Below are positions 1 to 64,000 of a stretch of 64,000 nt of DNA, piece after piece (position 1 is the stretch's first letter; every line of letters starts with the position of its first letter). Below the pieces are notes generated by a model. The model did no database searches. It was not told where the DNA came from and saw only the letters and a program-made list of their open reading frames with translations. The DNA is from Ruminococcus sp. HUN007 (lineage in GTDB: Bacteria; Bacillota; Clostridia; Oscillospirales; Ruminococcaceae). The translations under genes and the position numbers were made by a program. The stretch lies in NCBI RefSeq assembly GCF_000712055.1, contig NZ_JOOA01000002.1:1-64000 (forward strand), read 5' to 3'.

Positions 1-301
1 TTTGTCGATAGCAAGATGTATTCTGAAAGATTCACCTATAGTAATCCTTGATGAAGCAACTGCAAGTGTGGATGCCGACAATGAAAGCTACATCCAGCAG
101 GCTATATCTGAACTTTGCAAGGGCAAGACGCTGTTAGTCATTGCTCATCGTCTGAATACTATAGCCGGTGCAGATAACATCATGGTCATTAAGGACGGTC
201 AGATCGCTGAGTCAGGCAATCATGACAGCCTTATGAAAACCGACGGTATTTATCATTCTATGGTAACTAAACGTGCAGTAAGTACGGGATGGAAAAATTA
301 A
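1..301 (+). CDS. ABC transporter ATPase, C-terminal end (partial)
   Basis: This is the last ~99 residues of an ABC ATPase; its start lies outside the window. Visible motifs are the end of the signature helix (SIARCILK), Walker B ILDEATASVD, and the switch histidine in IAHRLNTI. The tail ending in STGWKN resembles the tail of the ABC half-transporter at 10624 (SVNWKVGA), so it is probably a fused membrane/ATPase exporter half of the same subfamily. A terminator follows, so it ends the preceding operon. Confidence 0.85.
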   Translation, partial: LSIARCILKDSPIVILDEATASVDADNESYIQQAISELCKGKTLLVIAHRLNTIAGADNIMVIKDGQIAESGNHDSLMKTDGIYHSMVTKRAVSTGWKN

Positions 302-335
302 AATACTATATAATTCATACAGAAACTTTTAAAGT

Positions 336-365
336 AAGCCGTTCATAATTGGACGGCTTTTTTTC
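336..365 (+). terminator. Intrinsic terminator after the first ABC gene
   Basis: A 6-bp stem AGCCGT/ACGGCT with a 10-base loop is followed by a run of T. It lies 35 bases after the ABC gene stop and separates it from the next promoter. Confidence 0.8.
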
Positions 366-376
366 TTTGTCATGTC

Positions 377-405
377 TTTAAATTACAGTTAGCTTGTGCT
401 ATAAT
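377..405 (+). promoter_or_regulatory. Promoter of the methyltransferase/ABC cluster
   Basis: TATAAT at 400-405 with a weak -35 (TTTAAA, 377-382) at 17-bp spacing. An iron-type operator begins 9 bases after the -10 box. Confidence 0.6.
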
Positions 406-414
406 ATAATTGTT

Positions 415-432
415 GGTTTGCCTAAGCTAACC
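415..432 (+). promoter_or_regulatory. Putative metal-regulator operator, site 1
   Basis: GGTTTGCCTAAGCTAACC is an 18-bp imperfect inverted repeat with half sites GGTT(A/T)G and CTAACC six bases apart. The same pattern precedes the fec, feo and flavin-reductase genes in this window. Its position at the expected transcription start suggests repression. Confidence 0.6.
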
Positions 433-474
433 AAACAAATTTTTAAAAATATATCGATACCAGGAGGTAACCAG

Positions 475-1119
475 ATGACTTCTAAAGAATATAAAGACCT
501 TTCAGTGAAAGAGTTTACAAAAGCTGCCGAGGTCTATGAATCTGACAATGCCGGTGTCTATAAAATGTGCAAAGAAGATTATCCTGATGTGCTGGCAGAG
601 CTTGAAAAAGAACCATTTACAGATCTTCTTGACTGTGGCTGCGGAACAGGGCCTATGCTTACGCTGCTTCATAAGAAATATCCTGATAAGCATTATACAG
701 GAATTGACCTGACACCGAAAATGATCGAGGTCGCAAAAAGAAAGAATATGAGCGGTGTAAAACTGATCGTTGGTGACTGTGAGAATCTGCCGTTTGATGA
801 TAATTCTTTTGATGTGGTGATCTGCTGTGAGAGCTTTCACCACTATCCGAATCCGCAGAACTTCTTCAACAGCGTTTACCGCGTTCTTCGACCAAACGGA
901 AGACTTATCCTCCGTGATATGACAATGAACTCTGCTGCTGTGCGATGGTTCTGTAATACTTTCGAAATGCCGATCGCACATATGATCGGTAAAGGAGATG
1001 TCCGTATTTATGGAAGTAAAGATATCAGAAAACTTTCTGAAAATGCTGGGCTTCATATGGAAGCCTTTGAAAAGAGAGGATTCTGTCGCCTCCACTGTGT
1101 TGTGAGAAAAGTAAAATAA
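475..1119 (+). CDS. Class I SAM-dependent methyltransferase
   Basis: A 214-residue Methyltransf_11-type enzyme. SAM-binding motif I is LDCGCGTGPM, followed by the acidic strand end GIDLTPKM and the post-I motif GDCENLPFDDNSFDVV; CCESFHHYP is the motif IV region. The start at 475 has AGGAGG eight bases upstream; an in-frame upstream ATG at 394 would lie before the -10 box and is rejected. It is the first gene of a rightward cluster with two more methyltransferases, two hydrolases and ABC transporters, behind a putative iron operator. The substrate is unknown. The company suggests a small molecule or lipid handled with the transporters. Confidence 0.85.
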   Translation: MTSKEYKDLSVKEFTKAAEVYESDNAGVYKMCKEDYPDVLAELEKEPFTDLLDCGCGTGPMLTLLHKKYPDKHYTGIDLTPKMIEVAKRKNMSGVKLIVGDCENLPFDDNSFDVVICCESFHHYPNPQNFFNSVYRVLRPNGRLILRDMTMNSAAVRWFCNTFEMPIAHMIGKGDVRIYGSKDIRKLSENAGLHMEAFEKRGFCRLHCVVRKVK

Positions 1120-1198
1120 AAAGGAAATAAGATGTTTGATAAAAGACTGACAGATCTGTGTCATGAAAGTATATCATAAAACAGAAAAGAGCGTTAAT

Positions 1199-2194
1199 AT
1201 GAAATTTGATAAGCAGGATAAAGTTGTTATAGCACCTGATGCGATGAACAATCCGCTTTATAAACTTACAAAGGCTATAGTGAAGGCTGCAAAGATAAAG
1301 GACAACCTTGTTGGCTCAAAAGAAGAAGTACTGGCAAAAGCTGCGAAAATGAATGCGAAGAACCGCAGCTTTTTCATGCCTGAAGACAGCAAAGCTCATT
1401 ACACCGACCATTTGATTCAGGGAAGGTTTCATTGCCTTGAAGTTGATATTGATAAAGCGCGTAGAAAGAATGCTGTGCTTTTTGTATTCGGCGGAGGAAT
1501 GATACTTGGTTCCGACAATGGTGATGTGGGACTTTCAAGGAAAATCGCAGAAACTGTTAATGCTGATGTGTGGTTTCCGTATTATCCTCTTTGTCATGAA
1601 CACGATATGCTTGAGAATGTGCAGATGTTATATGAGTGCTATACTAAAATGCTGTCTTTCTACAAGCCTGAAAATATCGTATTTCTTGGATTTTCATCCG
1701 GCGGAGCACTTATGCTTGACCTTATCACATACATAAATGAACTGAACGACAACGGCAGCAGTGTTCCAATGCCGGGAATGCTGATACCGTTATCTCCGGG
1801 CAGCGTACCTGTTACTGATGCGGAAAAAGCAGCGATAAAGAAACTCGACAAAATAGATATCATGATCCCGGCCAGCTATATGTATACCGCACGTGAAATC
1901 ATGTGTCATGGCAGAGATATTCCTGATAAATATCTTGCAACAGCTCATGGAGATTTTAGAAATGCTCCGTTTACGCATTTTTATTACGGCAGTTCCGAAA
2001 CACTGTTTGCTTTTGCGCCGAGTTATGCGGAGAGCTACAGAAAAGCCGGTGCCAGGTGCATGATCCATGTAGGAAAAGGAATGCATCACTGCTATGCACT
2101 TCAGTATTTTATTCCTGGGTGTAAACCTGCGTTTAATGAGATTATGATGATCATAAAAAAATATTTCAGAAAAAGAGGAAAAGATAATGGATAA
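1199..2194 (+). CDS. Alpha/beta hydrolase, HSL-like esterase family
   Basis: About 331 residues from the ATG at 1199; an ATG at 1163 is a possible alternative, and neither has a strong ribosome site. The oxyanion-hole loop is FGGGMILG and the nucleophile elbow GFSSGG gives Ser166, as in the hormone-sensitive-lipase fold. The histidine is probably in KGMHHCYA. The acid region reads YGSSETLF, so Glu may replace the usual Asp. It overlaps the next gene by eight bases, so they are co-transcribed. A second, unrelated hydrolase lies at 5080. The substrate is unknown. Confidence 0.75.
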   Translation: MKFDKQDKVVIAPDAMNNPLYKLTKAIVKAAKIKDNLVGSKEEVLAKAAKMNAKNRSFFMPEDSKAHYTDHLIQGRFHCLEVDIDKARRKNAVLFVFGGGMILGSDNGDVGLSRKIAETVNADVWFPYYPLCHEHDMLENVQMLYECYTKMLSFYKPENIVFLGFSSGGALMLDLITYINELNDNGSSVPMPGMLIPLSPGSVPVTDAEKAAIKKLDKIDIMIPASYMYTAREIMCHGRDIPDKYLATAHGDFRNAPFTHFYYGSSETLFAFAPSYAESYRKAGARCMIHVGKGMHHCYALQYFIPGCKPAFNEIMMIIKKYFRKRGKDNG

Positions 2195-2759
2195 TAAATG
2201 GAACAAAAAGAACGCTTTATGGATGGTGCTTTATGTTATCCTGTATGTTGTAATGACGGTTATAGTATGCGTACTTGGATCGGTCCATCCGTTTTTCTTT
2301 GTTTGCTATCAGATCACTGCGGGATTGCTTGTAACCGGTGTAGCAGCAAAAGCGTTTGATAAAGTCAGATCACCCGGAGCTGCATGCTGTCTGTCACTTG
2401 GAATGATCCTGACGTTCCTTGCAATGCAGGATGCGAATATGTGGCATTGTCTTCCTGTAGTTATCATTGCAGTACTTGCAGAAGTTGTACGTCTTCTGTT
2501 TCAGTATAATTCGATAAGTAATATGATCGCTGCGGTCATCATGTCTTTCTCTTCTTTCGGATACTACGGACAGATATGGTTTAACCGTGATTATACATAT
2601 GAATGTGCAGTAGAGGAGATGCCGGCGGGATATGCAGAATCTCTTATGAATCTCAGCCCTGCATGGGCGTTTCCGGTAGTAATTATAATTGGAACAGTAT
2701 TGGCATTTGTAAATTACAACATAACAAAAAAGCTTTTTAAATTTGATTTATACAGATAG
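2187..2759 (+). CDS. Trep_Strep/MptD-family membrane protein, putative ECF S component
   Basis: A 190-residue protein with about five or six hydrophobic segments. The FGYYGQIWF stretch and the following MPAGYAESL are characteristic of the Trep_Strep (MptD-like) family, thought to be substrate-binding components of energy-coupling-factor transporters. The start overlaps the hydrolase stop. No EcfT or EcfA gene is seen in the window, so it would have to use shared energising subunits or the neighbouring ABC proteins. The ligand is unknown. Confidence 0.65.
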   Translation: MDNKWNKKNALWMVLYVILYVVMTVIVCVLGSVHPFFFVCYQITAGLLVTGVAAKAFDKVRSPGAACCLSLGMILTFLAMQDANMWHCLPVVIIAVLAEVVRLLFQYNSISNMIAAVIMSFSSFGYYGQIWFNRDYTYECAVEEMPAGYAESLMNLSPAWAFPVVIIIGTVLAFVNYNITKKLFKFDLYR

Positions 2760-2818
2760 TTGTTGGTTGGCTTGTTAGTATGATAAGGTGACAAGAAGAC
2801 TGAAAGAGGAAAATTAAG

Positions 2819-3046
2819 ATGGCTGTTACTCTATTATTGACATTATGTAATATTATTCTATTGTGCCTTATGATACTGGCAGCAACTGTATTTATGCCGT
2901 ATCGTGGACTTGCGAAGAACTTTCCGGAAACCAAAGGGTGTGCCGGGTGGCAGCAATTCGGATATAACCGAAAGCAGCATCTTAAGCAAAGTATTATTAT
3001 GCTTATATGCTGTGTAGTAATGGCATTTGTATTCGTAAAGATATAG
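2819..3046 (+). CDS. Small two-helix membrane protein, unknown
   Basis: 75 residues with two hydrophobic segments (about 3-25 and 57-74) flanking a basic linker with KGCAGWQQFGYN. A GAGG ribosome site lies ten bases upstream and the next gene begins nine bases after its stop. I do not recognise a family. Tight packing suggests it works with the adjacent membrane protein. Confidence 0.6.
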   Translation: MAVTLLLTLCNIILLCLMILAATVFMPYRGLAKNFPETKGCAGWQQFGYNRKQHLKQSIIMLICCVVMAFVFVKI

Positions 3047-3055
3047 GAGATTCTT

Positions 3056-3562
3056 ATGGTATTTCTTCAATTATGCTTATACTGTCTGCTGTTCACGGCA
3101 ATGGTCAGATATTCTGTTAAAGGCGGTGCGATAAATGGACTTTACTTCTATCCTAAAGCCGTACAGGAAAGGGCATTTGAGATTGGTCTGACTGACAGAG
3201 ATACGGTAAAGAAGAAGCGTAAACGCTTTATGACTGCTTTCTATATAGTTATGCTGACAGCGCTGGTACTTATCATTGCAATATGGAATCGTGTCAGCAA
3301 CTTTAAAGATGCTTATTTGCAGGCGCTACTCTTTCTCTAAGTCATGAACATCTATGACGGTATTATCATAGACAAGCTATGGGTAGGTCACAGTAAATTC
3401 TGGATTTTGAAAGGCACAGAGGATATTCCTTTCGTGCAGACATGGCTGCAGGTCCTGAAAAAGCGTTCATTTCTTGCTCTTATATGGGTGATTGGATCGC
3501 TGATCGTTGCGGGAATTGTGGTGTTGCTTGCGATGATTTGTGCGATTTCAGATACAGTTTGA
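3056..3562 (+). pseudogene. Membrane protein interrupted by one in-frame stop
   Basis: One reading frame of about 168 residues has a TAA at 3338-3340. The first part (94 residues) ends in YLQALLFL. The second part carries the strongly charged segment DKLWVGHSKFW and a final membrane helix. Both halves are in the same frame, so this is a nonsense change or two separately started peptides (ATG at 3344 without a good ribosome site). A second, truncated copy of the C-terminal half is at 21371-21546, with only scattered substitutions. The family is unknown. Confidence 0.65.
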
Positions 3563-3577
3563 AATGAGGAAAAATGA

Positions 3578-4303
3578 ATGAAAACATTTAATGACATCGG
3601 AATCGAAAATAATCTTGACTGGAAGCGTATCCGCAAACTGTTTATTATTGGACTGATTGGCGGCTGTATGACCTTTGTTGGTGACTGGATTCTTGGCTAT
3701 GGCATGTACGATGAAAGTCTGACTGGACTGGAAATGAAACTGTCACAGTATCTTGTTTTATCGGATACTCAGCTGTTCTGGTCGGCTTTTCTTGGACTGA
3801 TTGGTATTTCGCTGGAGGGGCTCTGTTATTTCGGTATCTACAGGCTGATTGCTTCAGGCAGCGAAAAACATGCTCATGTATTCAGAAGCGGTGTATTCGG
3901 CTATATGCTGTTTGCAGCATGTGGTGTTCATGTTCCGTGCCTTTCGACAGTTTATTTCTATAACCACATGATGCAGGAAAGTCCGGATGCAGCATATGCT
4001 CTTACCGTAAAATTCGCATCGTTCTTTCTGCTGCCTGCTATGATATTGTTCCTGATATTCTTCTTTATCATGAGCGCTGCTCAGATCAGTGCATTTGCAA
4101 AAGGATTTACACCATATCCAAAATGGTGCTGGATATTCTCAATGGCAGTTGGTATGGCTGTGACAATGTTGTTGAAATTGGCGGGTAATCACGCCGTTGT
4201 AAACGGTCTGACCGCTGCGTGGATCAGTATCGGTAACATCTGGATGTTCGGTGGCTTGCTGCTGACTATGAAGTTTGCTCAGAGGGAAAAAGCTGAATTG
4301 TAA
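3578..4303 (+). CDS. Multipass membrane protein, DUF6796-like
   Basis: 241 residues with about seven hydrophobic segments. The first carries GGCMTFVGDWILGYG, a glycine/aspartate pattern I associate with DUF6796-type proteins. GAGGAAAA precedes the start. No catalytic motif is visible. It sits between the interrupted membrane gene and a methyltransferase, same strand. Assignment rests on overall look, so treat it as a conserved membrane protein of unknown role. Confidence 0.6.
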   Translation: MKTFNDIGIENNLDWKRIRKLFIIGLIGGCMTFVGDWILGYGMYDESLTGLEMKLSQYLVLSDTQLFWSAFLGLIGISLEGLCYFGIYRLIASGSEKHAHVFRSGVFGYMLFAACGVHVPCLSTVYFYNHMMQESPDAAYALTVKFASFFLLPAMILFLIFFFIMSAAQISAFAKGFTPYPKWCWIFSMAVGMAVTMLLKLAGNHAVVNGLTAAWISIGNIWMFGGLLLTMKFAQREKAEL

Positions 4304-4399
4304 AACTGGAAAATACGCATATAAATTCACAAAAATGATGAACAAATCGGCAAAAGTGATCCTGCAGATAATCATATATTTCAGAAAAGGAGAAAGATA

Positions 4400-4996
4400 A
4401 TGAGCTTTACAGATAATTTCGGAAATCCAAAAGGACTTCTCGGTCGAATGATGCTGGTCAGCATGGACAGGGAGCACTTGCCGATGGCACAGTGGGCGCT
4501 TGAACAGATAAAAATACCTGAAAACGGCAAGGTTGCAGATTTAGGCTGCGGCGGAGGCTACAACATCAAGCGAATGCTTGAAATGAGTCCCAAAGCAAAG
4601 TTTATCGGGCTTGATATCTCCGATGAAAGCGTAAAAAAAGCGCAGAAGGTCAATAATGGTTATCTTGGTAAGCGTGTGAAAATTGTCAAGGGCAGTGCAG
4701 AAAAACTGCCTTTCAAACATAACACTATAGACCTTATCACAGCTTTTGAGACGGTTTTCTTCTGGAAAAAGCCAGAAAAAGCATTTAAGGAGGTATACCG
4801 TTCGCTTGTTACAGACGGTTGCTTTGCAGTTATTAATAATTACGGTGATCCAAATGTTGACTGGGAAAAGAAAGTTCCATGCATGACCAGATACACCGCA
4901 GAGCAGATAGTAACTATGCTGAAAACAGCTGGATTTGCTGATATATCAGTAAATAAGAAAGATAATCTGTTTTTAGTTATGGGATATAAGAAATAA
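4400..4996 (+). CDS. Class I SAM-dependent methyltransferase
   Basis: 198 residues. Motif I is VADLGCGGGYN, the acidic ribose-binding end is GLDISDES, and GSAEKLPFKHNTIDLI is the Methyltransf_11 pattern; TAFETVFFW lies at motif IV. AAGGAGAAAG precedes the start. It is the second of three non-identical methyltransferases in the cluster. The substrate is unknown. Confidence 0.85.
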   Translation: MSFTDNFGNPKGLLGRMMLVSMDREHLPMAQWALEQIKIPENGKVADLGCGGGYNIKRMLEMSPKAKFIGLDISDESVKKAQKVNNGYLGKRVKIVKGSAEKLPFKHNTIDLITAFETVFFWKKPEKAFKEVYRSLVTDGCFAVINNYGDPNVDWEKKVPCMTRYTAEQIVTMLKTAGFADISVNKKDNLFLVMGYKK

Positions 4997-5079
4997 TCAT
5001 ATCGCCATTTAAGGTTGCATAAAGCGGTAATATTGAGTAAGCATCAATGCTGCTTATCATAATGAGAGGTGATGAATTT

Positions 5080-5937
5080 ATGATTAGAACCACTGTTAAG
5101 AATGAAGGCTTTGAAGGAATATTGTTCGACGGGAACGGTCAGAAGAATAAGATTGTTATTGTTATGTCAGGTTCAAACGGCGGAATGAGGCTGACAAGAA
5201 CTGAAGCAGAGTTTTATCACAGGAACGGAATTCCTGCACTTGCACTTGCTCTTTTTAAGACTAAACAAACTCAGAAAAATCTTGACAGGGTACCTGTTGA
5301 GTATGTAGAAAGAGCAGTAAAGTGGCTGAAAAATCAGGGGTATCAGAAAATAGCCATTGACGGTACATCAAAAGGCAGTGAAATGGCTTTGATTGCAGCT
5401 TCTATGTTTTCAGATATTTCGTGTGTTATTGCCCGCGTACCATCCTATTTTGTCAGTGAAGGACTGATAGTCAATGGTGCTTCAAAGTCTCCGTCAGGAA
5501 CATCGTGCTGGAGCTATCACGGCAAGGAACTGCCGTATGCACCGTACAGATCAAGAACATTTGATTTCAAAACTATGCTGAAAAAGGAAAAGGAGTTTCA
5601 TATACTGACTTTTAACAAAAATAAAGTCGTTACTCCTGAAACAATCATTCCGATTGGAAAAATCAAGGGACCGGTTCTTTTTATTTCGTCCAGACATGAT
5701 GTTGTCTGGGAGTCATATAAAAGCAGCGTAATAATGGATCATCACTTAACGGATATCTCATTTCCTTACAAACATAAGCATATCGCGTTTCCGTATTTGA
5801 GTCACGCAGTGATAACAAAAGGTTCGCTTTTCTTCAGGCTCGGTTTCAAAAGTGAAAAGGAGCATCCGAAACAGTGTGCGGAAGAGCGTGAAAAATTAAA
5901 GAAACTGCTGATTAACTGGGTACAAAATGAATGGTAA
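5080..5937 (+). CDS. BAAT-type acyl hydrolase (alpha/beta fold)
   Basis: 285 residues from the ATG at 5080, preceded by GAGAGGTGA; an earlier ATG at 5047 has no ribosome site. The fold resembles the acyl-CoA thioester hydrolase/BAAT C-terminal domain. The triad is readable: Ser97 in GTSKGSEMAL, Asp207 in SSRHDVVWES and His242 in YLSHAV. The typical N-terminal BAAT domain is absent. It lies between two methyltransferases on the same strand. Acyl transfer or ester cleavage on the shared cluster substrate is plausible but unproven. Confidence 0.75.
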   Translation: MIRTTVKNEGFEGILFDGNGQKNKIVIVMSGSNGGMRLTRTEAEFYHRNGIPALALALFKTKQTQKNLDRVPVEYVERAVKWLKNQGYQKIAIDGTSKGSEMALIAASMFSDISCVIARVPSYFVSEGLIVNGASKSPSGTSCWSYHGKELPYAPYRSRTFDFKTMLKKEKEFHILTFNKNKVVTPETIIPIGKIKGPVLFISSRHDVVWESYKSSVIMDHHLTDISFPYKHKHIAFPYLSHAVITKGSLFFRLGFKSEKEHPKQCAEEREKLKKLLINWVQNEW

Positions 5938-5992
5938 GCAGTATAAGATATTCGGAATACTTGATTACAAACTGATAAAAGGAGCATAAAAC

Positions 5993-6778
5993 ATGAGTGC
6001 AAATTATAAGAACTGGGTGCCAAACGGAATGATAAAGGGATTGACTGCAGGAACTGTAGTTTTAGGTGCAGGAACAGCTGCTTTGCTTTGTACCAAGATG
6101 AATCCTGCACTTAAAACTGTACTTGCTGGTACAGCCGGAGCAGGTACACTTGTATTTGGAGCTATGACGGCCTGGAGTGTTTATGCTCACGATAAATTCT
6201 CCTATGACGGCAAGCGTCAGCTTTCCAGAGAAATAGTCGAGGGAACTGCTAAATATTTTACACTTCCTGAAGGCGGTATCGGACTTGATGTTGGCTGCGG
6301 AAGCGGTGCTCTGACTATTGCCTGCGCTAAGAGAAATCCTCATGGCAGAATGATCGGAATCGATCGGTGGGGCAAGGAGTATGCTTCATTCAGCCAAAAA
6401 CTTTGTGAGGAAAATTCCGATTCCGAGGGAGTTGCGAATACGGAATTTCATCAGGGAGATGCCTGCAAGCTTGATTTTCCTGATGAATATTTTGATGCAG
6501 TTACAAGCAATTATGTATATCATAACATTACAGGTGTAAACAAACAGTCGCTATTGCGTGAAACTCTGCGTGTTCTTAAAAAAGGCGGAACCTTTGCCAT
6601 CCATGATATTATGTCAGAGTCCCGTTATGGAAATATGAGACAGTTTGTAGATGAACTGTATGACGAAGGATATGAAGCTGTCGAGCTGATAGATACAACA
6701 AACGGTATGTTTATGACAAAGGGAGAAGCTAAAATACTCGGATTAAGCGGTTCATCACTGCTTGTCGGAAAGAAGTGA
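5993..6778 (+). CDS. Membrane-anchored class I methyltransferase
   Basis: 261 residues. The first ~65 contain two hydrophobic, Gly/Ala-rich segments (about 14-34 and 40-60), so it probably sits on the membrane. The catalytic part has motif I GLDVGCGSGAL, GIDRWGKEY and GDACKLDFPDEYFDAV. AAAGGAGC precedes the start. The membrane anchor suggests a lipid or exported substrate, an inference from topology only. Confidence 0.8.
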   Translation: MSANYKNWVPNGMIKGLTAGTVVLGAGTAALLCTKMNPALKTVLAGTAGAGTLVFGAMTAWSVYAHDKFSYDGKRQLSREIVEGTAKYFTLPEGGIGLDVGCGSGALTIACAKRNPHGRMIGIDRWGKEYASFSQKLCEENSDSEGVANTEFHQGDACKLDFPDEYFDAVTSNYVYHNITGVNKQSLLRETLRVLKKGGTFAIHDIMSESRYGNMRQFVDELYDEGYEAVELIDTTNGMFMTKGEAKILGLSGSSLLVGKK

Positions 6779-6788
6779 GAATAAATGA

Positions 6789-6896
6789 AAAAGTTATGAC
6801 CGCTATGTTCATCTTGGTATGAAGCTTGTACAGACACGTACTGCTGCAGACTGTAAGATATATGATCTTATGTATTACAGGGAAGAGGCGAAGTGA
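6789..6896 (+). pseudogene. Remnant of a C-terminal coding tail
   Basis: The 180-base gap holds an open frame of 35 codons with no start codon or ribosome site, ending in DLMYYREEAK before a TGA. Its composition (HLGMKLVQTRTAADC) is protein-like. It may be the tail of a lost fourth methyltransferase or other deleted gene; the family is not identified. Confidence 0.35.
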
Positions 6897-6960
6897 AGTT
6901 TAACGTAAGAAATTATATAAAAGTTTATTTGGCAATAAAAAGAAAATGGGAGGAAACAAA

Positions 6961-7665
6961 ATGGCAGCAACAGTTGAATTTAAGGATGTAGTGAAAATCT
7001 ACGGAAAGGGCGAAGGAAAGCAGGTCGCAGTAGACCATGTCAGCTTTACCATTGAAGAAGGTGAGTTCGTGGTCATACTCGGACAGTCAGGTGCAGGAAA
7101 GTCCACTGTTCTGAATATGCTTGGTGGTATGGACGTTCCTACAGAAGGAAAAGTCTTTGTTGACGGTAAGGAAATATCCTCATACAACGACAAAAAGCTT
7201 TCTGAGTACCGTGCAGATACTATCGGCTTTATTTTTCAGTTCTACAATCTGCTTCCTGGGCTTACGGCATATGAAAATGTCGCTCTTGTAAAGGATATAA
7301 AGAAATCTGCTCTTAGTCCGGATGATATGCTTGAACGCGTAGGCCTTGCAGACCAGAAGAATAAATTCCCGACTCAGATGTCAGGTGGTCAGCAGCAGAG
7401 AGTATCAATTGCACGAGCTCTTGCAAAGAACCCTAAGATAATCCTCGGTGATGAACCTACTGGTGCGCTTGATTCCGAAACAGGTAAACTGGTTATTGAT
7501 TTGCTGCAAAAGCTGTCAACAGAGCACGGGAACACCGTTATTCTTGTTACGCATAATGCAGATATTGCGAAGTGTGCGAACCGTATCATTCACATGAGAA
7601 ACGGAAAGATAAAGTCAATAAAGACAAATGAGAATCCGCTGTCCGTAAATGATATAGAATGGTGA
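6961..7665 (+). CDS. ABC ATPase, MacB/LolD type
   Basis: 234 residues from the ATG at 6961, with GGGAGG upstream. Motifs in order: Walker A GQSGAGKST, Q-loop FIFQFYNL, signature SGGQQQRVSIARAL, Walker B IILGDEPTGALD and H-loop VTHNAD. The GALD form after Walker B is typical of the MacB/LolD/FtsE group, which drives FtsX-fold permeases by mechanotransmission. It is followed ten bases later by such a permease, so the two form one complex. Confidence 0.9.
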   Translation: MAATVEFKDVVKIYGKGEGKQVAVDHVSFTIEEGEFVVILGQSGAGKSTVLNMLGGMDVPTEGKVFVDGKEISSYNDKKLSEYRADTIGFIFQFYNLLPGLTAYENVALVKDIKKSALSPDDMLERVGLADQKNKFPTQMSGGQQQRVSIARALAKNPKIILGDEPTGALDSETGKLVIDLLQKLSTEHGNTVILVTHNADIAKCANRIIHMRNGKIKSIKTNENPLSVNDIEW

Positions 7666-7675
7666 GGTGACAGCA

Positions 7676-9970
7676 ATGCTAAGAAGAAAAATGCTTCGTG
7701 ACATAAAGGCGAACTTTGCACAGTTCTTTTCGATCATGCTGCTTTCACTGATAGCTATGTGGTGCTATACCGGATTTCAGGCAAATGTAATTGGCGGCAA
7801 CAAAGCAAGAAGTGATTTCGAAAGCAGTTCGAATTTTGCTGACGGCTGGATATACGGATCTGATTTCAGCGAAGAACAGGAAGAGAAAATCGAAGAAATA
7901 AGCGGTATTAAGGACGTACAGCGACGCACTGAAGTGCTTGGAAAAGCAGATGAAAAGTACAACACTGCGGAAATGTACTGTTATTTTCAGAATGATAAAG
8001 TTGTGACGATCCCTCGCACTACAGAAGGTGCAGATTTCGATGCAAATGACGAAGACGGTTTATGGCTGTTCAGCAGATTTGCAGAAACATGGGGAATTAA
8101 AGTCGGCGATAAATTCACAGTTCATGTAATGGGCCTTGATATTGAAAAGAAAGTAAAGGGCCTTGTTGTTACACCTGAATATGAATTTGCGTGTGCTTCG
8201 ACTGATACAGATTCGGACTTTCATAACATCGGTTTCGCCTATTTGTCTCAGAAAGTTTTGCCTGAAGAAATGCGCATAAACAACGAGATAATATTTACCT
8301 GTGACGAAAAAGCACTGAGCTATGAAGACGCAATTGCCAAAGCCCTTGATGATAATTACGCTTTTCTTGCTGACCGAAACAGTATCAGAGGCTGGTATCA
8401 GCTTTCAGATGAACTTGCACAGCACGACAGCTTTTCGTATATATTCTCATTTGTATTCGTTGCTATCGCACTTCTTGTTATCATTACGGCCATGAAACGA
8501 ATGATAACACAGCAGAGAACGCAGATAGGTACACTTAACGCGCTCGGAATGAAAAAGCGTAAGATAATGTTCCATTATCTCAGTTACAGTTTTGTGCTTT
8601 CAGTAACAGGATGCGCACTTGGCATTATCCTTGGTATTTATACACTCGGCAGGCTTATGGTTAATATGTTCAGTCAGTTCTATACTCTTCCTGACTGGCA
8701 GTCGGGATTCAGCTACAAGAGCATAATTGTCGCAGCTGTTCTCGTTCTGATATGCACAGGAACATCATATTTCAGCTGCAGTCAGATACTTAAGATCCAT
8801 CCGTCGGAAGCACTCAGACCTGCAGCGGCAAAATCTGCAAAACCATGTGTTTTTGAGAAACTTCCTTTCTGGGACAAACTGAATTTCAATGCAAGATACA
8901 ATCTCAGAGATATTTCCCGTTCAAAAATGCGTGCTTTCATGGGTGTTTTCGGTACCTGCATGGGTATGATGATAATGGAACTCGGACTTGGTGCCTATGA
9001 TACAGTTGATTATGTACGTGAATGGTATTTCCATGATATACAGAATTATGAGTATCAGGTGATCCTCAATGACAGCTGCACTATCGAACAGGCGGAAAAA
9101 TTAAAAGAAGAAAATGACGGCGAACTTGTCGCTATGGAAGCTGTATCAATTGCAGCGAAAGACCATCCGACTTCCGATGGTATTATAAGCTGTAAACTAG
9201 CAGTCACTGAGGGAGAACAGCTGTACTGCGTGTCCGATACAGAACTTAATACAAAGCCTGTTCCAAGAGGTACTGTTGCGCTTACTATGAAACAGGCAAG
9301 AAAACTTGGGCTTTCTGAGGGAGATAACGTGTACTGGAAAACAGCGACTGGTGATAAGTGGAATGAAAGTAAGATTGGACTTATCTCTCGTCATCCGAAT
9401 ATAACAGGTATCACTATGATGCGTGAGGACTATGAAAAGGCAGGAATGACATTCAGACCGGTTATGATGGTATCTGAAGATAACTGCGAAAAAGCAGCTG
9501 ATAATAAGTGCGTTTCCGCTGTACACAGTATGACAGACCTGATAGAAGCTTTTGACAAGATGATGGAGATAATGAATCTTCTTGTGTACTTCATGGTGTT
9601 ATTCTCAGTTCTTCTGATAGTTATAGTTCTCTATAATTCTGGAAATCTTTCATTCAATGAACGCGAAAAGGAATTCGCAACTCTTAAAGTGCTTGGCTTC
9701 AAGAGCGGTGCGATCCGTAAACTGCTCTCTACACAGAACCTGTGGTTATCGATTATAGGCTGTATCTGCGGACTTCCTCTCGGACATGTACCGCTGCAGG
9801 CTATGATGGACTCTAACGGTGATGCAGTTGACTGGCCGTGTTATTTAGCCCCGTCTACATATATTATCTCAGCAGCGTTTGTTATGACTGTATCTGTTCT
9901 TGTAAGCTTCCTGTTCTCACGCAGAATTAAGAAGATAGATATGGTTGAAGTTCTTAAAGGTATGGAATAA
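7676..9970 (+). CDS. FtsX/MacB-type ABC permease
   Basis: About 764 residues from the ATG at 7676 (GAGGTG upstream; a GTG nine bases earlier is possible). Layout: one N-terminal membrane helix (about 15-35), an extracytoplasmic domain (40-240), three helices with a first FtsX domain (about 260-370), a second start-like helix and external domain (about 420-610), and a final three-helix FtsX domain (about 625-760). The duplicated architecture is usual for type VII permeases that export or extract lipids, peptides or antibiotics. It partners the ATPase just upstream. Confidence 0.85.
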   Translation: MLRRKMLRDIKANFAQFFSIMLLSLIAMWCYTGFQANVIGGNKARSDFESSSNFADGWIYGSDFSEEQEEKIEEISGIKDVQRRTEVLGKADEKYNTAEMYCYFQNDKVVTIPRTTEGADFDANDEDGLWLFSRFAETWGIKVGDKFTVHVMGLDIEKKVKGLVVTPEYEFACASTDTDSDFHNIGFAYLSQKVLPEEMRINNEIIFTCDEKALSYEDAIAKALDDNYAFLADRNSIRGWYQLSDELAQHDSFSYIFSFVFVAIALLVIITAMKRMITQQRTQIGTLNALGMKKRKIMFHYLSYSFVLSVTGCALGIILGIYTLGRLMVNMFSQFYTLPDWQSGFSYKSIIVAAVLVLICTGTSYFSCSQILKIHPSEALRPAAAKSAKPCVFEKLPFWDKLNFNARYNLRDISRSKMRAFMGVFGTCMGMMIMELGLGAYDTVDYVREWYFHDIQNYEYQVILNDSCTIEQAEKLKEENDGELVAMEAVSIAAKDHPTSDGIISCKLAVTEGEQLYCVSDTELNTKPVPRGTVALTMKQARKLGLSEGDNVYWKTATGDKWNESKIGLISRHPNITGITMMREDYEKAGMTFRPVMMVSEDNCEKAADNKCVSAVHSMTDLIEAFDKMMEIMNLLVYFMVLFSVLLIVIVLYNSGNLSFNEREKEFATLKVLGFKSGAIRKLLSTQNLWLSIIGCICGLPLGHVPLQAMMDSNGDAVDWPCYLAPSTYIISAAFVMTVSVLVSFLFSRRIKKIDMVEVLKGME

Positions 9971-9983
9971 GAGGTGAATGAAT

Positions 9984-10481
9984 ATGCTTCTTACGGTATT
10001 TCTTTCAATTGTATTCTGCGCAGCGATATCACTGATGCTGTTGTCAGCTGTAGCGTTTATACAGAATGAAAAATTCTTTTCATCTGCTCCTAAAGAGGCG
10101 CAGGCACTCCTGAAACCACGAACAAAAGAACTGTTTTACGGTGCCAGGAGGGTAGGATGGACACTTATGCTTTTCAGTTTCCTGATGATAGCAGGTGTAG
10201 GTGTTATTTCGATTTGGGACGGCTTCAGAAGCGATTTTACTTTCAGGCAGTTTTTTCTGAGGTTCGTTACCATATTTACTGTTTACAAGCTTTACGACAT
10301 GATTTGTTTTGACTGGTTTCTGCTTTGCAGATTCAGGTTTTTCCAGTTCTATTTTCCTGAGGTCGAAAGTGTATACACCGGCAGAAAATACGGGTATAAC
10401 ATTAAAAGTCAGTTATTAAAGCTGTTTGTAATTTTTCCGGCTGCCTCTGCACTTGCTGCATGGATATGCAGTTTGTTTTGA
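9984..10481 (+). CDS. Three- or four-helix membrane protein, unknown
   Basis: About 165 residues, start at 9984 chosen because GAGGTGA lies seven bases upstream; 9978 is an alternative. Hydrophobic segments occur near 5-25, 55-75, 95-115 and 145-165. It follows the FtsX permease by 13 bases and is probably an accessory subunit. No family recognised. Confidence 0.6.
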   Translation: MLLTVFLSIVFCAAISLMLLSAVAFIQNEKFFSSAPKEAQALLKPRTKELFYGARRVGWTLMLFSFLMIAGVGVISIWDGFRSDFTFRQFFLRFVTIFTVYKLYDMICFDWFLLCRFRFFQFYFPEVESVYTGRKYGYNIKSQLLKLFVIFPAASALAAWICSLF

Positions 10482-10546
10482 TCCGGAGTTTAATGATTTA
10501 ATCATAAATACTGCGTTGCCTGGGGAGAAGCACCGAAATCATCATT

Positions 10547-10575
10547 CCGGAAATCCGACAAAGCCGGATTTCCGG
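10547..10575. repeat. Perfect 11-bp hairpin in the intergenic gap
   Basis: CCGGAAATCCG and its reverse complement flank a 7-base loop. A near-identical hairpin occurs inside the small mobile element at 27051, so this is probably a relic of the same repeat family. There is no clear T tract, so termination is uncertain. Confidence 0.6.
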
Positions 10576-10623
10576 TTTAATCTGTGTTTACCCAAATAAT
10601 TATTTATATATGGAGGCTTGTTA

Positions 10624-12387
10624 ATGAAAACCGAAAACAATCCGAAAATCATGAAAATACTGAACGAGTATGCAGGCGGACACCGGCATCTTATTACGAT
10701 CGGACGTGTGCTTGCGGCGGTCAGTGCTTTTATGGGGCTTGTTCCTTTTTATGATTTGTGGAAGATAATCCGTGTTGCTGTAAAAGGTGAAGATCTTTCC
10801 GAGATATCAAAGATAGCCTGGCAGGCAGTTCTTATAACAGTCGGTGCTCTGCTTGTCTATATTGCCGCACTGTTCTGTACGCATATAGCTGCATTCCGTG
10901 TTCAGGCTAATATGAGAAGCAGACTTATGCGCCGCATAATTACACTGCCTCTTGGTGTGTTTGATGAGGACGGAACAGGAAAAATACGCAGAACGGTTAA
11001 TGAATCAACTGCCGCTACGGAAACTTTTATAGCACACAATCTTCCGGATAAAGCTGTTGCTGCTGCAACTCCAGTAGGATTGCTTATTCTTCTTGCTGCA
11101 TTCAACTGGAAACTCGGACTTATCTGTCTAATACCAGCTGTTATCGGATTTGCATTCATGATGAGCATGATGGGCAATGATATGAAGGAGAAGATGGCAG
11201 AATATCAGAATGCTCTTGATACTATGAGCAGCGAGGCCACCGAATATGTCCGCGGAATCCCTGTTGTAAAGGTGTTCAGTCAGTCGGTATTTTCGTTCCG
11301 CCGTTTCAAGGAAGCTATAGACGGTTTCGGTAAATGGGCGACTGATTATACACTTATGCTCCGTTTTCCAATGACGATGTTCATGACTTCGATTAATGCG
11401 GTTTTTGCGTTTCTCGTTGCCGGAGCGTATGCTCTTTCAAAGGGCAGTGTCACTCCGGAGCTTATTCTTGACGTGATGTACTACATAATTGTTACACCTT
11501 TGCTTACCGTAACTCTTACCAAGATTGCCTATTCCGGTGAGCAGGAAATGATCGTTGCTGATGCACTTAAGCGTATAGACAGTATTCTTGAGATCACACC
11601 ACTGGAAGATACGTCATCATCAGAGCATCCGAAGGACAATTCCGTTGAACTTGTAAATGTAGGCTATAAGTACAAGGATGCGGCTGAGTACGCTGTCAAG
11701 GATCTTAACTTAAAGATAGGCAGCGGAGAGCATATCGCCCTTGTCGGACCTTCGGGCGGAGGTAAAACTACTACCGCTGAACTTATTGCAAGATTCTTTG
11801 ACGTAACTGAAGGAAAAATAACGGTCGGAGGAGCCGATATACGAAACATTCCGCAGGATGAGCTTATGAGAAATGTATCATTTGTATTTCAGGACAGTCG
11901 TCTTTTAAAGACTTCTATTCTGGAAAATGTACGTTTGTCGAATCCTGATACAAGCGAGGAAGAGGTAATGAAGGCTCTTGAAACTGCTCAGTGCATGGAT
12001 ATTATTGAAAAAATGCCTGACGGAATACATACTGTCATCGGCGAAAAGGGAACATATCTTTCCGGCGGTGAGGGACAGCGTATCGCAATTGCCAGAGCGG
12101 TTCTTAAAAATGCTCCGATAATAATTCTCGATGAAGCGACAGCGTTTGCTGATCCTGACAATGAAACAAAGGTGCAGGCAGCATTTTCCGAACTTGCAAA
12201 GGGCAAGACAGTAATAATGATAGCTCACAGACTGAGCACAGTCGTAAATTCTGACTGCATTTACGTACTGAAAGAAGGCAGTATCTGCGAACATGGTACA
12301 CATTCCGAACTTATGGAACAGAATGGCCTGTACAGACAGATGTTTGATGAATATAACCGCTCAGTAAACTGGAAGGTAGGTGCTTAA
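10624..12387 (+). CDS. ABC half-transporter (membrane domain plus ATPase), heterodimer subunit 1
   Basis: 587 residues from the ATG at 10624 with TGGAGG upstream. Six membrane helices (about 25-290) precede an ATPase domain with Walker A GPSGGGKTT, signature LSGGEGQRIAIARAV, Walker B IIILDEATAFADPD and IAHRLST. It is the first of two adjacent half-transporters overlapping by GTG/TAA, so a heterodimer is expected. Such pairs in iron-regulated settings include the IrtAB/YbtPQ group, which import siderophores despite an exporter fold. That link is an inference from context. Confidence 0.85.
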   Translation: MKTENNPKIMKILNEYAGGHRHLITIGRVLAAVSAFMGLVPFYDLWKIIRVAVKGEDLSEISKIAWQAVLITVGALLVYIAALFCTHIAAFRVQANMRSRLMRRIITLPLGVFDEDGTGKIRRTVNESTAATETFIAHNLPDKAVAAATPVGLLILLAAFNWKLGLICLIPAVIGFAFMMSMMGNDMKEKMAEYQNALDTMSSEATEYVRGIPVVKVFSQSVFSFRRFKEAIDGFGKWATDYTLMLRFPMTMFMTSINAVFAFLVAGAYALSKGSVTPELILDVMYYIIVTPLLTVTLTKIAYSGEQEMIVADALKRIDSILEITPLEDTSSSEHPKDNSVELVNVGYKYKDAAEYAVKDLNLKIGSGEHIALVGPSGGGKTTTAELIARFFDVTEGKITVGGADIRNIPQDELMRNVSFVFQDSRLLKTSILENVRLSNPDTSEEEVMKALETAQCMDIIEKMPDGIHTVIGEKGTYLSGGEGQRIAIARAVLKNAPIIILDEATAFADPDNETKVQAAFSELAKGKTVIMIAHRLSTVVNSDCIYVLKEGSICEHGTHSELMEQNGLYRQMFDEYNRSVNWKVGA

Positions 12388-12388
12388 G

Positions 12389-14132
12389 ATGAAGATTACA
12401 GAGAAACTGCAGCATACTTTTGCACTTTCCCGTGAGGGTGCAGCTGATATGGTAAAAGCGTGTGTCAGCGTTACTATAACCAATATTTCACTTATGATGC
12501 CTGCCGGAATACTTTACACACTCATAAAGGATCTGCTTGCAGGAGAACTTACAAAATCGAGGATCCCGTTTTATGTAATCGCATCACTTGTGATCATTGT
12601 GTTTATAGCGATTACGAATTTTATTCAGTACAACGCAACTTTTCTTTCCACTTACAGAGAGAGCGGAGTAAGAAGAACAGCTCTTGCAGAAAAGTTAAGA
12701 AAGTTACCGCTTTCATATTTCGGAAAGAAAAACATTGCTGATCTTACTACAACCATAATGTCAGACTGTGCCGTTATCGAAACTGCATCAAGTCACTGGA
12801 TACCGGAATTTATCGGTGCCCTTATTTCAACGGCGCTTGTGGGTCTCAGCCTTTTCATATTCTTTGACTGGAGAATGGTTCTCGCAAGTTTTTGGGTAAT
12901 ACCTGTTGCTTTCTTTCTCGTATGGTTCTCAGCAGAGTACCAGAAGACCGCTGTCAGAAAGAATAACCGTGTGAAAATGGTAATGACAGAGGGAATACAG
13001 GAATGCCTCGAAACAGTCCGCGATCTTCGTGCAGCTAATGCACAGGAAAACTACATGGACGGTCTTGATGTAAAAATAAAGAACGTAGAAAAACAGGCTC
13101 TGTTTACTGAACTCAAGCTTGCCATATGCGTAAATTCAGCTGCAATAATCCTGAAACTTGGCATTGCAACGACTGCACTTACCGGAGGTGCATTGCTTGT
13201 AAAAGGCGAAACAGATCTTCTGACATTCTTCATGTTCCTTATGCTCGTGTCAAGGCTCTATGATCCTATGCAGATAACACTTACGAATTTTGCTGCGATT
13301 ATTGCTACTGCAATACAGTGCGAGCGCCTGGATGAAGTGCTTTCACACGATATTCAGACCGGATCTGAAAAGATGACAAATGACGGCTACGACATAGCTT
13401 TTGATCACGTTTCTTTTGCCTATAATGATGATACATCAGTTCTTAAAGATGTTACATTTACCGCAAAACAGGGTGAGGTAACAGCTCTTATCGGGCCTTC
13501 CGGCGGTGGTAAGACTACAGTTTCAAGACTTGCAGCAAGATTCTGGGATGTTACCGGAGGAAAGATCACTCTTGGAGGAATGGATGTTTCAAAAGCTGAT
13601 CCGGAAACACTGTTCTCAGCATTCTCCATCGTATTTCAGGATGTTACGCTGTTCAATCAGAGCGTTATGGATAATATACGTATAGGAAGAAAAGATGCTT
13701 CCGATGAAGAAGTCATTGAAGCAGCAAAACTTGCAAAACTGTGATGAGTTCGTAAGTCGTCTTCCTGAAGGCTACAATACGCTGATAGGTGAGAACGGCA
13801 GCGAACTTTCAGGCGGTGAACGTCAGAGAATTTCAATCGCAAGAGCTTTCTTAAAGAATGCTCCGGTAATTCTTCTCGATGAAGCTTCAGCCAGTCTTGA
13901 CGTTGAAAATGAAACTGCGATCCAGACAGCTCTTTCACGTCTTATAAAAGATAAAACAGTTCTTATCATTGCTCACAGAATGAGAACCGTATCAGGAGCG
14001 GATAAGATCGTTGTTCTGTCGGACGGAGTTGTTAAGGAATCAGGAAGACCTGATGAACTTATGAAGAAAAACGGTATTTTCGCCGGAATGGTAAAAGCTC
14101 AGGCAGAAGGACAGGAATGGGCTTTAAACTGA
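12389..14132 (+). pseudogene. ABC half-transporter subunit 2, split by a +1 frameshift
   Basis: The reading frame runs from the ATG at 12389 to a stop at 13744 and resumes one base shifted to 14132. Removing one A from the A4 run at 13735-13738 restores a continuous ~580-residue protein across AAKLANCDEFVSRLPEG. Membrane helices lie in residues 20-310; Walker A GPSGGGKTT is before the shift, and signature LSGGERQRISIARAF and Walker B VILLDEASASLD after it. Everything else is intact. Either the gene was lost recently or the sequence has an extra base. It pairs with the gene at 10624. Confidence 0.8.
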
Positions 14133-14254
14133 GATTACAGATGAGTGAGAATGTTCTCACTTCTTTGGAAAGGCGGCGTTATTATGAGGAATATTGAAGC
14201 GAAAGCGGTCATCGGCACCAATTCATGGGGCTGAGTATTCGGCACAATTGAAAT

Positions 14255-14280
14255 AAGCCAGCTGTCAGTGCAGCTGGCTT
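14255..14280. terminator. Hairpin after the ABC pair
   Basis: A perfect 10-bp stem AAGCCAGCTG/CAGCTGGCTT with a 6-base loop lies 120 bases after the ABC stop. The following sequence (AAATCTTT) is only weakly T-rich, so it is a probable rather than certain terminator. Confidence 0.5.
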
Positions 14281-14315
14281 AAATCTTTATGCAAAGATAT
14301 TAGTAATGTGGCTTG

Positions 14316-14423
14316 ACTTTAGAATAGAACCGTGTTACACTTTAGAATAGAACTATATTTCACTTTGGATTAGTACTGTGTCACACTTTTGATTAGAACC
14401 AAATTTCACTTTAGATTATTCCC
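14316..14423. repeat. 23-bp tandem direct repeat, 4.7 copies
   Basis: Units beginning ACTTTAGAATAGAAC, ACTTTAGAATAGAAC, ACTTTGGATTAGTAC, ACTTTTGATTAGAAC and ACTTTAGATTATTCC start at 14316, 14339, 14362, 14385 and 14408, exactly 23 bases apart. The array ends at the ribosome site of the next gene. Regularly spaced repeats here could bind a regulator or be the multi-repeat end of a lost IS21-type element. The 14133-14436 gap holds only this array and the hairpin. Confidence 0.8.
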
Positions 14424-14436
14424 AGGGAGGATTAAT

Positions 14437-15606
14437 ATGATTCATAGAACTGCTCAGGATGCATTGCTGAGACTTGCTGGACAATTTCCGGTAATAGGAG
14501 TTACCGGACCGAGACAAAGCGGAAAATCAACATTAGCTAAAGCTGCATTTCCGAATAAAAGATATGTTACTTTCGATGATAAGAATATGCGCGAACTTGC
14601 TAAAGCAAATCCGTCTGATTTTATATCTGCTTTTCCTGATGGCGCCATCATAGATGAAGCACAAAAAGTGCCTGAGATATTTGATGCCCTGAAGATGCAC
14701 GTTGATAATACAGAATACACACCCGGAAAGTTTATCCTGACCGGTTCCAGTCAATTTAGATTAAGACAGAACATGACTGACAGTATGGCTGGACGAGCAG
14801 CCTTCTTAAAGTTGCTTCCTTTTTCTGCAAAAGAGCTTGTTGATGCTGGCGTATGTCCGCAAAATCCATATGATGTTATCTTCGGAGGTCAGTATCCGCC
14901 GTTATATGATCCTGAAAAGCATTTCAATCCAGATGACTGGTATGAAAACTATATCGACACTTATCTTGATCTTGATGTTAAGGATCAGATCAATCCTGAT
15001 AACCTTTCAACATTCAAAAAATTCATTCAAATATGTGCTGTATACAGCGGTCAGCTTCTTTCAATGGACAGTATAGCAAGAGATGTAGGAGTTTCCGCGC
15101 CTACAATAAAAACATGGCTTTCGATACTTGAAACTTCGTTTATCATTCATTTTCTTGAACCTGATACAAACAATCTTGGCAAAAGTATTGTTAAAACGCC
15201 AAAGCTGTATTTTGTAGACTCTGGCCTTCTCTGTCATCTTCTTCGACTTGAATCAAAAGAAGAATTGCTTCTCAGTCGTCATAAAGGGGGAGCTGTTGAA
15301 ACATTTGCTGTTTCGGAATTGTTGAAGTACCGAATGAATCAGGGAAAAAAGCCTAATATGACATTTTTTCGTGACAAAAAGGGCTTTGAAGTGGATACTA
15401 TTGCTGACTGGAAGCATACCTTTGCAATCGAGATCAAAAGTTCCAATGCTCCTGAAGCCAAGCTTTCAGCCAATACAAAGAAATATCTTGAGATGAGAAA
15501 TGACGAAAATGCTCGAAATGCCGTGTTTTATCTCGGAGATATTAGTATGACTATCAATGGAACTAATTATGTTTCATGGAAAGAATGGAGTAGTTTTCTT
15601 GAATAA
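14437..15606 (+). CDS. AAA_14/DUF4143 ATPase
   Basis: 389 residues from the ATG at 14437 with GGGAGG upstream. N-terminal P-loop GVTGPRQSGKSTLA (about residue 25), Walker B GAIIDEAQKVPE, sensor ILTGSSQF, then the DUF4143 part with a winged-helix stretch (SGQLLSMDSIARDVGVS) and a C-terminal PD-(D/E)XK-like end: GGAVETFAVSELL, FEVDTIAD and FAIEIKSS. Such proteins are common in anaerobes; their role is poorly known. It stands alone between the repeat array and a small surface-type protein. Confidence 0.85.
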   Translation: MIHRTAQDALLRLAGQFPVIGVTGPRQSGKSTLAKAAFPNKRYVTFDDKNMRELAKANPSDFISAFPDGAIIDEAQKVPEIFDALKMHVDNTEYTPGKFILTGSSQFRLRQNMTDSMAGRAAFLKLLPFSAKELVDAGVCPQNPYDVIFGGQYPPLYDPEKHFNPDDWYENYIDTYLDLDVKDQINPDNLSTFKKFIQICAVYSGQLLSMDSIARDVGVSAPTIKTWLSILETSFIIHFLEPDTNNLGKSIVKTPKLYFVDSGLLCHLLRLESKEELLLSRHKGGAVETFAVSELLKYRMNQGKKPNMTFFRDKKGFEVDTIADWKHTFAIEIKSSNAPEAKLSANTKKYLEMRNDENARNAVFYLGDISMTINGTNYVSWKEWSSFLE

Positions 15607-15676
15607 TCATCAAGAAATGGATAATGTAAAGACAAGACTGGTTATTTCGTATGCATATAAGGGAGGCGTATTTTAA

Positions 15677-16016
15677 TTGAAACTTGAAATAGAAAACGGC
15701 GTGCTAAAAAAATTAGATATTGTATACTTCAGTGACTTCGACCTTGATATCGTTATTCCATATGGTGTGACAAAAATCGGGTATCAAGCATTTGAGTATG
15801 GGTGTCGGGTTAAAAGCATAACGATACCTGACACAGTGACTGAGATCGATGACGATGCATATCGGTAAGGGCTTGAAGGTGTTCGGAGACTATGCATTTG
15901 GTGATTGTGAAAACCTAAAAAATATTACGCTGCCAAGCAGAGAGTTCAAGCTCGATCCAAATGCATTTGAAGAGAGAGATGTCAGTAAATTTATTATCAA
16001 CTACAAAGAAGACTAA
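15677..16016 (+). pseudogene. BspA-type leucine-rich-repeat protein, frameshifted
   Basis: A TTG start at 15677 (GGGAGG upstream) gives repeats of the BspA pattern (IPYGVTKIGYQAFEYGC, ITIPDTVTEIDDDAY) and stops at 15868. The repeat register resumes one base shifted (KGLKVFGDYAFGDCENL, ITLPSREFKLDP) and ends at 16016. One surplus base near 15861-15868 explains the break. The intact protein would be ~112 residues with no signal peptide. Confidence 0.65.
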
Positions 16017-16088
16017 ACGGATTTACTCTATAATTGTCAAGCAGAATTTGCAATTACTCATCACTAACCCGAGAAGATATATATATCC

Positions 16089-16117
16089 TTGACAATCAGT
16101 AATCTATGTGTTATAAT
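16089..16117 (+). promoter_or_regulatory. Consensus sigma-A promoter
   Basis: TTGACA (16089-16094), 17 bases, TATAAT (16112-16117). It drives the HMA protein gene at 16250 through a ~125-base leader that contains the site-2 operator. Confidence 0.8.
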
Positions 16118-16205
16118 TTGGAATAGATATATATGATACTGGAATTATCACGATCTTTTCCGGGAACGCTTTATAATAGTTAATCCAGTTTATTTTTAAA
16201 TCAAT

Positions 16206-16223
16206 AGTTAGTGCTAACTAACG
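16206..16223 (+). promoter_or_regulatory. Putative metal-regulator operator, site 2
   Basis: AGTTAGTGCTAACTAACG fits the 18-bp pattern with halves GTTAGT/ACTAAC around four bases. A second, overlapping palindrome (TAGTTAG-TG-CTAACTA) is also perfect. It lies 27 bases before the ATG of the FeoB-associated/HMA gene. Confidence 0.6.
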
Positions 16224-16249
16224 AAAGCTGAAACAAGAAGAGGACGTAT

Positions 16250-16606
16250 ATGGAAAATATAATTATTATTGCTGTACTGGCCGTTGTTCTGTTTTTTGCA
16301 TTGAAAGGTACAGTTAAACATTTAAAAGGGGAAGGCGCTTGCTGCGGTGGCGCAAAAGCCATAAAAGAACCGGATAAAAAGCTGTCAGGGCCGGTTATAT
16401 ATAAAAAAGTGTTCAGGATCGATGGTATGCACTGTCAGAGCTGTGCCAACCGTGTGAAGCGTGCTATCAACGGGATCGACGGAGTATCAGCAAAGCTCGA
16501 TCTCATCAAGAGAGAGGCTGTTGTAAAGTACGAAAAAGAAGTAGTCGATGAAGTTCTGGTGAAGGCAATTGAAAATATCGGATACAAAGTCGTTGGTATT
16601 CAGTAA
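16250..16606 (+). CDS. FeoB-associated Cys-rich segment fused to a heavy-metal-associated domain
   Basis: 118 residues. An N-terminal membrane helix (about 3-22) is followed by a Cys-rich stretch with ACCGG, as in FeoB-associated Cys-rich membrane proteins. Residues ~48-118 form an HMA domain with the metal-binding motif GMHCQSC and a terminal YKVVGIQ strand. AGAGGACG precedes the start. The iron-type operator upstream and the fec operon downstream suggest transition-metal handling at the membrane. feoB itself is 14 kb away. Fusion of the two parts is notable. Confidence 0.8.
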   Translation: MENIIIIAVLAVVLFFALKGTVKHLKGEGACCGGAKAIKEPDKKLSGPVIYKKVFRIDGMHCQSCANRVKRAINGIDGVSAKLDLIKREAVVKYEKEVVDEVLVKAIENIGYKVVGIQ

Positions 16607-16626
16607 GTAATTTATATGGCAAGCGA

Positions 16627-16662
16627 ACAGGCAGATACTTCATGACAGAGGTATCTGCCTGT
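16627..16662 (+). terminator. Hairpin after the HMA gene
   Basis: A perfect 12-bp stem ACAGGCAGATAC/GTATCTGCCTGT with a 12-base loop lies 20 bases after the stop; the T tract is weak. Stronger terminators follow at 16683 and 16806. Confidence 0.6.
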
Positions 16663-16682
16663 ATATTTAAAATTGATACAGC

Positions 16683-16716
16683 AGGCTCTCCGGAGATATT
16701 CGGAGGGCTTGTTTTT
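16683..16716 (+). terminator. Intrinsic terminator
   Basis: Stem AGGCTCTCCG/CGGAGGGCTT (one G-T pair) followed by T7. It ends the HMA transcript. Confidence 0.75.
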
Positions 16717-16805
16717 TTCTGCAACATGCATATCATGATTCTTTTGCGTTCATCGAAAATTAGATACTTTTCCTAATCACGTTTTACTGCTATTTTAGAT
16801 GCAAC

Positions 16806-16845
16806 AACAAGCTGTGAAGCAATACGCTTTGCAGCTTGTTTTTAT
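16806..16845 (+). terminator. Second intrinsic terminator
   Basis: AACAAGCTG...CAGCTTGTT stem followed by TTTATTTTT. The 16607-17127 interval contains terminators, two promoters and two operators; I see no gene in it. Confidence 0.7.
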
Positions 16846-16939
16846 TTTTATAGATGGTTAAGCTATATAAAAATTAACATATCATAATTATATATTTTGG
16901 AGTTATTTATGTTTCTCGGATTAAATTTTAAATAAGCAC

Positions 16940-16968
16940 TTGACAAAAACAATTTCATCTGATATAAT
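16940..16968 (+). promoter_or_regulatory. Consensus promoter of the fec operon
   Basis: TTGACA (16940-16945), 17 bases, TATAAT (16963-16968). Operator site 3 begins 9 bases after the -10 box. Confidence 0.85.
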
Positions 16969-16976
16969 CGTTTTCT

Positions 16977-16994
16977 AGTTAGTATCAGCTAACT
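16977..16994 (+). promoter_or_regulatory. Putative metal-regulator operator, site 3
   Basis: AGTTAGTATCAGCTAACT has perfect halves AGTTAG/CTAACT six bases apart and covers the expected transcription start of the siderophore importer operon. Confidence 0.7.
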
Positions 16995-17041
16995 TAAAGT
17001 GAGTCACTTTTACAATTGAGGATAAAATAATAACGGTTAAT

Positions 17042-17071
17042 ATGACAAGCATAAGAAATAATAGTTATTAT
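17042..17071 (+). promoter_or_regulatory. Second, weaker fec promoter
   Basis: ATGACA (17042-17047), 18 bases, TATTAT (17066-17071), again followed 9 bases later by an operator copy. The repeated architecture is the main support. Confidence 0.5.
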
Positions 17072-17080
17072 ATACACAAC

Positions 17081-17098
17081 GGTTAGCTATCACTAATG
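17081..17098 (+). promoter_or_regulatory. Putative metal-regulator operator, site 4
   Basis: GGTTAGCTATCACTAATG matches the 18-bp pattern with a degenerate right half. It lies 29 bases before the start of the binding-protein gene. Confidence 0.55.
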
Positions 17099-17127
17099 AA
17101 AATTGACTAGTATGAAAGGATATTTGC

Positions 17128-18226
17128 ATGAACAAGAAAAAATTATCAACGATAATATCATTCCTTATGATTTCAGCAATGTTTGCGGGTTGCGGAAAAA
17201 ACTGATGTCACATCAGATACTAATGATATGATCTCATCAACTTCATCAGCAGCAAATGAAACCTCTGACGAAGAAATAACAGCAGGTGAAGAAATTTCTG
17301 AAAACGAAACTGAAGGCGAGTTTCCAATTACGGTAAAGCATGCGCTCGGTACCGTAGTGATCAAAGAAAAGCCGGAACGTGTAGCGACGATTGCATGGTG
17401 CAATCACGATGTCGCACTTGCGCTCGGAGTAGCTCCTGTAGGTGTATCGAGAATGAATTTTGCTGTTGACGAGACAGGTGTATTTCCTTGGGCATGGGAC
17501 AAATTTCATGAACTAGGTGTTGACAATCCTGTTGTATTCGATGATGTTGACGGCTGGGATTATGAAGCCATAGCAGATGTTCAGCCTGACGTTATACTCG
17601 CGGGCTATTCGGGCATAACAGAGGAAGAATATGAACGACTCTCCGAGATAGCTCCGGTAATTGCATATCCGAATGGACCATGGGTATCTACATGGCGTGA
17701 ACAGACTCTTATAAATGCCGAGGGATTAGGTAAAAAATCCGAAGCAGAACAGCTTATCAAGGATACAGAAAAATTGATATCCGATAAGCTTACTCAGTAT
17801 CCTGATGTTGTTGATAAGACAGTGGCTTTCTGCTGGTTCAGTGCTGACGATCTTGGAACGTTCTACATTTATACAAACAACGACCCTCGAGCATCTTATC
17901 TTGGAGATCTCGGTATGGTCATGCCAGAAAGCGTTAAGGAAGCTATTGATGATCCAACCGCTTTCTCAATTACTGTAAGCGCAGAAAACGCAGACAAATT
18001 TAACGATGTCGATATGATAATAACCTACGGCGATGATGAGCTTCTTAAGGCTATGCAGTCTGATCCGAGAATAAGTGCTATACCTGCGATAGCAAATGGT
18101 GCAGTTGTTCTTCTCGACAGCAACGATTGCGTAGCAGCAAGCAGTACACCATCTATTCTTTCCATCCCATATATAATCGATGACTATCTGAATATGCTCG
18201 ATGCGGCTGCTAAAAAGGTGAAATGA
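17128..18226 (+). pseudogene. Siderophore-binding lipoprotein of an iron ABC importer, frameshifted in the signal region
   Basis: The ATG at 17128 (GAAAGGA upstream) encodes a lipoprotein signal ending in MFAGC (Cys22). An A6 run at 17196-17201 then throws the frame to a TGA; with A5 it reads GCGKTDVTSD and continues through a complete ~365-residue substrate-binding protein to 18226. The mature part shows the FecB/FepB pattern: HALGTVVIKEKPERVATI, QPDVILAGYSG, and the C-terminal AIANGAVVLLDS. It precedes two permeases and an ATPase. If the extra A is real, only internal initiation could make this protein and it would lack export. Confidence 0.8.
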
Positions 18227-18227
18227 T

Positions 18228-19226
18228 ATGAAAAAAGGCAGGATAACTGTCGGTTTTATTATCGTCCTTGCTGGACTGTTTTTCTGTGCCGCGTTATCTC
18301 TTGCGGCAGGTGCAAGATTTGTACCATTAGGCGATGTTGTATCGGCTTTAACTGACAAAAGCATGGAAAGTTTCGATGCAGTAGTCGTCCGTGAAAGGAT
18401 TCCTCGTACTATATTTGGTATACTGATAGGCTGTTCTCTTGGAATATCCGGAACACTGATGCAGTCGATAACCCGAAATCCCATAGCAGACCCGAGTGTG
18501 CTGGGAGTCAATTCCGGAGCGGCATTTTTCGTTGTATGCGGTATTGCTTTTTTCGGTGTCTCGTCTGCTTACGAATTCATATTCTTCGCTATGGCAGGGG
18601 CTGCTGTAAGCGCACTTTTGGTATATGGTATAGGATCAATAGGGTATGGTGGAGCAACTCCGCTGAAACTCGTACTTGCGGGTTCGGCGAGCGCTACTGC
18701 ACTTTCCTCACTCACAAGCATAGTTATGATGCCGCGTGACAGAGTCATGGATACTTTCAGGTTCTGGCAAATAGGAAGTGTGAGCGGTGCGACTTACGAA
18801 AAAATTTGGGCGTTCGCTCCTTTCTTTGGTATAGGAGCCGTAGTATCAATAATACTTTCTCCGCAGCTTAACATCCTGGCACTTGGTGATGAAGCGGCTG
18901 CAGGACTTGGAGCAAAGCATGCTAAGATAAGGCTTATCGGTGCTATATCGGGAGTGCTTCTATGCGGTGCTTCTACGGCAGTTGCCGGACCGATAGGATT
19001 TGTAGGACTCATGGTTCCGCATGTTCTGAGGCTCATCTTCGGAAACGATATGCGGGTACTGATACCAATGAGCGCTTTGGGCGGTGCAGTACTGCTTACT
19101 CTTTCAGACGTTGCCGGTCGCATTATAGGCAGTCCCGGCGAGACGGAGGTTGGGATAGTCACTGCCGTGATAGGAGGACCAGCGTTTGTTATCATAGCAA
19201 TGAAAGCAAAGGTGAAAGCAATATGA
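18228..19226 (+). CDS. FecCD-family iron-siderophore permease 1
   Basis: 332 residues and about nine or ten membrane helices. FecCD motifs are clear: RIPRTIFGILIGCSLGISG near residue 60, QSITRNPIADPSVLGVNSGA near 80, and the cytoplasmic coupling loop GDEAAAGLGAKHAK near 225. It begins one base after the binding-protein stop and shares ATGA with the next permease, so the operon is translationally coupled. Confidence 0.9.
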   Translation: MKKGRITVGFIIVLAGLFFCAALSLAAGARFVPLGDVVSALTDKSMESFDAVVVRERIPRTIFGILIGCSLGISGTLMQSITRNPIADPSVLGVNSGAAFFVVCGIAFFGVSSAYEFIFFAMAGAAVSALLVYGIGSIGYGGATPLKLVLAGSASATALSSLTSIVMMPRDRVMDTFRFWQIGSVSGATYEKIWAFAPFFGIGAVVSIILSPQLNILALGDEAAAGLGAKHAKIRLIGAISGVLLCGASTAVAGPIGFVGLMVPHVLRLIFGNDMRVLIPMSALGGAVLLTLSDVAGRIIGSPGETEVGIVTAVIGGPAFVIIAMKAKVKAI

Positions 19227-20251
19227 GTAATACATCTCTTTTGGTGAGAAACGGAATCAGAAACAGACATAGACGATGCGCTGTGTCTATGCTTATCCTT
19301 GCGTTGATTGCAGTTGTGCTTGCTGCACTGTGTCTATATTTTGGAAACACGATATATCCTCCGGATGTGATAATTAAAGTGATTTTGGGCGAAGAGATAA
19401 AGGGAGCTTCCTATGCTGTAAACAGTGTGAGACTTCCGAGAATGCTTGCGGGAGTATTTGCCGGTATTGCTTTCGGTACTGGCGGGTATGTGTTTCAGAC
19501 AATGCTCAGGAATCATCTTGCGAGCCCTGACATGATAGGCATATCCTCAGGATCGGGAGCGGCTGCTGTCATCTGCATACTTGTTTTCAAGATAGGTGGT
19601 ACTACTGCTTCGGTGATCTCGGTAGCGGGAGGCCTTGCAGCGACTATGCTGATATTTCTTCTCGCATCGGCAGGCGGTTTCTCAAACGGAAGAATGATAC
19701 TGATAGGAATAGGCATACAAGCTGTCCTTCGTGCTGTAATTTCCTATGTTATTCAAAAAGCCTCAACTTATGATGTTCCGGCTGCAATGCGATGGCTTAC
19801 AGGAAGTCTGAACGGATCTCAGATGAAGAATATACCTGTTATGGGTTCAGTCATAATTACAGCCTTTATAGTGATAGCACTTAGCGAAAAACATCTGAAA
19901 ATGTTAGAGCTTGGTGACAGCTGCGCTATTGCTCTAGGAGTGAGGATAAACCTTATACGAGGGATGATGTCCGTGTGCGGTGTATTAATGATCGCATTCG
20001 CGATAGCAGTTACGGGTCCCATTGCAAGCGTAGCTTTCCTTTCCGGCCCGATATCCTCGAAGATAACAGGGAAGAATAACTCGAATGCAGGAGCAGCTGC
20101 ACTTTTTGGAGTAGTGCTGATACTCGCAAGTGATCTTGCCGGACAATTTGCACTTGGTACACGATTTCCTGTTGGTATCGTGACGGGGCTTCTTGGTGCT
20201 CCATATCTTCTTTATCTTCTGATCACAATGAATCGCAGCAATTCCGTATGA
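19223..20251 (+). CDS. FecCD-family iron-siderophore permease 2
   Basis: 342 residues from the ATG at 19223, overlapping the previous stop by four bases. Motifs: SVRLPRMLAGVFAGIAFG, QTMLRNHLASPDMIGISSGSG and the coupling loop LGDSCAIALGVRIN. The N terminus is basic (VRNGIRNRHRR) before the first helix. It pairs with the 18228 protein. Confidence 0.9.
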   Translation: MSNTSLLVRNGIRNRHRRCAVSMLILALIAVVLAALCLYFGNTIYPPDVIIKVILGEEIKGASYAVNSVRLPRMLAGVFAGIAFGTGGYVFQTMLRNHLASPDMIGISSGSGAAAVICILVFKIGGTTASVISVAGGLAATMLIFLLASAGGFSNGRMILIGIGIQAVLRAVISYVIQKASTYDVPAAMRWLTGSLNGSQMKNIPVMGSVIITAFIVIALSEKHLKMLELGDSCAIALGVRINLIRGMMSVCGVLMIAFAIAVTGPIASVAFLSGPISSKITGKNNSNAGAAALFGVVLILASDLAGQFALGTRFPVGIVTGLLGAPYLLYLLITMNRSNSV

Positions 20252-20264
20252 AAGGGTGATGATA

Positions 20265-21065
20265 ATGAAAAGCAACTTTGGCTCTAAAGAACTTTACACA
20301 GGATATGATAAGAAGACTATTCTTGAAGATGTATCGATTGCTGTGCCTGACGGAAAAATAAGCGTCATCCTGGGAAGTAACGGCTGCGGAAAATCTACTC
20401 TGCTTAAAACCATGGCTCGTCTGCTTGTCCCGGAAAGGGGAGCTGTATTGCTGAATGGAACGGATATCACCAGGATACCGACGAAAAGACTTGCTCAGAT
20501 GATAGGCCTTCTTCCGCAGTCACCTCTCGTTCCAGACGGAATAACAGTTGCAGACCTTGTTTCACGCGGGAGATTTCCATACCAGTCTATGCTGAAAGGT
20601 CTCAGCAGCGAGGATCATGAAAAAGTCGCTGAGGCTCTTGATTTACTTGGAATATCCGCTCTTGCGGACAGAAACGTTGATGAGCTTTCAGGTGGTCAGC
20701 GTCAGCGTGTATGGATAGCTATGGCGCTTGCACAGGACACGGATATACTACTCCTTGATGAGCCTACTACATATCTTGATGTCGCTTATCAGGTTGAAAT
20801 ACTCGATACGCTGGCGGAACTAAACAGGAAAAAGAATATCACTATCGTAATGGTACTGCATGACATTAATCTTTCCGCAAGATATGCTGACTATATCTTT
20901 GCTATGAAAAACGGGAGACTAATTTGTCAGGGAAAGCCAGATGAAGTGATTACCGCTGAAAACATAAAGGCTATATACGACCTTGAAAGTATAATTATCC
21001 GCGATCCTTTTTCAGGAACTCCTATGTCAGTACCGAAAGGTCGTCATTGCGCGATAGTGAGCTGA
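20265..21065 (+). CDS. Iron-siderophore ABC ATPase (FecE/FepC type)
   Basis: 266 residues from the ATG at 20265, chosen because AAAGGG lies eight bases upstream; ATG at 20259 is possible. Walker A LGSNGCGKSTLL, Q-loop LLPQSP, signature ELSGGQRQRVWIAMAL, Walker B DILLLDEPTTYLD and H-loop VLHDINLSARYAD. The TTYLD form is characteristic of FepC/BtuD-type importers. It is the last gene of the operon. Confidence 0.9.
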   Translation: MKSNFGSKELYTGYDKKTILEDVSIAVPDGKISVILGSNGCGKSTLLKTMARLLVPERGAVLLNGTDITRIPTKRLAQMIGLLPQSPLVPDGITVADLVSRGRFPYQSMLKGLSSEDHEKVAEALDLLGISALADRNVDELSGGQRQRVWIAMALAQDTDILLLDEPTTYLDVAYQVEILDTLAELNRKKNITIVMVLHDINLSARYADYIFAMKNGRLICQGKPDEVITAENIKAIYDLESIIIRDPFSGTPMSVPKGRHCAIVS

Positions 21066-21109
21066 CTTTATGGTGGTGGCCTTCGGCACAATTATTGACA
21101 CAAAAAAGA

Positions 21110-21142
21110 AAGCCCTCTGAGTAATTCAGAGGGCTTTTTTTA
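21110..21142 (+). terminator. Strong intrinsic terminator of the fec operon
   Basis: Perfect 10-bp stem AGCCCTCTGA/TCAGAGGGCT, loop GTAAT, followed by T7. It ends the fec operon 45 bases after the ATPase stop. Confidence 0.9.
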
Positions 21143-21181
21143 TAGAATGCCACAGGTATTTGTGTTTTTATACCATTGGAT

Positions 21182-21370
21182 CTACAGCGCAAGAAGATCA
21201 TTCGTTCTGCTTATGATCTCGTCGTAAAGTTCCTTGTAGTCACCCGGCTGCTTGTTTCGAAGCAGATCGGTGAGTTCGCATAACGGAACGGCTATCGGCT
21301 TAAGTTCCAGATTGTTCACGCCGCCTTTCAGTTTGTGTGCGATGTAGTACGCTTTTTCAAGATCATTCCG
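21182..21370 (-). pseudogene. C-terminal fragment of an Hpt-domain protein
   Basis: Minus-strand frame whose last ~62 codons encode a histidine phosphotransfer helix (YYIAHKLKGGVNNLELKPIA) and the following helices. The phosphorylatable His is in AHKLKG. Upstream (right of ~21370) the sequence abruptly becomes a copy of the 3366-3540 membrane gene on the opposite strand, so the N-terminal part of this signalling protein has been lost at a rearrangement junction. Confidence 0.7.
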
Positions 21371-21546
21371 ATAAACTGTGGGTAGGCCACAGCAAATTCT
21401 GGATTTTGAAAGGCACAGAGGATATTCCTTTCGTGCAAACATGGCTGCAGGTTCTGAAAAAGCGTTCGTTTCTTGCTATGATATGGGTAGTGGGAGCGCT
21501 GATTGTTGCAGGAATTGTGGTGCTGCTAGCAATGGTGATACAGTAA
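21371..21546 (+). pseudogene. Fragment duplicating the end of the 3056 membrane gene
   Basis: Encodes LWVGHSKFWILKGTEDI and the final membrane helix, nearly the same as 3370-3545. It starts without start codon or ribosome site and stops at 21546. It abuts the Hpt fragment head to tail. Confidence 0.75.
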
Positions 21547-21684
21547 AGGAATGTGAGTAATATATGAGATATTCTTTCAAAGCACGGGTGATGAGTAATA
21601 GAAAGGCTTTTTTGCTTTTGTACGGTTGCTAATAAACGTTGATTATGATATACTTAGTAGAGAAAACTGAAAGGAGAATCCCGT

Positions 21685-22140
21685 ATGCTGAGAGTGTATT
21701 TTGGTGACAGAGAAAACTCTGTTTATAATACATCCGTATTTTTCAGACATAGCTATAAAGACAGCTGGATAACAGAAGATTTTACCAGAGAGATAGTAGC
21801 TGATATTGATAAATCGCAGGTTATAAGCAGCAGCAGTATCGTAAGTCCGGTGCTGGGAAATATTTCTCCGCTGCAGTTGTCCGGTGGGGTAAAGGCTCTT
21901 GTTCTTATGAAACATTATCCCGGAAAAATATTTAATGCATCAAACTGCGGTGATAACTGTGCCAGGTGGATACTGAAATTAGCTGAAGAACAGAATTTCA
22001 CTGTATGCCTCTATCATATTATGGATTTTGGTTCAGGTGAATTTGATATAAGAATAATGAATGACAGAAAACTCATCGTACACAATATGGATGAATTCAT
22101 TGATGCAGGTGTTAAGTATTTGCGGGAGGTTCAGTCTTGA
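21685..22140 (+). CDS. DUF4869-family protein
   Basis: 151 residues, AAAGGAGAA upstream. The opening MLRVYFGD, then NTSVFFRHSYKDSWI and the central PLQLSGGVKALVLM with CGDNCARWIL are the DUF4869 pattern as I know it; function unknown. Its TGA overlaps the TTG start of the next gene, so both are translated together. This fixed pairing with a P-loop/TOPRIM-like protein suggests a two-component module, perhaps a defence or toxin system (inference). Confidence 0.7.
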   Translation: MLRVYFGDRENSVYNTSVFFRHSYKDSWITEDFTREIVADIDKSQVISSSSIVSPVLGNISPLQLSGGVKALVLMKHYPGKIFNASNCGDNCARWILKLAEEQNFTVCLYHIMDFGSGEFDIRIMNDRKLIVHNMDEFIDAGVKYLREVQS

Positions 22141-23108
22141 AAGGTATAATTTCTGTTACGGTAAAGGATAGCCGTAATTCATACAAGTTTGAACTGAAAC
22201 GAAATATTACTGTACTTACCGGTGAAAGCGGCAGAGGAAAAACCACACTGTATGAAATGATTTCTGACTATAACCGTTTTGGCAAATCAAGCGGAATAAA
22301 AATAGCCTGCAATGTCGATGTGATCGCAGTGGACGGCATAGACTGGAAAGAAAAAATATCAGAGATCAGCAATTCTGTGATCATTATTGATGAAGACAAT
22401 TCCTTTGTCAGAACGGCTGAATTCGCAGAAACAGTAAAACATAACAGCAATTATTTTCTTCTTATTACCCGTGCATATCTGGAACAGCTTCCTGTTAGTG
22501 TAGATGAGATCTATGAAGTAACAGGAAACAAAAATAAAAAGTTTGATCGTGTATATACGGACATTAATAAGATGTATAATGCGCCAAACGCTAAGAAACT
22601 GCCATTTAAACCAGAGGTAATAATAACCGAAGACAGTAAATCCGGCAATCAGTTTTTCTCTGCGGTTGCTGCGGGTCATAATATTCAATGTATATCTGCT
22701 AACGGTAAATCTAATATCGTTAAGATTTTAAAAGAATATAAAAGCAGGAAAGTACTGATTATAGCTGATGGAGCTGCTTTTGGTTCTGAAATAAGAGATG
22801 TTATTAATAAACAAAAATTATCGTCCGGAAATATTGCTGTATTTCTTCCTGAATCTTTTGAATGGCTTATTCTTAAATCCGGTCTTGTAAATGATACAGA
22901 ATGGGAAAAGATAGTTTTTCCTGAAAATTATGCTGACAGTGAATTGTATTTTAGCTGGGAAAGATATTTTACTGATCTGCTTGTTTCTGTAACAAGTGAT
23001 GAAGAGTACAAAAAATATCCAAGAAACAAAAGCAAACTGCCTGCCTTTTATATTCACGAAAAGTCGATAGAACAAATCAGAAAAAACATGACAGGAGTAG
23101 ACCTTTAA
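22137..23108 (+). CDS. P-loop ATPase with TOPRIM-like C-terminal half
   Basis: 323 residues from a TTG at 22137 that overlaps the DUF4869 stop; GGGAGG lies about nine bases upstream. N-terminal half: Walker A LTGESGRGKTTL (residue ~28) and a Walker B-like VIIIDEDNSF (~82). C-terminal half: an acidic strand VIITEDSKSGNQFF (~161), SANGKSNIVKIL (~187) and VLIIADGAAFGSEI (~203), then PESFEW. That order resembles DUF4435/TOPRIM domains of OLD- and PARIS-type proteins, though the second metal Asp is missing (DGA for DxD). Family name and function are inferred. Confidence 0.6.
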   Translation: MKGIISVTVKDSRNSYKFELKRNITVLTGESGRGKTTLYEMISDYNRFGKSSGIKIACNVDVIAVDGIDWKEKISEISNSVIIIDEDNSFVRTAEFAETVKHNSNYFLLITRAYLEQLPVSVDEIYEVTGNKNKKFDRVYTDINKMYNAPNAKKLPFKPEVIITEDSKSGNQFFSAVAAGHNIQCISANGKSNIVKILKEYKSRKVLIIADGAAFGSEIRDVINKQKLSSGNIAVFLPESFEWLILKSGLVNDTEWEKIVFPENYADSELYFSWERYFTDLLVSVTSDEEYKKYPRNKSKLPAFYIHEKSIEQIRKNMTGVDL

Positions 23109-23109
23109 T

Positions 23110-23200
23110 AAATGGTGGCACCTTCGGTGTAATTTAAATAAAGTTCCAGATGAAACTTCACTTGCACGGTTTATGAAAATGTACGCCTTCGGCGTGCTAT
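23110..23200. repeat. REP-like GGTGGYRCCTTCGG repeat pair
   Basis: GGTGGCACCTTCGGTGTAAT (23114) and TACGCCTTCGGCGTGCTAT (23182) are related hairpin-ended units. Similar pairs occur at 40111-40160 and 53946-54010, and a single unit at 21071-21094, all intergenic or in IS remnants. Confidence 0.6.
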
Positions 23201-23204
23201 TATA

Positions 23205-23230
23205 AAGCGGAGCCCCGGCTCCGCTTTTTT
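23205..23230 (+). terminator. Intrinsic terminator after the ATPase gene
   Basis: Perfect stem AAGCGGAGCC/GGCTCCGCTT with a very short CC loop (in practice a loop of four or more) and T4-6. The preceding 23110-23200 stretch carries two GCCTTCGGC-type hairpin repeats. Confidence 0.8.
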
Positions 23231-23372
23231 GTGCTAGCACCTAAGAAAAAATTTGTCAATAAAATTTCACCGGATAATCACATAATCATCATATTTAAAA
23301 TATAAAATCCTTTTGGATTATTGTGGGTTAATATAAGAATAACATCAACAATGATTCAAACAGGAGGTAATT

Positions 23373-25956
23373 TTGAAGAAAAGTAAACTATTTGCGGTAA
23401 TGTGCTCATCTGTGCTGACAGCTGCTATATTTACGGACTGTATTGTTCCTTTGAATGATCGTAGCTCAGTTCGAGCAGAAGAAACATCATCTGTAGCAAT
23501 TGCCTATGAAGATGATTACTGTTCAGGTGATATCAACGGAGACGGCGTAATAAACATATTCGACTTCAGCCGTCTTAATCGTTATCTTGAAGGTAATCTC
23601 GAATTTGATGCTGACCAGCTTAAAGCAGCTGATTTCAATTATGACAGATCAGTTGATGAGGGCGATCTTGCGGACATGTCCGGCTACATTACCATGTACT
23701 CAGAAATGCCTGTCAATTACCACCGCAGAAGACTTATCTTAAATGCAAAGAACTTCTTCCTCAAATACGGTGAAACAACGGACATAGAATTAAGTATCAA
23801 AATTCCTGATGACTGGGAGAAAAATGATATTACCGTAACAGGTGACGGCGAGAAGATTGCAGTTATTCCATTCAGTTCACTTACTGAAGGCGAAAAAAGT
23901 GAGCGTGATGGTTACAGCTACACTGAATACACAGTATCAGTCCCGGTACCTGATCTTGGTGATAACGATACAAGAGGATTTTCAGTAGATCTTACTGTTC
24001 AGATGAACGGGCATGAAAGCTATCCGGTTATGCTCAACCGTGCTGTTAAAGATGCGAAAGAAAGAATCGAAAAATCCGGCGAACTGATTGGAAATGTCTC
24101 CGAGTATGCCAATAGTTTACCTGAAGGCAGTTCAAAAGAAGAAATTCTTTCCGATATGAAAAAATGGATCGAAGCAAATCCAGATCTTGAAATCACAAGT
24201 ACTTCTTCTGATATAATTCATTTTAAAACTTCTTATGGAATAAACAGTTTCTTTGAGATAGAGGAAGAATCTGAATCAAATGAAAATGGTGTAGAATCAT
24301 TGAATACAAATGAAACGGTAATTCCTGAAAGTCCGGTTGAAAATATTGCCACTGTCAGTGCTTTCAATGCAAATAATCTATATAAAACTACTGATTATGA
24401 TGATGATTATGATGAATTGCTTAATATATATCATAATACTCCAAAAGAGATTAATTCATCGTGTAATAACCTTACTCTTCTCGATCCTGATGTACTTTTG
24501 CATGCTCCTTGCGATAACAATTATGTAATAAGTGGTTCATTGGAGGATATGAGAGAAATAGGGGCCGATCTGGCTAATAACATCCTTAAATGGGGTCAGT
24601 TAGATTCTCACTTTGACGAATTCGTAGGTAATCAGCACAGCAACTTTTCAGATATAGAGAAATGGAATCAGTACGGAACAGTTTTTCTGGTTTACACATG
24701 CAAATAATATGAAGGTTAATGGCTGGGATAGAACATATTACGAAATGTATGAGTGCGATGCAAAGTATGATATCATAAACAAAGCGCTCAGTCTTCGTGA
24801 TTCACTAAATGGTATATCACAATTTGATATAGACAACAACTCATATATGCCGGATTTGTCTATAGGTGTTACATATGTGTTTGAGAAACATTCAGGTTGT
24901 TATAAACTTGCGGTTGGATCAGGTGCTGTGATGCAGGTTCTTTCTCAGACTGTCTTTCCGAATACTATTTTCTATTTTATTGCGTGTAAAGGCGCTTCTG
25001 ACCATATCTTTAATAAGTTTTTACTTGATCATGGTGCTGCCGGTGTCATTGGTTTTGACAAGACATCAAGAAGTGCTATGTCAATTCCTATTGCAAAGAA
25101 AACTTTTGAGCATGCTTTTGATGAATTACCAGGTTCTAACTGGAAAACTTTACAGGATGCACATTTAGAAGCAAACATTAAGGCCAATCTTAATCCTGTA
25201 AACGCAATTGAGACCGTATTTGCAAATGTAAGGTGTGCGCTTGATTATTCATCAACTGCAGATTACTACGCTGAAAAATATTTCTATTATCGTGGATACG
25301 GTACTATTTCCGCAAATATATGTGTACATGATGAAGACGATAATTTAATTGTCAGAGATCCGGATGATACACGATATAGAGTTGAATTTTATCGTTACAG
25401 TAATAATGGTTTATTACATGGATACGGGGGTGTTTTTAATGGCTGTAATAACGGAATTACAGATTTTTCATATACTGTTGATTATGGCTCTTATTTAATT
25501 CAGTTTGTTGATGCATATAATGACGCAGAAACGTTTATTCGAACAGATTTAACAGATAGACGACTGGATCTTGGACAAATTATAATTATAGAAAAGACTG
25601 ATCTTTTTAAGTTCGTTTATAACAGTTACTTGAATTTATACGGAAAGGCTCCTTCGGATTCAGAAGTGAATAAGTGGAAACAAGCACTTAAGGATAAAAG
25701 CATTAATGCTGCATCGATGGTAAAGACTTTTTATACTGATAATTTAAATGCTATAGTCGATATGGATAATCAATCATGGGCACTCAAGGCATATAACGCT
25801 TTTGTAGGAAAAGCACCAGATGATACGAAACGTAAAGAACTTGAGATAATTGCTTTATCAGGTCAGTCTCATGAGAACATTGCAAAGTATATTATAGAAA
25901 GCGACGATTTTAAAAACAGATGTAATGAACTGAATATTTTACCAGGAGAGTGGTAA
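23373..25956 (+). pseudogene. Secreted dockerin, caspase-like and DUF4214 protein, split by a +1 frameshift
   Basis: A TTG start (AGGAGG five bases upstream) opens a frame that stops at 24707 and resumes one base shifted to 25956. One T fewer in the T5 run at 24682-24686 joins them as VFWFTHANNMKVNGWD. The full product is ~860 residues. Parts: signal peptide (1-32); type I dockerin with DINGDGVINIFDFSRLNRYL and DFNYDRSVDEGDL (~50-108); a caspase-fold core with His in FTHAN and Cys in FYFIACKGASD; and C-terminal DUF4214 repeats (LNLYGKAPSDSEVNKW, FVGKAPDDTKRKEL). The enzyme was probably cellulosome- or surface-docked. Confidence 0.7.
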
Positions 25957-25961
25957 ATATA

Positions 25962-25998
25962 AAAGCCTTTCGGGAAAGAAAAACCGAAAGGCTTTTTT
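25962..25998 (+). terminator. Intrinsic terminator of the dockerin gene
   Basis: Perfect stem AAGCCTTTCGG/CCGAAAGGCTT with a 10-base loop and T5, six bases after the stop. Confidence 0.9.
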
Positions 25999-26191
25999 AC
26001 TACAGAGTATCGTTTAAGGAAGTACAAATTTGTAATTTCAGAAGCTAAAAAAATATATATGGAATAATATATATAAACAAAAAATAAGCGAAAAAGAGAG
26101 AATATTAGGTGGAAAATTAGTCTTGAAACAGATTGATTGATGTGGTAAAATAATGTTGTTTATAAATAAAGAACAAACGGAGGAATTAACA

Positions 26192-27013
26192 ATGTCAAAA
26201 AACAAAATCGCTATTCTGGTTTCTGCACTTATTGCATCACTTGCTCTTGCATCATGCGGACCGGTAAATGAGAACACAAACATCAGTTCGGGTGATGTTA
26301 CTGAAAAGGTAACAGAGGAAACAACTGATGCCGAAGTAACTGAGGCGGAAACTGTACAGTCAGAAACAAGTGCTGTTACTGAAGCTTCTACAGAAGCAGT
26401 GACAACAGCCGAAGAAACAACTACGGCAGAAACTACAGCTGAAGCTGCGAAAACTGAAACTGAATCATCATCAGATGACGGCTATAAGGCAGCTTACCTT
26501 GAAACATGCAAATCTCTTGCAGAATCAGACGGAGACGGTGTGAAGTTTTCACTTGTTGATATAGACGGAGATGATATTCCGGAACTCGCTGCAGGAAATG
26601 ACGGATACTGGGCATCACTCTTTACATACGCTGACGGAAAAGTATATACTCTGATGGATCACTGGCCATACGGTGCTATGGGTAATGCCGGCTATGATTT
26701 TATACCGGGACAGAACTGCGTTCATAATTCAAATGCAGACCATGCAGGCATGATCCGTTACGAAACATACATGAAGATAGATGAAAACCACGAACTTAAA
26801 ACGTTCAGAACTATTGAAGCTGATTATTTCAATGACAAGAACGGAAATCATGAAGTGGATGAAGACGAAGCAGATACATATACAGGCGACGGACGTTTCT
26901 TTATGGGTGATAAAGAAATAACCGCTGAAGAATTTGCTGAATTCCAGAAGGGTGATTACACATTCATAAACGGAACAAAAACACTTGACGAAATTTCAGC
27001 AGAGCTGAAGTAA
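26192..27013 (+). CDS. Lipoprotein with Thr/Glu-rich linker, unknown
   Basis: 273 residues from the ATG at 26192 (GGAGG upstream). Lipobox ALASC (Cys ~24), a low-complexity linker of Thr/Glu/Ala (about 30-105), then a globular domain with SDGDGVKFSLVDIDGDDIPELAAGNDGYW. The DIDGDDIPE stretch is typical of small lipoproteins in this bacterial group, function unknown. A hairpin element and bidirectional terminator follow. Confidence 0.75.
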   Translation: MSKNKIAILVSALIASLALASCGPVNENTNISSGDVTEKVTEETTDAEVTEAETVQSETSAVTEASTEAVTTAEETTTAETTAEAAKTETESSSDDGYKAAYLETCKSLAESDGDGVKFSLVDIDGDDIPELAAGNDGYWASLFTYADGKVYTLMDHWPYGAMGNAGYDFIPGQNCVHNSNADHAGMIRYETYMKIDENHELKTFRTIEADYFNDKNGNHEVDEDEADTYTGDGRFFMGDKEITAEEFAEFQKGDYTFINGTKTLDEISAELK

Positions 27014-27050
27014 AGCCGGGATGATTTTTAAACTACATATTATCATTTAA

Positions 27051-27159
27051 GGAAACACTGATTAAATCGGAAATCCGGCTTCGCCGGATTTCCAAAGGTG
27101 GGATTTGCGGGGCTTCGCCCCGGAGCCCCACGCTGATTTATGAATAAATCAGCGTTTCC
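27051..27159. mobile_element. 109-bp MITE related to the IS5-type element at 59908
   Basis: Ends GGAAACACTGATTAAAT and (reverse complement) GGAAACGCTGATTTATT match the ends of the 1.2-kb IS5-type element (GGAAACGCTGATTTAAT). Flanks share TAA (TTAA left, CTAA right), near the YTAR target of that family. The interior has two GC-rich hairpins and no gene. A single-ended relic is at 30015. Confidence 0.75.
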
Positions 27160-27162
27160 CTA

Positions 27163-27200
27163 AAAATCGCCTCACGGATCAGATTCCGTGAGGCGATTTT
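27163..27200. terminator. Bidirectional terminator
   Basis: A perfect 16-bp stem beginning AAAATCGCCTCACGGA with a 6-base loop has A4 on one side and T4 on the other, so it can serve both the lipoprotein gene and the convergent radical SAM gene. Confidence 0.85.
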
Positions 27201-27851
27201 CTTAATTATACAGCTTTTGAGTTTAACAATGCTTCCACTTCATTTTTCTTTTCAAACAGGACACATCCGCCGTTATGATCGCCTGAAAGAAGGTCTCCGC
27301 TCTGAAGTGCAGTAAACAGTGGTGAGTGAAGGGCTTCATTCAGAGAAGTGTTTCGTACATTGATGTCTGAATAAGGGGAGAACGGGCATGGTTCAGCTCC
27401 TCCGTGTGAGTTGATGTGGAAGAACCCTCTGCCGGCTGCGACACATCCGCCGGATGATTTTTCGTCACCCGGGAATGAGATGTAGACCATTTCAGGATGA
27501 TCTTTCCGCAGATGAAGGATCCTTTCTGCCAGGTATTCGCGTTCTTCGTCTGTCGGTGCAAGATCTGAGCTTTCATCAGACACAGGAACGTATTCGACGA
27601 AAATAACTGCCTTGCATCCGCGGTCTGCCAGACTGTCAAGGAAGTATTGAGATGTGACTTCCTTAAAGTTGTTTTTGGTTACAGTTACAGAAGCTCCGAA
27701 AATAAGACCGCGTTTTTTGAATTCCTCCATGTTCTTTACAAGCAGGTCGTAGATGCCTTTGCCGCGCCGTTTATCAGTGATTTCACGGTTTCCTTCGATA
27801 CTCATTACCGGCATAAGATTACGGCAGGTGTCAAAGAGTGTGAAATAATTT

Positions 27852-29530
27852 CGAGCTGTGCGGTTGAATTTTTTTTGATTCATCAGTAGCATCTACCAAG
27901 TGTCACGGAAATATGGTATGATATAAATATCATAATTTCAAAAGATAAGGTAGGAATCAACCATGAGTGAATCATCTTCAAATAAAAGTAAAGTAGAATT
28001 TATCGCACGTATAGTTAATCCTGACGGTCAGGTTATCGAAAAAACAGTTACATCATACAACGAGCTGCCGTCACTTGAGGATTTTGACCTTGAAACCAAA
28101 GCCGGATTTCTCAAGGATTTTGATAAACTTGAAAAAGCGCTCCTTTCAGCGCGAAATGAAATCGGCGAAGCTATAGCAGAAGAATATCTTGATAAAGCCT
28201 ATAAAAAAAATCGCCAAAAATAAGTTAACTAAGGTTGATACTGAATTAGGTCAAGTTTCAGCACAAATAATAAATTCCGTTTTGTTTCCGTTGCAGCCAA
28301 AGGAACGAATACAATCCATTGGCTGGACGATAATAGAAACTAAAATGTGCACTCAGCTCAGTTATCGCAGAGCAGCAGAAATGCTAAATCTCGTATATCA
28401 TAAAAGTGAAAATGAAACTGTAAAACTTCGTACATTATCAGATAACGCAATTCGTATTGGCAAAGAAATCACAAACGAAGTAATGCGAAAATCAGAATCA
28501 GTTCTGAAAATGTATGGTTTTAATGCCGAAACGGGGTTAGTCGAAAAAGGTGTTACCCTTTCTGAAAGCGTTACTCAGGTATACAACTCAAATGAAGATG
28601 CAGAAAATCGACTTGGCGAAATACAAAATACTATAAATGCAATCAATGATATCAGGGATGAAAAAATACCGTTCAAAAGTGAAGAGATTTACCTGGAATC
28701 AAAAGATAACTGTGTCTATATATCTGTTGATGATGTAGGAGTGAAACATCAGAAAGATGTACGCAAGTCGGATGTAAACTATGAAAAAGACGGCAAATAC
28801 GTCGAAAATACAGTAGCTCATATCCAAACCGGTGATGAAACATATATACTCACAGCCGTAGGAATGCGTAATCTTTTCAAGATCCTTTTAGCGTTTCTGC
28901 TAACACATGATTTTCTTAGCAAAGAAATCATATTTTTCACAGACGGTGCTAAAAACATAAAAAGCAACATAAATGAAATGTTTGCGTTTCATAGTTATAG
29001 CATCGTTCTCGATTGGTTCCATTTGAAGAAACGGTGTCAGGAATACCTTAGCATGTCGATAAAAGGAAAGGATAAAAGAAATTCCTGCCTTGAAAAAAAC
29101 GCTTCGCTATTTATGGGTTGGAGATGTTACATCTGCAATTTCATATCTCTCAAATATTCCTGAGGGCGATGTTAAAAAACAAAAATGGCTGGATGAACTC
29201 ATTGCTTATCTTGAAAGAAAAAGAGAATGTATTGTATGCTATGCAGTGAGAGATAAACTTGATTTCAGAAATTCAAGCAATCCAGTAGAAAAAGCAAATG
29301 ATATTATTGTCGCCAAGCGTCAGAAGCATAACGGAATGGCTTGGACTCCAAAAGGTAGTTCTTCGCTTGCTGCGATAGAATTTTTATATCATAACGATCA
29401 GGCATATGAATGGTTTTTTAATCATTCTATTCCTATGTTAACTCCAAATTTAATAGCGTGCGCTTGACAGAATAGCTATGTCTTTTGACACTGGAATATT
29501 ATACCTCAGCCAATTCAACCGCACAGCTCG
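27852..29530. mobile_element. 1679-bp insertion sequence, family not assigned
   Basis: Perfect 19-bp terminal inverted repeats CGAGCTGTGCGGTTGAATT are at 27852-27870 and 29512-29530. The 8-bp target AATAATTT is duplicated at 27844-27851 and 29531-29538. One DDE transposase in three frames fills it. Confidence 0.9.
27963..29467 (+). pseudogene. DDE transposase of the 27852 IS, frameshifted twice
   Basis: Three overlapping frames (27963-28223, 28189-29163, 29090-29467) make one ~495-residue transposase. Each step needs one base fewer in an A run: A8 at 28203-28210 and A7 at 29093-29099. Putative acidic triad: VYISVDDVGVK, FFTDGAKNI and NPVEKANDII, with LDWFHLKKRC between. Shifts are +1, so classic -1 slippage on A6G does not explain them; transcriptional slippage or sequence error might. 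Confidence 0.75.
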
Positions 29531-30116
29531 AATAATTTTCATCTATGTACGTACCGTTTGTAAAGACAGGGAAGAGAATGTTCTTCTTTGTTCCGGCCGC
29601 TTCAATGACATCACGCCGCAGCATCGGCTCGCCGCCTGCGAGAAGTATGAAACTGATCCCCATTTTATCTGCTTCATTAAATATTTTCAGCCATTCTTCA
29701 GAGGTGAGCTGCTTTACCGGTTCGGAATCGACAGTAGCATGATTGCAGCGGGAATAACATCCGGCACAGTGCAGGTTGCATTTGCTTGTTATACTTGCTA
29801 TGAGAAACGGAGGAATATGCTCACCGTTTTCCTCTGCTTTTTTTCGCTTTGAAGATGCATTACGGCTTGCTTTTGCAAACTTCATCATGAATGCACTTTC
29901 CTTCGGATTTTTAAGTGTTGCTTTTACAGCTTCTGTGACAATACGCTCTACGCCTCTGGTAAGATAGTCCTGTAGATCAAAATCTTTCTGCATTTTATCA
30001 CCTCATATATATCAGGAAACACTGATTAAACGGAAATATCTTTTACAACTATATTGTATCAAATATAAATGTGCTTGTCAAGCGTTTCTTTCAATGCATA
30101 ACGAAGATGCCGGTAT

Positions 30117-30171
30117 ATGAAAAAATCAGCTTATCTGTTCACGAAAAACCGTGATCCGGATAAGCTGATTT
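30117..30171 (-). terminator. Terminator of the feo operon
   Basis: On the minus strand AAATCAGCTTATC pairs with GATAAGCTGATTT, with an inner CACG/CGTG stem, followed by a T run. It lies just downstream of feoC. Confidence 0.8.
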
Positions 30172-30194
30172 GTATTAGGAGGACGCTTGTTTGA

Positions 30195-30455
30195 TTATCT
30201 GATAACTTCCCACATTTCACCCATGTTCTGAGCGGCGTTCTGAGGCATGCAGCCTTTGCATTCGGCTGCACTGCATTTTGATCCGCCTCCGCAGTTACAT
30301 GTGTGTGCGGAAAGAGAGACTTTTCTGATCATGCCGATGTTTTCAAGGTAGGAAAGCATTCTGCTGATATCGGCTGTATCTGTACCGAGTTCATCTGCAA
30401 GCATTTCCAGTGTGCGTGAACGGCCGTCTTTTAAAAGTTCAAGAAGTTTTTCCAT
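30195..30455 (-). CDS. feoC: FeoC-like winged-helix protein with Cys cluster
   Basis: 86 residues from the ATG at 30455 (a GTG at 30464 overlapping the feoB stop is an alternative). Residues 1-50 form a winged helix (EMLADELGTDTADISRMLSYLE). A cysteine-rich wing follows: CNCGGGSKCSAAECKGC, suited to an Fe-S cluster as in FeoC proteins. It is the last gene of feoABC and probably senses iron or oxygen state at FeoB. Confidence 0.75.
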   Translation of the reverse strand: MEKLLELLKDGRSRTLEMLADELGTDTADISRMLSYLENIGMIRKVSLSAHTCNCGGGSKCSAAECKGCMPQNAAQNMGEMWEVIR

Positions 30456-30460
30456 GGCTG

Positions 30461-32476
30461 TCACCAGATGAGTAAACCGACATGATATGCTATAAATCCG
30501 ATAAGCAGAGCACTTAACGTGTAGTACGCAGCGATCTTAGCGGTCCATTTGACTGAATGGATCTCCTGATAGGTAGCGGCAAGAGCAACGATACACGGCA
30601 TGTTGAATGTAATGGCGAAAATAAATGCAAGAGCTTCAGGACGTGATACATTAGCGAGAAGGAGCTCATTAAGGTTTGCAGCAACTGCACCTCCGCTCAT
30701 CGCTTCATTAAAGCCCTGTGCATAGGAAGTTCCGGAATAGAGAGCGCTGATTACACCAATTGCGCCTTCCTTGCCGACAGAAGAAGCAACAAATGCAATG
30801 AAGAGCTGCCACGGCATACCCAGAAGCTTAGTGAACGGTTCAATAGCGATACCTAATTTATACAGCAGAGTTGAGTCGTATGAATCGCTTCCGCTGTAGC
30901 TTAACAGCCAGAATATACCGCACACAAGAAGAACAACCTTTGTTACACGGAAGAACGTATCTTTTGTACGTCCGAAAACATATCTGAAAAGAGCTCCCCA
31001 TTTTGGTTTGTGGTACGGTGGAAGCTCCATTATCATACCGAATTTGTCTTCAGACTTTACAAGATTTCTTCCGAATACTTTAGCTGTTATCCACATGTGA
31101 AGTATCATTACAAGAAGTATAGCAATGATAACGACAGGAGCTGCTGAACCGAAGAATATGCTTGAGAGCATCGGAATAATAGCCCAGGTCGCACCGCACG
31201 GAACTGCCCAGGTAAGAGCAACTGTAAGAACTTTCTGTCCCCAGTTGTCAATTACTCTTGAACCGGCAGCACCGCCCATTGTACAGCCGAAACTTACAAG
31301 GAACGGCATTACGGACTTTCCCTGAAGGCCAAGTTTGCTCATTGTATTGTCAAATACGTATGAAATACGTGCCATAACGCCGACTTCTTCAAGAAGTCCG
31401 AAAACAAGTGTAACGCCGAAAACGAATCCAAGCATTTTAATAACGAATGACATGGACTGAAGAATTACGTTGCAGAGTATCTGATTTATAAAATCCGGGT
31501 AGCCGGCTCCGGCAAGCATTTCTGAAACTGCAACTTTAAGCGCGTCAACGAGTGAGCCGAGCCCCATTACCGGAAGTGCCGGAATGAAAGAGCCGACAAG
31601 GCCAAGAATAACGGTGAGTACAACGGCAGGTTTTCCCCAGAAGCGGTGAGTGTATATTCGGTCGAGCTTTCCGAGAGTCGCTCTGGTTTTCGTTACATTC
31701 ACAGCATCCTTCAGAATGTCGTCGATCCATCTGAATTTGCTTTCACCGGCTGCTATGGCACCTTTGGTGTCGCTGTATCGGGATATTCTGTTAAAATCCT
31801 CGTTTGAAAGCTTTTCCCGGAGTTTTGCCGTTATTACCTTATCATTTTCAAGAGTCTTGACAGTGAGCCACATCGGAGAATACCCCTCGATAGTGTTATC
31901 TTCAAGACTGCTTTTTATTTCGTCGTATCCGTTGAGTGACTCATATTCCTTTTCGAGAGCGGATACATTGAGTTTTGTTTTTTCTTTTACAGCACGTTCA
32001 AAAACATCATAGAATTTTTCATATGAGTTTTTGTCGTTAGCTGAAATAAGTGCAACAGGAATGCCGAGTTTCTTTTCAATGGCAGAAACATTGATGTATT
32101 TTCCCTGATCCTTTGCGACGTCAGCCATGTTGAGGATAAGAAAACACGGAACATCCATGCCGGCAAAATCCGCGAGCATGAAAAGACTTCTTTCAAGCTG
32201 GGAACTGTCTGCCAGAATACATACTACATCAGCTTTTCCGGAGGCAATGAAATCGCGGGTGATAACTTCTTCGTCTGAGTTTGCTGACATACTGTAGGAG
32301 CCCGGCAGATCAGCTATGCTGTATGATTTTCCGTTGTGTGTGAAAGTACCTTCTTTCTTTTCAACGGTTTTACCCGGCCAGTTTCCTACGTGCTGATGAA
32401 GTCCTGTAAGAGCGTTGAACAGTGTTGATTTACCTGAATTAGGCTGACCGAGAAGAGCTATTGTTGCTGCACTCAT
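30461..32476 (-). CDS. feoB: Ferrous iron transporter FeoB
   Basis: 671 residues, GGAGGTGAG upstream. An N-terminal G domain has G1 GQPNSGKST (from residue 10), G3 DLPGSYS, G4 NMAD; a helical GDI region follows. The membrane part has two Gate halves, for example EVGVMARISYVFDN and GCTMGGAAGSR, with GKEGAIGV near the end. It moves Fe2+ inward. The start overlaps feoA by ATGA. It belongs to the operator-controlled iron genes. Confidence 0.95.
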   Translation of the reverse strand: MSAATIALLGQPNSGKSTLFNALTGLHQHVGNWPGKTVEKKEGTFTHNGKSYSIADLPGSYSMSANSDEEVITRDFIASGKADVVCILADSSQLERSLFMLADFAGMDVPCFLILNMADVAKDQGKYINVSAIEKKLGIPVALISANDKNSYEKFYDVFERAVKEKTKLNVSALEKEYESLNGYDEIKSSLEDNTIEGYSPMWLTVKTLENDKVITAKLREKLSNEDFNRISRYSDTKGAIAAGESKFRWIDDILKDAVNVTKTRATLGKLDRIYTHRFWGKPAVVLTVILGLVGSFIPALPVMGLGSLVDALKVAVSEMLAGAGYPDFINQILCNVILQSMSFVIKMLGFVFGVTLVFGLLEEVGVMARISYVFDNTMSKLGLQGKSVMPFLVSFGCTMGGAAGSRVIDNWGQKVLTVALTWAVPCGATWAIIPMLSSIFFGSAAPVVIIAILLVMILHMWITAKVFGRNLVKSEDKFGMIMELPPYHKPKWGALFRYVFGRTKDTFFRVTKVVLLVCGIFWLLSYSGSDSYDSTLLYKLGIAIEPFTKLLGMPWQLFIAFVASSVGKEGAIGVISALYSGTSYAQGFNEAMSGGAVAANLNELLLANVSRPEALAFIFAITFNMPCIVALAATYQEIHSVKWTAKIAAYYTLSALLIGFIAYHVGLLIW

Positions 32477-32700
32477 GCTCTCACCTCCGATACTTCGATA
32501 CCTTCACATTCTTTTCTGTTAAGAGCGATCATTGTATCGCGTGCATAGATAAGCACGGGTCTGTTCCTGTCATTTTTTATAACACTCAGACTGGAGCCGG
32601 GCGTAAGACCTATTGATGTTATTCTTCCGATAAATCTCGGGTCTCCGTCGAGGCCTGTTACGACAGCCTCGGAATTTTCTTTGAGTTCTTTGAGTTTCAT
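32473..32700 (-). CDS. feoA: FeoA, SH3-like partner of FeoB
   Basis: 75 residues with the FeoA core RFIGRITSIGLTPGSSLSVI and the terminal strand GRD-like ARDTMIALNRKECEGIEV. CCGGAGGT precedes the start. First gene of the minus-strand feoABC operon, behind a consensus promoter and operator. Confidence 0.9.
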   Translation of the reverse strand: MKLKELKENSEAVVTGLDGDPRFIGRITSIGLTPGSSLSVIKNDRNRPVLIYARDTMIALNRKECEGIEVSEVRA

Positions 32701-32758
32701 TGCGTTACCTCCGGGAAATGAGATTCTTGTTTATTCGAAGTATGCGTAGAGTAACTGC

Positions 32759-32776
32759 GGTTATCCTAAACTAACC
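32759..32776 (-). promoter_or_regulatory. Putative metal-regulator operator, site 5 (feoA)
   Basis: On the minus strand GGTTAGTTTAGGATAACC, halves GGTTAG/ATAACC. It begins 8 bases after the feoA -10 box, covering the likely transcription start. Confidence 0.7.
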
Positions 32777-32783
32777 GTATAGC

Positions 32784-32812
32784 ATTATACCACTTAAATG
32801 TATTTATGTCAA
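32784..32812 (-). promoter_or_regulatory. Consensus feoA promoter
   Basis: Minus-strand TTGACA (32812-32807), 17 bases, TATAAT (32789-32784). Back to back with the promoter at 32824. Confidence 0.85.
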
Positions 32813-32823
32813 TACGCTATCTG

Positions 32824-32852
32824 TTGACAATATGAAGATAAAGTGCTATTAT
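32824..32852 (+). promoter_or_regulatory. Promoter of the DUF6110/P-type ATPase operon
   Basis: TTGACA (32824-32829), 17 bases, TATTAT (32847-32852); its -35 lies only 11 bases from the divergent feoA -35. Confidence 0.8.
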
Positions 32853-32859
32853 TAATAAA

Positions 32860-32877
32860 GGTTAACAAAGGCTAATC
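32860..32877 (+). promoter_or_regulatory. Putative metal-regulator operator, site 6
   Basis: GGTTAACAAAGGCTAATC fits the 18-bp pattern and starts 8 bases after the -10 box. Confidence 0.6.
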
Positions 32878-32964
32878 AGATTATAGACATTTGCGCTCAG
32901 ATCGCCTGTTAATCGAATTAGTCCCTGCATACCTGACTATAAAATATATAAGGAGAGAATAATT

Positions 32965-33204
32965 ATGAACAAATTATTCAAGAACGAAAAATTTATGTAC
33001 ATGCTTGCAGGCGCTGCTGCAGTTGTAGTAGGCGGAAAGATCATAAAGGCTGACTGTACAAGAAAGGCTGCAGTAAACAGCATCGCAAAGGGCATGAAGA
33101 TCCGTGACGATGCAAAGTGTGCTTTACAGAACATGAAGGATGAAGCCGAAGACATCTGCTACGATGCAAAGCTTAAAGCTGAAAGTGAAGCAGAAGAAGC
33201 GTAA
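32965..33204 (+). CDS. DUF6110-like small protein
   Basis: 79 residues: basic start, one Gly/Ala-rich hydrophobic segment (about 11-27), then a charged helix with CTRKAAVNSIAKGMKIRDDAKCAL. AAGGAGAG upstream. The pattern matches small DUF6110 proteins that I associate with P1B ATPases; the ATPase starts five bases after its stop. Possibly a membrane-bound helper or metal shuttle (two Cys besides a third near the end). Confidence 0.65.
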   Translation: MNKLFKNEKFMYMLAGAAAVVVGGKIIKADCTRKAAVNSIAKGMKIRDDAKCALQNMKDEAEDICYDAKLKAESEAEEA

Positions 33205-33209
33205 GAGTC

Positions 33210-35396
33210 ATGAAGTTTAAGATCGTATATGACAAACCCGGCAGAATACGCTTCAGGTGCGGCGAATACGCTTTTGAACGCGAAAAAGAAACCGCTGTTT
33301 TTCTGATTCTGAAAAACTGTGATTTTGTAAATGACGCAGAAGTACACAGTGCGAACGGAAGCATCCTTGTTTACTATGCTGAAGGTCACAGAGACGATGT
33401 TGTTTCAGTAGTCAGAAACATAAAAAAAGAAGATCTTACCGAAGAAACATCCGGTGAATTCCAGATAAAGCAGATAGACAGCGATTTTTCTGACAGGATC
33501 ATACTAACAGTCCTCAGGCGCTTTGTTACCCGTGCCATTCTCCCTGATCCTGTACGCAGGATCATGACTTTTATCAAAGGCATAGGATATGTCTGTAAAG
33601 GGATCGCAGCCCTGTTTAACAGCGGCATGACAGTTGAAGTTCTTGACGGTGCGTCCATCGGAACATGCCTTATCCAGAAAAACTATTCAACTGCCGGAAC
33701 AATAATGTTCTTGCTGAATCTTTCCTCAATTATGGAGGAATATACTCACGCCAGGACAAAAGCGGTATTAAGGGAAAGCCTTATTGTAAATACTGATGAA
33801 GTATGGCTGGTTCAGGGCGATACCGACGTAAAGATAACAATGGCTGAACTTAAAACCGATGACGTAGTAAGAATACGTGCCGGAAGCATGATCTATGCTG
33901 ACGGTGATGTCGTTGACGGTGAGGCATATATAAACGAAGCAACAATGACAGGTGAAAGTCTGCCGGTGCACAAGAAAAAGGGAAGTTCAGTATTTGCCGG
34001 AACTCTTGTGGAGGAAGGATCTGTTGCTGTCAGAGTAAGAAATCTTTCTTCAGACAGCCGCATAAACAGGATCGTTGCACTTATAGACGAATCAGAGAAT
34101 CTGAAAGCCGGAGTACAGAGCCGTGCCGAAAGGCTTGCTGACAGTGTGGTTCCGTTCAGTTTTATAGCTTTCGGACTTGTTTATCTGTTTACAGGCAATG
34201 TTACCAAGGCGGTTTCAGTACTGATGGTCGATTATTCATGTGCTATAAAACTTTCAGCACCAATTGCGGTCATTTCTGCAATAAAGGAAGCTGCGGACCG
34301 CGGTATAACAGTAAAGGGCGGTAAATATCTTGAAGAATTTGCTGCAGCGGATACTATAGTTTTCGATAAAACAGGCACGCTTACCAATGCAAAGCCCGAA
34401 CTTGCTGAAGTTATCGCATTCAGGCCGTACAATAAAACAGAAGTCCTTCGTATTGCCGCCTGCCTTGAGGAGCACTATCCGCACAGTGTTGCAAGAGCTA
34501 TTGTCAACGGGGCTGCGGAAAGAAATCTTATTCACGAGGAAGAGCATGCTGAAGTTGAGTATATTGTTGCTCATGGAGTGGCAACGCAGTACCGCGGAAA
34601 GCGTGCGATAATCGGAAGCAGGCATTTTGTCGAGGAAGATGAGCATGTGGAATTTTCTGCTGCTCAGTCTAAAGCAATTGAAAAAGCATCTGACAATGGT
34701 TCACTTATTTATCTTGCGATAGGCGGTAAGCTTGCCGGAATTCTCGTGATAAATGATCCTCCGCGTGAAAATGCGGCTGAGGTAGTAAAAAATCTGAAGA
34801 ATGCCGGAATTGAAAGAATAGTAATGCTTACCGGTGACAGCCGCAGAATAGCTGAAAACATAGCTGAGACACTTGAGATCACTGATGTTATAGCAGAGGT
34901 TCTTCCTGAAGAAAAGTTTGCAGAGATCGAAAAACTTAAGGCTGAGGGCCGCCGTGTAATAATGGTCGGCGACGGCATCAATGATGCACCTGCGCTTGCT
35001 GCTGCAAATGTTTCCGTAGCGATGAACGACGCATCAGAAATAGCTCAGGAAACTGCGGATATTACCATAAGGCATTCTGACCTGAATGAACTTGTAACTG
35101 TACGAAGACTCAGTGAAAAACTGATGAAGCGTATAAGTGACAGTTATCACTTTATAATAACGTTCAACACGGCACTGTTAGCCGGAGGTATCTTTGGGTT
35201 CCTTGCGCCGGCGACATCAGCATTCCTGCACAATTCATCGACACTTCTGATATGTATGAAGTCCATGACTGCGTTGGAGGAGAAAAAGCAAAAAAAATTT
35301 AAAAAAATTATAAAAATCCTCTTGACAACGTATTTAATTTATGATATCATACTCTATGGTTACTTTGGGGTAACTGAGAGTCATTCATTTTTGTGA
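33210..35396 (+). CDS. P1B-type metal-transporting ATPase with SCA in place of CPC
   Basis: 728 residues. An N-terminal HMA-like fold without CxxC (1-75) is followed by helices, actuator TGES (247-250), the ion-path helix with DYSCAIKLSAP (Cys344) instead of CPC/CPH, phosphorylation motif DKTGTLT (Asp386), the HP-type YPHSVA, and hinge VGDGINDAP (~586). The altered motif resembles Mn/Fe exporters rather than Cu pumps. It shares an iron-type operator with feo genes, so export of excess iron or manganese is plausible. The last ~30 residues run through the next promoter; one A fewer in the A8 run at 35290-35297 would end it earlier. Confidence 0.8.
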   Translation: MKFKIVYDKPGRIRFRCGEYAFEREKETAVFLILKNCDFVNDAEVHSANGSILVYYAEGHRDDVVSVVRNIKKEDLTEETSGEFQIKQIDSDFSDRIILTVLRRFVTRAILPDPVRRIMTFIKGIGYVCKGIAALFNSGMTVEVLDGASIGTCLIQKNYSTAGTIMFLLNLSSIMEEYTHARTKAVLRESLIVNTDEVWLVQGDTDVKITMAELKTDDVVRIRAGSMIYADGDVVDGEAYINEATMTGESLPVHKKKGSSVFAGTLVEEGSVAVRVRNLSSDSRINRIVALIDESENLKAGVQSRAERLADSVVPFSFIAFGLVYLFTGNVTKAVSVLMVDYSCAIKLSAPIAVISAIKEAADRGITVKGGKYLEEFAAADTIVFDKTGTLTNAKPELAEVIAFRPYNKTEVLRIAACLEEHYPHSVARAIVNGAAERNLIHEEEHAEVEYIVAHGVATQYRGKRAIIGSRHFVEEDEHVEFSAAQSKAIEKASDNGSLIYLAIGGKLAGILVINDPPRENAAEVVKNLKNAGIERIVMLTGDSRRIAENIAETLEITDVIAEVLPEEKFAEIEKLKAEGRRVIMVGDGINDAPALAAANVSVAMNDASEIAQETADITIRHSDLNELVTVRRLSEKLMKRISDSYHFIITFNTALLAGGIFGFLAPATSAFLHNSSTLLICMKSMTALEEKKQKKFKKIIKILLTTYLIYDIILYGYFGVTESHSFL
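35322..35350 (+). promoter_or_regulatory. Promoter of the Tp47/FMN/ApbE genes
   Basis: TTGACA (35322-35327), 17 bases, TATCAT (35345-35350). It lies within the annotated 3' end of the ATPase gene. Confidence 0.7.
35358..35375 (+). promoter_or_regulatory. Putative metal-regulator operator, site 7
   Basis: GGTTACTTTGGGGTAACT, halves GGTTAC/GTAACT, starts 8 bases after the -10 box. The G-for-C exchange is symmetric, keeping the palindrome. Confidence 0.55.
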
Positions 35397-35442
35397 TGAC
35401 AGATCATATTTATATCTGCCATCACTTTTTATTTGCGGTATT

Positions 35443-35460
35443 GGTTAGTTAGTGCTAACA
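35443..35460 (+). promoter_or_regulatory. Putative metal-regulator operator, site 8
   Basis: GGTTAGTTAGTGCTAACA fits the pattern; it lies in the leader 114 bases before the Tp47-like gene. Confidence 0.6.
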
Positions 35461-35573
35461 TATCGCAGTAATTAAACGACTATGTTGTTTAATCAGAAGG
35501 CTTATGCAGACATCAAACATAGATTGCCGATCTGCATAGTAATACTTTTTATTTTCCAAAGGAGTGCTTTATT

Positions 35574-37076
35574 ATGAATAAAAGAAAGTCACTTATCTGT
35601 GCTGCGTGTGCAGCGATCTGCTTAAGTTCTGTTCCGTTCTCAGCATCTGCTGCAGAAGCAGGAGATTATGTATACGGAACAATGAATATTCCTTATGCAG
35701 ATTTTTATAAGGGCGAATTCAAAAACAGTCCGAACGCATATGACGTAGACGCTGTTTCATCTGCAACTTCAGGCAAGTGGAAGATGAATGAAGAAGGCAA
35801 GCTTGTTGAAGGTACTTTCAACGAAGCAAATGCTGAAGGCGAAGGCGGTAAGATCCTTGGTGTTACTTATCCTGTAGCCGTCAAGAAGGATGATCTTTCT
35901 GCTGTGTCAGGAAAAATGAACTTTACAGAAACAAGTGATGTTCCGGCTGCCTACAAGGTAGTTTCTGTAGATAACGGTGCGATTTCTTTCTCAGAAGTAA
36001 AGGACAGTACTCCTGAAAAACTTTCAGGTGAAGCTACTATTACAGCTAACACATCCTGGGGCGATTATCTTGTAAAAGTTGCAGACATGCCACAGGATAT
36101 GGGCGCGATCAGAGGTGCTTTAATTAAGACAACCGACGGAAAAACTTATGGTATGCGTCATCTTGAAAACATCTGGCGCGGCGAACTTGCATGGTCATCA
36201 GGCGTAAAAAAGACTGAACCTCACGGCAATGCATTAAGCTATGAAAACTTTAAGGATCTTATGGGAGCTACTATCAGCGAGGTAACATACATCACAAAGA
36301 ACGGTTACTATACTGCTGAAACTTCACTTTACGTCCCTGTAAGATTTGAGGCTCAGGTAACAGTGGAAAATACAGCTGCCGATTCAGGCAAAACAACTTT
36401 TAAAACAGAAGGTATTCCGGCTGACTTTTCTCCTGTTTATTCAGCGGGCGATCTTAATGTTTCAGTGGAAGGCGATACTCTTAATTTCAGAAACGGCAAG
36501 CCGGGTAACTACACTCTTACAATAGAAGACAAAAACGGCAAGTACGCATCAGTTTCCGGTACATTCACACTTACAACTGACAAAATGCCGGCTGCTTATG
36601 AAAACGGCGCTATAGTAAAGGCTGCTGATGCCTCTGTAGCAGATTATGCTGATTTTATGAGCAAGGTCTCAAAAATTACAGTAAACGAGAAAGCTTACAA
36701 TGCTTCAGGACGCGGTGCTGTAAAGATCATTAAGGAAGACGGCACAATTGATATGGATGCTGCTTCAAAAGATGCGAAAGTTTTCGAAGGCAGCGACAAG
36801 TACAGTGTAAAAGTCGAAGCAGCCGGATATGAGAAAGCACTTGAATTTATTATTGATACAAAGGCTGCCGAAGTAACAACAGCTGCTGCAGTAACTGATG
36901 CTGCATCTGTTACAACCACTTCGAAATCCGGCAGCACAACAACAGCAAAGCAGACTGCACAGAATGTAAGTTCAACTCCTAAGACAGGCGATACTAGAGG
37001 CAGCTTTGCAGCAATTGCTTCACTTGGTTTAGCAGGTGCTGCAGCTGTGATCACTTCAAGGAGAAAGAATAAGTAA
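35574..37076 (+). CDS. Wall-anchored Tp47-like surface protein
   Basis: 500 residues, AAAGGAG upstream. Signal peptide (1-26, ending SASAA). The start of the mature part, GDYVYGTMNIPYADFY and VDAVSSATSGKW, matches the penicillin-binding Tp47 domain family named after a Treponema lipoprotein. A Thr-rich stalk (~440-470) leads to TPKTGD, a hydrophobic helix and RRKNK: a sortase-type anchor with a variant LPXTG. The following genes are flavin electron-transfer genes and iron-type operators precede it, so a surface role in metal or electron transfer is likely (inference). Confidence 0.75.
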   Translation: MNKRKSLICAACAAICLSSVPFSASAAEAGDYVYGTMNIPYADFYKGEFKNSPNAYDVDAVSSATSGKWKMNEEGKLVEGTFNEANAEGEGGKILGVTYPVAVKKDDLSAVSGKMNFTETSDVPAAYKVVSVDNGAISFSEVKDSTPEKLSGEATITANTSWGDYLVKVADMPQDMGAIRGALIKTTDGKTYGMRHLENIWRGELAWSSGVKKTEPHGNALSYENFKDLMGATISEVTYITKNGYYTAETSLYVPVRFEAQVTVENTAADSGKTTFKTEGIPADFSPVYSAGDLNVSVEGDTLNFRNGKPGNYTLTIEDKNGKYASVSGTFTLTTDKMPAAYENGAIVKAADASVADYADFMSKVSKITVNEKAYNASGRGAVKIIKEDGTIDMDAASKDAKVFEGSDKYSVKVEAAGYEKALEFIIDTKAAEVTTAAAVTDAASVTTTSKSGSTTTAKQTAQNVSSTPKTGDTRGSFAAIASLGLAGAAAVITSRRKNK

Positions 37077-38431
37077 TGCTGTTTATTATATCTGTTTTAA
37101 CAGCTGTAATTTTTCTTTTTCTGTTTCGTAAACCATTAAAAAACCATCCTCTTATTTTCTACATTATTGCTGCGGCACTTACTGCCGCAGCATCAATGGT
37201 GAATGCCAGGTCACTGCCTCCGTTTGTAAATCAGTACATTATCGGAGCAATATCACGCGGTACACTTGCTACGGCTTTCTGGTGCGCAGTAATGTGGGCT
37301 GGTGCACTTCCGGACGGATCAAAGCTTTTGAAAGTGCTTATGCCGATACGCGGTGAATTATCAATATTTGCGGCTTTTCTGACTTTCGGGCATGTTATTG
37401 CACTTGGAGGAAGGTATATTATAAAATTTTTTACCGAAGCCGGAAAACTCCCTGATGATTTATTCACATCAACCTTAATTTCCCTAATACTGGTTGCGAT
37501 CATGGTTCCTCTTACTGTCATGTCTTTTAAGAAAGTAAGAAAGAAAATGAAAGCTTCCACCTGGAAAAAGATACAGAGAACAGCATATATTTTTTATGCG
37601 CTGATCTATGTGCATGTACTGACATTTTTCATTCCTAAAGCCCGGATGGGCAGGGAAGGCTATTTTCTCAGTATTGTTGCTTACAGCGTTGTATTCATTT
37701 CATATGCTGTTTTCCGTATCAGAAAAGCATATCTCAGATCATGTAAAAGGAAAAACAGTATGTATAATAAAAAACTTGTTGACGGAATCTGTGGCTTAAG
37801 CTTTGCAGTTCTTATGTGTATTCCATGTTTAAGTGCATGTTCCAAACCCGAAAAAAATGATGATGCTCCTTCTCAGAACGCTGCGGTAACAACTGCAGTA
37901 TCTGAAACGACAGTTTCTGAAACTACAGAGTCAGTTACAGAAGCGACTTCATCAGAGCCTGTTACATCAGTTTCAGAAACAACTGTTTCAGAAGTTACTG
38001 ATGTTTCAAATACAGAGACCGAGGCTGTTTCTGACGCTGTTACTGCTTCAGAAGAAAAGAAAGATCCTTCCGGAGAAGAAAAGAAAGAAGAACAGCCTTC
38101 GGAAGAGCCTAAGCAGGAAGAACCACAGCCTGAACCTGAACCTGAACCGCAGAATCAGTACGTTTACAATAACGGAACATTTACCGGCACAGCATACGGA
38201 TATGACGGCGACATTACAGTTACTATAACTATCGAAAATGATGCAATCACATCAATTTCAGGCAGTACTGCCGAAAGCGATCCTGCATACTTCAACGATG
38301 CTAAAGATCATGTTTTCGGACAGATCATGGGAACTACAAATTCTCAGGTAAGTGCCTACAGCGGATGCACTTACAGTTCAAACGGAATCATGGGCGCTGT
38401 TGCAGCAGCACTTGATTCAGCACGCAGATAA
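37076..38431 (+). CDS. Ferric-reductase-like membrane domain with FMN-binding domain
   Basis: 451 residues; ATG overlaps the previous stop (TAATG). About seven helices (1-220) with HVIALGG and YVHVL histidines resemble a ferric-reductase-like haem core. An internal lipobox (CLSAC, Cys255) follows, then a long Ser/Thr/Glu/Pro linker and an FMN_bind domain (~360-450) whose SGCTYSSNGI is close to the ApbE flavinylation motif. An internal ATG at 37760 with AAAAGG could give a separate PplA-like flavolipoprotein of ~223 residues. The next gene is ApbE. Confidence 0.75.
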   Translation: MLFIISVLTAVIFLFLFRKPLKNHPLIFYIIAAALTAAASMVNARSLPPFVNQYIIGAISRGTLATAFWCAVMWAGALPDGSKLLKVLMPIRGELSIFAAFLTFGHVIALGGRYIIKFFTEAGKLPDDLFTSTLISLILVAIMVPLTVMSFKKVRKKMKASTWKKIQRTAYIFYALIYVHVLTFFIPKARMGREGYFLSIVAYSVVFISYAVFRIRKAYLRSCKRKNSMYNKKLVDGICGLSFAVLMCIPCLSACSKPEKNDDAPSQNAAVTTAVSETTVSETTESVTEATSSEPVTSVSETTVSEVTDVSNTETEAVSDAVTASEEKKDPSGEEKKEEQPSEEPKQEEPQPEPEPEPQNQYVYNNGTFTGTAYGYDGDITVTITIENDAITSISGSTAESDPAYFNDAKDHVFGQIMGTTNSQVSAYSGCTYSSNGIMGAVAAALDSARR

Positions 38432-38593
38432 CTGAAAAACCAGCCATTTTTCAGTATCTATAAAGAAAGCATTAGCAAATCACTGACAGCTTTGCGTTCA
38501 GTGGCCCGTATTATTTACTAAATGCTTTCCTATTGTTAAAAGGGTAAATTGTTCATTCTTTTAACTCTACTCTCCTTTTATAATATTTCCGAT

Positions 38594-38623
38594 GTGGCTG
38601 CTGCCTTCTTTGACAGCAGCCAC
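38594..38623 (+). promoter_or_regulatory. Perfect 10-bp hairpin before apbE
   Basis: GTGGCTGCTG/CAGCAGCCAC with a 10-base loop, 22 bases before the apbE start and without a T tract. It may act in RNA stability or translation. The surrounding 38432-38645 gap holds no gene. Confidence 0.5.
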
Positions 38624-38645
38624 AAAATCGTATAATGAGGTTTTT

Positions 38646-39683
38646 ATGAAAAAAATAATTATTTTAGCATTCTGCCTGCTTATATCTTTTCTGACGGTCT
38701 CATGTTCATCCGAAGGTGATCTTTCGGCATCTGATAAGCAGATAACGGATACAGTTTCGTCTGATGAAGCTTCAGTGCGTGATCTGTTCGCAATGGATAC
38801 TTTAATGACACTGAAGGCATACGGGGAAGACCGTGAAGGTGCACTCAGTGAAGCTGTATTAAAAATAACTGAACTTGAAAAGCTTTTTTCTGCAACTGAC
38901 GAAGAAAGTGAGATATGGAAAGCTTCCCATTCCGGCGGAAAGACAGTTTCACTAAGTGAAGAAACAGCAGAAGTTCTTTCATTTATGCTTGATATTTCAT
39001 TTAAGACAAACGGTGCGCTTGATCCTACTGTCTGTCCTGTAGTCAGAGAATGGGGATTTACAACCGGAAAATACAAAATTCCTGAACAGGACGTAATCGC
39101 CTCTCTTCTGCAGCTGACTGGTTATGAAAAAGTAAAGCTTAACGGTAATGAACTTACTTTACCTGAAGGTATGATGCTCGATCTCGGAGCGTCAGCAAAA
39201 GGCTATACCGGCGATGTTGTTTCAGATATTTTCCGCAGGCACGGAGTATCTTCAGCTGTAATAAGTCTTGGCGGAAATGTACAGACGGTAGGATCAAGAC
39301 CGGACGGTACTGACTGGAAGGTAGCGGTAAGAGATCCGCTTGACGAATATGAACAGTTATGTATTGTTTCAGTTTCAGACAAGGCGGTGGTCACTTCCGG
39401 AAACTATGAACGTTATTTCACAGGCGAAGACGGGAAACGCTACTGCCATATTATCGATCCGTCAGACGGATATCCGGCCGACAACGGTATAGCATCAGTT
39501 ACAGTAATAAGCGACAGCGGAATTCTCTGTGACTGTCTTTCTACTGCACTGTTTGTCATGGGTAAGGATAAAGCACTGGAGTACCAGAAAAAGCACGGCG
39601 GATTTGAAATGATAATCGTATCGTCAGAAAATGAAGTTACTTATACCGAGGGGCTTGAAGGAAAGATAGAACTGGTGAAGTGA
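38646..39683 (+). CDS. apbE: ApbE, FAD:protein FMN transferase
   Basis: 345 residues from the ATG at 38646 (ATGAGG upstream). Lipobox TVSC (Cys ~19). Family motifs: MDTLMTLKAYG, DLGASAKGYTGDVV, VISLGGNVQTVG, VRDP, AVVTSGNYERYF, YCHIIDPSDGYP and the metal-binding SDSGILCDCLSTALFVMG. It attaches FMN to Thr/Ser of FMN_bind domains on the outer face; the protein just upstream carries such a domain, so it is the obvious substrate. Confidence 0.9.
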   Translation: MKKIIILAFCLLISFLTVSCSSEGDLSASDKQITDTVSSDEASVRDLFAMDTLMTLKAYGEDREGALSEAVLKITELEKLFSATDEESEIWKASHSGGKTVSLSEETAEVLSFMLDISFKTNGALDPTVCPVVREWGFTTGKYKIPEQDVIASLLQLTGYEKVKLNGNELTLPEGMMLDLGASAKGYTGDVVSDIFRRHGVSSAVISLGGNVQTVGSRPDGTDWKVAVRDPLDEYEQLCIVSVSDKAVVTSGNYERYFTGEDGKRYCHIIDPSDGYPADNGIASVTVISDSGILCDCLSTALFVMGKDKALEYQKKHGGFEMIIVSSENEVTYTEGLEGKIELVK

Positions 39684-39705
39684 CAATTGAATTCTACCTT
39701 CAAAT

Positions 39706-40104
39706 ATGGATTTAAATGTATCAACGGTTTTCGGTGTAATCATGTTCTTCGTCGCATTCTTCCACGGTGATCTGCTTGCCGGCATATTCTCGAACAAACC
39801 TGATACAATCGCAGCAGCCTGGGATTACCTTAAGGCATATGCAATAGACTGCCTGTTCACATGTTTCCTTTTCTGCTTCATCGGATTTTATAACGGTATC
39901 GAGAAAACAAAGTTCGTCATGTTCCAGGGAATATTCGGAGCTTTTATTATCAGAATACCGGTTGCTTTCCTCATGTCACACATCGGAAACGGCTCACTTT
40001 TCAAAATAGGTCTTGCAACTCCGTGTTCTACAATTGTACAGATAACTATGTGTTTTATAGTTTATTTCGACTTTGCAAAAAGTCTGAAAAAGGAAGCAAA
40101 GTAA
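39706..40104 (+). pseudogene. C-terminal fragment of a MATE transporter
   Basis: 132 codons with MATE C-terminal features: LAGIFSNKPDTIAAAWDYLKAY, GFYNGIEKTKFVM and four helices. The N-terminal two thirds are missing; no ribosome site precedes it. It starts 20 bases after apbE, so a deletion probably joined them. Confidence 0.75.
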
Positions 40105-40110
40105 AGATCT

Positions 40111-40160
40111 ATAGCACGCCGCAGGCGTACCGCTGAAAAGGTGGTGCCTGCGGCACAATT
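40111..40160. repeat. REP-like repeat pair
   Basis: TAGCACGCCGCAGGCGTA and GGTGGTGCCTGCGGCACAAT. The same pair, same orientation, lies at 53946-54010; the inverted pair is at 23110-23200. Confidence 0.6.
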
Positions 40161-40223
40161 TTTACAGAGCGCATCTGAATTCGGAAATACTTCAAGCCCT
40201 GCGCTTTACGATAGTAGGCATAA

Positions 40224-40252
40224 TTGACATTCTCAATAGCGTTTTGTATAAT
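40224..40252 (+). promoter_or_regulatory. Consensus promoter of the Vat-type gene
   Basis: TTGACA (40224-40229), 17 bases, TATAAT (40247-40252), 58 bases before the ATG. Confidence 0.85.
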
Positions 40253-40309
40253 GTTTATATAGGGTAAGCACTCGGTTTGCTCGTGAATTTGGTGTTTAGG
40301 AGTGATTGG

Positions 40310-40949
40310 ATGATAAATGGGAAACGACCTGATCCTGACAAAGTTCACCCTATCAATGGGTACGATAAAGAGATCTATATCAAGCCTACGATCAACAACC
40401 CCAACATTATTGTGGGCGATTTTTCATATATAGCTGATTTAGACTTTGAGAGTCATGTAACACACCATTATCAGTGGAATGGCGATAAACTGATTATCGG
40501 CAAGTTCTGCCAGATAGCGGTGGGCGTTGAGTTTGTTATGAATGGTGCAAATCATCAGATGAACGCTGTGTCTACTTTTCCGTTCTATACGCTGGAAGGC
40601 TGGGATATGGAGCCGCCTGCAATGGCTGACCTGCCCTTAAAGGGAGATACGATCATTGGAAATGATGTGTGGATAGGTCAAAATGCCGTCATTCTCCCCG
40701 GCGTTCACATTGGAGACGGTGCGATCATTGGTGCAAACAGCGTTGTAGGCAGAAATGTTGAACCTTACACAATCGTTGTCGGCAATCCTGCAAAGGTACT
40801 TCGTAAGCGTTTTGATGATGAACTTATCGGTTTGCTTCAGTCCTTTAAGTGGTGGGAAAAAAAGCATTGATGAAATAAATGCGTTGATACCCATTCTGAC
40901 TTGTAGTGATCTGAATAGGGTCAGAGAGGAGCTGAAAGCAAGGCTATGA
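40310..40949 (+). pseudogene. Vat-type O-acetyltransferase, frameshifted near the end
   Basis: ATG at 40310 with TAGGAGTG upstream. The hexapeptide-repeat fold of xenobiotic (Vat/CatB-like) acetyltransferases is clear: NPNIIVGDFSYIAD, IGKFCQIAVGVEFVMNGANHQM (catalytic His), GNDVWIGQNAVILPGVHIG, VVGNPAKVLRKRF. The frame stops at 40870 after SFKWWEKKH, but one A fewer in the A7 run at 40857-40863 gives KWWEKSIDEINALIPIL and a normal end at 40949 (~212 residues). The lost part is a C-terminal helix, so activity might survive. Family members acetylate streptogramin A or chloramphenicol; the substrate here is unknown. Confidence 0.8.
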
Positions 40950-41098
40950 TCATACTGATAACCGGAGCATCACACACAGGCAAAACGCTCCTTGCGCAAA
41001 AGATGCTCGAAAAGTATCATTATCCGTATCTGTCAATAGACCACCTGAAACAAGGGAACGGTTTATTTGAGTTTGGAGATTTCTCAATTCATATCTGA
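40946..41098 (+). pseudogene. Truncated P-loop kinase
   Basis: The ATG overlaps the restored Vat stop. MIILITGASHTGKTLLAQKM is a P-loop kinase start; after SIDHLK the sequence turns non-homologous and stops at 50 residues. Truncated by rearrangement. Confidence 0.6.
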
Positions 41099-41210
41099 GC
41101 TTAAAATCACGCCCCCGTGATGTTCTTCGACTTCCATTCCCCATAGAGCTGCCCGAACCTCGTCCAATCGGTGGGGATAGGCTTAGTACCAGCACTGAAG
41201 TTTTCAAAAA
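41099..41210 (-). pseudogene. Possible recombinase C-terminal remnant
   Basis: The minus strand reads KPIPTDWTRFGQLYGEWKSK then NITGA, similar to the C-terminal region of serine recombinases (W-x-W with ITA). No start or conserved core; a relic of an integrated element. Confidence 0.35.
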
Positions 41211-41249
41211 ATTAAGTCTTGCTGCGGAATACATGAAAAAATTACAAAA

Positions 41250-41278
41250 TTGAATTTTGATATAAAATATGGTATAAT
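41250..41278 (+). promoter_or_regulatory. Promoter of the cation efflux gene
   Basis: TTGAAT (41250-41255), 17 bases, TATAAT (41273-41278), 40 bases before the start. Confidence 0.7.
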
Positions 41279-41317
41279 CATAGTAATTACTATTGCATGA
41301 AACGGTGATGATTATAT

Positions 41318-42466
41318 ATGCGAAGAGATTTATCGGAAGTAAATTCATTAAATGATACATCAAGAGAAAAAACGATCATAAAAACGAGTATTATCGGGAT
41401 AGCGGCCAATGTATTTCTTGCAGCTTTCAAGGCAGTGATCGGGCTTATGACACATTCGATAGCTATAGTTCTCGATGCAGTCAACAATATTTCAGATGCC
41501 GGAAGTTCGCTTATTACTATCATCGGTACAAAACTCGCGGGCAGGGAACCGGATAAAAAACATCCTTTCGGATATGGCAGGATCGAATATCTTAGTGCAA
41601 TGATCATTTCCGTTATCGTATTATATGCAGGCATTACGTCGTTTACAGAATCGGTTAAGAAGATCGTTTCACCGCAGACACCGGAATATACAGGAGTTTC
41701 TCTTGTAATTGTAGGCGCTGCTGTTGTCGTTAAGATCGTACTCGGAAAATACGTCAAAAGCGTAGGCGTAAAGGTCAATTCAGATTCGCTTGTCAATTCC
41801 GGAGAAGATGCGACCCTGGATTCAGTTATATCAGCTTCAACGCTAGCAGCTGCAGCAATATTTCTTCTGTGGGGACTCTCACTTGAAGCATGGCTTGGCG
41901 CTGTAATATCGCTGGTCATAATCAAATCCGGTTTTGAGATGCTGAAAGGTACGGTTTCGCAGATACTCGGTGAACGCAGTGATCCGGAACTTGCAAAAAG
42001 CATAAAGCAGACGGTAACAGAATTTGACGGCGTTGAGGGAGCTTACGATCTCGTTCTCAACAACTACGGACCGGATGCATGGAACGGATCCGTTCATATT
42101 GAAGTACCGGATACATATTCAGCAGACAGGCTCGACCGCCTTATCCGTGAGATACAGACGGCAGTATTCAGCAAACATAAGGTCATTCTTACAGCGATCG
42201 GTGTTTATTCGATTAACACGCGGGACGATGAGGCGAAAGCGATTGAACGGAAGGTAAGGGAGATTGTATTCTCACACGAATATATTCTGCAGATGCACGG
42301 ATTCTATCTGACAAAAGAAACAAATACCATTCGTTTCGATGTCGTTGTAAGTTTTGACGCTCCGGACCGCAGGGAAGTGTATAAAGCTATAGTTTCCGAC
42401 GTTCAGAAAGCATTTCCGGATCATAAGCTGCAGATAGCTCTCGATACTGATTTTTCGGAGGTGTAA
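41318..42466 (+). CDS. Cation diffusion facilitator transporter
   Basis: 382 residues, GGTGATG upstream. Six helices with metal sites HSIAIVLDAVNNISDA (helix 2) and GEDATLDSVIS (helix 5), KKHPFGYGRIEY between helices 2 and 3, then a cytoplasmic dimerisation domain (~215-300) and a further ~80-residue ACT-like extension. It exchanges divalent cations for protons. The Asn in place of His in the NNISD site suggests Mn or Fe rather than Zn (inference from family trends). Confidence 0.85.
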   Translation: MRRDLSEVNSLNDTSREKTIIKTSIIGIAANVFLAAFKAVIGLMTHSIAIVLDAVNNISDAGSSLITIIGTKLAGREPDKKHPFGYGRIEYLSAMIISVIVLYAGITSFTESVKKIVSPQTPEYTGVSLVIVGAAVVVKIVLGKYVKSVGVKVNSDSLVNSGEDATLDSVISASTLAAAAIFLLWGLSLEAWLGAVISLVIIKSGFEMLKGTVSQILGERSDPELAKSIKQTVTEFDGVEGAYDLVLNNYGPDAWNGSVHIEVPDTYSADRLDRLIREIQTAVFSKHKVILTAIGVYSINTRDDEAKAIERKVREIVFSHEYILQMHGFYLTKETNTIRFDVVVSFDAPDRREVYKAIVSDVQKAFPDHKLQIALDTDFSEV

Positions 42467-42534
42467 AGCATTACTGGTTTTATACAGAGATATAAAATGA
42501 TCAGAATGATCATGGACTCCATACTTATTATTGT

Positions 42535-42581
42535 CGGAGCACCGCCTGCGAGTTTTTTAGGCAGCCTGCTCCGGTTTTTTT
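42535..42581 (+). terminator. Intrinsic terminator
   Basis: CGGAGC/GCTCCG plus inner CGCCT/AGGC(A)G pairing, then T7, 70 bases after the transporter stop. Confidence 0.8.
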
Positions 42582-42645
42582 ATGCTGATAAAAAAGTACA
42601 AATTATAAAAAAAGGAAGCAAGTGACAGAGAGGTATATTAAATAG

Positions 42646-43300
42646 ATGAAATATGACAACATAACAAAAGCAATATTCATTAACCGTCCAAACCGTTTCA
42701 TCGCCGAGGTGGATATCGATGGACACACGGAAACCGTTCATGTAAAAAATACAGGAAGATGCCGGGAGCTTTTAGTTAAAGGCTGCGAGGTCTGGCTTAC
42801 TGCTCCAGATTCACCGGGACGAAAAACAAAGTATGATCTGGTGGCAGTAAGGAAAGAAAAACGGAATTCTTTTCAATATTGACAGCCAGGCTCCGAATAA
42901 AGTGGTAAAAGAGTGGCTCACCGGTCAGAATTACGACGTAATAATTCCAGAATATACATACGGTGATTCAAGGATCGACTTCTTCATGGAACGCGGAAGA
43001 GAGAAATATCTGATGGAAGTTAAGGGCTGCACCCTTGAGATCGATGGCATCGGATATTTTCCGGACGCACCGACAGAAAGAGGTGTTAAACATCTTCGTG
43101 AACTTGCCGGATCAGTAAAAGCCGGATATAAAGCGATTCTGGCATTCGTAATCCAAATGGACGGTGTATCGGAGGTCAGAGCCAATATAAATACACACCC
43201 TGAGTTCGGCACTGCTCTGGAAGAGGCAAAGAAAGCAGGCGTGGAAGTTCTGTTTCTGAAATGCCACGTGGAGCCGGATGGTCTGGTTATTGTAGAATGA
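42646..43300 (+). pseudogene. sfsA: SfsA-family protein, frameshifted
   Basis: The frame opens at 42646 (MKYDNITKAIFINRPNRF) and stops at 42882. One A fewer in the A5 run at 42857-42861 restores RKENGILFNIDSQAPNKVV and a frame to 43300, ~217 residues in all. SfsA features: OB-like start with HVKNTGRCRELL, then the nuclease-like core YGDSRIDFFM, EVKGCTLE, FPDAPTERGVKHLREL. SfsA proteins were linked to sugar fermentation; they look like nucleic-acid-binding nucleases. Apart from one base it is intact. Confidence 0.85.
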
Positions 43301-43326
43301 ATTTTTGTTATTTAAGTATAAATCTG

Positions 43327-43366
43327 AAAGACACCCTCGTAATCATATTTAACGCGGGTGTCTTTT
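43327..43366. terminator. Bidirectional terminator
   Basis: AAAGACACCC/GGGTGTCTTT with a 19-base loop, T-rich on both sides, between the convergent sfsA and zinc-ribbon genes. Confidence 0.7.
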
Positions 43367-43414
43367 GATAAGTATGCGGTCTGGTTTCGTTTTACTTAAT
43401 ATAATTTTTCTTTT

Positions 43415-44740
43415 TCATATGCTGATATCTGTTACGACCCATTCGTTTTCCTCAAACGGATAATCGTTGCCACAGTACGGACAATTTCTTACGTTTGCTG
43501 CATCGAAACTTCCTCCGCATGACGGGCAGTTTACTGCCTTGAAAGAAAAGCCAAGATCAGTTGGCTTTTTGATAATCTTTCGCATACTCATGCGAATCTT
43601 GTCAGAGCTGCGGATGATCCTGCCATTTCGGTAATGCAGACTGTCGGTATAAAAAGTGAGTGAAACATTGCAGACACCATTTTTGATACTGTATTTGGTC
43701 ACACCTGAATTACGATATGTAATATCAATGATCTCACGAATTTTTTTCGGAATCGGCTTTTTGCACTGGCAGATATTAAGTTCCTGCGGATCAGAGCTGT
43801 AAAGCATGAATTTCAGAAGAGACGTTGATTTGTCACGGAAGTATTCTATCGAAAAAGTCGGATCAAGAGTATGCATCTTATTACAGAATATAAGTGTTTT
43901 TGGCATTGTACTTCCGCCACGGCCAACGTTGGCAAGCTGCCTTACTGACTCGATAATATTTGCAATGAACCATGCTGGAATACCAAAAAACACACCCATG
44001 AAAGCTGAAGCTGGAACAGCATATAAATAGGTCACTATTGAGTCTTTGTCTACGGTGAAGTCTTTCGTTTCCATAAACTGTCTGAAGGCCTCTGTATTTA
44101 TGATGAAGCTTTTCAGTATGTGTAAACCAATGTATAACACAAAAAAGCCAATGGAACAGAATAAGATATATTTTTTGATCTGTTTTTTATTATAGAGTAA
44201 TTTGCCATATTTCTCAATGAAGATATGCATTACTTTCGGATACAGTTCGTCCATAAGAAATTTCGTGTCACAGAATTCACAACCGTCTTCGAGTCCGCCG
44301 AGAGTAGAAGGAGCACCGCAGTTCGGACAGCATAATGGAGTGTCCGCAGGCGGAACGCAGCCTGTTTTTGGATTCTGCAATACGACAGACAGATTGCCTT
44401 CTTCACTGCTGCAGTAGATCTCATTCCCGGAATTACGTATTGTAGTGGTAACTTTTTTACTTGTACCAAGGATAGTATTTACAAAAACGCTGTCCTCGAA
44501 GGAAAGTGCCCCGACATTGCCTTCGTTTTGTTCTGTTTTTCCAAATTTTATCTGCATATCAATTCCAAGTTTTTTTAGTTTTTGCTTTTGCAGTTCCAGC
44601 ATAAAGCGAGTATCCTGACTTGCGAGTTCAGGTACTTTCCCGCTGTTGTACCATTCAGAAAGCTGTTTTTCAAAACGATTATATTTTTTCTTCAAATCAT
44701 GATTTTTCGGCAGATTTGGGCTCACTTCAAAATTGTGCAT
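43415..44740 (-). CDS. Zinc-ribbon membrane protein, unknown
   Basis: 441 residues from the ATG at 44740 (GGAG seven bases upstream; ATG at 44752 possible). Two zinc ribbons: CPNCGAPSTLGG...CEFC near 140-160 and CPSCGGSFDAANVRNCPYCG near the end. Two hydrophobic segments (~195-215 and ~245-270) lie between. The segment after them ends in EYFRDKSTSLLKFMLYS. Similar large zinc-ribbon proteins occur in this bacterial group, some annotated as Tim44-like. Function unknown. Confidence 0.65.
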   Translation of the reverse strand: MHNFEVSPNLPKNHDLKKKYNRFEKQLSEWYNSGKVPELASQDTRFMLELQKQKLKKLGIDMQIKFGKTEQNEGNVGALSFEDSVFVNTILGTSKKVTTTIRNSGNEIYCSSEEGNLSVVLQNPKTGCVPPADTPLCCPNCGAPSTLGGLEDGCEFCDTKFLMDELYPKVMHIFIEKYGKLLYNKKQIKKYILFCSIGFFVLYIGLHILKSFIINTEAFRQFMETKDFTVDKDSIVTYLYAVPASAFMGVFFGIPAWFIANIIESVRQLANVGRGGSTMPKTLIFCNKMHTLDPTFSIEYFRDKSTSLLKFMLYSSDPQELNICQCKKPIPKKIREIIDITYRNSGVTKYSIKNGVCNVSLTFYTDSLHYRNGRIIRSSDKIRMSMRKIIKKPTDLGFSFKAVNCPSCGGSFDAANVRNCPYCGNDYPFEENEWVVTDISI

Positions 44741-44925
44741 AATATTCTCCATATCAATAATTTTTTATACGTTTTACAGTTGCCTTTCGGCTATTTCTGT
44801 AAAGCGGGTTTGCATGTGCGATGATTATTATAACACAAAACAGGGGATATATCAAGGTAAGCGAAAAAATATCCATTCTCCTTATTATTGGAATGCAAGT
44901 GTTCCTTTGATAAGGGGGATTTTTG

Positions 44926-45030
44926 TCATTCAGGCTTTTTCATAGAATCATTTGTTAAAAGAGTATCAGATACAACAAATACCGTTCCGACTACCACGAT
45001 GACGAAAGCTGCAGTTGCTTTCTCCTTCAT
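44926..45030 (-). CDS. Possible 34-residue single-helix peptide
   Basis: MKEKATAAFVIVVVGTVFVV followed by a short polar tail. AAGGAGG lies ~14 bases upstream, rather far. It is the only coding candidate in the 44753-45113 gap. Confidence 0.3.
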   Translation of the reverse strand: MKEKATAAFVIVVVGTVFVVSDTLLTNDSMKKPE

Positions 45031-45049
45031 ATCTTGTGGTATAACCTCC

Positions 45050-45078
45050 TTGACAAACAGCTTGCAATATGATATTAT
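45050..45078 (+). promoter_or_regulatory. Promoter of the 45114 gene
   Basis: TTGACA (45050-45055), 17 bases, TATTAT (45073-45078), 36 bases before the ATG. Confidence 0.8.
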
Positions 45079-45113
45079 GACATGAACTAAGATAATAACG
45101 GAGGATAAATGAT

Positions 45114-46043
45114 ATGGGTAAATCACTTTATGAAGTAATTTCTTCGAGCGTAACAGACGACGGTATTCTTCCGAAAGAATTTAAACTTCCGGAACGCACA
45201 AAAGAAGACGGCATCACTTTTGCCGACGGTGCGATGGATGGAATTTTTATTTACCACACAGCTCATACACCGCTTAAGGAAAACGAAAAAGAAGAACTTG
45301 GCGAACTTTTAAAACTGGCGGGAACAGGTGACATTCAGAAAGCGTCGGCCGGTTTTGAAATATTCTGTGAAAAGCATCGCGCTATAACTGTCATTGACGA
45401 TATACAGCGGTTTATCATGGATCATACTGATATCCTTGAAGCGCAGAAAATGTTTGATTTTGCTTTGAATATGTTATCAGAATCAGCAGATAAGGAATGC
45501 GTTAAAGTCGGATTAAGTATTCTTGAACTTTTCGATATTGATGAAGATGAGAAATTATGTAACATGATCCGTACTGTCGGTCTTTCTGATGAGTTCACGA
45601 TTTTTTCTGTGTTCTGCATGAGGAAATGGTCAGATGCAGAAAATGAAATACTGAAACTTGCAAAGTCTGTCCGCGGATGGGGAAGGATCCACTGCATTGA
45701 TTTTATAGAAGCTGAAAATGCCGAAACTAAAGAATGGCTTTTCTTTAACGGAGTAGACAACGACGTTGTTCCGGCGTACTCAGCGTGGCCGGTCTATGAA
45801 AAATCTGATTTTAATGAAAGAATGCAGAAAGATAAGCTTTCATACGACGAGATCCATGCAGTTCTGAATATAGCAGATGCACTTATGGATGAAGGCCCTG
45901 TAAGTGGTATATCAAATATGGATGATCCTAAGGGCTTTTTAGCTGAAATCCTGAAAAAGTCAGAAGGGGATTATCCGTTTTCAGAACGTGACCTCAGGAT
46001 TTTAAAAGATATTTCCGAATGGGGAGATCCGGAGGTTTTATAA
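45114..46043 (+). CDS. All-helical protein of unknown function
   Basis: 309 residues, CGGAGG upstream, no signal or membrane segment. The start has LPEDF-like and ITFADGAMDGIFIYH motifs; the rest looks like HEAT-type helical repeats (FDFALNMLSESADKECVKVG, SILELFDIDEDEKL). I do not recognise a function. It lies among orphan genes; an immunity role is possible but unsupported. Confidence 0.7.
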   Translation: MGKSLYEVISSSVTDDGILPKEFKLPERTKEDGITFADGAMDGIFIYHTAHTPLKENEKEELGELLKLAGTGDIQKASAGFEIFCEKHRAITVIDDIQRFIMDHTDILEAQKMFDFALNMLSESADKECVKVGLSILELFDIDEDEKLCNMIRTVGLSDEFTIFSVFCMRKWSDAENEILKLAKSVRGWGRIHCIDFIEAENAETKEWLFFNGVDNDVVPAYSAWPVYEKSDFNERMQKDKLSYDEIHAVLNIADALMDEGPVSGISNMDDPKGFLAEILKKSEGDYPFSERDLRILKDISEWGDPEVL

Positions 46044-46064
46044 AGAAAGGATGAGGCAGTGACT

Positions 46065-46646
46065 ATGATCGAGATTTCCTATCTACAGATGTTTATTTTT
46101 ATAACTCTCATTTGGATACTTGTACGATTCATAATTGCGATCAGATTCAAAAAGTTCTCGGTAAAACGTGAACTACAAATGCTTCTTGTATACATATGTC
46201 TTGTAGTTATTGCTAGATTTGTATACTTTCCGTTACATTTGGTTGATGGAAAAATAGGTACACTAACGATTGGCCCTGCAAAGACACCGTCAGACATGAT
46301 AAGCCTCATCCCGTTCTATTTTCTCTTTGACAGATATGATGGATGGCTTGTCAATATTATCGGGAACATAGCAATGTTTATACCAGTCGGAATAGTATGG
46401 CCTATCTGTTTCCGAAAGCTTGATAATATCAAAAAAACTATGTTAGCAGGAATTTGTTTTATTATCTTCATTGAGCTTTCCCAACTGGTATCTCCCGAAA
46501 GGCATACAGATATTGATGACTTAATATTAAATACAAGTGGTGTTTTGATTGGTGCGTGTATCATATTTGCTATACGAAAAGCCGCAAAATCTGAATATCA
46601 TCAAAAGGATAGTCGAAGTGGTGCTGACAGTCCTTATTCCGATTAA
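46065..46646 (+). CDS. VanZ-family membrane protein
   Basis: ~193 residues from the ATG at 46065 (ATGAGG upstream; GTG at 46059 possible). Five hydrophobic segments and the VanZ core: NIIGNIAMFIPVGIVWP, ELSQLVSPERHTDIDDLILN, TSGVLIGA. VanZ proteins give low-level glycopeptide resistance in van operons, but stand-alone homologues like this have unknown roles. Confidence 0.85.
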   Translation: MIEISYLQMFIFITLIWILVRFIIAIRFKKFSVKRELQMLLVYICLVVIARFVYFPLHLVDGKIGTLTIGPAKTPSDMISLIPFYFLFDRYDGWLVNIIGNIAMFIPVGIVWPICFRKLDNIKKTMLAGICFIIFIELSQLVSPERHTDIDDLILNTSGVLIGACIIFAIRKAAKSEYHQKDSRSGADSPYSD

Positions 46647-46701
46647 ATGTGCCGGAGGCATCACCTTTTATTCTGAAAAGTTTTTGTTACAGGAGATTTT
46701 T

Positions 46702-47094
46702 ATGAAAACATTGAAAAAGGTTCTGATCGGCATCCTTGCCGTCCTACTGTTTCTGATATTGTTTGAAATCTTCGGTATGATCATCAATCACGCCTCGACC
46801 GGTATCCAGACAAAACGTCTGCGCCATGATATTGTTGATACGCTCCGGAATACCGAGATCATCTCTGTTGAATCCGAGACCGGCAACACTTCAGGTACAG
46901 GAAATCATGTGGACTGCCTTACACAGATCACGTTCACATCAGATCTTTCGCTGTCTGATGTACAGGATAAATTCGATGACACATACAAATGGGATGATTT
47001 TAACTGCTATATAGAAGAAACTGATAAAGCAGGCGAATACCTGTTCTACCTGCGTAAGCGTGCGCCATTCGCTGATAATATCGAAGGGCATTAA
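46702..47094 (+). CDS. Membrane-anchored small protein, unknown
   Basis: 130 residues from the ATG at 46702 (AGGAGA upstream). One N-terminal helix (about 7-28) and an extracytoplasmic domain with ITFTSDLSLSDVQDKFDDTY. No family recognised. Confidence 0.6.
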   Translation: MKTLKKVLIGILAVLLFLILFEIFGMIINHASTGIQTKRLRHDIVDTLRNTEIISVESETGNTSGTGNHVDCLTQITFTSDLSLSDVQDKFDDTYKWDDFNCYIEETDKAGEYLFYLRKRAPFADNIEGH

Positions 47095-47159
47095 GAAATC
47101 GGAGAGGAAGTATGGGGCTTCCTTCGTCAAATCGGAATTTCGAGGAGATTTGAAAATAT

Positions 47160-47507
47160 ATGAACAGCATTGTTTTAGGACATATTAATGACTTGTTTGA
47201 TTCATATGATTTATTCAGCGGCACAGGCAAAAAGAGGATACGCAGTTCAATTATAACAAGCTTTCCCGATATATCAGATAAAGAGATCAAAGAAGCAGAG
47301 GAGTATTTACATTCCTTTTATGAGTGTTGTTTGAAATATGCAGATATAATAGCCGCTAAATATAAAACACCATTCTTACCTAAAGGAGAAGATGCACAAA
47401 AGGAAATCTCAGAATATGAGAGTGAATGCAGGAAACAATATCCAGAAATTGATGCAGAGAAAATTAAAAGTGTTTTTTCTATCGTTTGTTGGTTAGCTAA
47501 CAGATAA
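47160..47507 (+). CDS. Small soluble protein, unknown
   Basis: 115 residues, helical, charged, GAGGAG ~12 bases upstream. The leader contains a CTTCCTTCG(T/C)YAAATCGGAATTT block that recurs at 52509 before the nucleosidase pseudogene. Not recognised. Confidence 0.55.
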   Translation: MNSIVLGHINDLFDSYDLFSGTGKKRIRSSIITSFPDISDKEIKEAEEYLHSFYECCLKYADIIAAKYKTPFLPKGEDAQKEISEYESECRKQYPEIDAEKIKSVFSIVCWLANR

Positions 47508-47530
47508 CCGAGTTGTAAATTCTGATTTGG

Positions 47531-47610
47531 TTCATTAACTGAATATACACTAAGCACTTGCTACGGCAGGTGCTTTTTTCATTCCCTCACGGAGGAGGTG
47601 AAACCGCATG
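47531..47610 (+). repeat. Phage tape-measure leader repeat, copy A
   Basis: TTAACTGAATATACAC, terminator AGCACTTGC/GCAGGTGCT-T6, then CACGGAGGAGGTGAAACCG-ATG. Copies B (48983), C (53370) and D (57145) share it. In A the ATG is fused directly to the sequence that follows the integrase at 59762. Confidence 0.8.
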
Positions 47611-47703
47611 ATATGCTTCCGGCTGTGGCTCACCCCAAGTGAGCCGTTATTTTTTTGCCCGTTTTGACTTGATGAACTGGAAGGATTATGGTATAATGGT
47701 ATG
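47608..47703 (+). repeat. Post-integrase terminator/promoter repeat, copy A
   Basis: ATGATATGCTTCCGGCTG, a GGCTCAC/GTGAGCC hairpin with T7, then TTGATG-N17-TATAAT (-10 at 47692-47697). Copies at 59762 and 63690 precede other cargo genes. It drives the 47776 gene. Confidence 0.75.
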
Positions 47704-47775
47704 GTACATATCGAGTTGCCGGTGAATTTTACATCTGTTTATTTGATCAATAAAAATATTTAAGGAGTGCTGCAT

Positions 47776-48213
47776 ATGTTACAAGGATTTGAAGATGCAT
47801 TTACCGATGCACAGGCAAGTATCGTATCACTTGCATTAGAACTGTTAGAGAACGACGAAAAAGAAGCCGATATGGTGTATATTTATATCTATCGAAGCGA
47901 TTCAATGGGTTTCTTTAACGCATTCTTTGCTAAAGATAAAAAGATATGCCTTTTAAACGACTGGTTTGATGACGATCAGATAGATGAGTTTTTTGATTGT
48001 GGGTTTGAAGACATGGACAATATCGTTGATATTTGCGATAAATATGATGGAAAACGTCCTATTGAATTCAGATTAAGCTACAATGTTCATACAAAAGCAT
48101 TTGACGCTAAATACAACTATGATGATTTCGCCGGAGATGGTGATGTCGACTTAGTGGATATTTTTGAGGACTGGCAGAAGGAATGTGAAGCTGAACTAAG
48201 CAAGGAGAAATGA
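47776..48213 (+). CDS. DUF600/YezG-like protein, possible immunity protein
   Basis: 145 residues from the ATG at 47776 (AAGGAGTG seven bases upstream; GTG at 47767 possible). Acidic, with SMGFFNAFFAKDKKICLLNDWF and RLSYNVHTKAFDAKYNY, reminiscent of the YezG antitoxin/immunity family. It overlaps the next gene by ATGA-type coupling. Assignment is tentative. Confidence 0.45.
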   Translation: MLQGFEDAFTDAQASIVSLALELLENDEKEADMVYIYIYRSDSMGFFNAFFAKDKKICLLNDWFDDDQIDEFFDCGFEDMDNIVDICDKYDGKRPIEFRLSYNVHTKAFDAKYNYDDFAGDGDVDLVDIFEDWQKECEAELSKEK

Positions 48214-48215
48214 AC

Positions 48216-48974
48216 ATGAAAGTGAAATCAAAGAAGAAAATCATATTATGCTGTTGTATTTCTTTGATACTGCTGGTGTTGCTGGCTGCTGTATGTTTTT
48301 TTCAATTTACGGATTTAGGCTATCGAATGTCAGTTCCGTACCGCATTTCCTTTGAAAAAGCAGCAGATAATATTTATGTCAACAAGAACTATTCCGGTAA
48401 TATCAAAGAAGCAATCAGGCTCACGGAAGATGCATTGGAACGGGACAGAGCGTTTTTCGGAGAATTACAGTGTACCGATACAACTAAAACGATTGTGATT
48501 TTCTGTGATGATGATAATCTCCTTTCAAGGCTCGGCGGAGATCATGATACGAATACTTCAATATTTGACCCGAAGCAAAACTACATTTCTATTTCAGATG
48601 AATACCTTAATATTGACATAATAGCACATGAATTCACTCACGCGGAGTTGCATACCCGCCTGAATACAAATGCTCTGAAAGGGATTCCTACATGGTTTGA
48701 TGAGGGACTTGCCACGCAAAATGATTATCGTGAGCAATATGGGCTGGAGGCATGGATTGAACAGACTGATAACGGAAAAAATGCACTTCCTCTCGAAGAT
48801 ATGGATACAGGTTCTGAATTTTATGCTGGAACGGTAGAAGACAGGCGTTTCCGTTACCTGAATGCGAAACATGAGGTCGGTGTTTGGATGGAGGCTCATC
48901 AGCAGAAAGGGTTGTTAGAATTATTTGATAAGCTAAACAACGGCGAGTCGTTTGATACTGCTTATTTCAAATAA
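48216..48974 (+). CDS. Membrane-anchored gluzincin-type metallopeptidase
   Basis: 252 residues from the ATG at 48216, AAGGAG eight bases upstream. One N-terminal helix (10-32), then a peptidase-MA-like domain with HEFTH (HExxH, ~142) and the downstream glutamate in WFDEGLA. It should act outside the membrane. Together with the coupled upstream gene it could be an enzyme/partner pair. Confidence 0.75.
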   Translation: MKVKSKKKIILCCCISLILLVLLAAVCFFQFTDLGYRMSVPYRISFEKAADNIYVNKNYSGNIKEAIRLTEDALERDRAFFGELQCTDTTKTIVIFCDDDNLLSRLGGDHDTNTSIFDPKQNYISISDEYLNIDIIAHEFTHAELHTRLNTNALKGIPTWFDEGLATQNDYREQYGLEAWIEQTDNGKNALPLEDMDTGSEFYAGTVEDRRFRYLNAKHEVGVWMEAHQQKGLLELFDKLNNGESFDTAYFK

Positions 48975-48982
48975 AATCTGAT

Positions 48983-49269
48983 TAGCGCATTAACTGAATA
49001 TACACAAAGCACTTGCTACGGCAGGTGCTTTTTTCATACCCTCACGGAGGAGGCGAAACCGAATGGCAAACAGAATCAAGAGCATCACGGTCGAGATCGG
49101 CGGTGATACCACAAAGCTGTCGATGGAGCTTGACGAAAAATACGCCTCCGTCATTCTCCGGCAATACGTTGAGGACACCGGGAATGCCGAAGGCGTGTAT
49201 GTAATTCGTAACGGACAGCAGATTCCTTATTCTGATCTGGTCAAAGAGGTTGAGACGAAGGAAGGCTGA
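48983..49269 (+). pseudogene. Tape-measure leader copy B fused to a phage methyltransferase tail
   Basis: The leader repeat (48983-49062) and the first ~17 tape-measure codons (MANRIKSITVEIGGDTTKLS) run into SMELDEKYASVILRQYVED and a tail typical of the C terminus of phage site-specific DNA methyltransferases. The frame stays open to 49269, so two phage genes were fused by deletion. Confidence 0.65.
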
Positions 49270-49302
49270 GCATTATTGCAGTTATTTCACGTTTCTTTTT
49301 TG

Positions 49303-49959
49303 TCATATTTTACTGTTTTCGGATTCCGTTGTCTTGATAGCATTATAGTATTCGAGCTGCATCGGAAGTACAGCCCAAAGCTGCGCTCTGGAATTGTTTG
49401 ATGTCAGCACATCTATTATCTCTTTGTCCGGCACAGGATAGACGGTGAAATCGTCTTGTTCGCCTTTATCTGTGCGTATTGGGAAGGCAAGCTGCTCGGT
49501 GTCGATGCTAAACTGTGCATTCATGCCCTCTTTGTTTCCTCTTGCATCAAGCCTTATCCATTTATCATGCTCTCTGAGATATACTCCGTTAAGTCCGTGA
49601 TAGACAAGCTCCGGCACATCGGCATTGTCGTTGAGTACGATCTTCTGATAGCAAAAGCCTGCGGGGATGCCCCTGCTGCGGAGTATCGCAGCCAGAAGAT
49701 GAGATTTTGCAAAGCATACTCCGTGACCTGCTTTGAGTACCTGTGATGCCGTGCAGGGCACCTCGTCTGCTCCGATGTCAGCCGAATGTGAGATGTGGTC
49801 ACGCACATACTCAAAAGCCTTTCTGATAAAATCGGTCTCGCCGTTTGACGCGCTATAAAGCTTGTCAGCCAGTTGTGCAACAGACTCGTTGTCAAAGTCA
49901 ATGATATCACTGCATTGCAGATATTGGTGGATGTTATTCGTGTATAGTTTCGTTTTCAT
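49303..49959 (-). CDS. Transglutaminase-like cysteine protein
   Basis: 218 residues from the ATG at 49959 (GGCGGAG upstream). The triad is readable: Cys in GHGVCFAKSHLLAAIL, His in LVYHGLNGVYL and Asp in WIRLDARGN. The SRGIPAGFCYQ strand fits the transglutaminase core family. No signal peptide. Function in this setting unknown. Confidence 0.8.
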   Translation of the reverse strand: MKTKLYTNNIHQYLQCSDIIDFDNESVAQLADKLYSASNGETDFIRKAFEYVRDHISHSADIGADEVPCTASQVLKAGHGVCFAKSHLLAAILRSRGIPAGFCYQKIVLNDNADVPELVYHGLNGVYLREHDKWIRLDARGNKEGMNAQFSIDTEQLAFPIRTDKGEQDDFTVYPVPDKEIIDVLTSNNSRAQLWAVLPMQLEYYNAIKTTESENSKI

Positions 49960-50193
49960 TTTTTCTCCGCCTTTCTGGTTTTTCAGTTTCCGTTCTGGCA
50001 GTTCGCTGAACATTTCCGATACCATTTTTCATATTATAGCACATATCGACAGAAAAAACAACAGGTTCTACCTGAAAGATTGTCACTACTCACACTTGCT
50101 ATATCTGCGATTCAGAGTTAATATCTAAACAGTCCACTGGACTGTTTACTACACTCAAACCGCAGCAAGCGGTGAAAAACAGGAGGTCACATC

Positions 50194-50415
50194 ATGAATA
50201 TCAGATTCAATATTGAAAAGAACCAGCGCAAGGCACTGGCGCAGAAGATCGGTGAGCTGGCTGAGATGGATGTCCGCTACTGCGGCGTTCCGAGCTGCGC
50301 CTACGAGATCGGGGCATACACCCTCGACAAGGAAGCGGTGCATGGCGATGCCTACGCAAAATTCATCACTATGTTTTGCGAGTTTGCAAAGAACCTGCAG
50401 CGTGTGGCGCGGGAC
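50194..50415 (+). pseudogene. N-terminal fragment of a phage-associated protein
   Basis: AGGAGG precedes MNIRFNIEKNQRKALAQKIG; ~72 residues look like the start of a phage-borne "virulence" protein family, then unrelated sequence follows to a stop at 50562. Truncated at a rearrangement junction. Confidence 0.5.
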
Positions 50416-50576
50416 GGATATCCTCCAAACGGTGGTAACCCACCCCACACATCGCACGTGTGCGGCTCTTGTGCGATGTACAATTCACGTACAATTCATC
50501 TACATTTCTGTTTTGGTTTACTTGCATTTCCATTTTATCTGTGGTATACTATTTCCATCTGAAAGGAGAAAGTGCA

Positions 50577-51036
50577 ATGGAAAACAGAATTGATATGCTG
50601 GAACTACGGCTTTACAGGAATCCACCGCCTGATGATGAACCAGAAAGAAAAATGCCGCTGGTAGTGGAATATTACATCAATGACTCCTGTCTGCTGGATT
50701 TGATCCGCGAGATAGAATCGCCATTTGCTGCGCATGAAACACCTTCAATGAAACCCGGTGATTACGGACACAACACACGCGGCTACATGGCGTTACAATT
50801 CAGTACTGCACGCACACCGGGTGATTACTATTATGATTACGGCGTGGAACTCTATTGCTGTTCTGGCTGCGGAGATTCCGGTTGCTGGTCTGTCCTCTGC
50901 CGATTCCGTGAAGAAGGTGATTGTGTCCTCATGACTGATTTTCACCATAATCACCGTGAAAAACTGGCAATATCCCATTAGCTATCGTTTTACGAAAGAA
51001 AACTTTGATGCAGAAATGCAGAAACTTGGACTATAA
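50577..51036 (+). pseudogene. Cys-rich protein of unknown function, frameshifted near the end
   Basis: AAAGGAGAA upstream. Reads GDYGHNTRGYMALQFSTAR and YCCSGCGDSGCWSVLCRF; stops at 50981 after REKLAISH. One A fewer in the A5 run at 50959-50963 gives HRENWQYPISYRFTKENF and a stop at 51036 (~152 residues), followed directly by a terminator, which supports the longer form. Family not recognised. Confidence 0.7.
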
Positions 51037-51042
51037 TTTAAA

Positions 51043-51079
51043 AACGTGAGTTCTTTTCATGATAGAACTCACGTTTTTT
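51043..51079 (+). terminator. Intrinsic terminator
   Basis: Perfect 11-bp stem AACGTGAGTTC/GAACTCACGTT with an 11-base loop and T6. Confidence 0.9.
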
Positions 51080-51165
51080 CATGACTATTTCTTTTGGTAA
51101 ACCACTCCACACAGGGTTGCGGGTGTCCGGTGGACACCTCTGCGGAAGGCAGCCGCTTTTCAATC

Positions 51166-51735
51166 TTATTCATTATTCTTTTCGCTCCACATGAATGTTC
51201 TTTTACGATTTACATTTAGAATTGCATAGGATATGAGACGTAACCCTTTGAGATGCTCAAATAATTCATAAAACCGGTTTTCAAATGATTCATAATCATC
51301 AAAAGTCAGATCATCTAATTGGATGTTTAATGTTGGATAGATCATACCTCGACAATCACACCATTCCGGCTTTTCATCATACCAGTCAGCATAAAGATGG
51401 CCTTTCCATTTTTCGCCATGCGAAGAAATGAGTAATCTCTTGTTGACATCTGGCTCTGGTTCTCCCTCTAAACAAGGAGTGAATCTTATCAACTGCGATA
51501 TGTTTTCCGGATTCTCTATGAACACTCTCCCGCATGACGGGCATTGATATAAATTCAAGTGAAACAGATCATCAATACGCTCATAAATCGCATGATTATT
51601 TTCATGTGACTTTTCAATTTTATCTATACAGTCCCAGAACTCATTCCAATCCTGATCGGCAATGATTCTTCCTTTATATGAAATACAATCTGTGCTATCA
51701 TGAAACCGATATCCACATTTACACAAAAAGTGCAT
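51166..51735 (-). CDS. Small zinc-ribbon protein, unknown
   Basis: 189 residues from the ATG at 51735; longer starts would run through a phage gene. CKCGYRFHDSTD at the start and CPSCGRVF in the middle suggest one split zinc site. No membrane segment. Not recognised. Confidence 0.6.
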   Translation of the reverse strand: MHFLCKCGYRFHDSTDCISYKGRIIADQDWNEFWDCIDKIEKSHENNHAIYERIDDLFHLNLYQCPSCGRVFIENPENISQLIRFTPCLEGEPEPDVNKRLLISSHGEKWKGHLYADWYDEKPEWCDCRGMIYPTLNIQLDDLTFDDYESFENRFYELFEHLKGLRLISYAILNVNRKRTFMWSEKNNE

Positions 51736-51804
51736 GAAAACGCCCCCCGTAGTCTTTTTATAATAATAACTGAAATCTCGCAAAATGTCAAGGAGGTAAG
51801 GCAC

Positions 51805-52143
51805 TTGCGAAAGCTGAAAGATTATACACCGACCAAGTTCTTGGCGGAGGATTCCCATTATGACAAAGCCGCCGCCAACTATGTGGTGCGGTTCATCGAG
51901 TGCCTTGCCCATACCAAAGGCACATGGACGGGAAAGCCCTTCGAGCTGATCGACTGGCAGGAGCGCATCATCCGTGAACTGTTTGGCGTTCTGAAGCCCA
52001 ACGGCTACCGGCAGTTCAACACGGCATACATCGAGATCCCGAAGAAAAACGGAAAGTCCGAGCTTGCCGCTGCGGTTGCCTGTGATGAGTACGGCTCTTC
52101 ATTCTTCGCAAACGGAGCTGCACCTTCGGCGCGGATAACCTGA
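51805..52143 (+). pseudogene. Phage terminase large subunit, N-terminal fragment
   Basis: AGGAGGT precedes a TTG start. LRKLKDYTPTKF, TKGTWTGKPFELIDWQ and the Walker A-like PKKNGKSELAAA are typical of TerL. After ~95 residues the frame leaves TerL homology. Codon use is more GC-rich than the neighbours, as in other phage pieces here. Confidence 0.8.
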
Positions 52144-52458
52144 TGTATCACAGCTTCAAGCAGCTTGATGCATAGGGCGTTCTGGTGAAGCGCAACGATG
52201 CGGAAACATCGCAGTTCGCACTCATGTTCGAGTTTGAAGGCGACAAGAACCGTGCTGTACTGCTGCTCTGCGTCCCGTCCTGCAACTGAGGGTGAAACTA
52301 CGGTGGAGAGCAAGTCCGTCAAGACGGAAAAGCTGACCCTCTCGGAGCTTGATCCGCTCACGATCGGAGTCATGAATGATATGTTCACCGAAAAGGAAAA
52401 TGACGAATATGACGGCTGGCATGAGGTCGCTGGACAGGCAGACTTTGATGCGTTCTGA
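52134..52458 (+). pseudogene. Phage major tail protein fragment joined to another phage piece
   Basis: DNLMYHSFKQLDA, a TAG, then GVLVKRNDAETSQFALMFEF look like a phi13-type major tail protein; a shift leads to LYCCSASRPATEGETTVESK. The end (VMNDMFTEKENDEYDGW) looks like another phage gene. Several stops and shifts. Confidence 0.55.
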
Positions 52459-52553
52459 TTGACTTTTTATTCCTGCTGTGTTATAATTCTGGTGTGAAGG
52501 AAACATGAAGCTTCCTTCGCTAAATCGGAATTTGAAAGGTGGTTAGGGTTCAG

Positions 52554-53303
52554 ATGATAATTGATTCTTATGATATTGAAAGTGAACCGATCGTAAATTT
52601 CGAGGCTTTCTATGGTGAAAAAAAGCATCTCGTTGAAATATGACTTGTAATATTCTCCAAGGAGATATACGAACATTTATTGTCACAGTATGAATGCAAA
52701 CAAATTTCAGAAGTAAGTGTCTGTAACGGAAATATACCGATATGGTCATTTCAAAGGAATCATAGAGAGATCGCTTTTTATTTGACACATATTGGTTCTG
52801 CCTGTGCAGGAGAACTGACAGCAGAAGTCAATCACCTGACAGGGGCAAATAAATTTATTATGTTTGGCTCTTGCGGGAGTCTGGATAATAGCATTACCAA
52901 CGGAAAATTTATCATTCCGTCACAAGCATATCGTGGTGAAGGAATGTCCTATTATTTTACTGAACCGTAGGACTACATAAACATAAAGAATGCAGACAGG
53001 CTTGCACGTATTTTTACTGAATTGCACATTCCTTTTATAAAGGGAAAAGTCTGGACAACAGACTGCCCTTTGCGTGAAACAGTCAATCTTGTAAATGAGA
53101 GAAAAGAAGAAGGGTGTATCGCCGTTGAAATGGAAGTTGCAGGAGTACAGGCAGTTTCTGATTTTTACGGTTTTGAATTGTATGACTTTTTGTCTGCGGG
53201 AGATGTTCTTGCAGAAGGAGATTATCAGATTGATAAACTGTCAGATGCCAATCATAATCTTGATAAACTTCAAATTGCAATGCAAATTTCAGATAGAATA
53301 TAA
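52554..53303 (+). pseudogene. Nucleoside phosphorylase-family gene with two in-frame stops
   Basis: One frame of 250 codons, starting ATG at 52554, has TGA at 52641-52643 and TAG at 52968-52970. Homology continues across both: HLVEI*LVIFSKEIYEHLL, HIGSACAGELTAEV, MFGSCGSLDN, and EGCIAVEMEVAGVQAVSDF, the phosphorylase/nucleosidase active-site region. No frame change; purely nonsense decay. Confidence 0.8.
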
Positions 53304-53369
53304 ATCATCCTAAGAAAGCTAACTTTTCATGAACAGATTTATGGCGGGGATACTTTCACAAATTCTGAT

Positions 53370-53467
53370 TTAGCGCATTAACTGAATATACACTGAGCAG
53401 TCCTGCGGGGCTGCTTTTTTCATGCCTTCACGGAGGAGGTGAAACCCGCATGGCAAACAGAATCAAG
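53370..53467 (+). repeat. Phage tape-measure leader repeat, copy C
   Basis: Same AGCGCATTAACTGAATATAC block, variant terminator (GAGCAGTCC/GGGGCTGC-T6) and start MANRIK. The tape-measure frame is then cut by the IS66-type element at 53468. Confidence 0.75.
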
Positions 53468-53551
53468 GTAAGCGTCAAATAGACCGTGTCTTTTATTGAA
53501 AAACCAAAAGCTGTATCATAGAAATACCGAGAGAATTGTATAACCTCAAGT

Positions 53552-53821
53552 ATGAACTACGCAGTAGTGAAAATCGCACAAGTTATGCAACAGATCGGAA
53601 AAACTATGAAAAGACGTGATATGGATGACAGACAAACGAGGTACCATTACGAACGCTGGAAGCTTCTCATTTCTGACCGTATGCAAAGTGGTATGAGTAC
53701 GATCGAGTGGTGTGCAAACCGAGGCGTTACGAAAGGCGCTTACTACTACTGGACGAACAAGTTCAGAAAAGAAAATGTAGATGCGGCAATACAGAATCTT
53801 CCCGCGCAGATATGTCTGTAA
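53552..53821 (+). CDS. IS66 TnpA-like helix-turn-helix protein
   Basis: 89 residues with RWKLLISDRMQSGMSTIEWC and KGAYYYWTNKFRKE, the pattern of IS66-family accessory proteins. No strong ribosome site. A protein of this kind alone cannot transpose the element. Confidence 0.6.
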   Translation: MNYAVVKIAQVMQQIGKTMKRRDMDDRQTRYHYERWKLLISDRMQSGMSTIEWCANRGVTKGAYYYWTNKFRKENVDAAIQNLPAQICL

Positions 53822-53945
53822 AGCCTAAAACGCCAAGAAAAAAAGACAGGGTAACTGTTGCCTGATTAGGCTGACGTTAGCCAGCCAGTGAATTCGAAAA
53901 ATGCATACCTCATTTTATCAACGGACATCTTTGATGTCCGTTTTC

Positions 53946-54010
53946 TAATAGCACGCCGTAGGCGTTCCATTCTCGGAATCGGAAACAGGTGGCGCCTGCG
54001 GCGCTAATCT
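53946..54010. repeat. REP-like repeat pair inside the IS66 remnant
   Basis: TAGCACGCCGTAGGCGTTCC and GGTGGCGCCTGCGGCGCTAA, the same pair as 40111-40160. Confidence 0.6.
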
Positions 54011-54011
54011 A

Positions 54012-54045
54012 AAAAAACAGAGACTGCAAAAACAGCCTCTGTTTT
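54012..54045 (+). terminator. Intrinsic terminator in the IS66 remnant
   Basis: AACAGAG/CTCTGTT stem with T9. Confidence 0.75.
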
Positions 54046-55112
54046 TTTTTACCATATCAAATTCAGCTATTAAGGACACGGTCTATTTGACGCTTACGAT
54101 TTTGATGCATTCTAAATGATATTAATTTCCTCTAGAGTCTCCAATTGTTTATATGCAACAAGCTCCTTATTCATATAATGTGATTAATTATACAATATCC
54201 GGCATTGTGCCGATTTAGCGCTGATTATATTGAATTCATATCGATTATAATATACAATTTAATTGGGGCATAGATAATCATTCGCAAAGTGCTATAGTTG
54301 TAACAATATGGAGGGATATTATGAGTGCAATAAAAGGGATTAATACTAATACTGCTACACCAGATAGAATGATTGAATTTAAGTATGATAAAAATGAACT
54401 AAAGGAAAAGTTCATAGATTGGACAGCGTCATTGGAAGATACTCCGCTTGATATGGCGCTATCTGTGATTACTTATATCGAAAAGAAATACTATCCTGTT
54501 TATATATTTCATTTCAATTACACTGCAAGTTGGTCAGCGACAAGTATTTATCTTCACACTGAGGAATATACTGTGTATGAGTCTAAAACTGTTTTTGTTG
54601 ATCGCTATGGCGGTGAACACTCTCAATGTGGAACAGATAGAATTTATATGAATGGAGCAGATAGAGATGTTCCTTATCAAGCAGTTTCTAAGCAAGTACC
54701 TGTTACTAAGACTAGAACAATACAAAATAAGCAACCATCGAATGGAAGAATTTTTGACCAACGTTTAGATATTATTTATAACTCATCTGCTAATTCTGAT
54801 TTTGATAGATGGCTTGGTTCTTTTTCGCTAGAAAATGCTGTTTCATATTCAAGTAATAAACTTCAAAACACGAATATTGAAGATTCCGGCGCATCATATA
54901 ATAATGCTATGGATTATGCAGAAAAAGCACTTGCAATCGAAGCGAAAAAAATGTGTGTATCTCAAATTCCCGGAAATAGCTATGAAAATTTCTCGATAGA
55001 TTGTCTACAAAAAAACTTGCACATCAGAAGTAGTTATTCTTCCGGTTTATAAACTCAAATATACTTATTCAGAAAAAGAATATACTGTTTGGTTTGATGG
55101 TGAAAACGCAAA

Positions 55113-56712
55113 GGCCTTTCGTCGTTTATAGTGGGTAGACCATGAAAGCCACTTGCTAAAATTCATATAATGGAGTATCATTTAAAGTACCAGTAAATAA
55201 AGGAAGGTACATACAATTGTTTGATAATACAGCTTTATTCACAGCAGCACTTCAGCTCGAATATCCATGGAAAGTCACCAAGGTAGAACTTAAACCAGAA
55301 AAAGAAGGTTCATCGAAAATGGAACTTCATATAGACGTAGACTTTGAACGAGGAGCAAGGTTCATATTCTATTTTGATGATGGAAAGCAGTGGGTAGATG
55401 CAGATGGAAAACCAATTGAGAAGAGCGCCCACGACACCGTAAAAAGAACATGGCAACATCTGAATTTCTTTCAGTACAAAACATATATACACGCCAGAGT
55501 GCCTAAAGTAAGTGACGGAGAAGGCCATTGTCCAACAGCTCGTGTACCGTGGGCAAGAAAGAATTCAGGATTCACGCTGCTGTTTGAAGCTATGGTGATG
55601 GAATATGCAAAACATATGTCCGTATCATCAATTGCTAAGCTTCTGGAAGTGAACGATAAAAGACTTTGGCGAGTAATCAAGCATTACGTTGATGACGCAC
55701 GTAAGCTTGAAGAATATTCATCAGTCAGAAACTTAGGAATTGATGAAACAAGCCGTAAAGGACATAACTACATAAGTGTCATGGTTGATCTGGACGAACG
55801 CAAAGTAATCTATACAACAGAAGGAAAAGATCATACAACAGTAGATAAGTTTGTAACTGACTTCAAGGAACACAAAGGAGTTCCTGACAATATAGATATT
55901 GTTACATGTGATATGTCCCTTGGATTCAAGAAAGGAATAACTGAAAACTTTAAAAACAGCAAAACAGTAGCTGACAAATTTCATGTAATTAAACACGCTA
56001 ATGAAGCAGTTGATAAAGTACGGAAAAAAGAGAGTAAGTATGAGTCAGAGCTTAAAGGAAGCAAATATCTTTGGCTGAAAAACGAAGGCAATCTGACAGA
56101 CAAACAACTCGAATGGAAACAGAAAATCCTTAAGTCTGCAAAGCATTTAAAGACTGCAAGAGCATATGCTATCAGAGTGGAACTACAGGATATTTATGAG
56201 CAGTGCATAGATAGACAAAGTGCAGAACCAAGACTAAAAAAAGCTATGTTCCTGGATGATGCATTCACGCCTTGATGACATTAAAGGGTTCTGCAAACTC
56301 GTTAAAAGTCACTGGACTGAAATACTTAACTACTTTGATTACAGATATACAAATGCTATTCTTGAAGGCGTAAACTGCATAATACAAAATGTTAAGTGCA
56401 GAGCACGTGGTTTTAGAAATATGGAGTATTTCAAAACAATGATATATCTGAACTGCGGAAAGCTTGATATTGACACTGCTGTTAATAATGCTATTAAAAC
56501 ATTCGCTTTGGTATAACTGAGCTTTTATGCCGCGAAAGCCACTTGATAATGAGAAGGCAGTGTGATAGGCTGTTTGCCAGGCAGCACAGCCTTTAGGCGG
56601 CGCCTGCCTCGGCGGACAGAATATCATGCTGACAGAGGCTCATTGTCAAGTGGATCGTGGAATAAATGCGTACCTGAAGATAGGCCTTACCCACTACAAA
56701 TGACGAATCACC
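55113..56712. mobile_element. 1.6-kb ISL3-family insertion sequence
   Basis: Ends begin GGCCTTTCGTCGTTTATAGT and (complement) GGTGATTCGTCATTTGTAGT; both continue GGGTA. The 8-bp target AACGCAAA is repeated at 55105-55112 and 56713-56720. GG ends and 8-bp duplications are usual for ISL3. Contains one transposase gene. Confidence 0.85.
55217..56516 (+). pseudogene. ISL3-family transposase, frameshifted
   Basis: A TTG start at 55217 with AAGGAAGG. DDE features: NLGIDETSRKGHNYISVMVD, DIVTCDMSLGFKKGI, KFHVIKHANEAVD and the terminal NAILEGVNCIIQNVKCRARG. The frame ends at 56275; one A fewer in the A7 run at 56236-56242 gives KKLCSWMMHSRLDDIKGF and continues to 56516 (~432 residues). Confidence 0.8.
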
Positions 56713-57144
56713 AACGCAAATAATACTTTGTTTGATTCACACCCTGTTAATGAAGAACAAAAAAGCGTTATAGAGAAGATCAATAATGAAATAATAACCC
56801 AAAAAAACAGAAAGATAATATGCATTGTTTTATTAGTTGGTGTTTTATTCTTGGGCGCTCCTGTTATCATTAATTTGATAATGTCAATTTTGCATAGTTT
56901 TACAGTATCGCTTTTTGTTACTGCGGTAGGCTATATTTGCTTTGCTATATTACAAATAAAAAAAATATCAGCGATTGATGCTGATGTAAATGGGAAAAAA
57001 CTCTATATAAAGAACTATAATGAAAACTTACGCAAAAAAAGAATGGCTGTTGCTGATATAGTCAAGAATCATTCATTATCTTGTGATGAAAGAATAGCAG
57101 CTATTCAAAGAACCATTGAAAGTTAATGTTATAATTGAATTCAC

Positions 57145-58157
57145 TCAAAGCACTTGCTCATCACGGCACATGCTTTTTTCATTCCCTCACGGAGGTGAAA
57201 CCGTATGGCAAACAGAATAAAGGGCATTACCGTTGAGATTGGCGGCGATACGGCCAAGCTGTCAAAAGCGCTGGAAGGCGTCAATAAAAACATCAAGAAC
57301 ACGCAGACGCAGCTCAAGGATGTACAGAAGTTGCTGAAGCTCGATCCTTCCAACACGGAACTGCTCTCGCAGAAGCATAAGCTCCTCGCCGATGCGGTGA
57401 AGGCTACCAAAGAAAAGCTGGGAACCCTGAAAACGGTGACAGAGCAAGCAAATCAGGTGCTTGCCAACGGCGACATTTCGCAGGAGTAGTACGATGCCCT
57501 CCAGCGTGAGATCATCGAAACGGAACAGGAGCTACAGAACCTCCAGCGTGAGGCGGAGGCTTCCGGCACGGCTCTTGCAAAGCTCGGTCAGGCGGGTGAA
57601 ATGCTCGAAAAGGCTGGCGACAAAATCGCCGATGTCGGTACGACACTAACCATCCATGTGACCGTTCCCATTGCGGCTGCGGGTACAGCCGCTGTCAAAA
57701 CCGCAGCAGACTTTGACTCCGCCATGAGCAAGGTTGCTGCTGTATCCGGTGCGACTGGTGATGAGCTGGACGCACTCCGGGACAAGGCTCGTGAGATGGG
57801 CGCAAAGACCAAGCTTTCCGCTTCCGAGGCTGCCGATGCCATGAACTACATGGCGATGACGGGCTGGAAAACCGGCGATATGCTGGAGGGTATCGAGGGC
57901 ATCATGAACCTCGCTGCCGCTTCCGGTGAAGACTTGGCAATTACTTCGGATATTGTAACAGACGCTCTGACCGCTTTCGGCTTATCTGCTGCCGATAGCG
58001 GTCATTTTGCTGATGTACTGGCGGTGGCAGCGGCGGTGTGGTCAACAATTACTACAACAATGACAACAGCCGCACAGTGAATCAGACCAATAATAGTCCG
58101 AAATCGCTGTCACGGCTGGAGATTTATCGTATGACGCGGAATGCGCTGAATTTATGA
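57145..58157 (+). pseudogene. Phage tape-measure protein with leader copy D, internally deleted
   Basis: Leader copy D (57145-57204) precedes MANRIKGITVEIGGDTAKLS and a coiled-coil N terminus. A TAG at 57487-57489 interrupts it, the frame then continues (ATSGTALAKLGQAGEMLE-like, AMSKVAAVSGATGDELDALR). Near 58033 it jumps, out of frame, to a tape-measure C-terminal end (NNYYNNDNSRTVNQTNNSPK) ending at 58157. Most of the long protein has been deleted. Confidence 0.8.
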
Positions 58158-58811
58158 TTTTTGATATTCATTCCAAATGGTTCTGTCTAACATACCTACG
58201 GTCAGATCGGGATACTTTTCTTTCAACATCGAAACAGCATCTCTAAATAATTCCTGTATCTCATTAGGAGGCATATTGGCGTGGCAGAAATCCCAAATAC
58301 AATGGTTGATATGAACATCTACTTTACATCTATCGGTGTCACCAGCCATCATAAACAAATAGTCAACACCTGCATTGCCTAAGCCCTTAACAGAATAGAG
58401 TATTTTCTCAATAAACTCGGTATCCTCAAAGTTTTGAAAATCACTCATTGTTTCAATCTTGATATAAGACAAATATTTAGCGATTTTATAGCATACTTCT
58501 GTCTTCAGAACGCCTCCGCTTCGCTGATTATTCTGCAATACTGTTTTTGCGAATTCTGTAGCACCGTATTCATCCATGTGCTTAATGAAGGAAGTTATAG
58601 TATCAGATGCGCTATAAATATCACCATTTAGATATTTATCAGCGTATCTGTGAATGACAGGAAGTGTATGTTGATAGTATTTTGCACGAAGCGAAAATAT
58701 GCAGTCAATAATGCAAATTGAAAGCGACTGATAGCTGGGTATTGGTTGAATACCTCCCAGATCATAGTTTTCATCGCAGTACTTCGCAAATGATTCGGCA
58801 TTTTTATGCAT
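58152..58811 (-). CDS. Helix-hairpin-helix, DNA-glycosylase-like protein
   Basis: 219 residues from the ATG at 58811 (GAGGAG upstream). The segment VKGLGNAGVDYLFMMAGDTD with CKVDVHINHCIWDF resembles the helix-hairpin-helix and Asp-containing turn of the EndoIII superfamily. No Cys cluster. It is inserted between two broken tail genes, like the other cargo genes here. Function inferred from fold only. Confidence 0.55.
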   Translation of the reverse strand: MHKNAESFAKYCDENYDLGGIQPIPSYQSLSICIIDCIFSLRAKYYQHTLPVIHRYADKYLNGDIYSASDTITSFIKHMDEYGATEFAKTVLQNNQRSGGVLKTEVCYKIAKYLSYIKIETMSDFQNFEDTEFIEKILYSVKGLGNAGVDYLFMMAGDTDRCKVDVHINHCIWDFCHANMPPNEIQELFRDAVSMLKEKYPDLTVGMLDRTIWNEYQKS

Positions 58812-58925
58812 AGTTATTCTCCTCACAGTTGGTAATCCAACTAAATACTTCTGATGTAAACATTTTGAGTCTCGCTTTTTAAGTTATTATACCACACCCA
58901 CACCGAAAAAGTAAAGGGGGCAACC

Positions 58926-59370
58926 ATGTTTTTTGCACTTATTCTTGAAAACGCCAACGGTGACTGGGTGGACATGACCACGACCGCCAACCAGTATATG
59001 ACCGCAAAGGTCGAGGACTTGAATCCGCCTCCCGGCACGATCAGCACCTCCAGCTATGCAGCATGGGCGGCAGCTACCTGAACAATGCTTTCATCGAGAA
59101 GCGGAATATGGTCATTCACTTCGAGATGCGGGGCGTGGGACTGGAAGCCCGCCGACACCAGCTCTACAAGGTGGTGAAGCCCTCCCGTTACATCAAGGTC
59201 TACTATGCTACGGCAGGCATTGATGTGTTTGCGGAGGGCTATGTCGAGACCTGCGAGGTCAACAATTTTGAAATGCTTACTACGGGGCAGATTTCTATTC
59301 TCTGCCCCGACATTTATTGGTATTCAACCGAGTCGGTCATGGCGTATTACAGTCAGATTACCGGTGCTTT
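58926..59370 (+). pseudogene. Phage distal tail protein fragment
   Basis: MFFALILENANGDWVDMTTT is a Dit-type start. A missing base near 59049 shifts to MGGSYLNNAFIEKRNMVIHF. The homology ends at TESVMAYYSQITGAF, where integrase sequence begins. Confidence 0.7.
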
Positions 59371-59765
59371 CAGGTAATCATCGAGGACAGAGGTAAACCA
59401 AAGAAGGAGAAGTTCGTGGACAGATACTGCGGTTTCCTGTACTTCGACGATGAAGGTATGCCGTTGGTAGCTCTGCACTGGGGACACCGCTTCAATCGTA
59501 TGGTGAAGAAGTATAACGAGATTTATTGAGTGCAGATGCCAAACATCACGCCTCAGTCTGCCGTCATACCTATTGCAGCAATCAGGCGAAAGCAGGCAAA
59601 AACCCGAAAACGCTGCAATACCTGATGGGACACAGCGAAATCGGCGTCACACTTGACGTTTATACGCATCTGGGGCTGGAGGACGCTGCTGCGGAGCTTC
59701 ACCGCATGGAGGAACTCCAGAACGCTCGTCAGGAAATGAACAGAACAAAGGATGAAGCAGTATGA
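59371..59765 (+). pseudogene. Tyrosine integrase C-terminal fragment
   Basis: VIIEDRGKPKKEKFVDRY, then CRHTYCSNQAKAG (catalytic HxxR-type box HTYCS), LMGHSEIGVTLDVYTH with the catalytic Tyr. A TGA near 59528 and a lost base near 59565 break it. The preceding phage tail fragment is fused to it in the same region. Confidence 0.8.
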
Positions 59766-59852
59766 TATGCTTCCGGCTGCGGCTCACTCCAAGTGAGCCG
59801 TTATTTTTTTGCCCGTTTTGACTTGATGAATTGGAAGGATTATGGTATAATG
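59762..59852 (+). repeat. Post-integrase terminator/promoter repeat, copy B
   Basis: GATATGCTTCCGGCTGCGGC, GCTCACT/AGTGAGC hairpin with T7, then TTGATG-N17-TATAAT (-10 at 59846-59851). Almost identical to copy A. Confidence 0.75.
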
Positions 59853-59907
59853 ATGTGGTGAGAAAAAGAATATAGAGCAGATATGGTCGTTATTAAAAGG
59901 CTTTTAG

Positions 59908-61131
59908 GGAAACGCTGATTTAATCGACGTTAGTATTGACAAATTATCGTATATATGATATAATGTAGTTAATAAAATATATTATGCGAGGTATTTTGAT
60001 ATGAACGGACAGTTAAGTTTCAGCGATATGGAATATTCCCTTAGAAAGCGTCAGGGAAAAAAAGAAGCGTTTCTTAATAGAATGGAAGAGATAATTCCAT
60101 GGGATTCATGGATTCAGATAATCGCTCCTTACTATCCGTCAGGTAATCATGGCAGACCTGTAAAAGGTATCGAGACCATGCTTAGAATGTATCTTCTTCA
60201 GGATTGGTTCAATCTATCAGATGAAGGTGTCGAAGATGCTATTTATGATAGCTATGCAATGAGAAAATTCATGAAAATAAATTTTATGCATGAACAAGTT
60301 CCGGATGCAACAACATTACTGAAGTTTCGACATCTTCTTGAAGAACATAATATCGGCGACGCTATTTTCAAGGACGTTAATGATCGACTTGAAAAGGCAG
60401 GACTTATCATGCATGGTGGTACAATTGTTGACGCAACAATAATTGCAGCACCAAGTTCAACAAAGAATGCCAAGGGAGAACGTGATCCTGAAATGCATCA
60501 GACTAAGAAAGGCAATCAGTGGTATCATGGAATGAAGGTACATGCTGGAGTAGATGCTGGAACAGGATATGTGCATACAATAACCGGAACAGCGGCAAAT
60601 GTGCATGATTCCACTGAAGCATCTAAGCTTATTCGCAATGATGATGAAATAATGTACGGCGATTCTGGTTATCTTGGTGTTCCGGCACAGAATGCCATAA
60701 AACAGGATGAGCATCATAAAAACATGAAGTTTGAAATCAATAAAAGACCGTCAAGTTTAAAAACCTCAGATGACTATAACGGTATTAACTGGGATAAAAA
60801 GATGGAGCATGATAAGTCATCAGTAAGATGCAAAGTGGAACATGCTTTCCTCATTGTAAAGAATACATTTGGATACTCAAAAGTAGCATACAAAGGAATA
60901 AAAAAGAACATGAATAGATTCAATTTTCTATTCGCATCAGCAAATTTGCTGATGTGTTCTCGTGCAGGAAGAACTGCAGAATTTTGCAAGGGGTAAGTGT
61001 ACCCTAATGCGGATTAATTCCGCAAAAAATAATAAAAAAATGAGGTAAATGCTCGAATAGCGATTCGCATTTCAATATTATTCCAATATTACAAGGATAT
61101 TTTATTATATCACGACTTATTCAGCGTTTCC
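59908..61131. mobile_element. 1224-bp IS5-family insertion sequence
   Basis: Ends GGAAACGCTGATTTAAT and (complement) GGAAACGCTGAATAAGT. The 4-bp target TTAG is repeated at 59904-59907 and 61132-61135, the YTAR type expected for IS5. An internal promoter TTGACA-N17-TATAAT (59936-59964) lies before the transposase. Confidence 0.9.
60001..60996 (+). CDS. IS5-family transposase
   Basis: 331 residues, complete. N-terminal MNGQLSFSDMEYSLRKRQGK, then PDATTLLKFRHLLEEH; DDE residues in GTIVDATIIAAP, IMYGDSGYLG and VRCKVEHAFLIVKNTFGY (R/K spaced Glu). The only intact transposase in the window, so this element may be active and able to mobilise the 27051 MITE. Confidence 0.9.
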   Translation: MNGQLSFSDMEYSLRKRQGKKEAFLNRMEEIIPWDSWIQIIAPYYPSGNHGRPVKGIETMLRMYLLQDWFNLSDEGVEDAIYDSYAMRKFMKINFMHEQVPDATTLLKFRHLLEEHNIGDAIFKDVNDRLEKAGLIMHGGTIVDATIIAAPSSTKNAKGERDPEMHQTKKGNQWYHGMKVHAGVDAGTGYVHTITGTAANVHDSTEASKLIRNDDEIMYGDSGYLGVPAQNAIKQDEHHKNMKFEINKRPSSLKTSDDYNGINWDKKMEHDKSSVRCKVEHAFLIVKNTFGYSKVAYKGIKKNMNRFNFLFASANLLMCSRAGRTAEFCKG

Positions 61132-61157
61132 TTAGATAACGAATAGCAGGAGGAAAA

Positions 61158-62540
61158 ATGAAAAAACTACTTGTTTTATCGCTTATAATTGCAGGAATGA
61201 TTTCCATAGTGAGCTGCGCTGACAATCATACTTCTGATTTTGAAAATACTGTCGAACCTACTACCGAAACTACAGCTTTGACTGAAGCGACAACTGCTGA
61301 AGTAACAACAAAGGCGAAACCGGTTTATGACTATGTACATGGTGAGGACGGATACTATAATATTGCTGACGAGATGACTGAGTTTGATATGAAGTCTCAG
61401 AAATATGGTACCTGCTGGCTCTATGCAGCATCTGCGAGCATGGAAACTTCATATTTCAAGAAAAACAGCAGCTATATAACAATAGACCCCCTGCACCTTC
61501 TCGATATCATTTATCCGGATGAAAAAAACGAGGGCATTCTCTTAAAAGAAGGCGCTGACAGAAAAGAAGTAGGTGGCTTGCAGTGGACAGTCGCAGAAGA
61601 ATTGTCACACGGTTTTGATGACCTTGTTCTTAACAGCTCTGTGATCCTTGATCAAAATGACAGAGACGCCATAAAGGAGAATGTCCGAAAAAGAGGCGGA
61701 GTCGCTGTCGGCGTTCTTGATAGTGATAACAGTAAAATCGGATTTTTCGGTTCTTATCGCACCATAAACTACCATGAAAAGATCGGCTTCGACCACGATA
61801 TCACTATTATAGGCTATGATGACCATTTTCCAAAGGAATACTTCAAAGAGCCTGCTTCTGAGGACGGTGCATGGATCACCTACAACAGCAATAACGTCTC
61901 GGCAGGATTCTATTATGTATCTTACAGCGCTCCTCTCGAATTCGCCATATGCCACTCCGTCACGGATCAATACAGCGAGGTTCTCAGCTATGATGCCGGT
62001 GACGAGCAGTCTCTTATATCCCTGTATACACCGTATGCAGAGGCGCTCGGCTTTGACATCAGCAGCCTGCAGAACAGATCTGTAAAGACGGAAGGCAGCA
62101 CAAAGGTCGCGAATGTATTCCATAAAGCAGGAAAGCTTGCAGCTGTCGGTACTTATAACAACTTTGACGAACAGGATATCAAGATCGAGATATATGATGC
62201 AGAAATGCAGGATCTGCTGTATTCTCAGGAGGCAAAGCTCGGATGTCGCGGATATCATACCATAGAACTTGATACTCCGGTAGATGTTACCGATTATGCC
62301 GTTGTCATTACCTATCCGAACGGTGCGCCTATTGAGGGAGAGGGCATTGATTTCAGACAAATGGATCCGGAAGCTTTGACACCGATCGGCAATTTTGAAT
62401 ATAAAACCGTATCCGAAAAAGGTCAGTCCTTCGTTTATGTTGATGATAACTGGAAGGATATGACCGACAGCGATATAAAGGATGTTTTGAAGATAGACTT
62501 TGAGCCGAACAACTGTTGTATCAAAGCGCTTTACGAATAA
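61158..62540 (+). CDS. Papain-family (C1) lipoprotein peptidase with lectin-like domain
   Basis: 460 residues, AGGAGG upstream. Lipobox SIVSC (Cys ~20), Thr/Glu linker (30-55), then the C1 core: QKYGTCWLYAASASMET (Gln and Cys), FDHDITIIGYDD (His) and AWITYNSNN (Asn). Residues ~270-410 form a beta-rich lectin-like extension (VANVFHKAGKLAAVG). It should degrade proteins or peptides at the cell surface. It follows promoter copy B with the IS5 element between them. Confidence 0.85.
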   Translation: MKKLLVLSLIIAGMISIVSCADNHTSDFENTVEPTTETTALTEATTAEVTTKAKPVYDYVHGEDGYYNIADEMTEFDMKSQKYGTCWLYAASASMETSYFKKNSSYITIDPLHLLDIIYPDEKNEGILLKEGADRKEVGGLQWTVAEELSHGFDDLVLNSSVILDQNDRDAIKENVRKRGGVAVGVLDSDNSKIGFFGSYRTINYHEKIGFDHDITIIGYDDHFPKEYFKEPASEDGAWITYNSNNVSAGFYYVSYSAPLEFAICHSVTDQYSEVLSYDAGDEQSLISLYTPYAEALGFDISSLQNRSVKTEGSTKVANVFHKAGKLAAVGTYNNFDEQDIKIEIYDAEMQDLLYSQEAKLGCRGYHTIELDTPVDVTDYAVVITYPNGAPIEGEGIDFRQMDPEALTPIGNFEYKTVSEKGQSFVYVDDNWKDMTDSDIKDVLKIDFEPNNCCIKALYE

Positions 62541-62570
62541 CAATATTGTATGGGGAAATTATCGGCGCTT

Positions 62571-62680
62571 TAGTAGTAACCTACTGTAATCGCTTTACTA
62601 CTACCCGCTGTTTCCGCGATACGCGCCAATTCCTTAGTAGTAACACACCCTGTGTTTACTACCATTTTTACTACGAACGA
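62571..62680. repeat. Clustered TAGTAGTAAC / TTTACTACTAC words
   Basis: TTTAGTAGTAACC, TTTACTACTACC, TTAGTAGTAACA, TTTACTACCA and TTTACTACGA lie within 110 bases in both orientations between the peptidase and PAP2 genes. Could be protein-binding sites or an old attachment region; nothing coding is seen. Confidence 0.5.
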
Positions 62681-62784
62681 TGTCCTTAGAATGCTAAGAT
62701 TTGCCGCAATTTGCCGAGTTCACCGTGAATCTTGACAGAATCAATACACCCCCATATACAATGGGAAAGAAAGGAGTATCTGCA

Positions 62785-63678
62785 ATGCGTCTTGCCGTGA
62801 AACGAAATGTCTATCTTGTGATCGCAGTACTGTCTGTCATTTTGTTCGCCGTCGGCAGCTTCTGTGATCAGACGATTGCAGCGGCTGTTTACCGACCGAA
62901 TCAGCCTGCCGCACTGGTTTTTACAATTTTAGGGTATGTCCTTTTCTTCGGGACATTTCAGCTTCTTACCGGTGCGCTTTTCCGGCAGCTGCTGCTTCTC
63001 TCACAGACACGCATCAAGCGCATCCTGTGCACCTTCATTTGCTGCTATACCAGTATTTCAACGGCTGTCTTAGGCGGCGCCGGTTTGATAAGCGATTCCG
63101 TCATCGGACTGCTGTTTCCGAATACGGCATTCGGTTTCCGCCATACAGTCTGCATTGGATTATTGCTGTTTCTTCCGCCGGTGATTCTTGGTATGTTTAT
63201 GAACGGAAAGCAAGCGAAAAAGCACCTTGCCTACAGCATTCTGATCCTCCTCGTCATCATGGCGGTGAGTTTCTTCGGTCAGCTTATCTTCTCATCTCTC
63301 TACAGCCGCCCGCGCTTCCGCATTACGCAGAGCGGTTTGGAAGGTCTGGGATTCACACCGTGGTATAAACCGATTGACAATGCGGCTTTTTTCAGCGAAA
63401 CTTATCACCTGAAAAGCGATGCGCTTCGTTCCTTTTTCAGCGGTCATGCGCTCGATGCTGTCCTCAATCTCGCCATTTTTCCCGCACTCGCACAGACATT
63501 TCCAATATGGAAAGAGAAAGAACGCTTCCTGCAGATCACAGCCTTCGTTCTGATTCCGCCGATCGCGTTCTCAAGAATGGTGCTTGGTGCACATTACCTG
63601 AGCGACATATCCGCTGGAATGCTGTGCGGTCTGGGTTTTGTTATCCTGTATGAAATTCTCGTTCATAATAAGAAATGA
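62785..63678 (+). CDS. PAP2-family phosphatase
   Basis: 297 residues from the ATG at 62785 (AAGGAG upstream). About seven helices and the PAP2 motifs: SLYSRPRF (motif 1-like), FFSGHALDA (motif 2 with His) and SRMVLGAHYLSDISAG (motif 3). Family members dephosphorylate lipid phosphates such as phosphatidylglycerol phosphate or undecaprenyl pyrophosphate. Confidence 0.85.
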   Translation: MRLAVKRNVYLVIAVLSVILFAVGSFCDQTIAAAVYRPNQPAALVFTILGYVLFFGTFQLLTGALFRQLLLLSQTRIKRILCTFICCYTSISTAVLGGAGLISDSVIGLLFPNTAFGFRHTVCIGLLLFLPPVILGMFMNGKQAKKHLAYSILILLVIMAVSFFGQLIFSSLYSRPRFRITQSGLEGLGFTPWYKPIDNAAFFSETYHLKSDALRSFFSGHALDAVLNLAIFPALAQTFPIWKEKERFLQITAFVLIPPIAFSRMVLGAHYLSDISAGMLCGLGFVILYEILVHNKK

Positions 63679-63689
63679 CGCAGTTCTTA

Positions 63690-63770
63690 CCGGCTGCGGC
63701 TCACTTAGGTGAGCCGTTATTTTTTGCCTTTTTTGACTTGATAAATTGGAAGAATTATGGTATAACGATT
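63690..63770 (+). repeat. Terminator/promoter repeat, copy C
   Basis: CCGGCTGCGGCTCACTTAGG, GCTCAC/GTGAGC hairpin with T6, then TTGATA-N17-TATAAC. More diverged than copies A and B; it precedes the acetyltransferase. Confidence 0.7.
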
Positions 63771-63804
63771 AAGTACGAAAAATGCATCTGAGAGGTGAAG
63801 CGAA

Positions 63805-64000
63805 ATGATTGAAACAGAGAGATTAAAAATATACGCCGCATCTCAGGATATAATGGAAGCTTTCATCAAAGCGCAGACTGATGATGTCCTGAAAGCTGCT
63901 TACATAGAAATGCTGAACGGCTGTCTGGATCATCCGGATCAATGGGATTGGTATGCAATCTGGATGATCGAACTGAAAGACGGCACACATATCGGGGAAC
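63805..64000 (+). CDS. GNAT acetyltransferase (partial)
   Basis: Start at 63805 with GAGGTGAAG upstream. MIETERLKIYAASQDIMEAF and WYAIWMIELKDGTHIGE are a typical Acetyltransf_3 N terminus. The acetyl-CoA-binding part lies beyond the window. Substrate unknown. Confidence 0.8.
   Translation, partial: MIETERLKIYAASQDIMEAFIKAQTDDVLKAAYIEMLNGCLDHPDQWDWYAIWMIELKDGTHIGE

Follow-up and report, generated by a model that had tools for sequence, protein, structure and literature searches.

A recurrent palindrome in Ruminococcus sp. HUN007 most likely marks the iron-type regulon, widespread in the order, of an EqbA/MntR-like repressor of the DtxR family

The stretch of Ruminococcus sp. HUN007 DNA analysed here (64,000 nucleotides, hereafter the window) carries eight RGTTAG-N6-CTAACY palindromes that an earlier note had listed, and their coordinates all proved correct. 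The sites, their promoters (scored out of 12) and the genes behind them are given below, with scores and ranks from the matrix described further on.

415..432, candidate operator, matrix 19.4 (rank 2), upstream of the methyltransferase cluster
Promoter at 415: TATAAT 400-405, -35 TTTAAA 377-382, 10/12; operator 9 bases after the -10
475..2759, plus strand, methyltransferase, alpha/beta hydrolase and Trep_Strep membrane protein (Pfam), first genes behind the 415 operator
16206..16223, candidate operator, matrix 13.7 (rank 7), 26 bp ahead of the HMA protein gene
16250..16606, plus strand, HMA-domain protein (Pfam HMA 6.7e-17; weak FeoB_associated match below cut-off)
16977..16994, candidate operator, exact match, matrix 20.9 (rank 1)
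Promoter at 16977: TATAAT 16963-16968, -35 TTGACA 16940-16945, 12/12; operator 8 bases after the -10
17081..17098, second candidate operator ahead of fecBCDE, matrix 14.1 (rank 6)
Promoter at 17081: TATTAT 17066-17071, 10/12; operator 9 bases after the -10
17183..21065, plus strand, fecBCDE-like Fe(III)-siderophore ABC importer (Pfam and NCBIfam)
30461..32700, minus strand, feoA (32473-32700) and feoB (30461-32476) (Pfam FeoA, FeoB)
32759..32776, minus strand, candidate feoAB operator, matrix 17.2 (rank 4)
feoAB promoter at 32759, minus strand: TATAAT, -35 TTGACA, 12/12; operator 7 bases after the -10
32860..32877, plus strand, candidate operator of the divergent operon, matrix 15.3 (rank 5)
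Promoter at 32860, plus strand: TATTAT 32847-32852, -35 TTGACA 32824-32829, 11/12; operator 7 bases after the -10
32965..35396, plus strand, 79-aa protein without Pfam match (32965-33204) and P-type ATPase (33210-35396)
35358..35375, plus strand, weakest candidate operator, matrix 10.9 (rank 8), within the 3' end of the ATPase ORF
Promoter at 35358, plus strand: TATCAT 35345-35350, -35 TTGACA 35322-35327, 11/12; operator 7 bases after the -10
35443..35460, plus strand, candidate operator in the leader ahead of the 35574 gene, matrix 18.2 (rank 3)
35574..39683, plus strand, surface protein (Shr-like HID and LPXTG-type matches), FMN_bind/ferric-reductase-like protein and ApbE

Pfam upholds the gene names previously assigned (FeoA, FeoB, the fec ABC genes, HMA, P-type ATPase, FMN_bind, methyltransferases, and ABC with FtsX), the fec genes matching Peripla_BP_2, two FecCD permeases and an ABC ATPase; the FeoB_associated and Ferric_reduct matches fall below their own cut-offs. 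The methyltransferase was translated from 472, and its start ATG at 475 was picked by eye. As had been claimed, six promoters carry the site 7-9 bases past the -10 box (415, 16977, 17081, 32759 on the minus strand, 32860 and 35358). At 16206 and 35443 we found no close -10, the best hexamer pair reaching 8/12 at distances of 28 and 17 bases.

Mismatches to RGTTAG-N6-CTAACY number none at 16977, one at 415, 16206, 32759 and 35443, and two at 17081, 32860 and 35358. At this tolerance of two mismatches the window holds 11 matches, the additional three being at 14144, 16052 and 25124, against 5.36 expected; 11 was reached in 4 of 100 shuffles, a weak excess. Genome-wide, the same tolerance gives no excess (145 sites versus 211 for a reversed control pattern). 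Exact sites number 9 versus 0 for the control pattern, with seven of the nine inside C1:7.7-67.7 kb. The signal is carried by the strong sites.

To score site strength we used a matrix trained on 125 sites with at most one mismatch to the pattern. Of the 79 loci from other genomes that were used, 46 contributed sites; the 79 are the regulator-centred set of 80 introduced below, less one near copy (L051). The matrix consensus is RGTTAGC-N4-GCTAACY, with information confined to 18 bp and the base inside the half-site being C at 0.80 and G at 0.01. The eight sites take ranks 1 to 8 in the window, with scores from 20.9 down to 10.9, followed by 25124 (9.6) and 16052 (9.5). Since it was the earlier note's own pattern that selected the training sites, this ranking is only a partly independent test. 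In 60 shuffles, the expected number of matches as strong as a given site in one shuffled window ran from 0 (16977) up to 0.43 (35358), which makes 35358 insecure by score alone. Sites scoring at least 13 number 7 in the window and 13 in C1:1-80000, while none occurs in 400 kb of background sampled elsewhere as 20 stretches (19 on C2, 1 on C1). The eight palindromes are confirmed, as an observation, to be a real set of operator-type sites at which binding is predicted; individual weak ones, 35358 among them, may be of chance origin.

The spacing itself is conserved in other genomes. We took 80 loci picked by the regulator protein alone and scanned them for RGTTAG-Nk-CTAACY with k from 0 to 14. 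Exact sites numbered 68 at N6, one at N7 and none at the other 13 spacings; with one mismatch allowed there were 126 at N6 and 0-7 at each other spacing. An N6 site with at most one mismatch was present in 47 of the 80 loci and missing from 33, and 113 of the 126 sites lie outside ORFs longer than 100 aa. Among 60 permuted half-sites only two exceeded 3, both overlapping the true motif. The label DtxR for the nearest gene (67 labels) is expected by construction, because the 80 loci are centred on the regulator. Across the order, an exact N6 site was found in 168 of 197 genomes (674 sites versus 62 control matches).

The motif is associated with feoB. A site scoring at least 13 was found in 16 of 30 best-FeoB loci of the family, a set independent of the regulator-based choice that includes the own genome (15/29 without it), and in none of 30 AAA_2 control loci, the FeoB loci being longer in total (145,968 versus 104,053 bases). 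With these counts and no strong site in the 400 kb of background, the motif is not equally common elsewhere; equal frequency ahead of unrelated genes is what the earlier note had said would refute it. Its proposal of a metal regulon holds, iron being indicated by gene content, and the half-site is indeed that of DtxR boxes. The sites also have a typical place at promoters: 84 of 146 sites scoring at least 13 have a nearby promoter of at least 10/12, and in the raw histogram of these 84, which has no random control, for 42 the start falls 6-10 bases downstream of the -10, and another 14 occupy the spacer. For operator pairs 29-36 bp apart, the -10 of a promoter of at least 10/12 lies between both in 13 of 35, compared with 0.6% at random places.

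A search for DtxR- and Fur-type regulators, which had been suggested, gave one gene of each family in the genome. Four proteins match PF01325; one is a true DtxR-family protein, also the only match in an own-genome protein search, and the other three were rejected as MarR/GntR by Pfam. This sole DtxR-family gene (C2:2051317-2051700) lies 2.05 Mb away and encodes 127 aa with both domains of the DtxR/MntR family above cut-off (PF01325 1.9e-10, PF02742 5.4e-15). No third or SH3-like domain was found in it by Pfam, which places it outside the three-domain DtxR/IdeR subclass, and its best PDB match is MntR (E 8.4e-15), with DtxR behind at 4.7e-11. The gene is divergent from the second feoAB of the genome, whose promoter (TTGACA-17-TATAAT, 12/12) holds two operators: one within the spacer, the other starting 8 bases past the -10.

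By alignment, the regulator has Met9 at the place of MntR Asp8 and Cys100 at that of Glu99, so the MntR ligand pair is absent. Met with Cys is what we take to be the Fe(II)-sensing ligand pair of DtxR, following DtxR residue numbering, and by alignment our protein has both residues in the regulatory site. The pair recurs in 66 of 67 readable homologues (13 of the 80 were not parsed), the remaining one having Asn and Cys, so that Cys is present in 67 of 67. In an alignment of eight orthologues of the genus, Cys is again present in all, and the first ligand is Met in two, Asp in three and Asn in three. Since Met and Cys are common to the homologues yet Asp or Asn is frequent in the genus, these residues make Fe(II) the likely rather than the certain metal, and metal choice may differ among orthologues because six of these eight carry Asp or Asn instead of Met. 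In the available text of PMC3672683, Cys in place of MntR Glu99 is tied to an Fe2+ response.

Like MntR or TroR, this repressor might respond to manganese, or to both metals alike. MntR is the nearest solved relative, the first ligand of most genus orthologues is Asp or Asn, EqbA also binds with Mn2+, though incompletely, in the portion of PMC3672683 available, and Treponema denticola TroR, a DtxR-like protein that differs in its SH3-like domain and controls the troABCD transporter, is described in the accessible part of PMC2628430 as dependent on Mn and Fe, its 18-bp dyad lying close to the promoter. We nevertheless consider manganese unlikely, given that the targets are iron genes (feoAB, fec, flavodoxin and siderophore-type NRPS) and that the Cys which PMC3672683, as far as its text is available, connects with Fe2+ replaces Glu99 in every readable homologue.

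Alternatively another regulator, of the Fur family or an unknown protein, may bind the motif, with the DtxR-like gene a mere neighbour. The regulator is found (E<=1e-20) in 182 of 197 genomes of the order, and the site is present in 9 of the 15 without such a match, as this explanation would predict; it is also present in 159 of the 182 with the match (Fisher p 0.012, genome size and kinship uncontrolled). The ten genomes with at least three regulator matches average 14.9 sites versus 2.8 in the other 187, again uncorrected for genome size and kinship. Fur was rejected as the regulator: the sole FUR-family gene adjoins a ZnuA gene and is Zur-like by this neighbourhood. Together these observations leave a different regulator very improbable.

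The six-base spacing is ordinary for the DtxR family, and the boxes of E. coli MntR and of streptococcal SloR/ScaR look alike in spacing. In the available text of PMC8464063, the 19-bp IdeR box consists of two interleaved TTAG-N6-CTAA sites, one per dimer; on TTAGGTTAG-S-CTAACCTAA / TTAGGTTAGSCTAACCTAA one dimer contacts repeats 1 and 3 and the other repeats 2 and 4, a designed one-dimer half-operator is bound by a single IdeR dimer (apparent KD 78 nM), and the authors' own revised consensus is the 14-bp TTAGGNNNNCCTAA, that is, TTAG-N6-CTAA. Likewise, the excerpts available show the Bacillus subtilis MntR dimer recognising a pair of 9-bp inverted repeats that span 18 bp (PMC11275975), and GTTAG-ATGTAT-CTAAC, i.e. 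GTTAG-N6-CTAAC, within the operator of EqbA, a two-domain relative of the Fe type (PMC3672683). The earlier note had seen an uncommon spacing and perhaps a distinct binding mode; we reject the latter because, in those parts of PMC8464063, the single-dimer geometry of IdeR is identical. The discrepancy arose from setting the inner halves of two interleaved sites against the two halves of a single site. Its other suggestion, a different regulator, stands in that the protein is two-domain and nearer MntR/EqbA than IdeR, and falls in that it is still of the DtxR family. Classical DtxR/IdeR binding with a new half-site spacing, to which the shared half-site letters lend some appeal, is thus exceedingly improbable: besides the single-dimer span of IdeR (PMC8464063, available text) and the two-domain regulator, the inner base is C where the IdeR consensus has G, and RGTTAG-N1-CTAACY, the core of the interleaved 19-bp box, occurs in just 9 of 197 genomes, once each, with none in the own genome or the 80 loci. 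As for chance palindromes in AT-rich promoters, the window count at two mismatches only modestly above shuffles and the genome count below its control would fit them, but the N6 specificity across other genomes, the empty 400-kb background and the FeoB loci rule them out for the set as a whole, with a negligible residual probability.

We conclude, with a probability of about 0.85, that the palindromes are operators, each for one dimer, of the sole DtxR-family repressor, an EqbA/MntR-like protein; that this regulator binds them, responds to metal and represses we infer. The Fe(II)-bound dimer, its metal suggested by ligand residues and target genes, would occupy the matrix consensus at one of two places, the transcription start (6-10 bases downstream of the -10) or the spacer that separates -35 from -10, and would thereby exclude RNA polymerase from the promoter. 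When iron drops the repressor would leave, and the feoAB, fecBCDE, ferric-reductase, flavodoxin and siderophore-type genes would be expressed. Counting against this reading, an exact site is still present in 9 of the 15 genomes that lack a regulator at E<=1e-20, 33 of 80 regulator loci are without a site at one mismatch or fewer, 35358 is weak and 16206 and 35443 are without a close -10, and the published EqbA operator scores just 9.1 with our matrix, EqbA being compared by description only.

EqbA of Streptococcus equi ICESe2, as far as the available text of PMC3672683 describes it, resembles our regulator in being a two-domain DtxR-like repressor without SH3, with a metal-site Cys, the operator core GTTAG-N6-CTAAC and control, here predicted, of a thiazoline-siderophore-type NRPS cluster. 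Fe2+, Zn2+ and Mn2+ each allow EqbA to bind a palindrome of this type, and an iron NRPS is derepressed when EqbA is lost. By this description our protein shares the two domains, the Cys and the core of the EqbA subclass. The same text shows differences: at 36 bp the EqbA operator is the longer palindrome, its half-sites flanked by T/A on the outer and A/T on the inner side, EqbA has Asn where our regulator has Met, and its gene is placed next to a single NRPS locus of a mobile element, whereas the regulator here is order-wide and linked to dispersed iron genes. DtxR/IdeR, in the accessible part of PMC8464063, is alike in TTAG/CTAA halves, a 10-bp pitch per dimer and an iron regulon, and is unlike our system, which has no SH3 domain, a one-dimer operator, C rather than G as inner base, and paired operators 29-36 bp apart instead of interleaved by 5 bp. 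MntR of B. subtilis (PMC11275975, available portion) shares the two-domain size, the best PDB match and the 18-bp operator of two 9-bp inverted repeats, and differs in its Asp8 and Glu99 (here Met and Cys) and in manganese rather than iron targets.

Elsewhere in the genome, strong sites precede ABC and FtsX pairs, an AraC gene with an ABC exporter, an NRPS run with a thiazolinyl imine reductase-like protein, malic enzyme with AdhE, DUF2325/DUF3793/flavodoxin followed by ZIP, an LCM methyltransferase with an ECF transporter, and a P-type ATPase. The NRPS region had no match in the plasmid collection. Sites also lie ahead of genes without a clear iron role (C1:59614, C2:3249564 and C1:881865). 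It is conceivable, and on balance we think probable, that Fur's place at the head of an iron master regulon is taken throughout the order, among Ruminococcus relatives and their kin, by a two-domain DtxR-type protein with Met and Cys. Its operators would be single-dimer sites, and one promoter would often be clamped twice (spacer and start, 29-36 bp apart); in this genome the regulon would also reach fermentation (malic enzyme and AdhE), ABC/FtsX and ECF transporters and, in an anaerobe, a thiazoline-siderophore-like cluster.

In the literature covered, which leaves out most subscription journals, we found no description of this regulon for Oscillospirales, Faecalibacterium or Ruminococcus. 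Most likely an EqbA/MntR-like repressor of the DtxR family governs, through these palindromes, a real and widespread regulon of the iron type; its binding and metal response are predicted. This corrects the idea of an exotic spacing and yields a consensus operator, together with a candidate iron regulator, for an order abundant in gut and rumen. The regulon content leads to directly testable predictions on siderophore-type and fermentation genes.

Among the 197 genomes of the order, expansion of the regulator family seems to go along with that of its putative operators: G092 has 7 regulator matches and 23 exact sites, G125 has 9 and 30, and G186 has 6 and 18.

Within two sites of the window (16202-16223 and 35443-35460) an additional TTAG/CTAA lies a few bases away, perhaps a degenerate overlapping second site; the extra site at 16202 has a matrix score of 4.8. 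At 35322-35396 there is an overlap between the 3' end of the P-type ATPase ORF and the promoter and operator belonging to the surface-protein/ferric-reductase run. The fecB gene is split between two reading frames, with the lipobox-bearing start, from 17128, in one and the mature part, an ORF that opens at 17183, in another; this split at 17128-18226 reflects either an assembly error or a broken gene.

Further features of the window and of site-associated loci elsewhere in the genome are as follows.

Window, 23373-24707: Dockerin-domain protein
L021-L022, G000:C1:12-36 kb: NRPS genes and Irp3-like thiazolinyl imine reductase
L023:2212-6185: malic enzyme and AdhE-like bifunctional dehydrogenase, downstream of a site scoring 25.0
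L024:3941-7646: LCM methyltransferase, Trep_Strep, CbiQ and double ABC ATPase (ECF transporter), with a site upstream

The Dockerin-domain protein points to a cellulosome-bearing relative of Ruminococcus. The methyltransferase and Trep_Strep pairing of L024 is also found in the window's cluster at 415.

The NRPS genes encode TubC_N, condensation, AMP-binding, methyltransferase, PP-binding and thioesterase domains and, together with the reductase, resemble a yersiniabactin/equibactin-type siderophore synthesis set. Such siderophores are described as rare in anaerobes (PMC6814731).

The site preceding the malic enzyme/AdhE-like pair is the top-scoring one of the genome, and fermentation may thus be under iron control.
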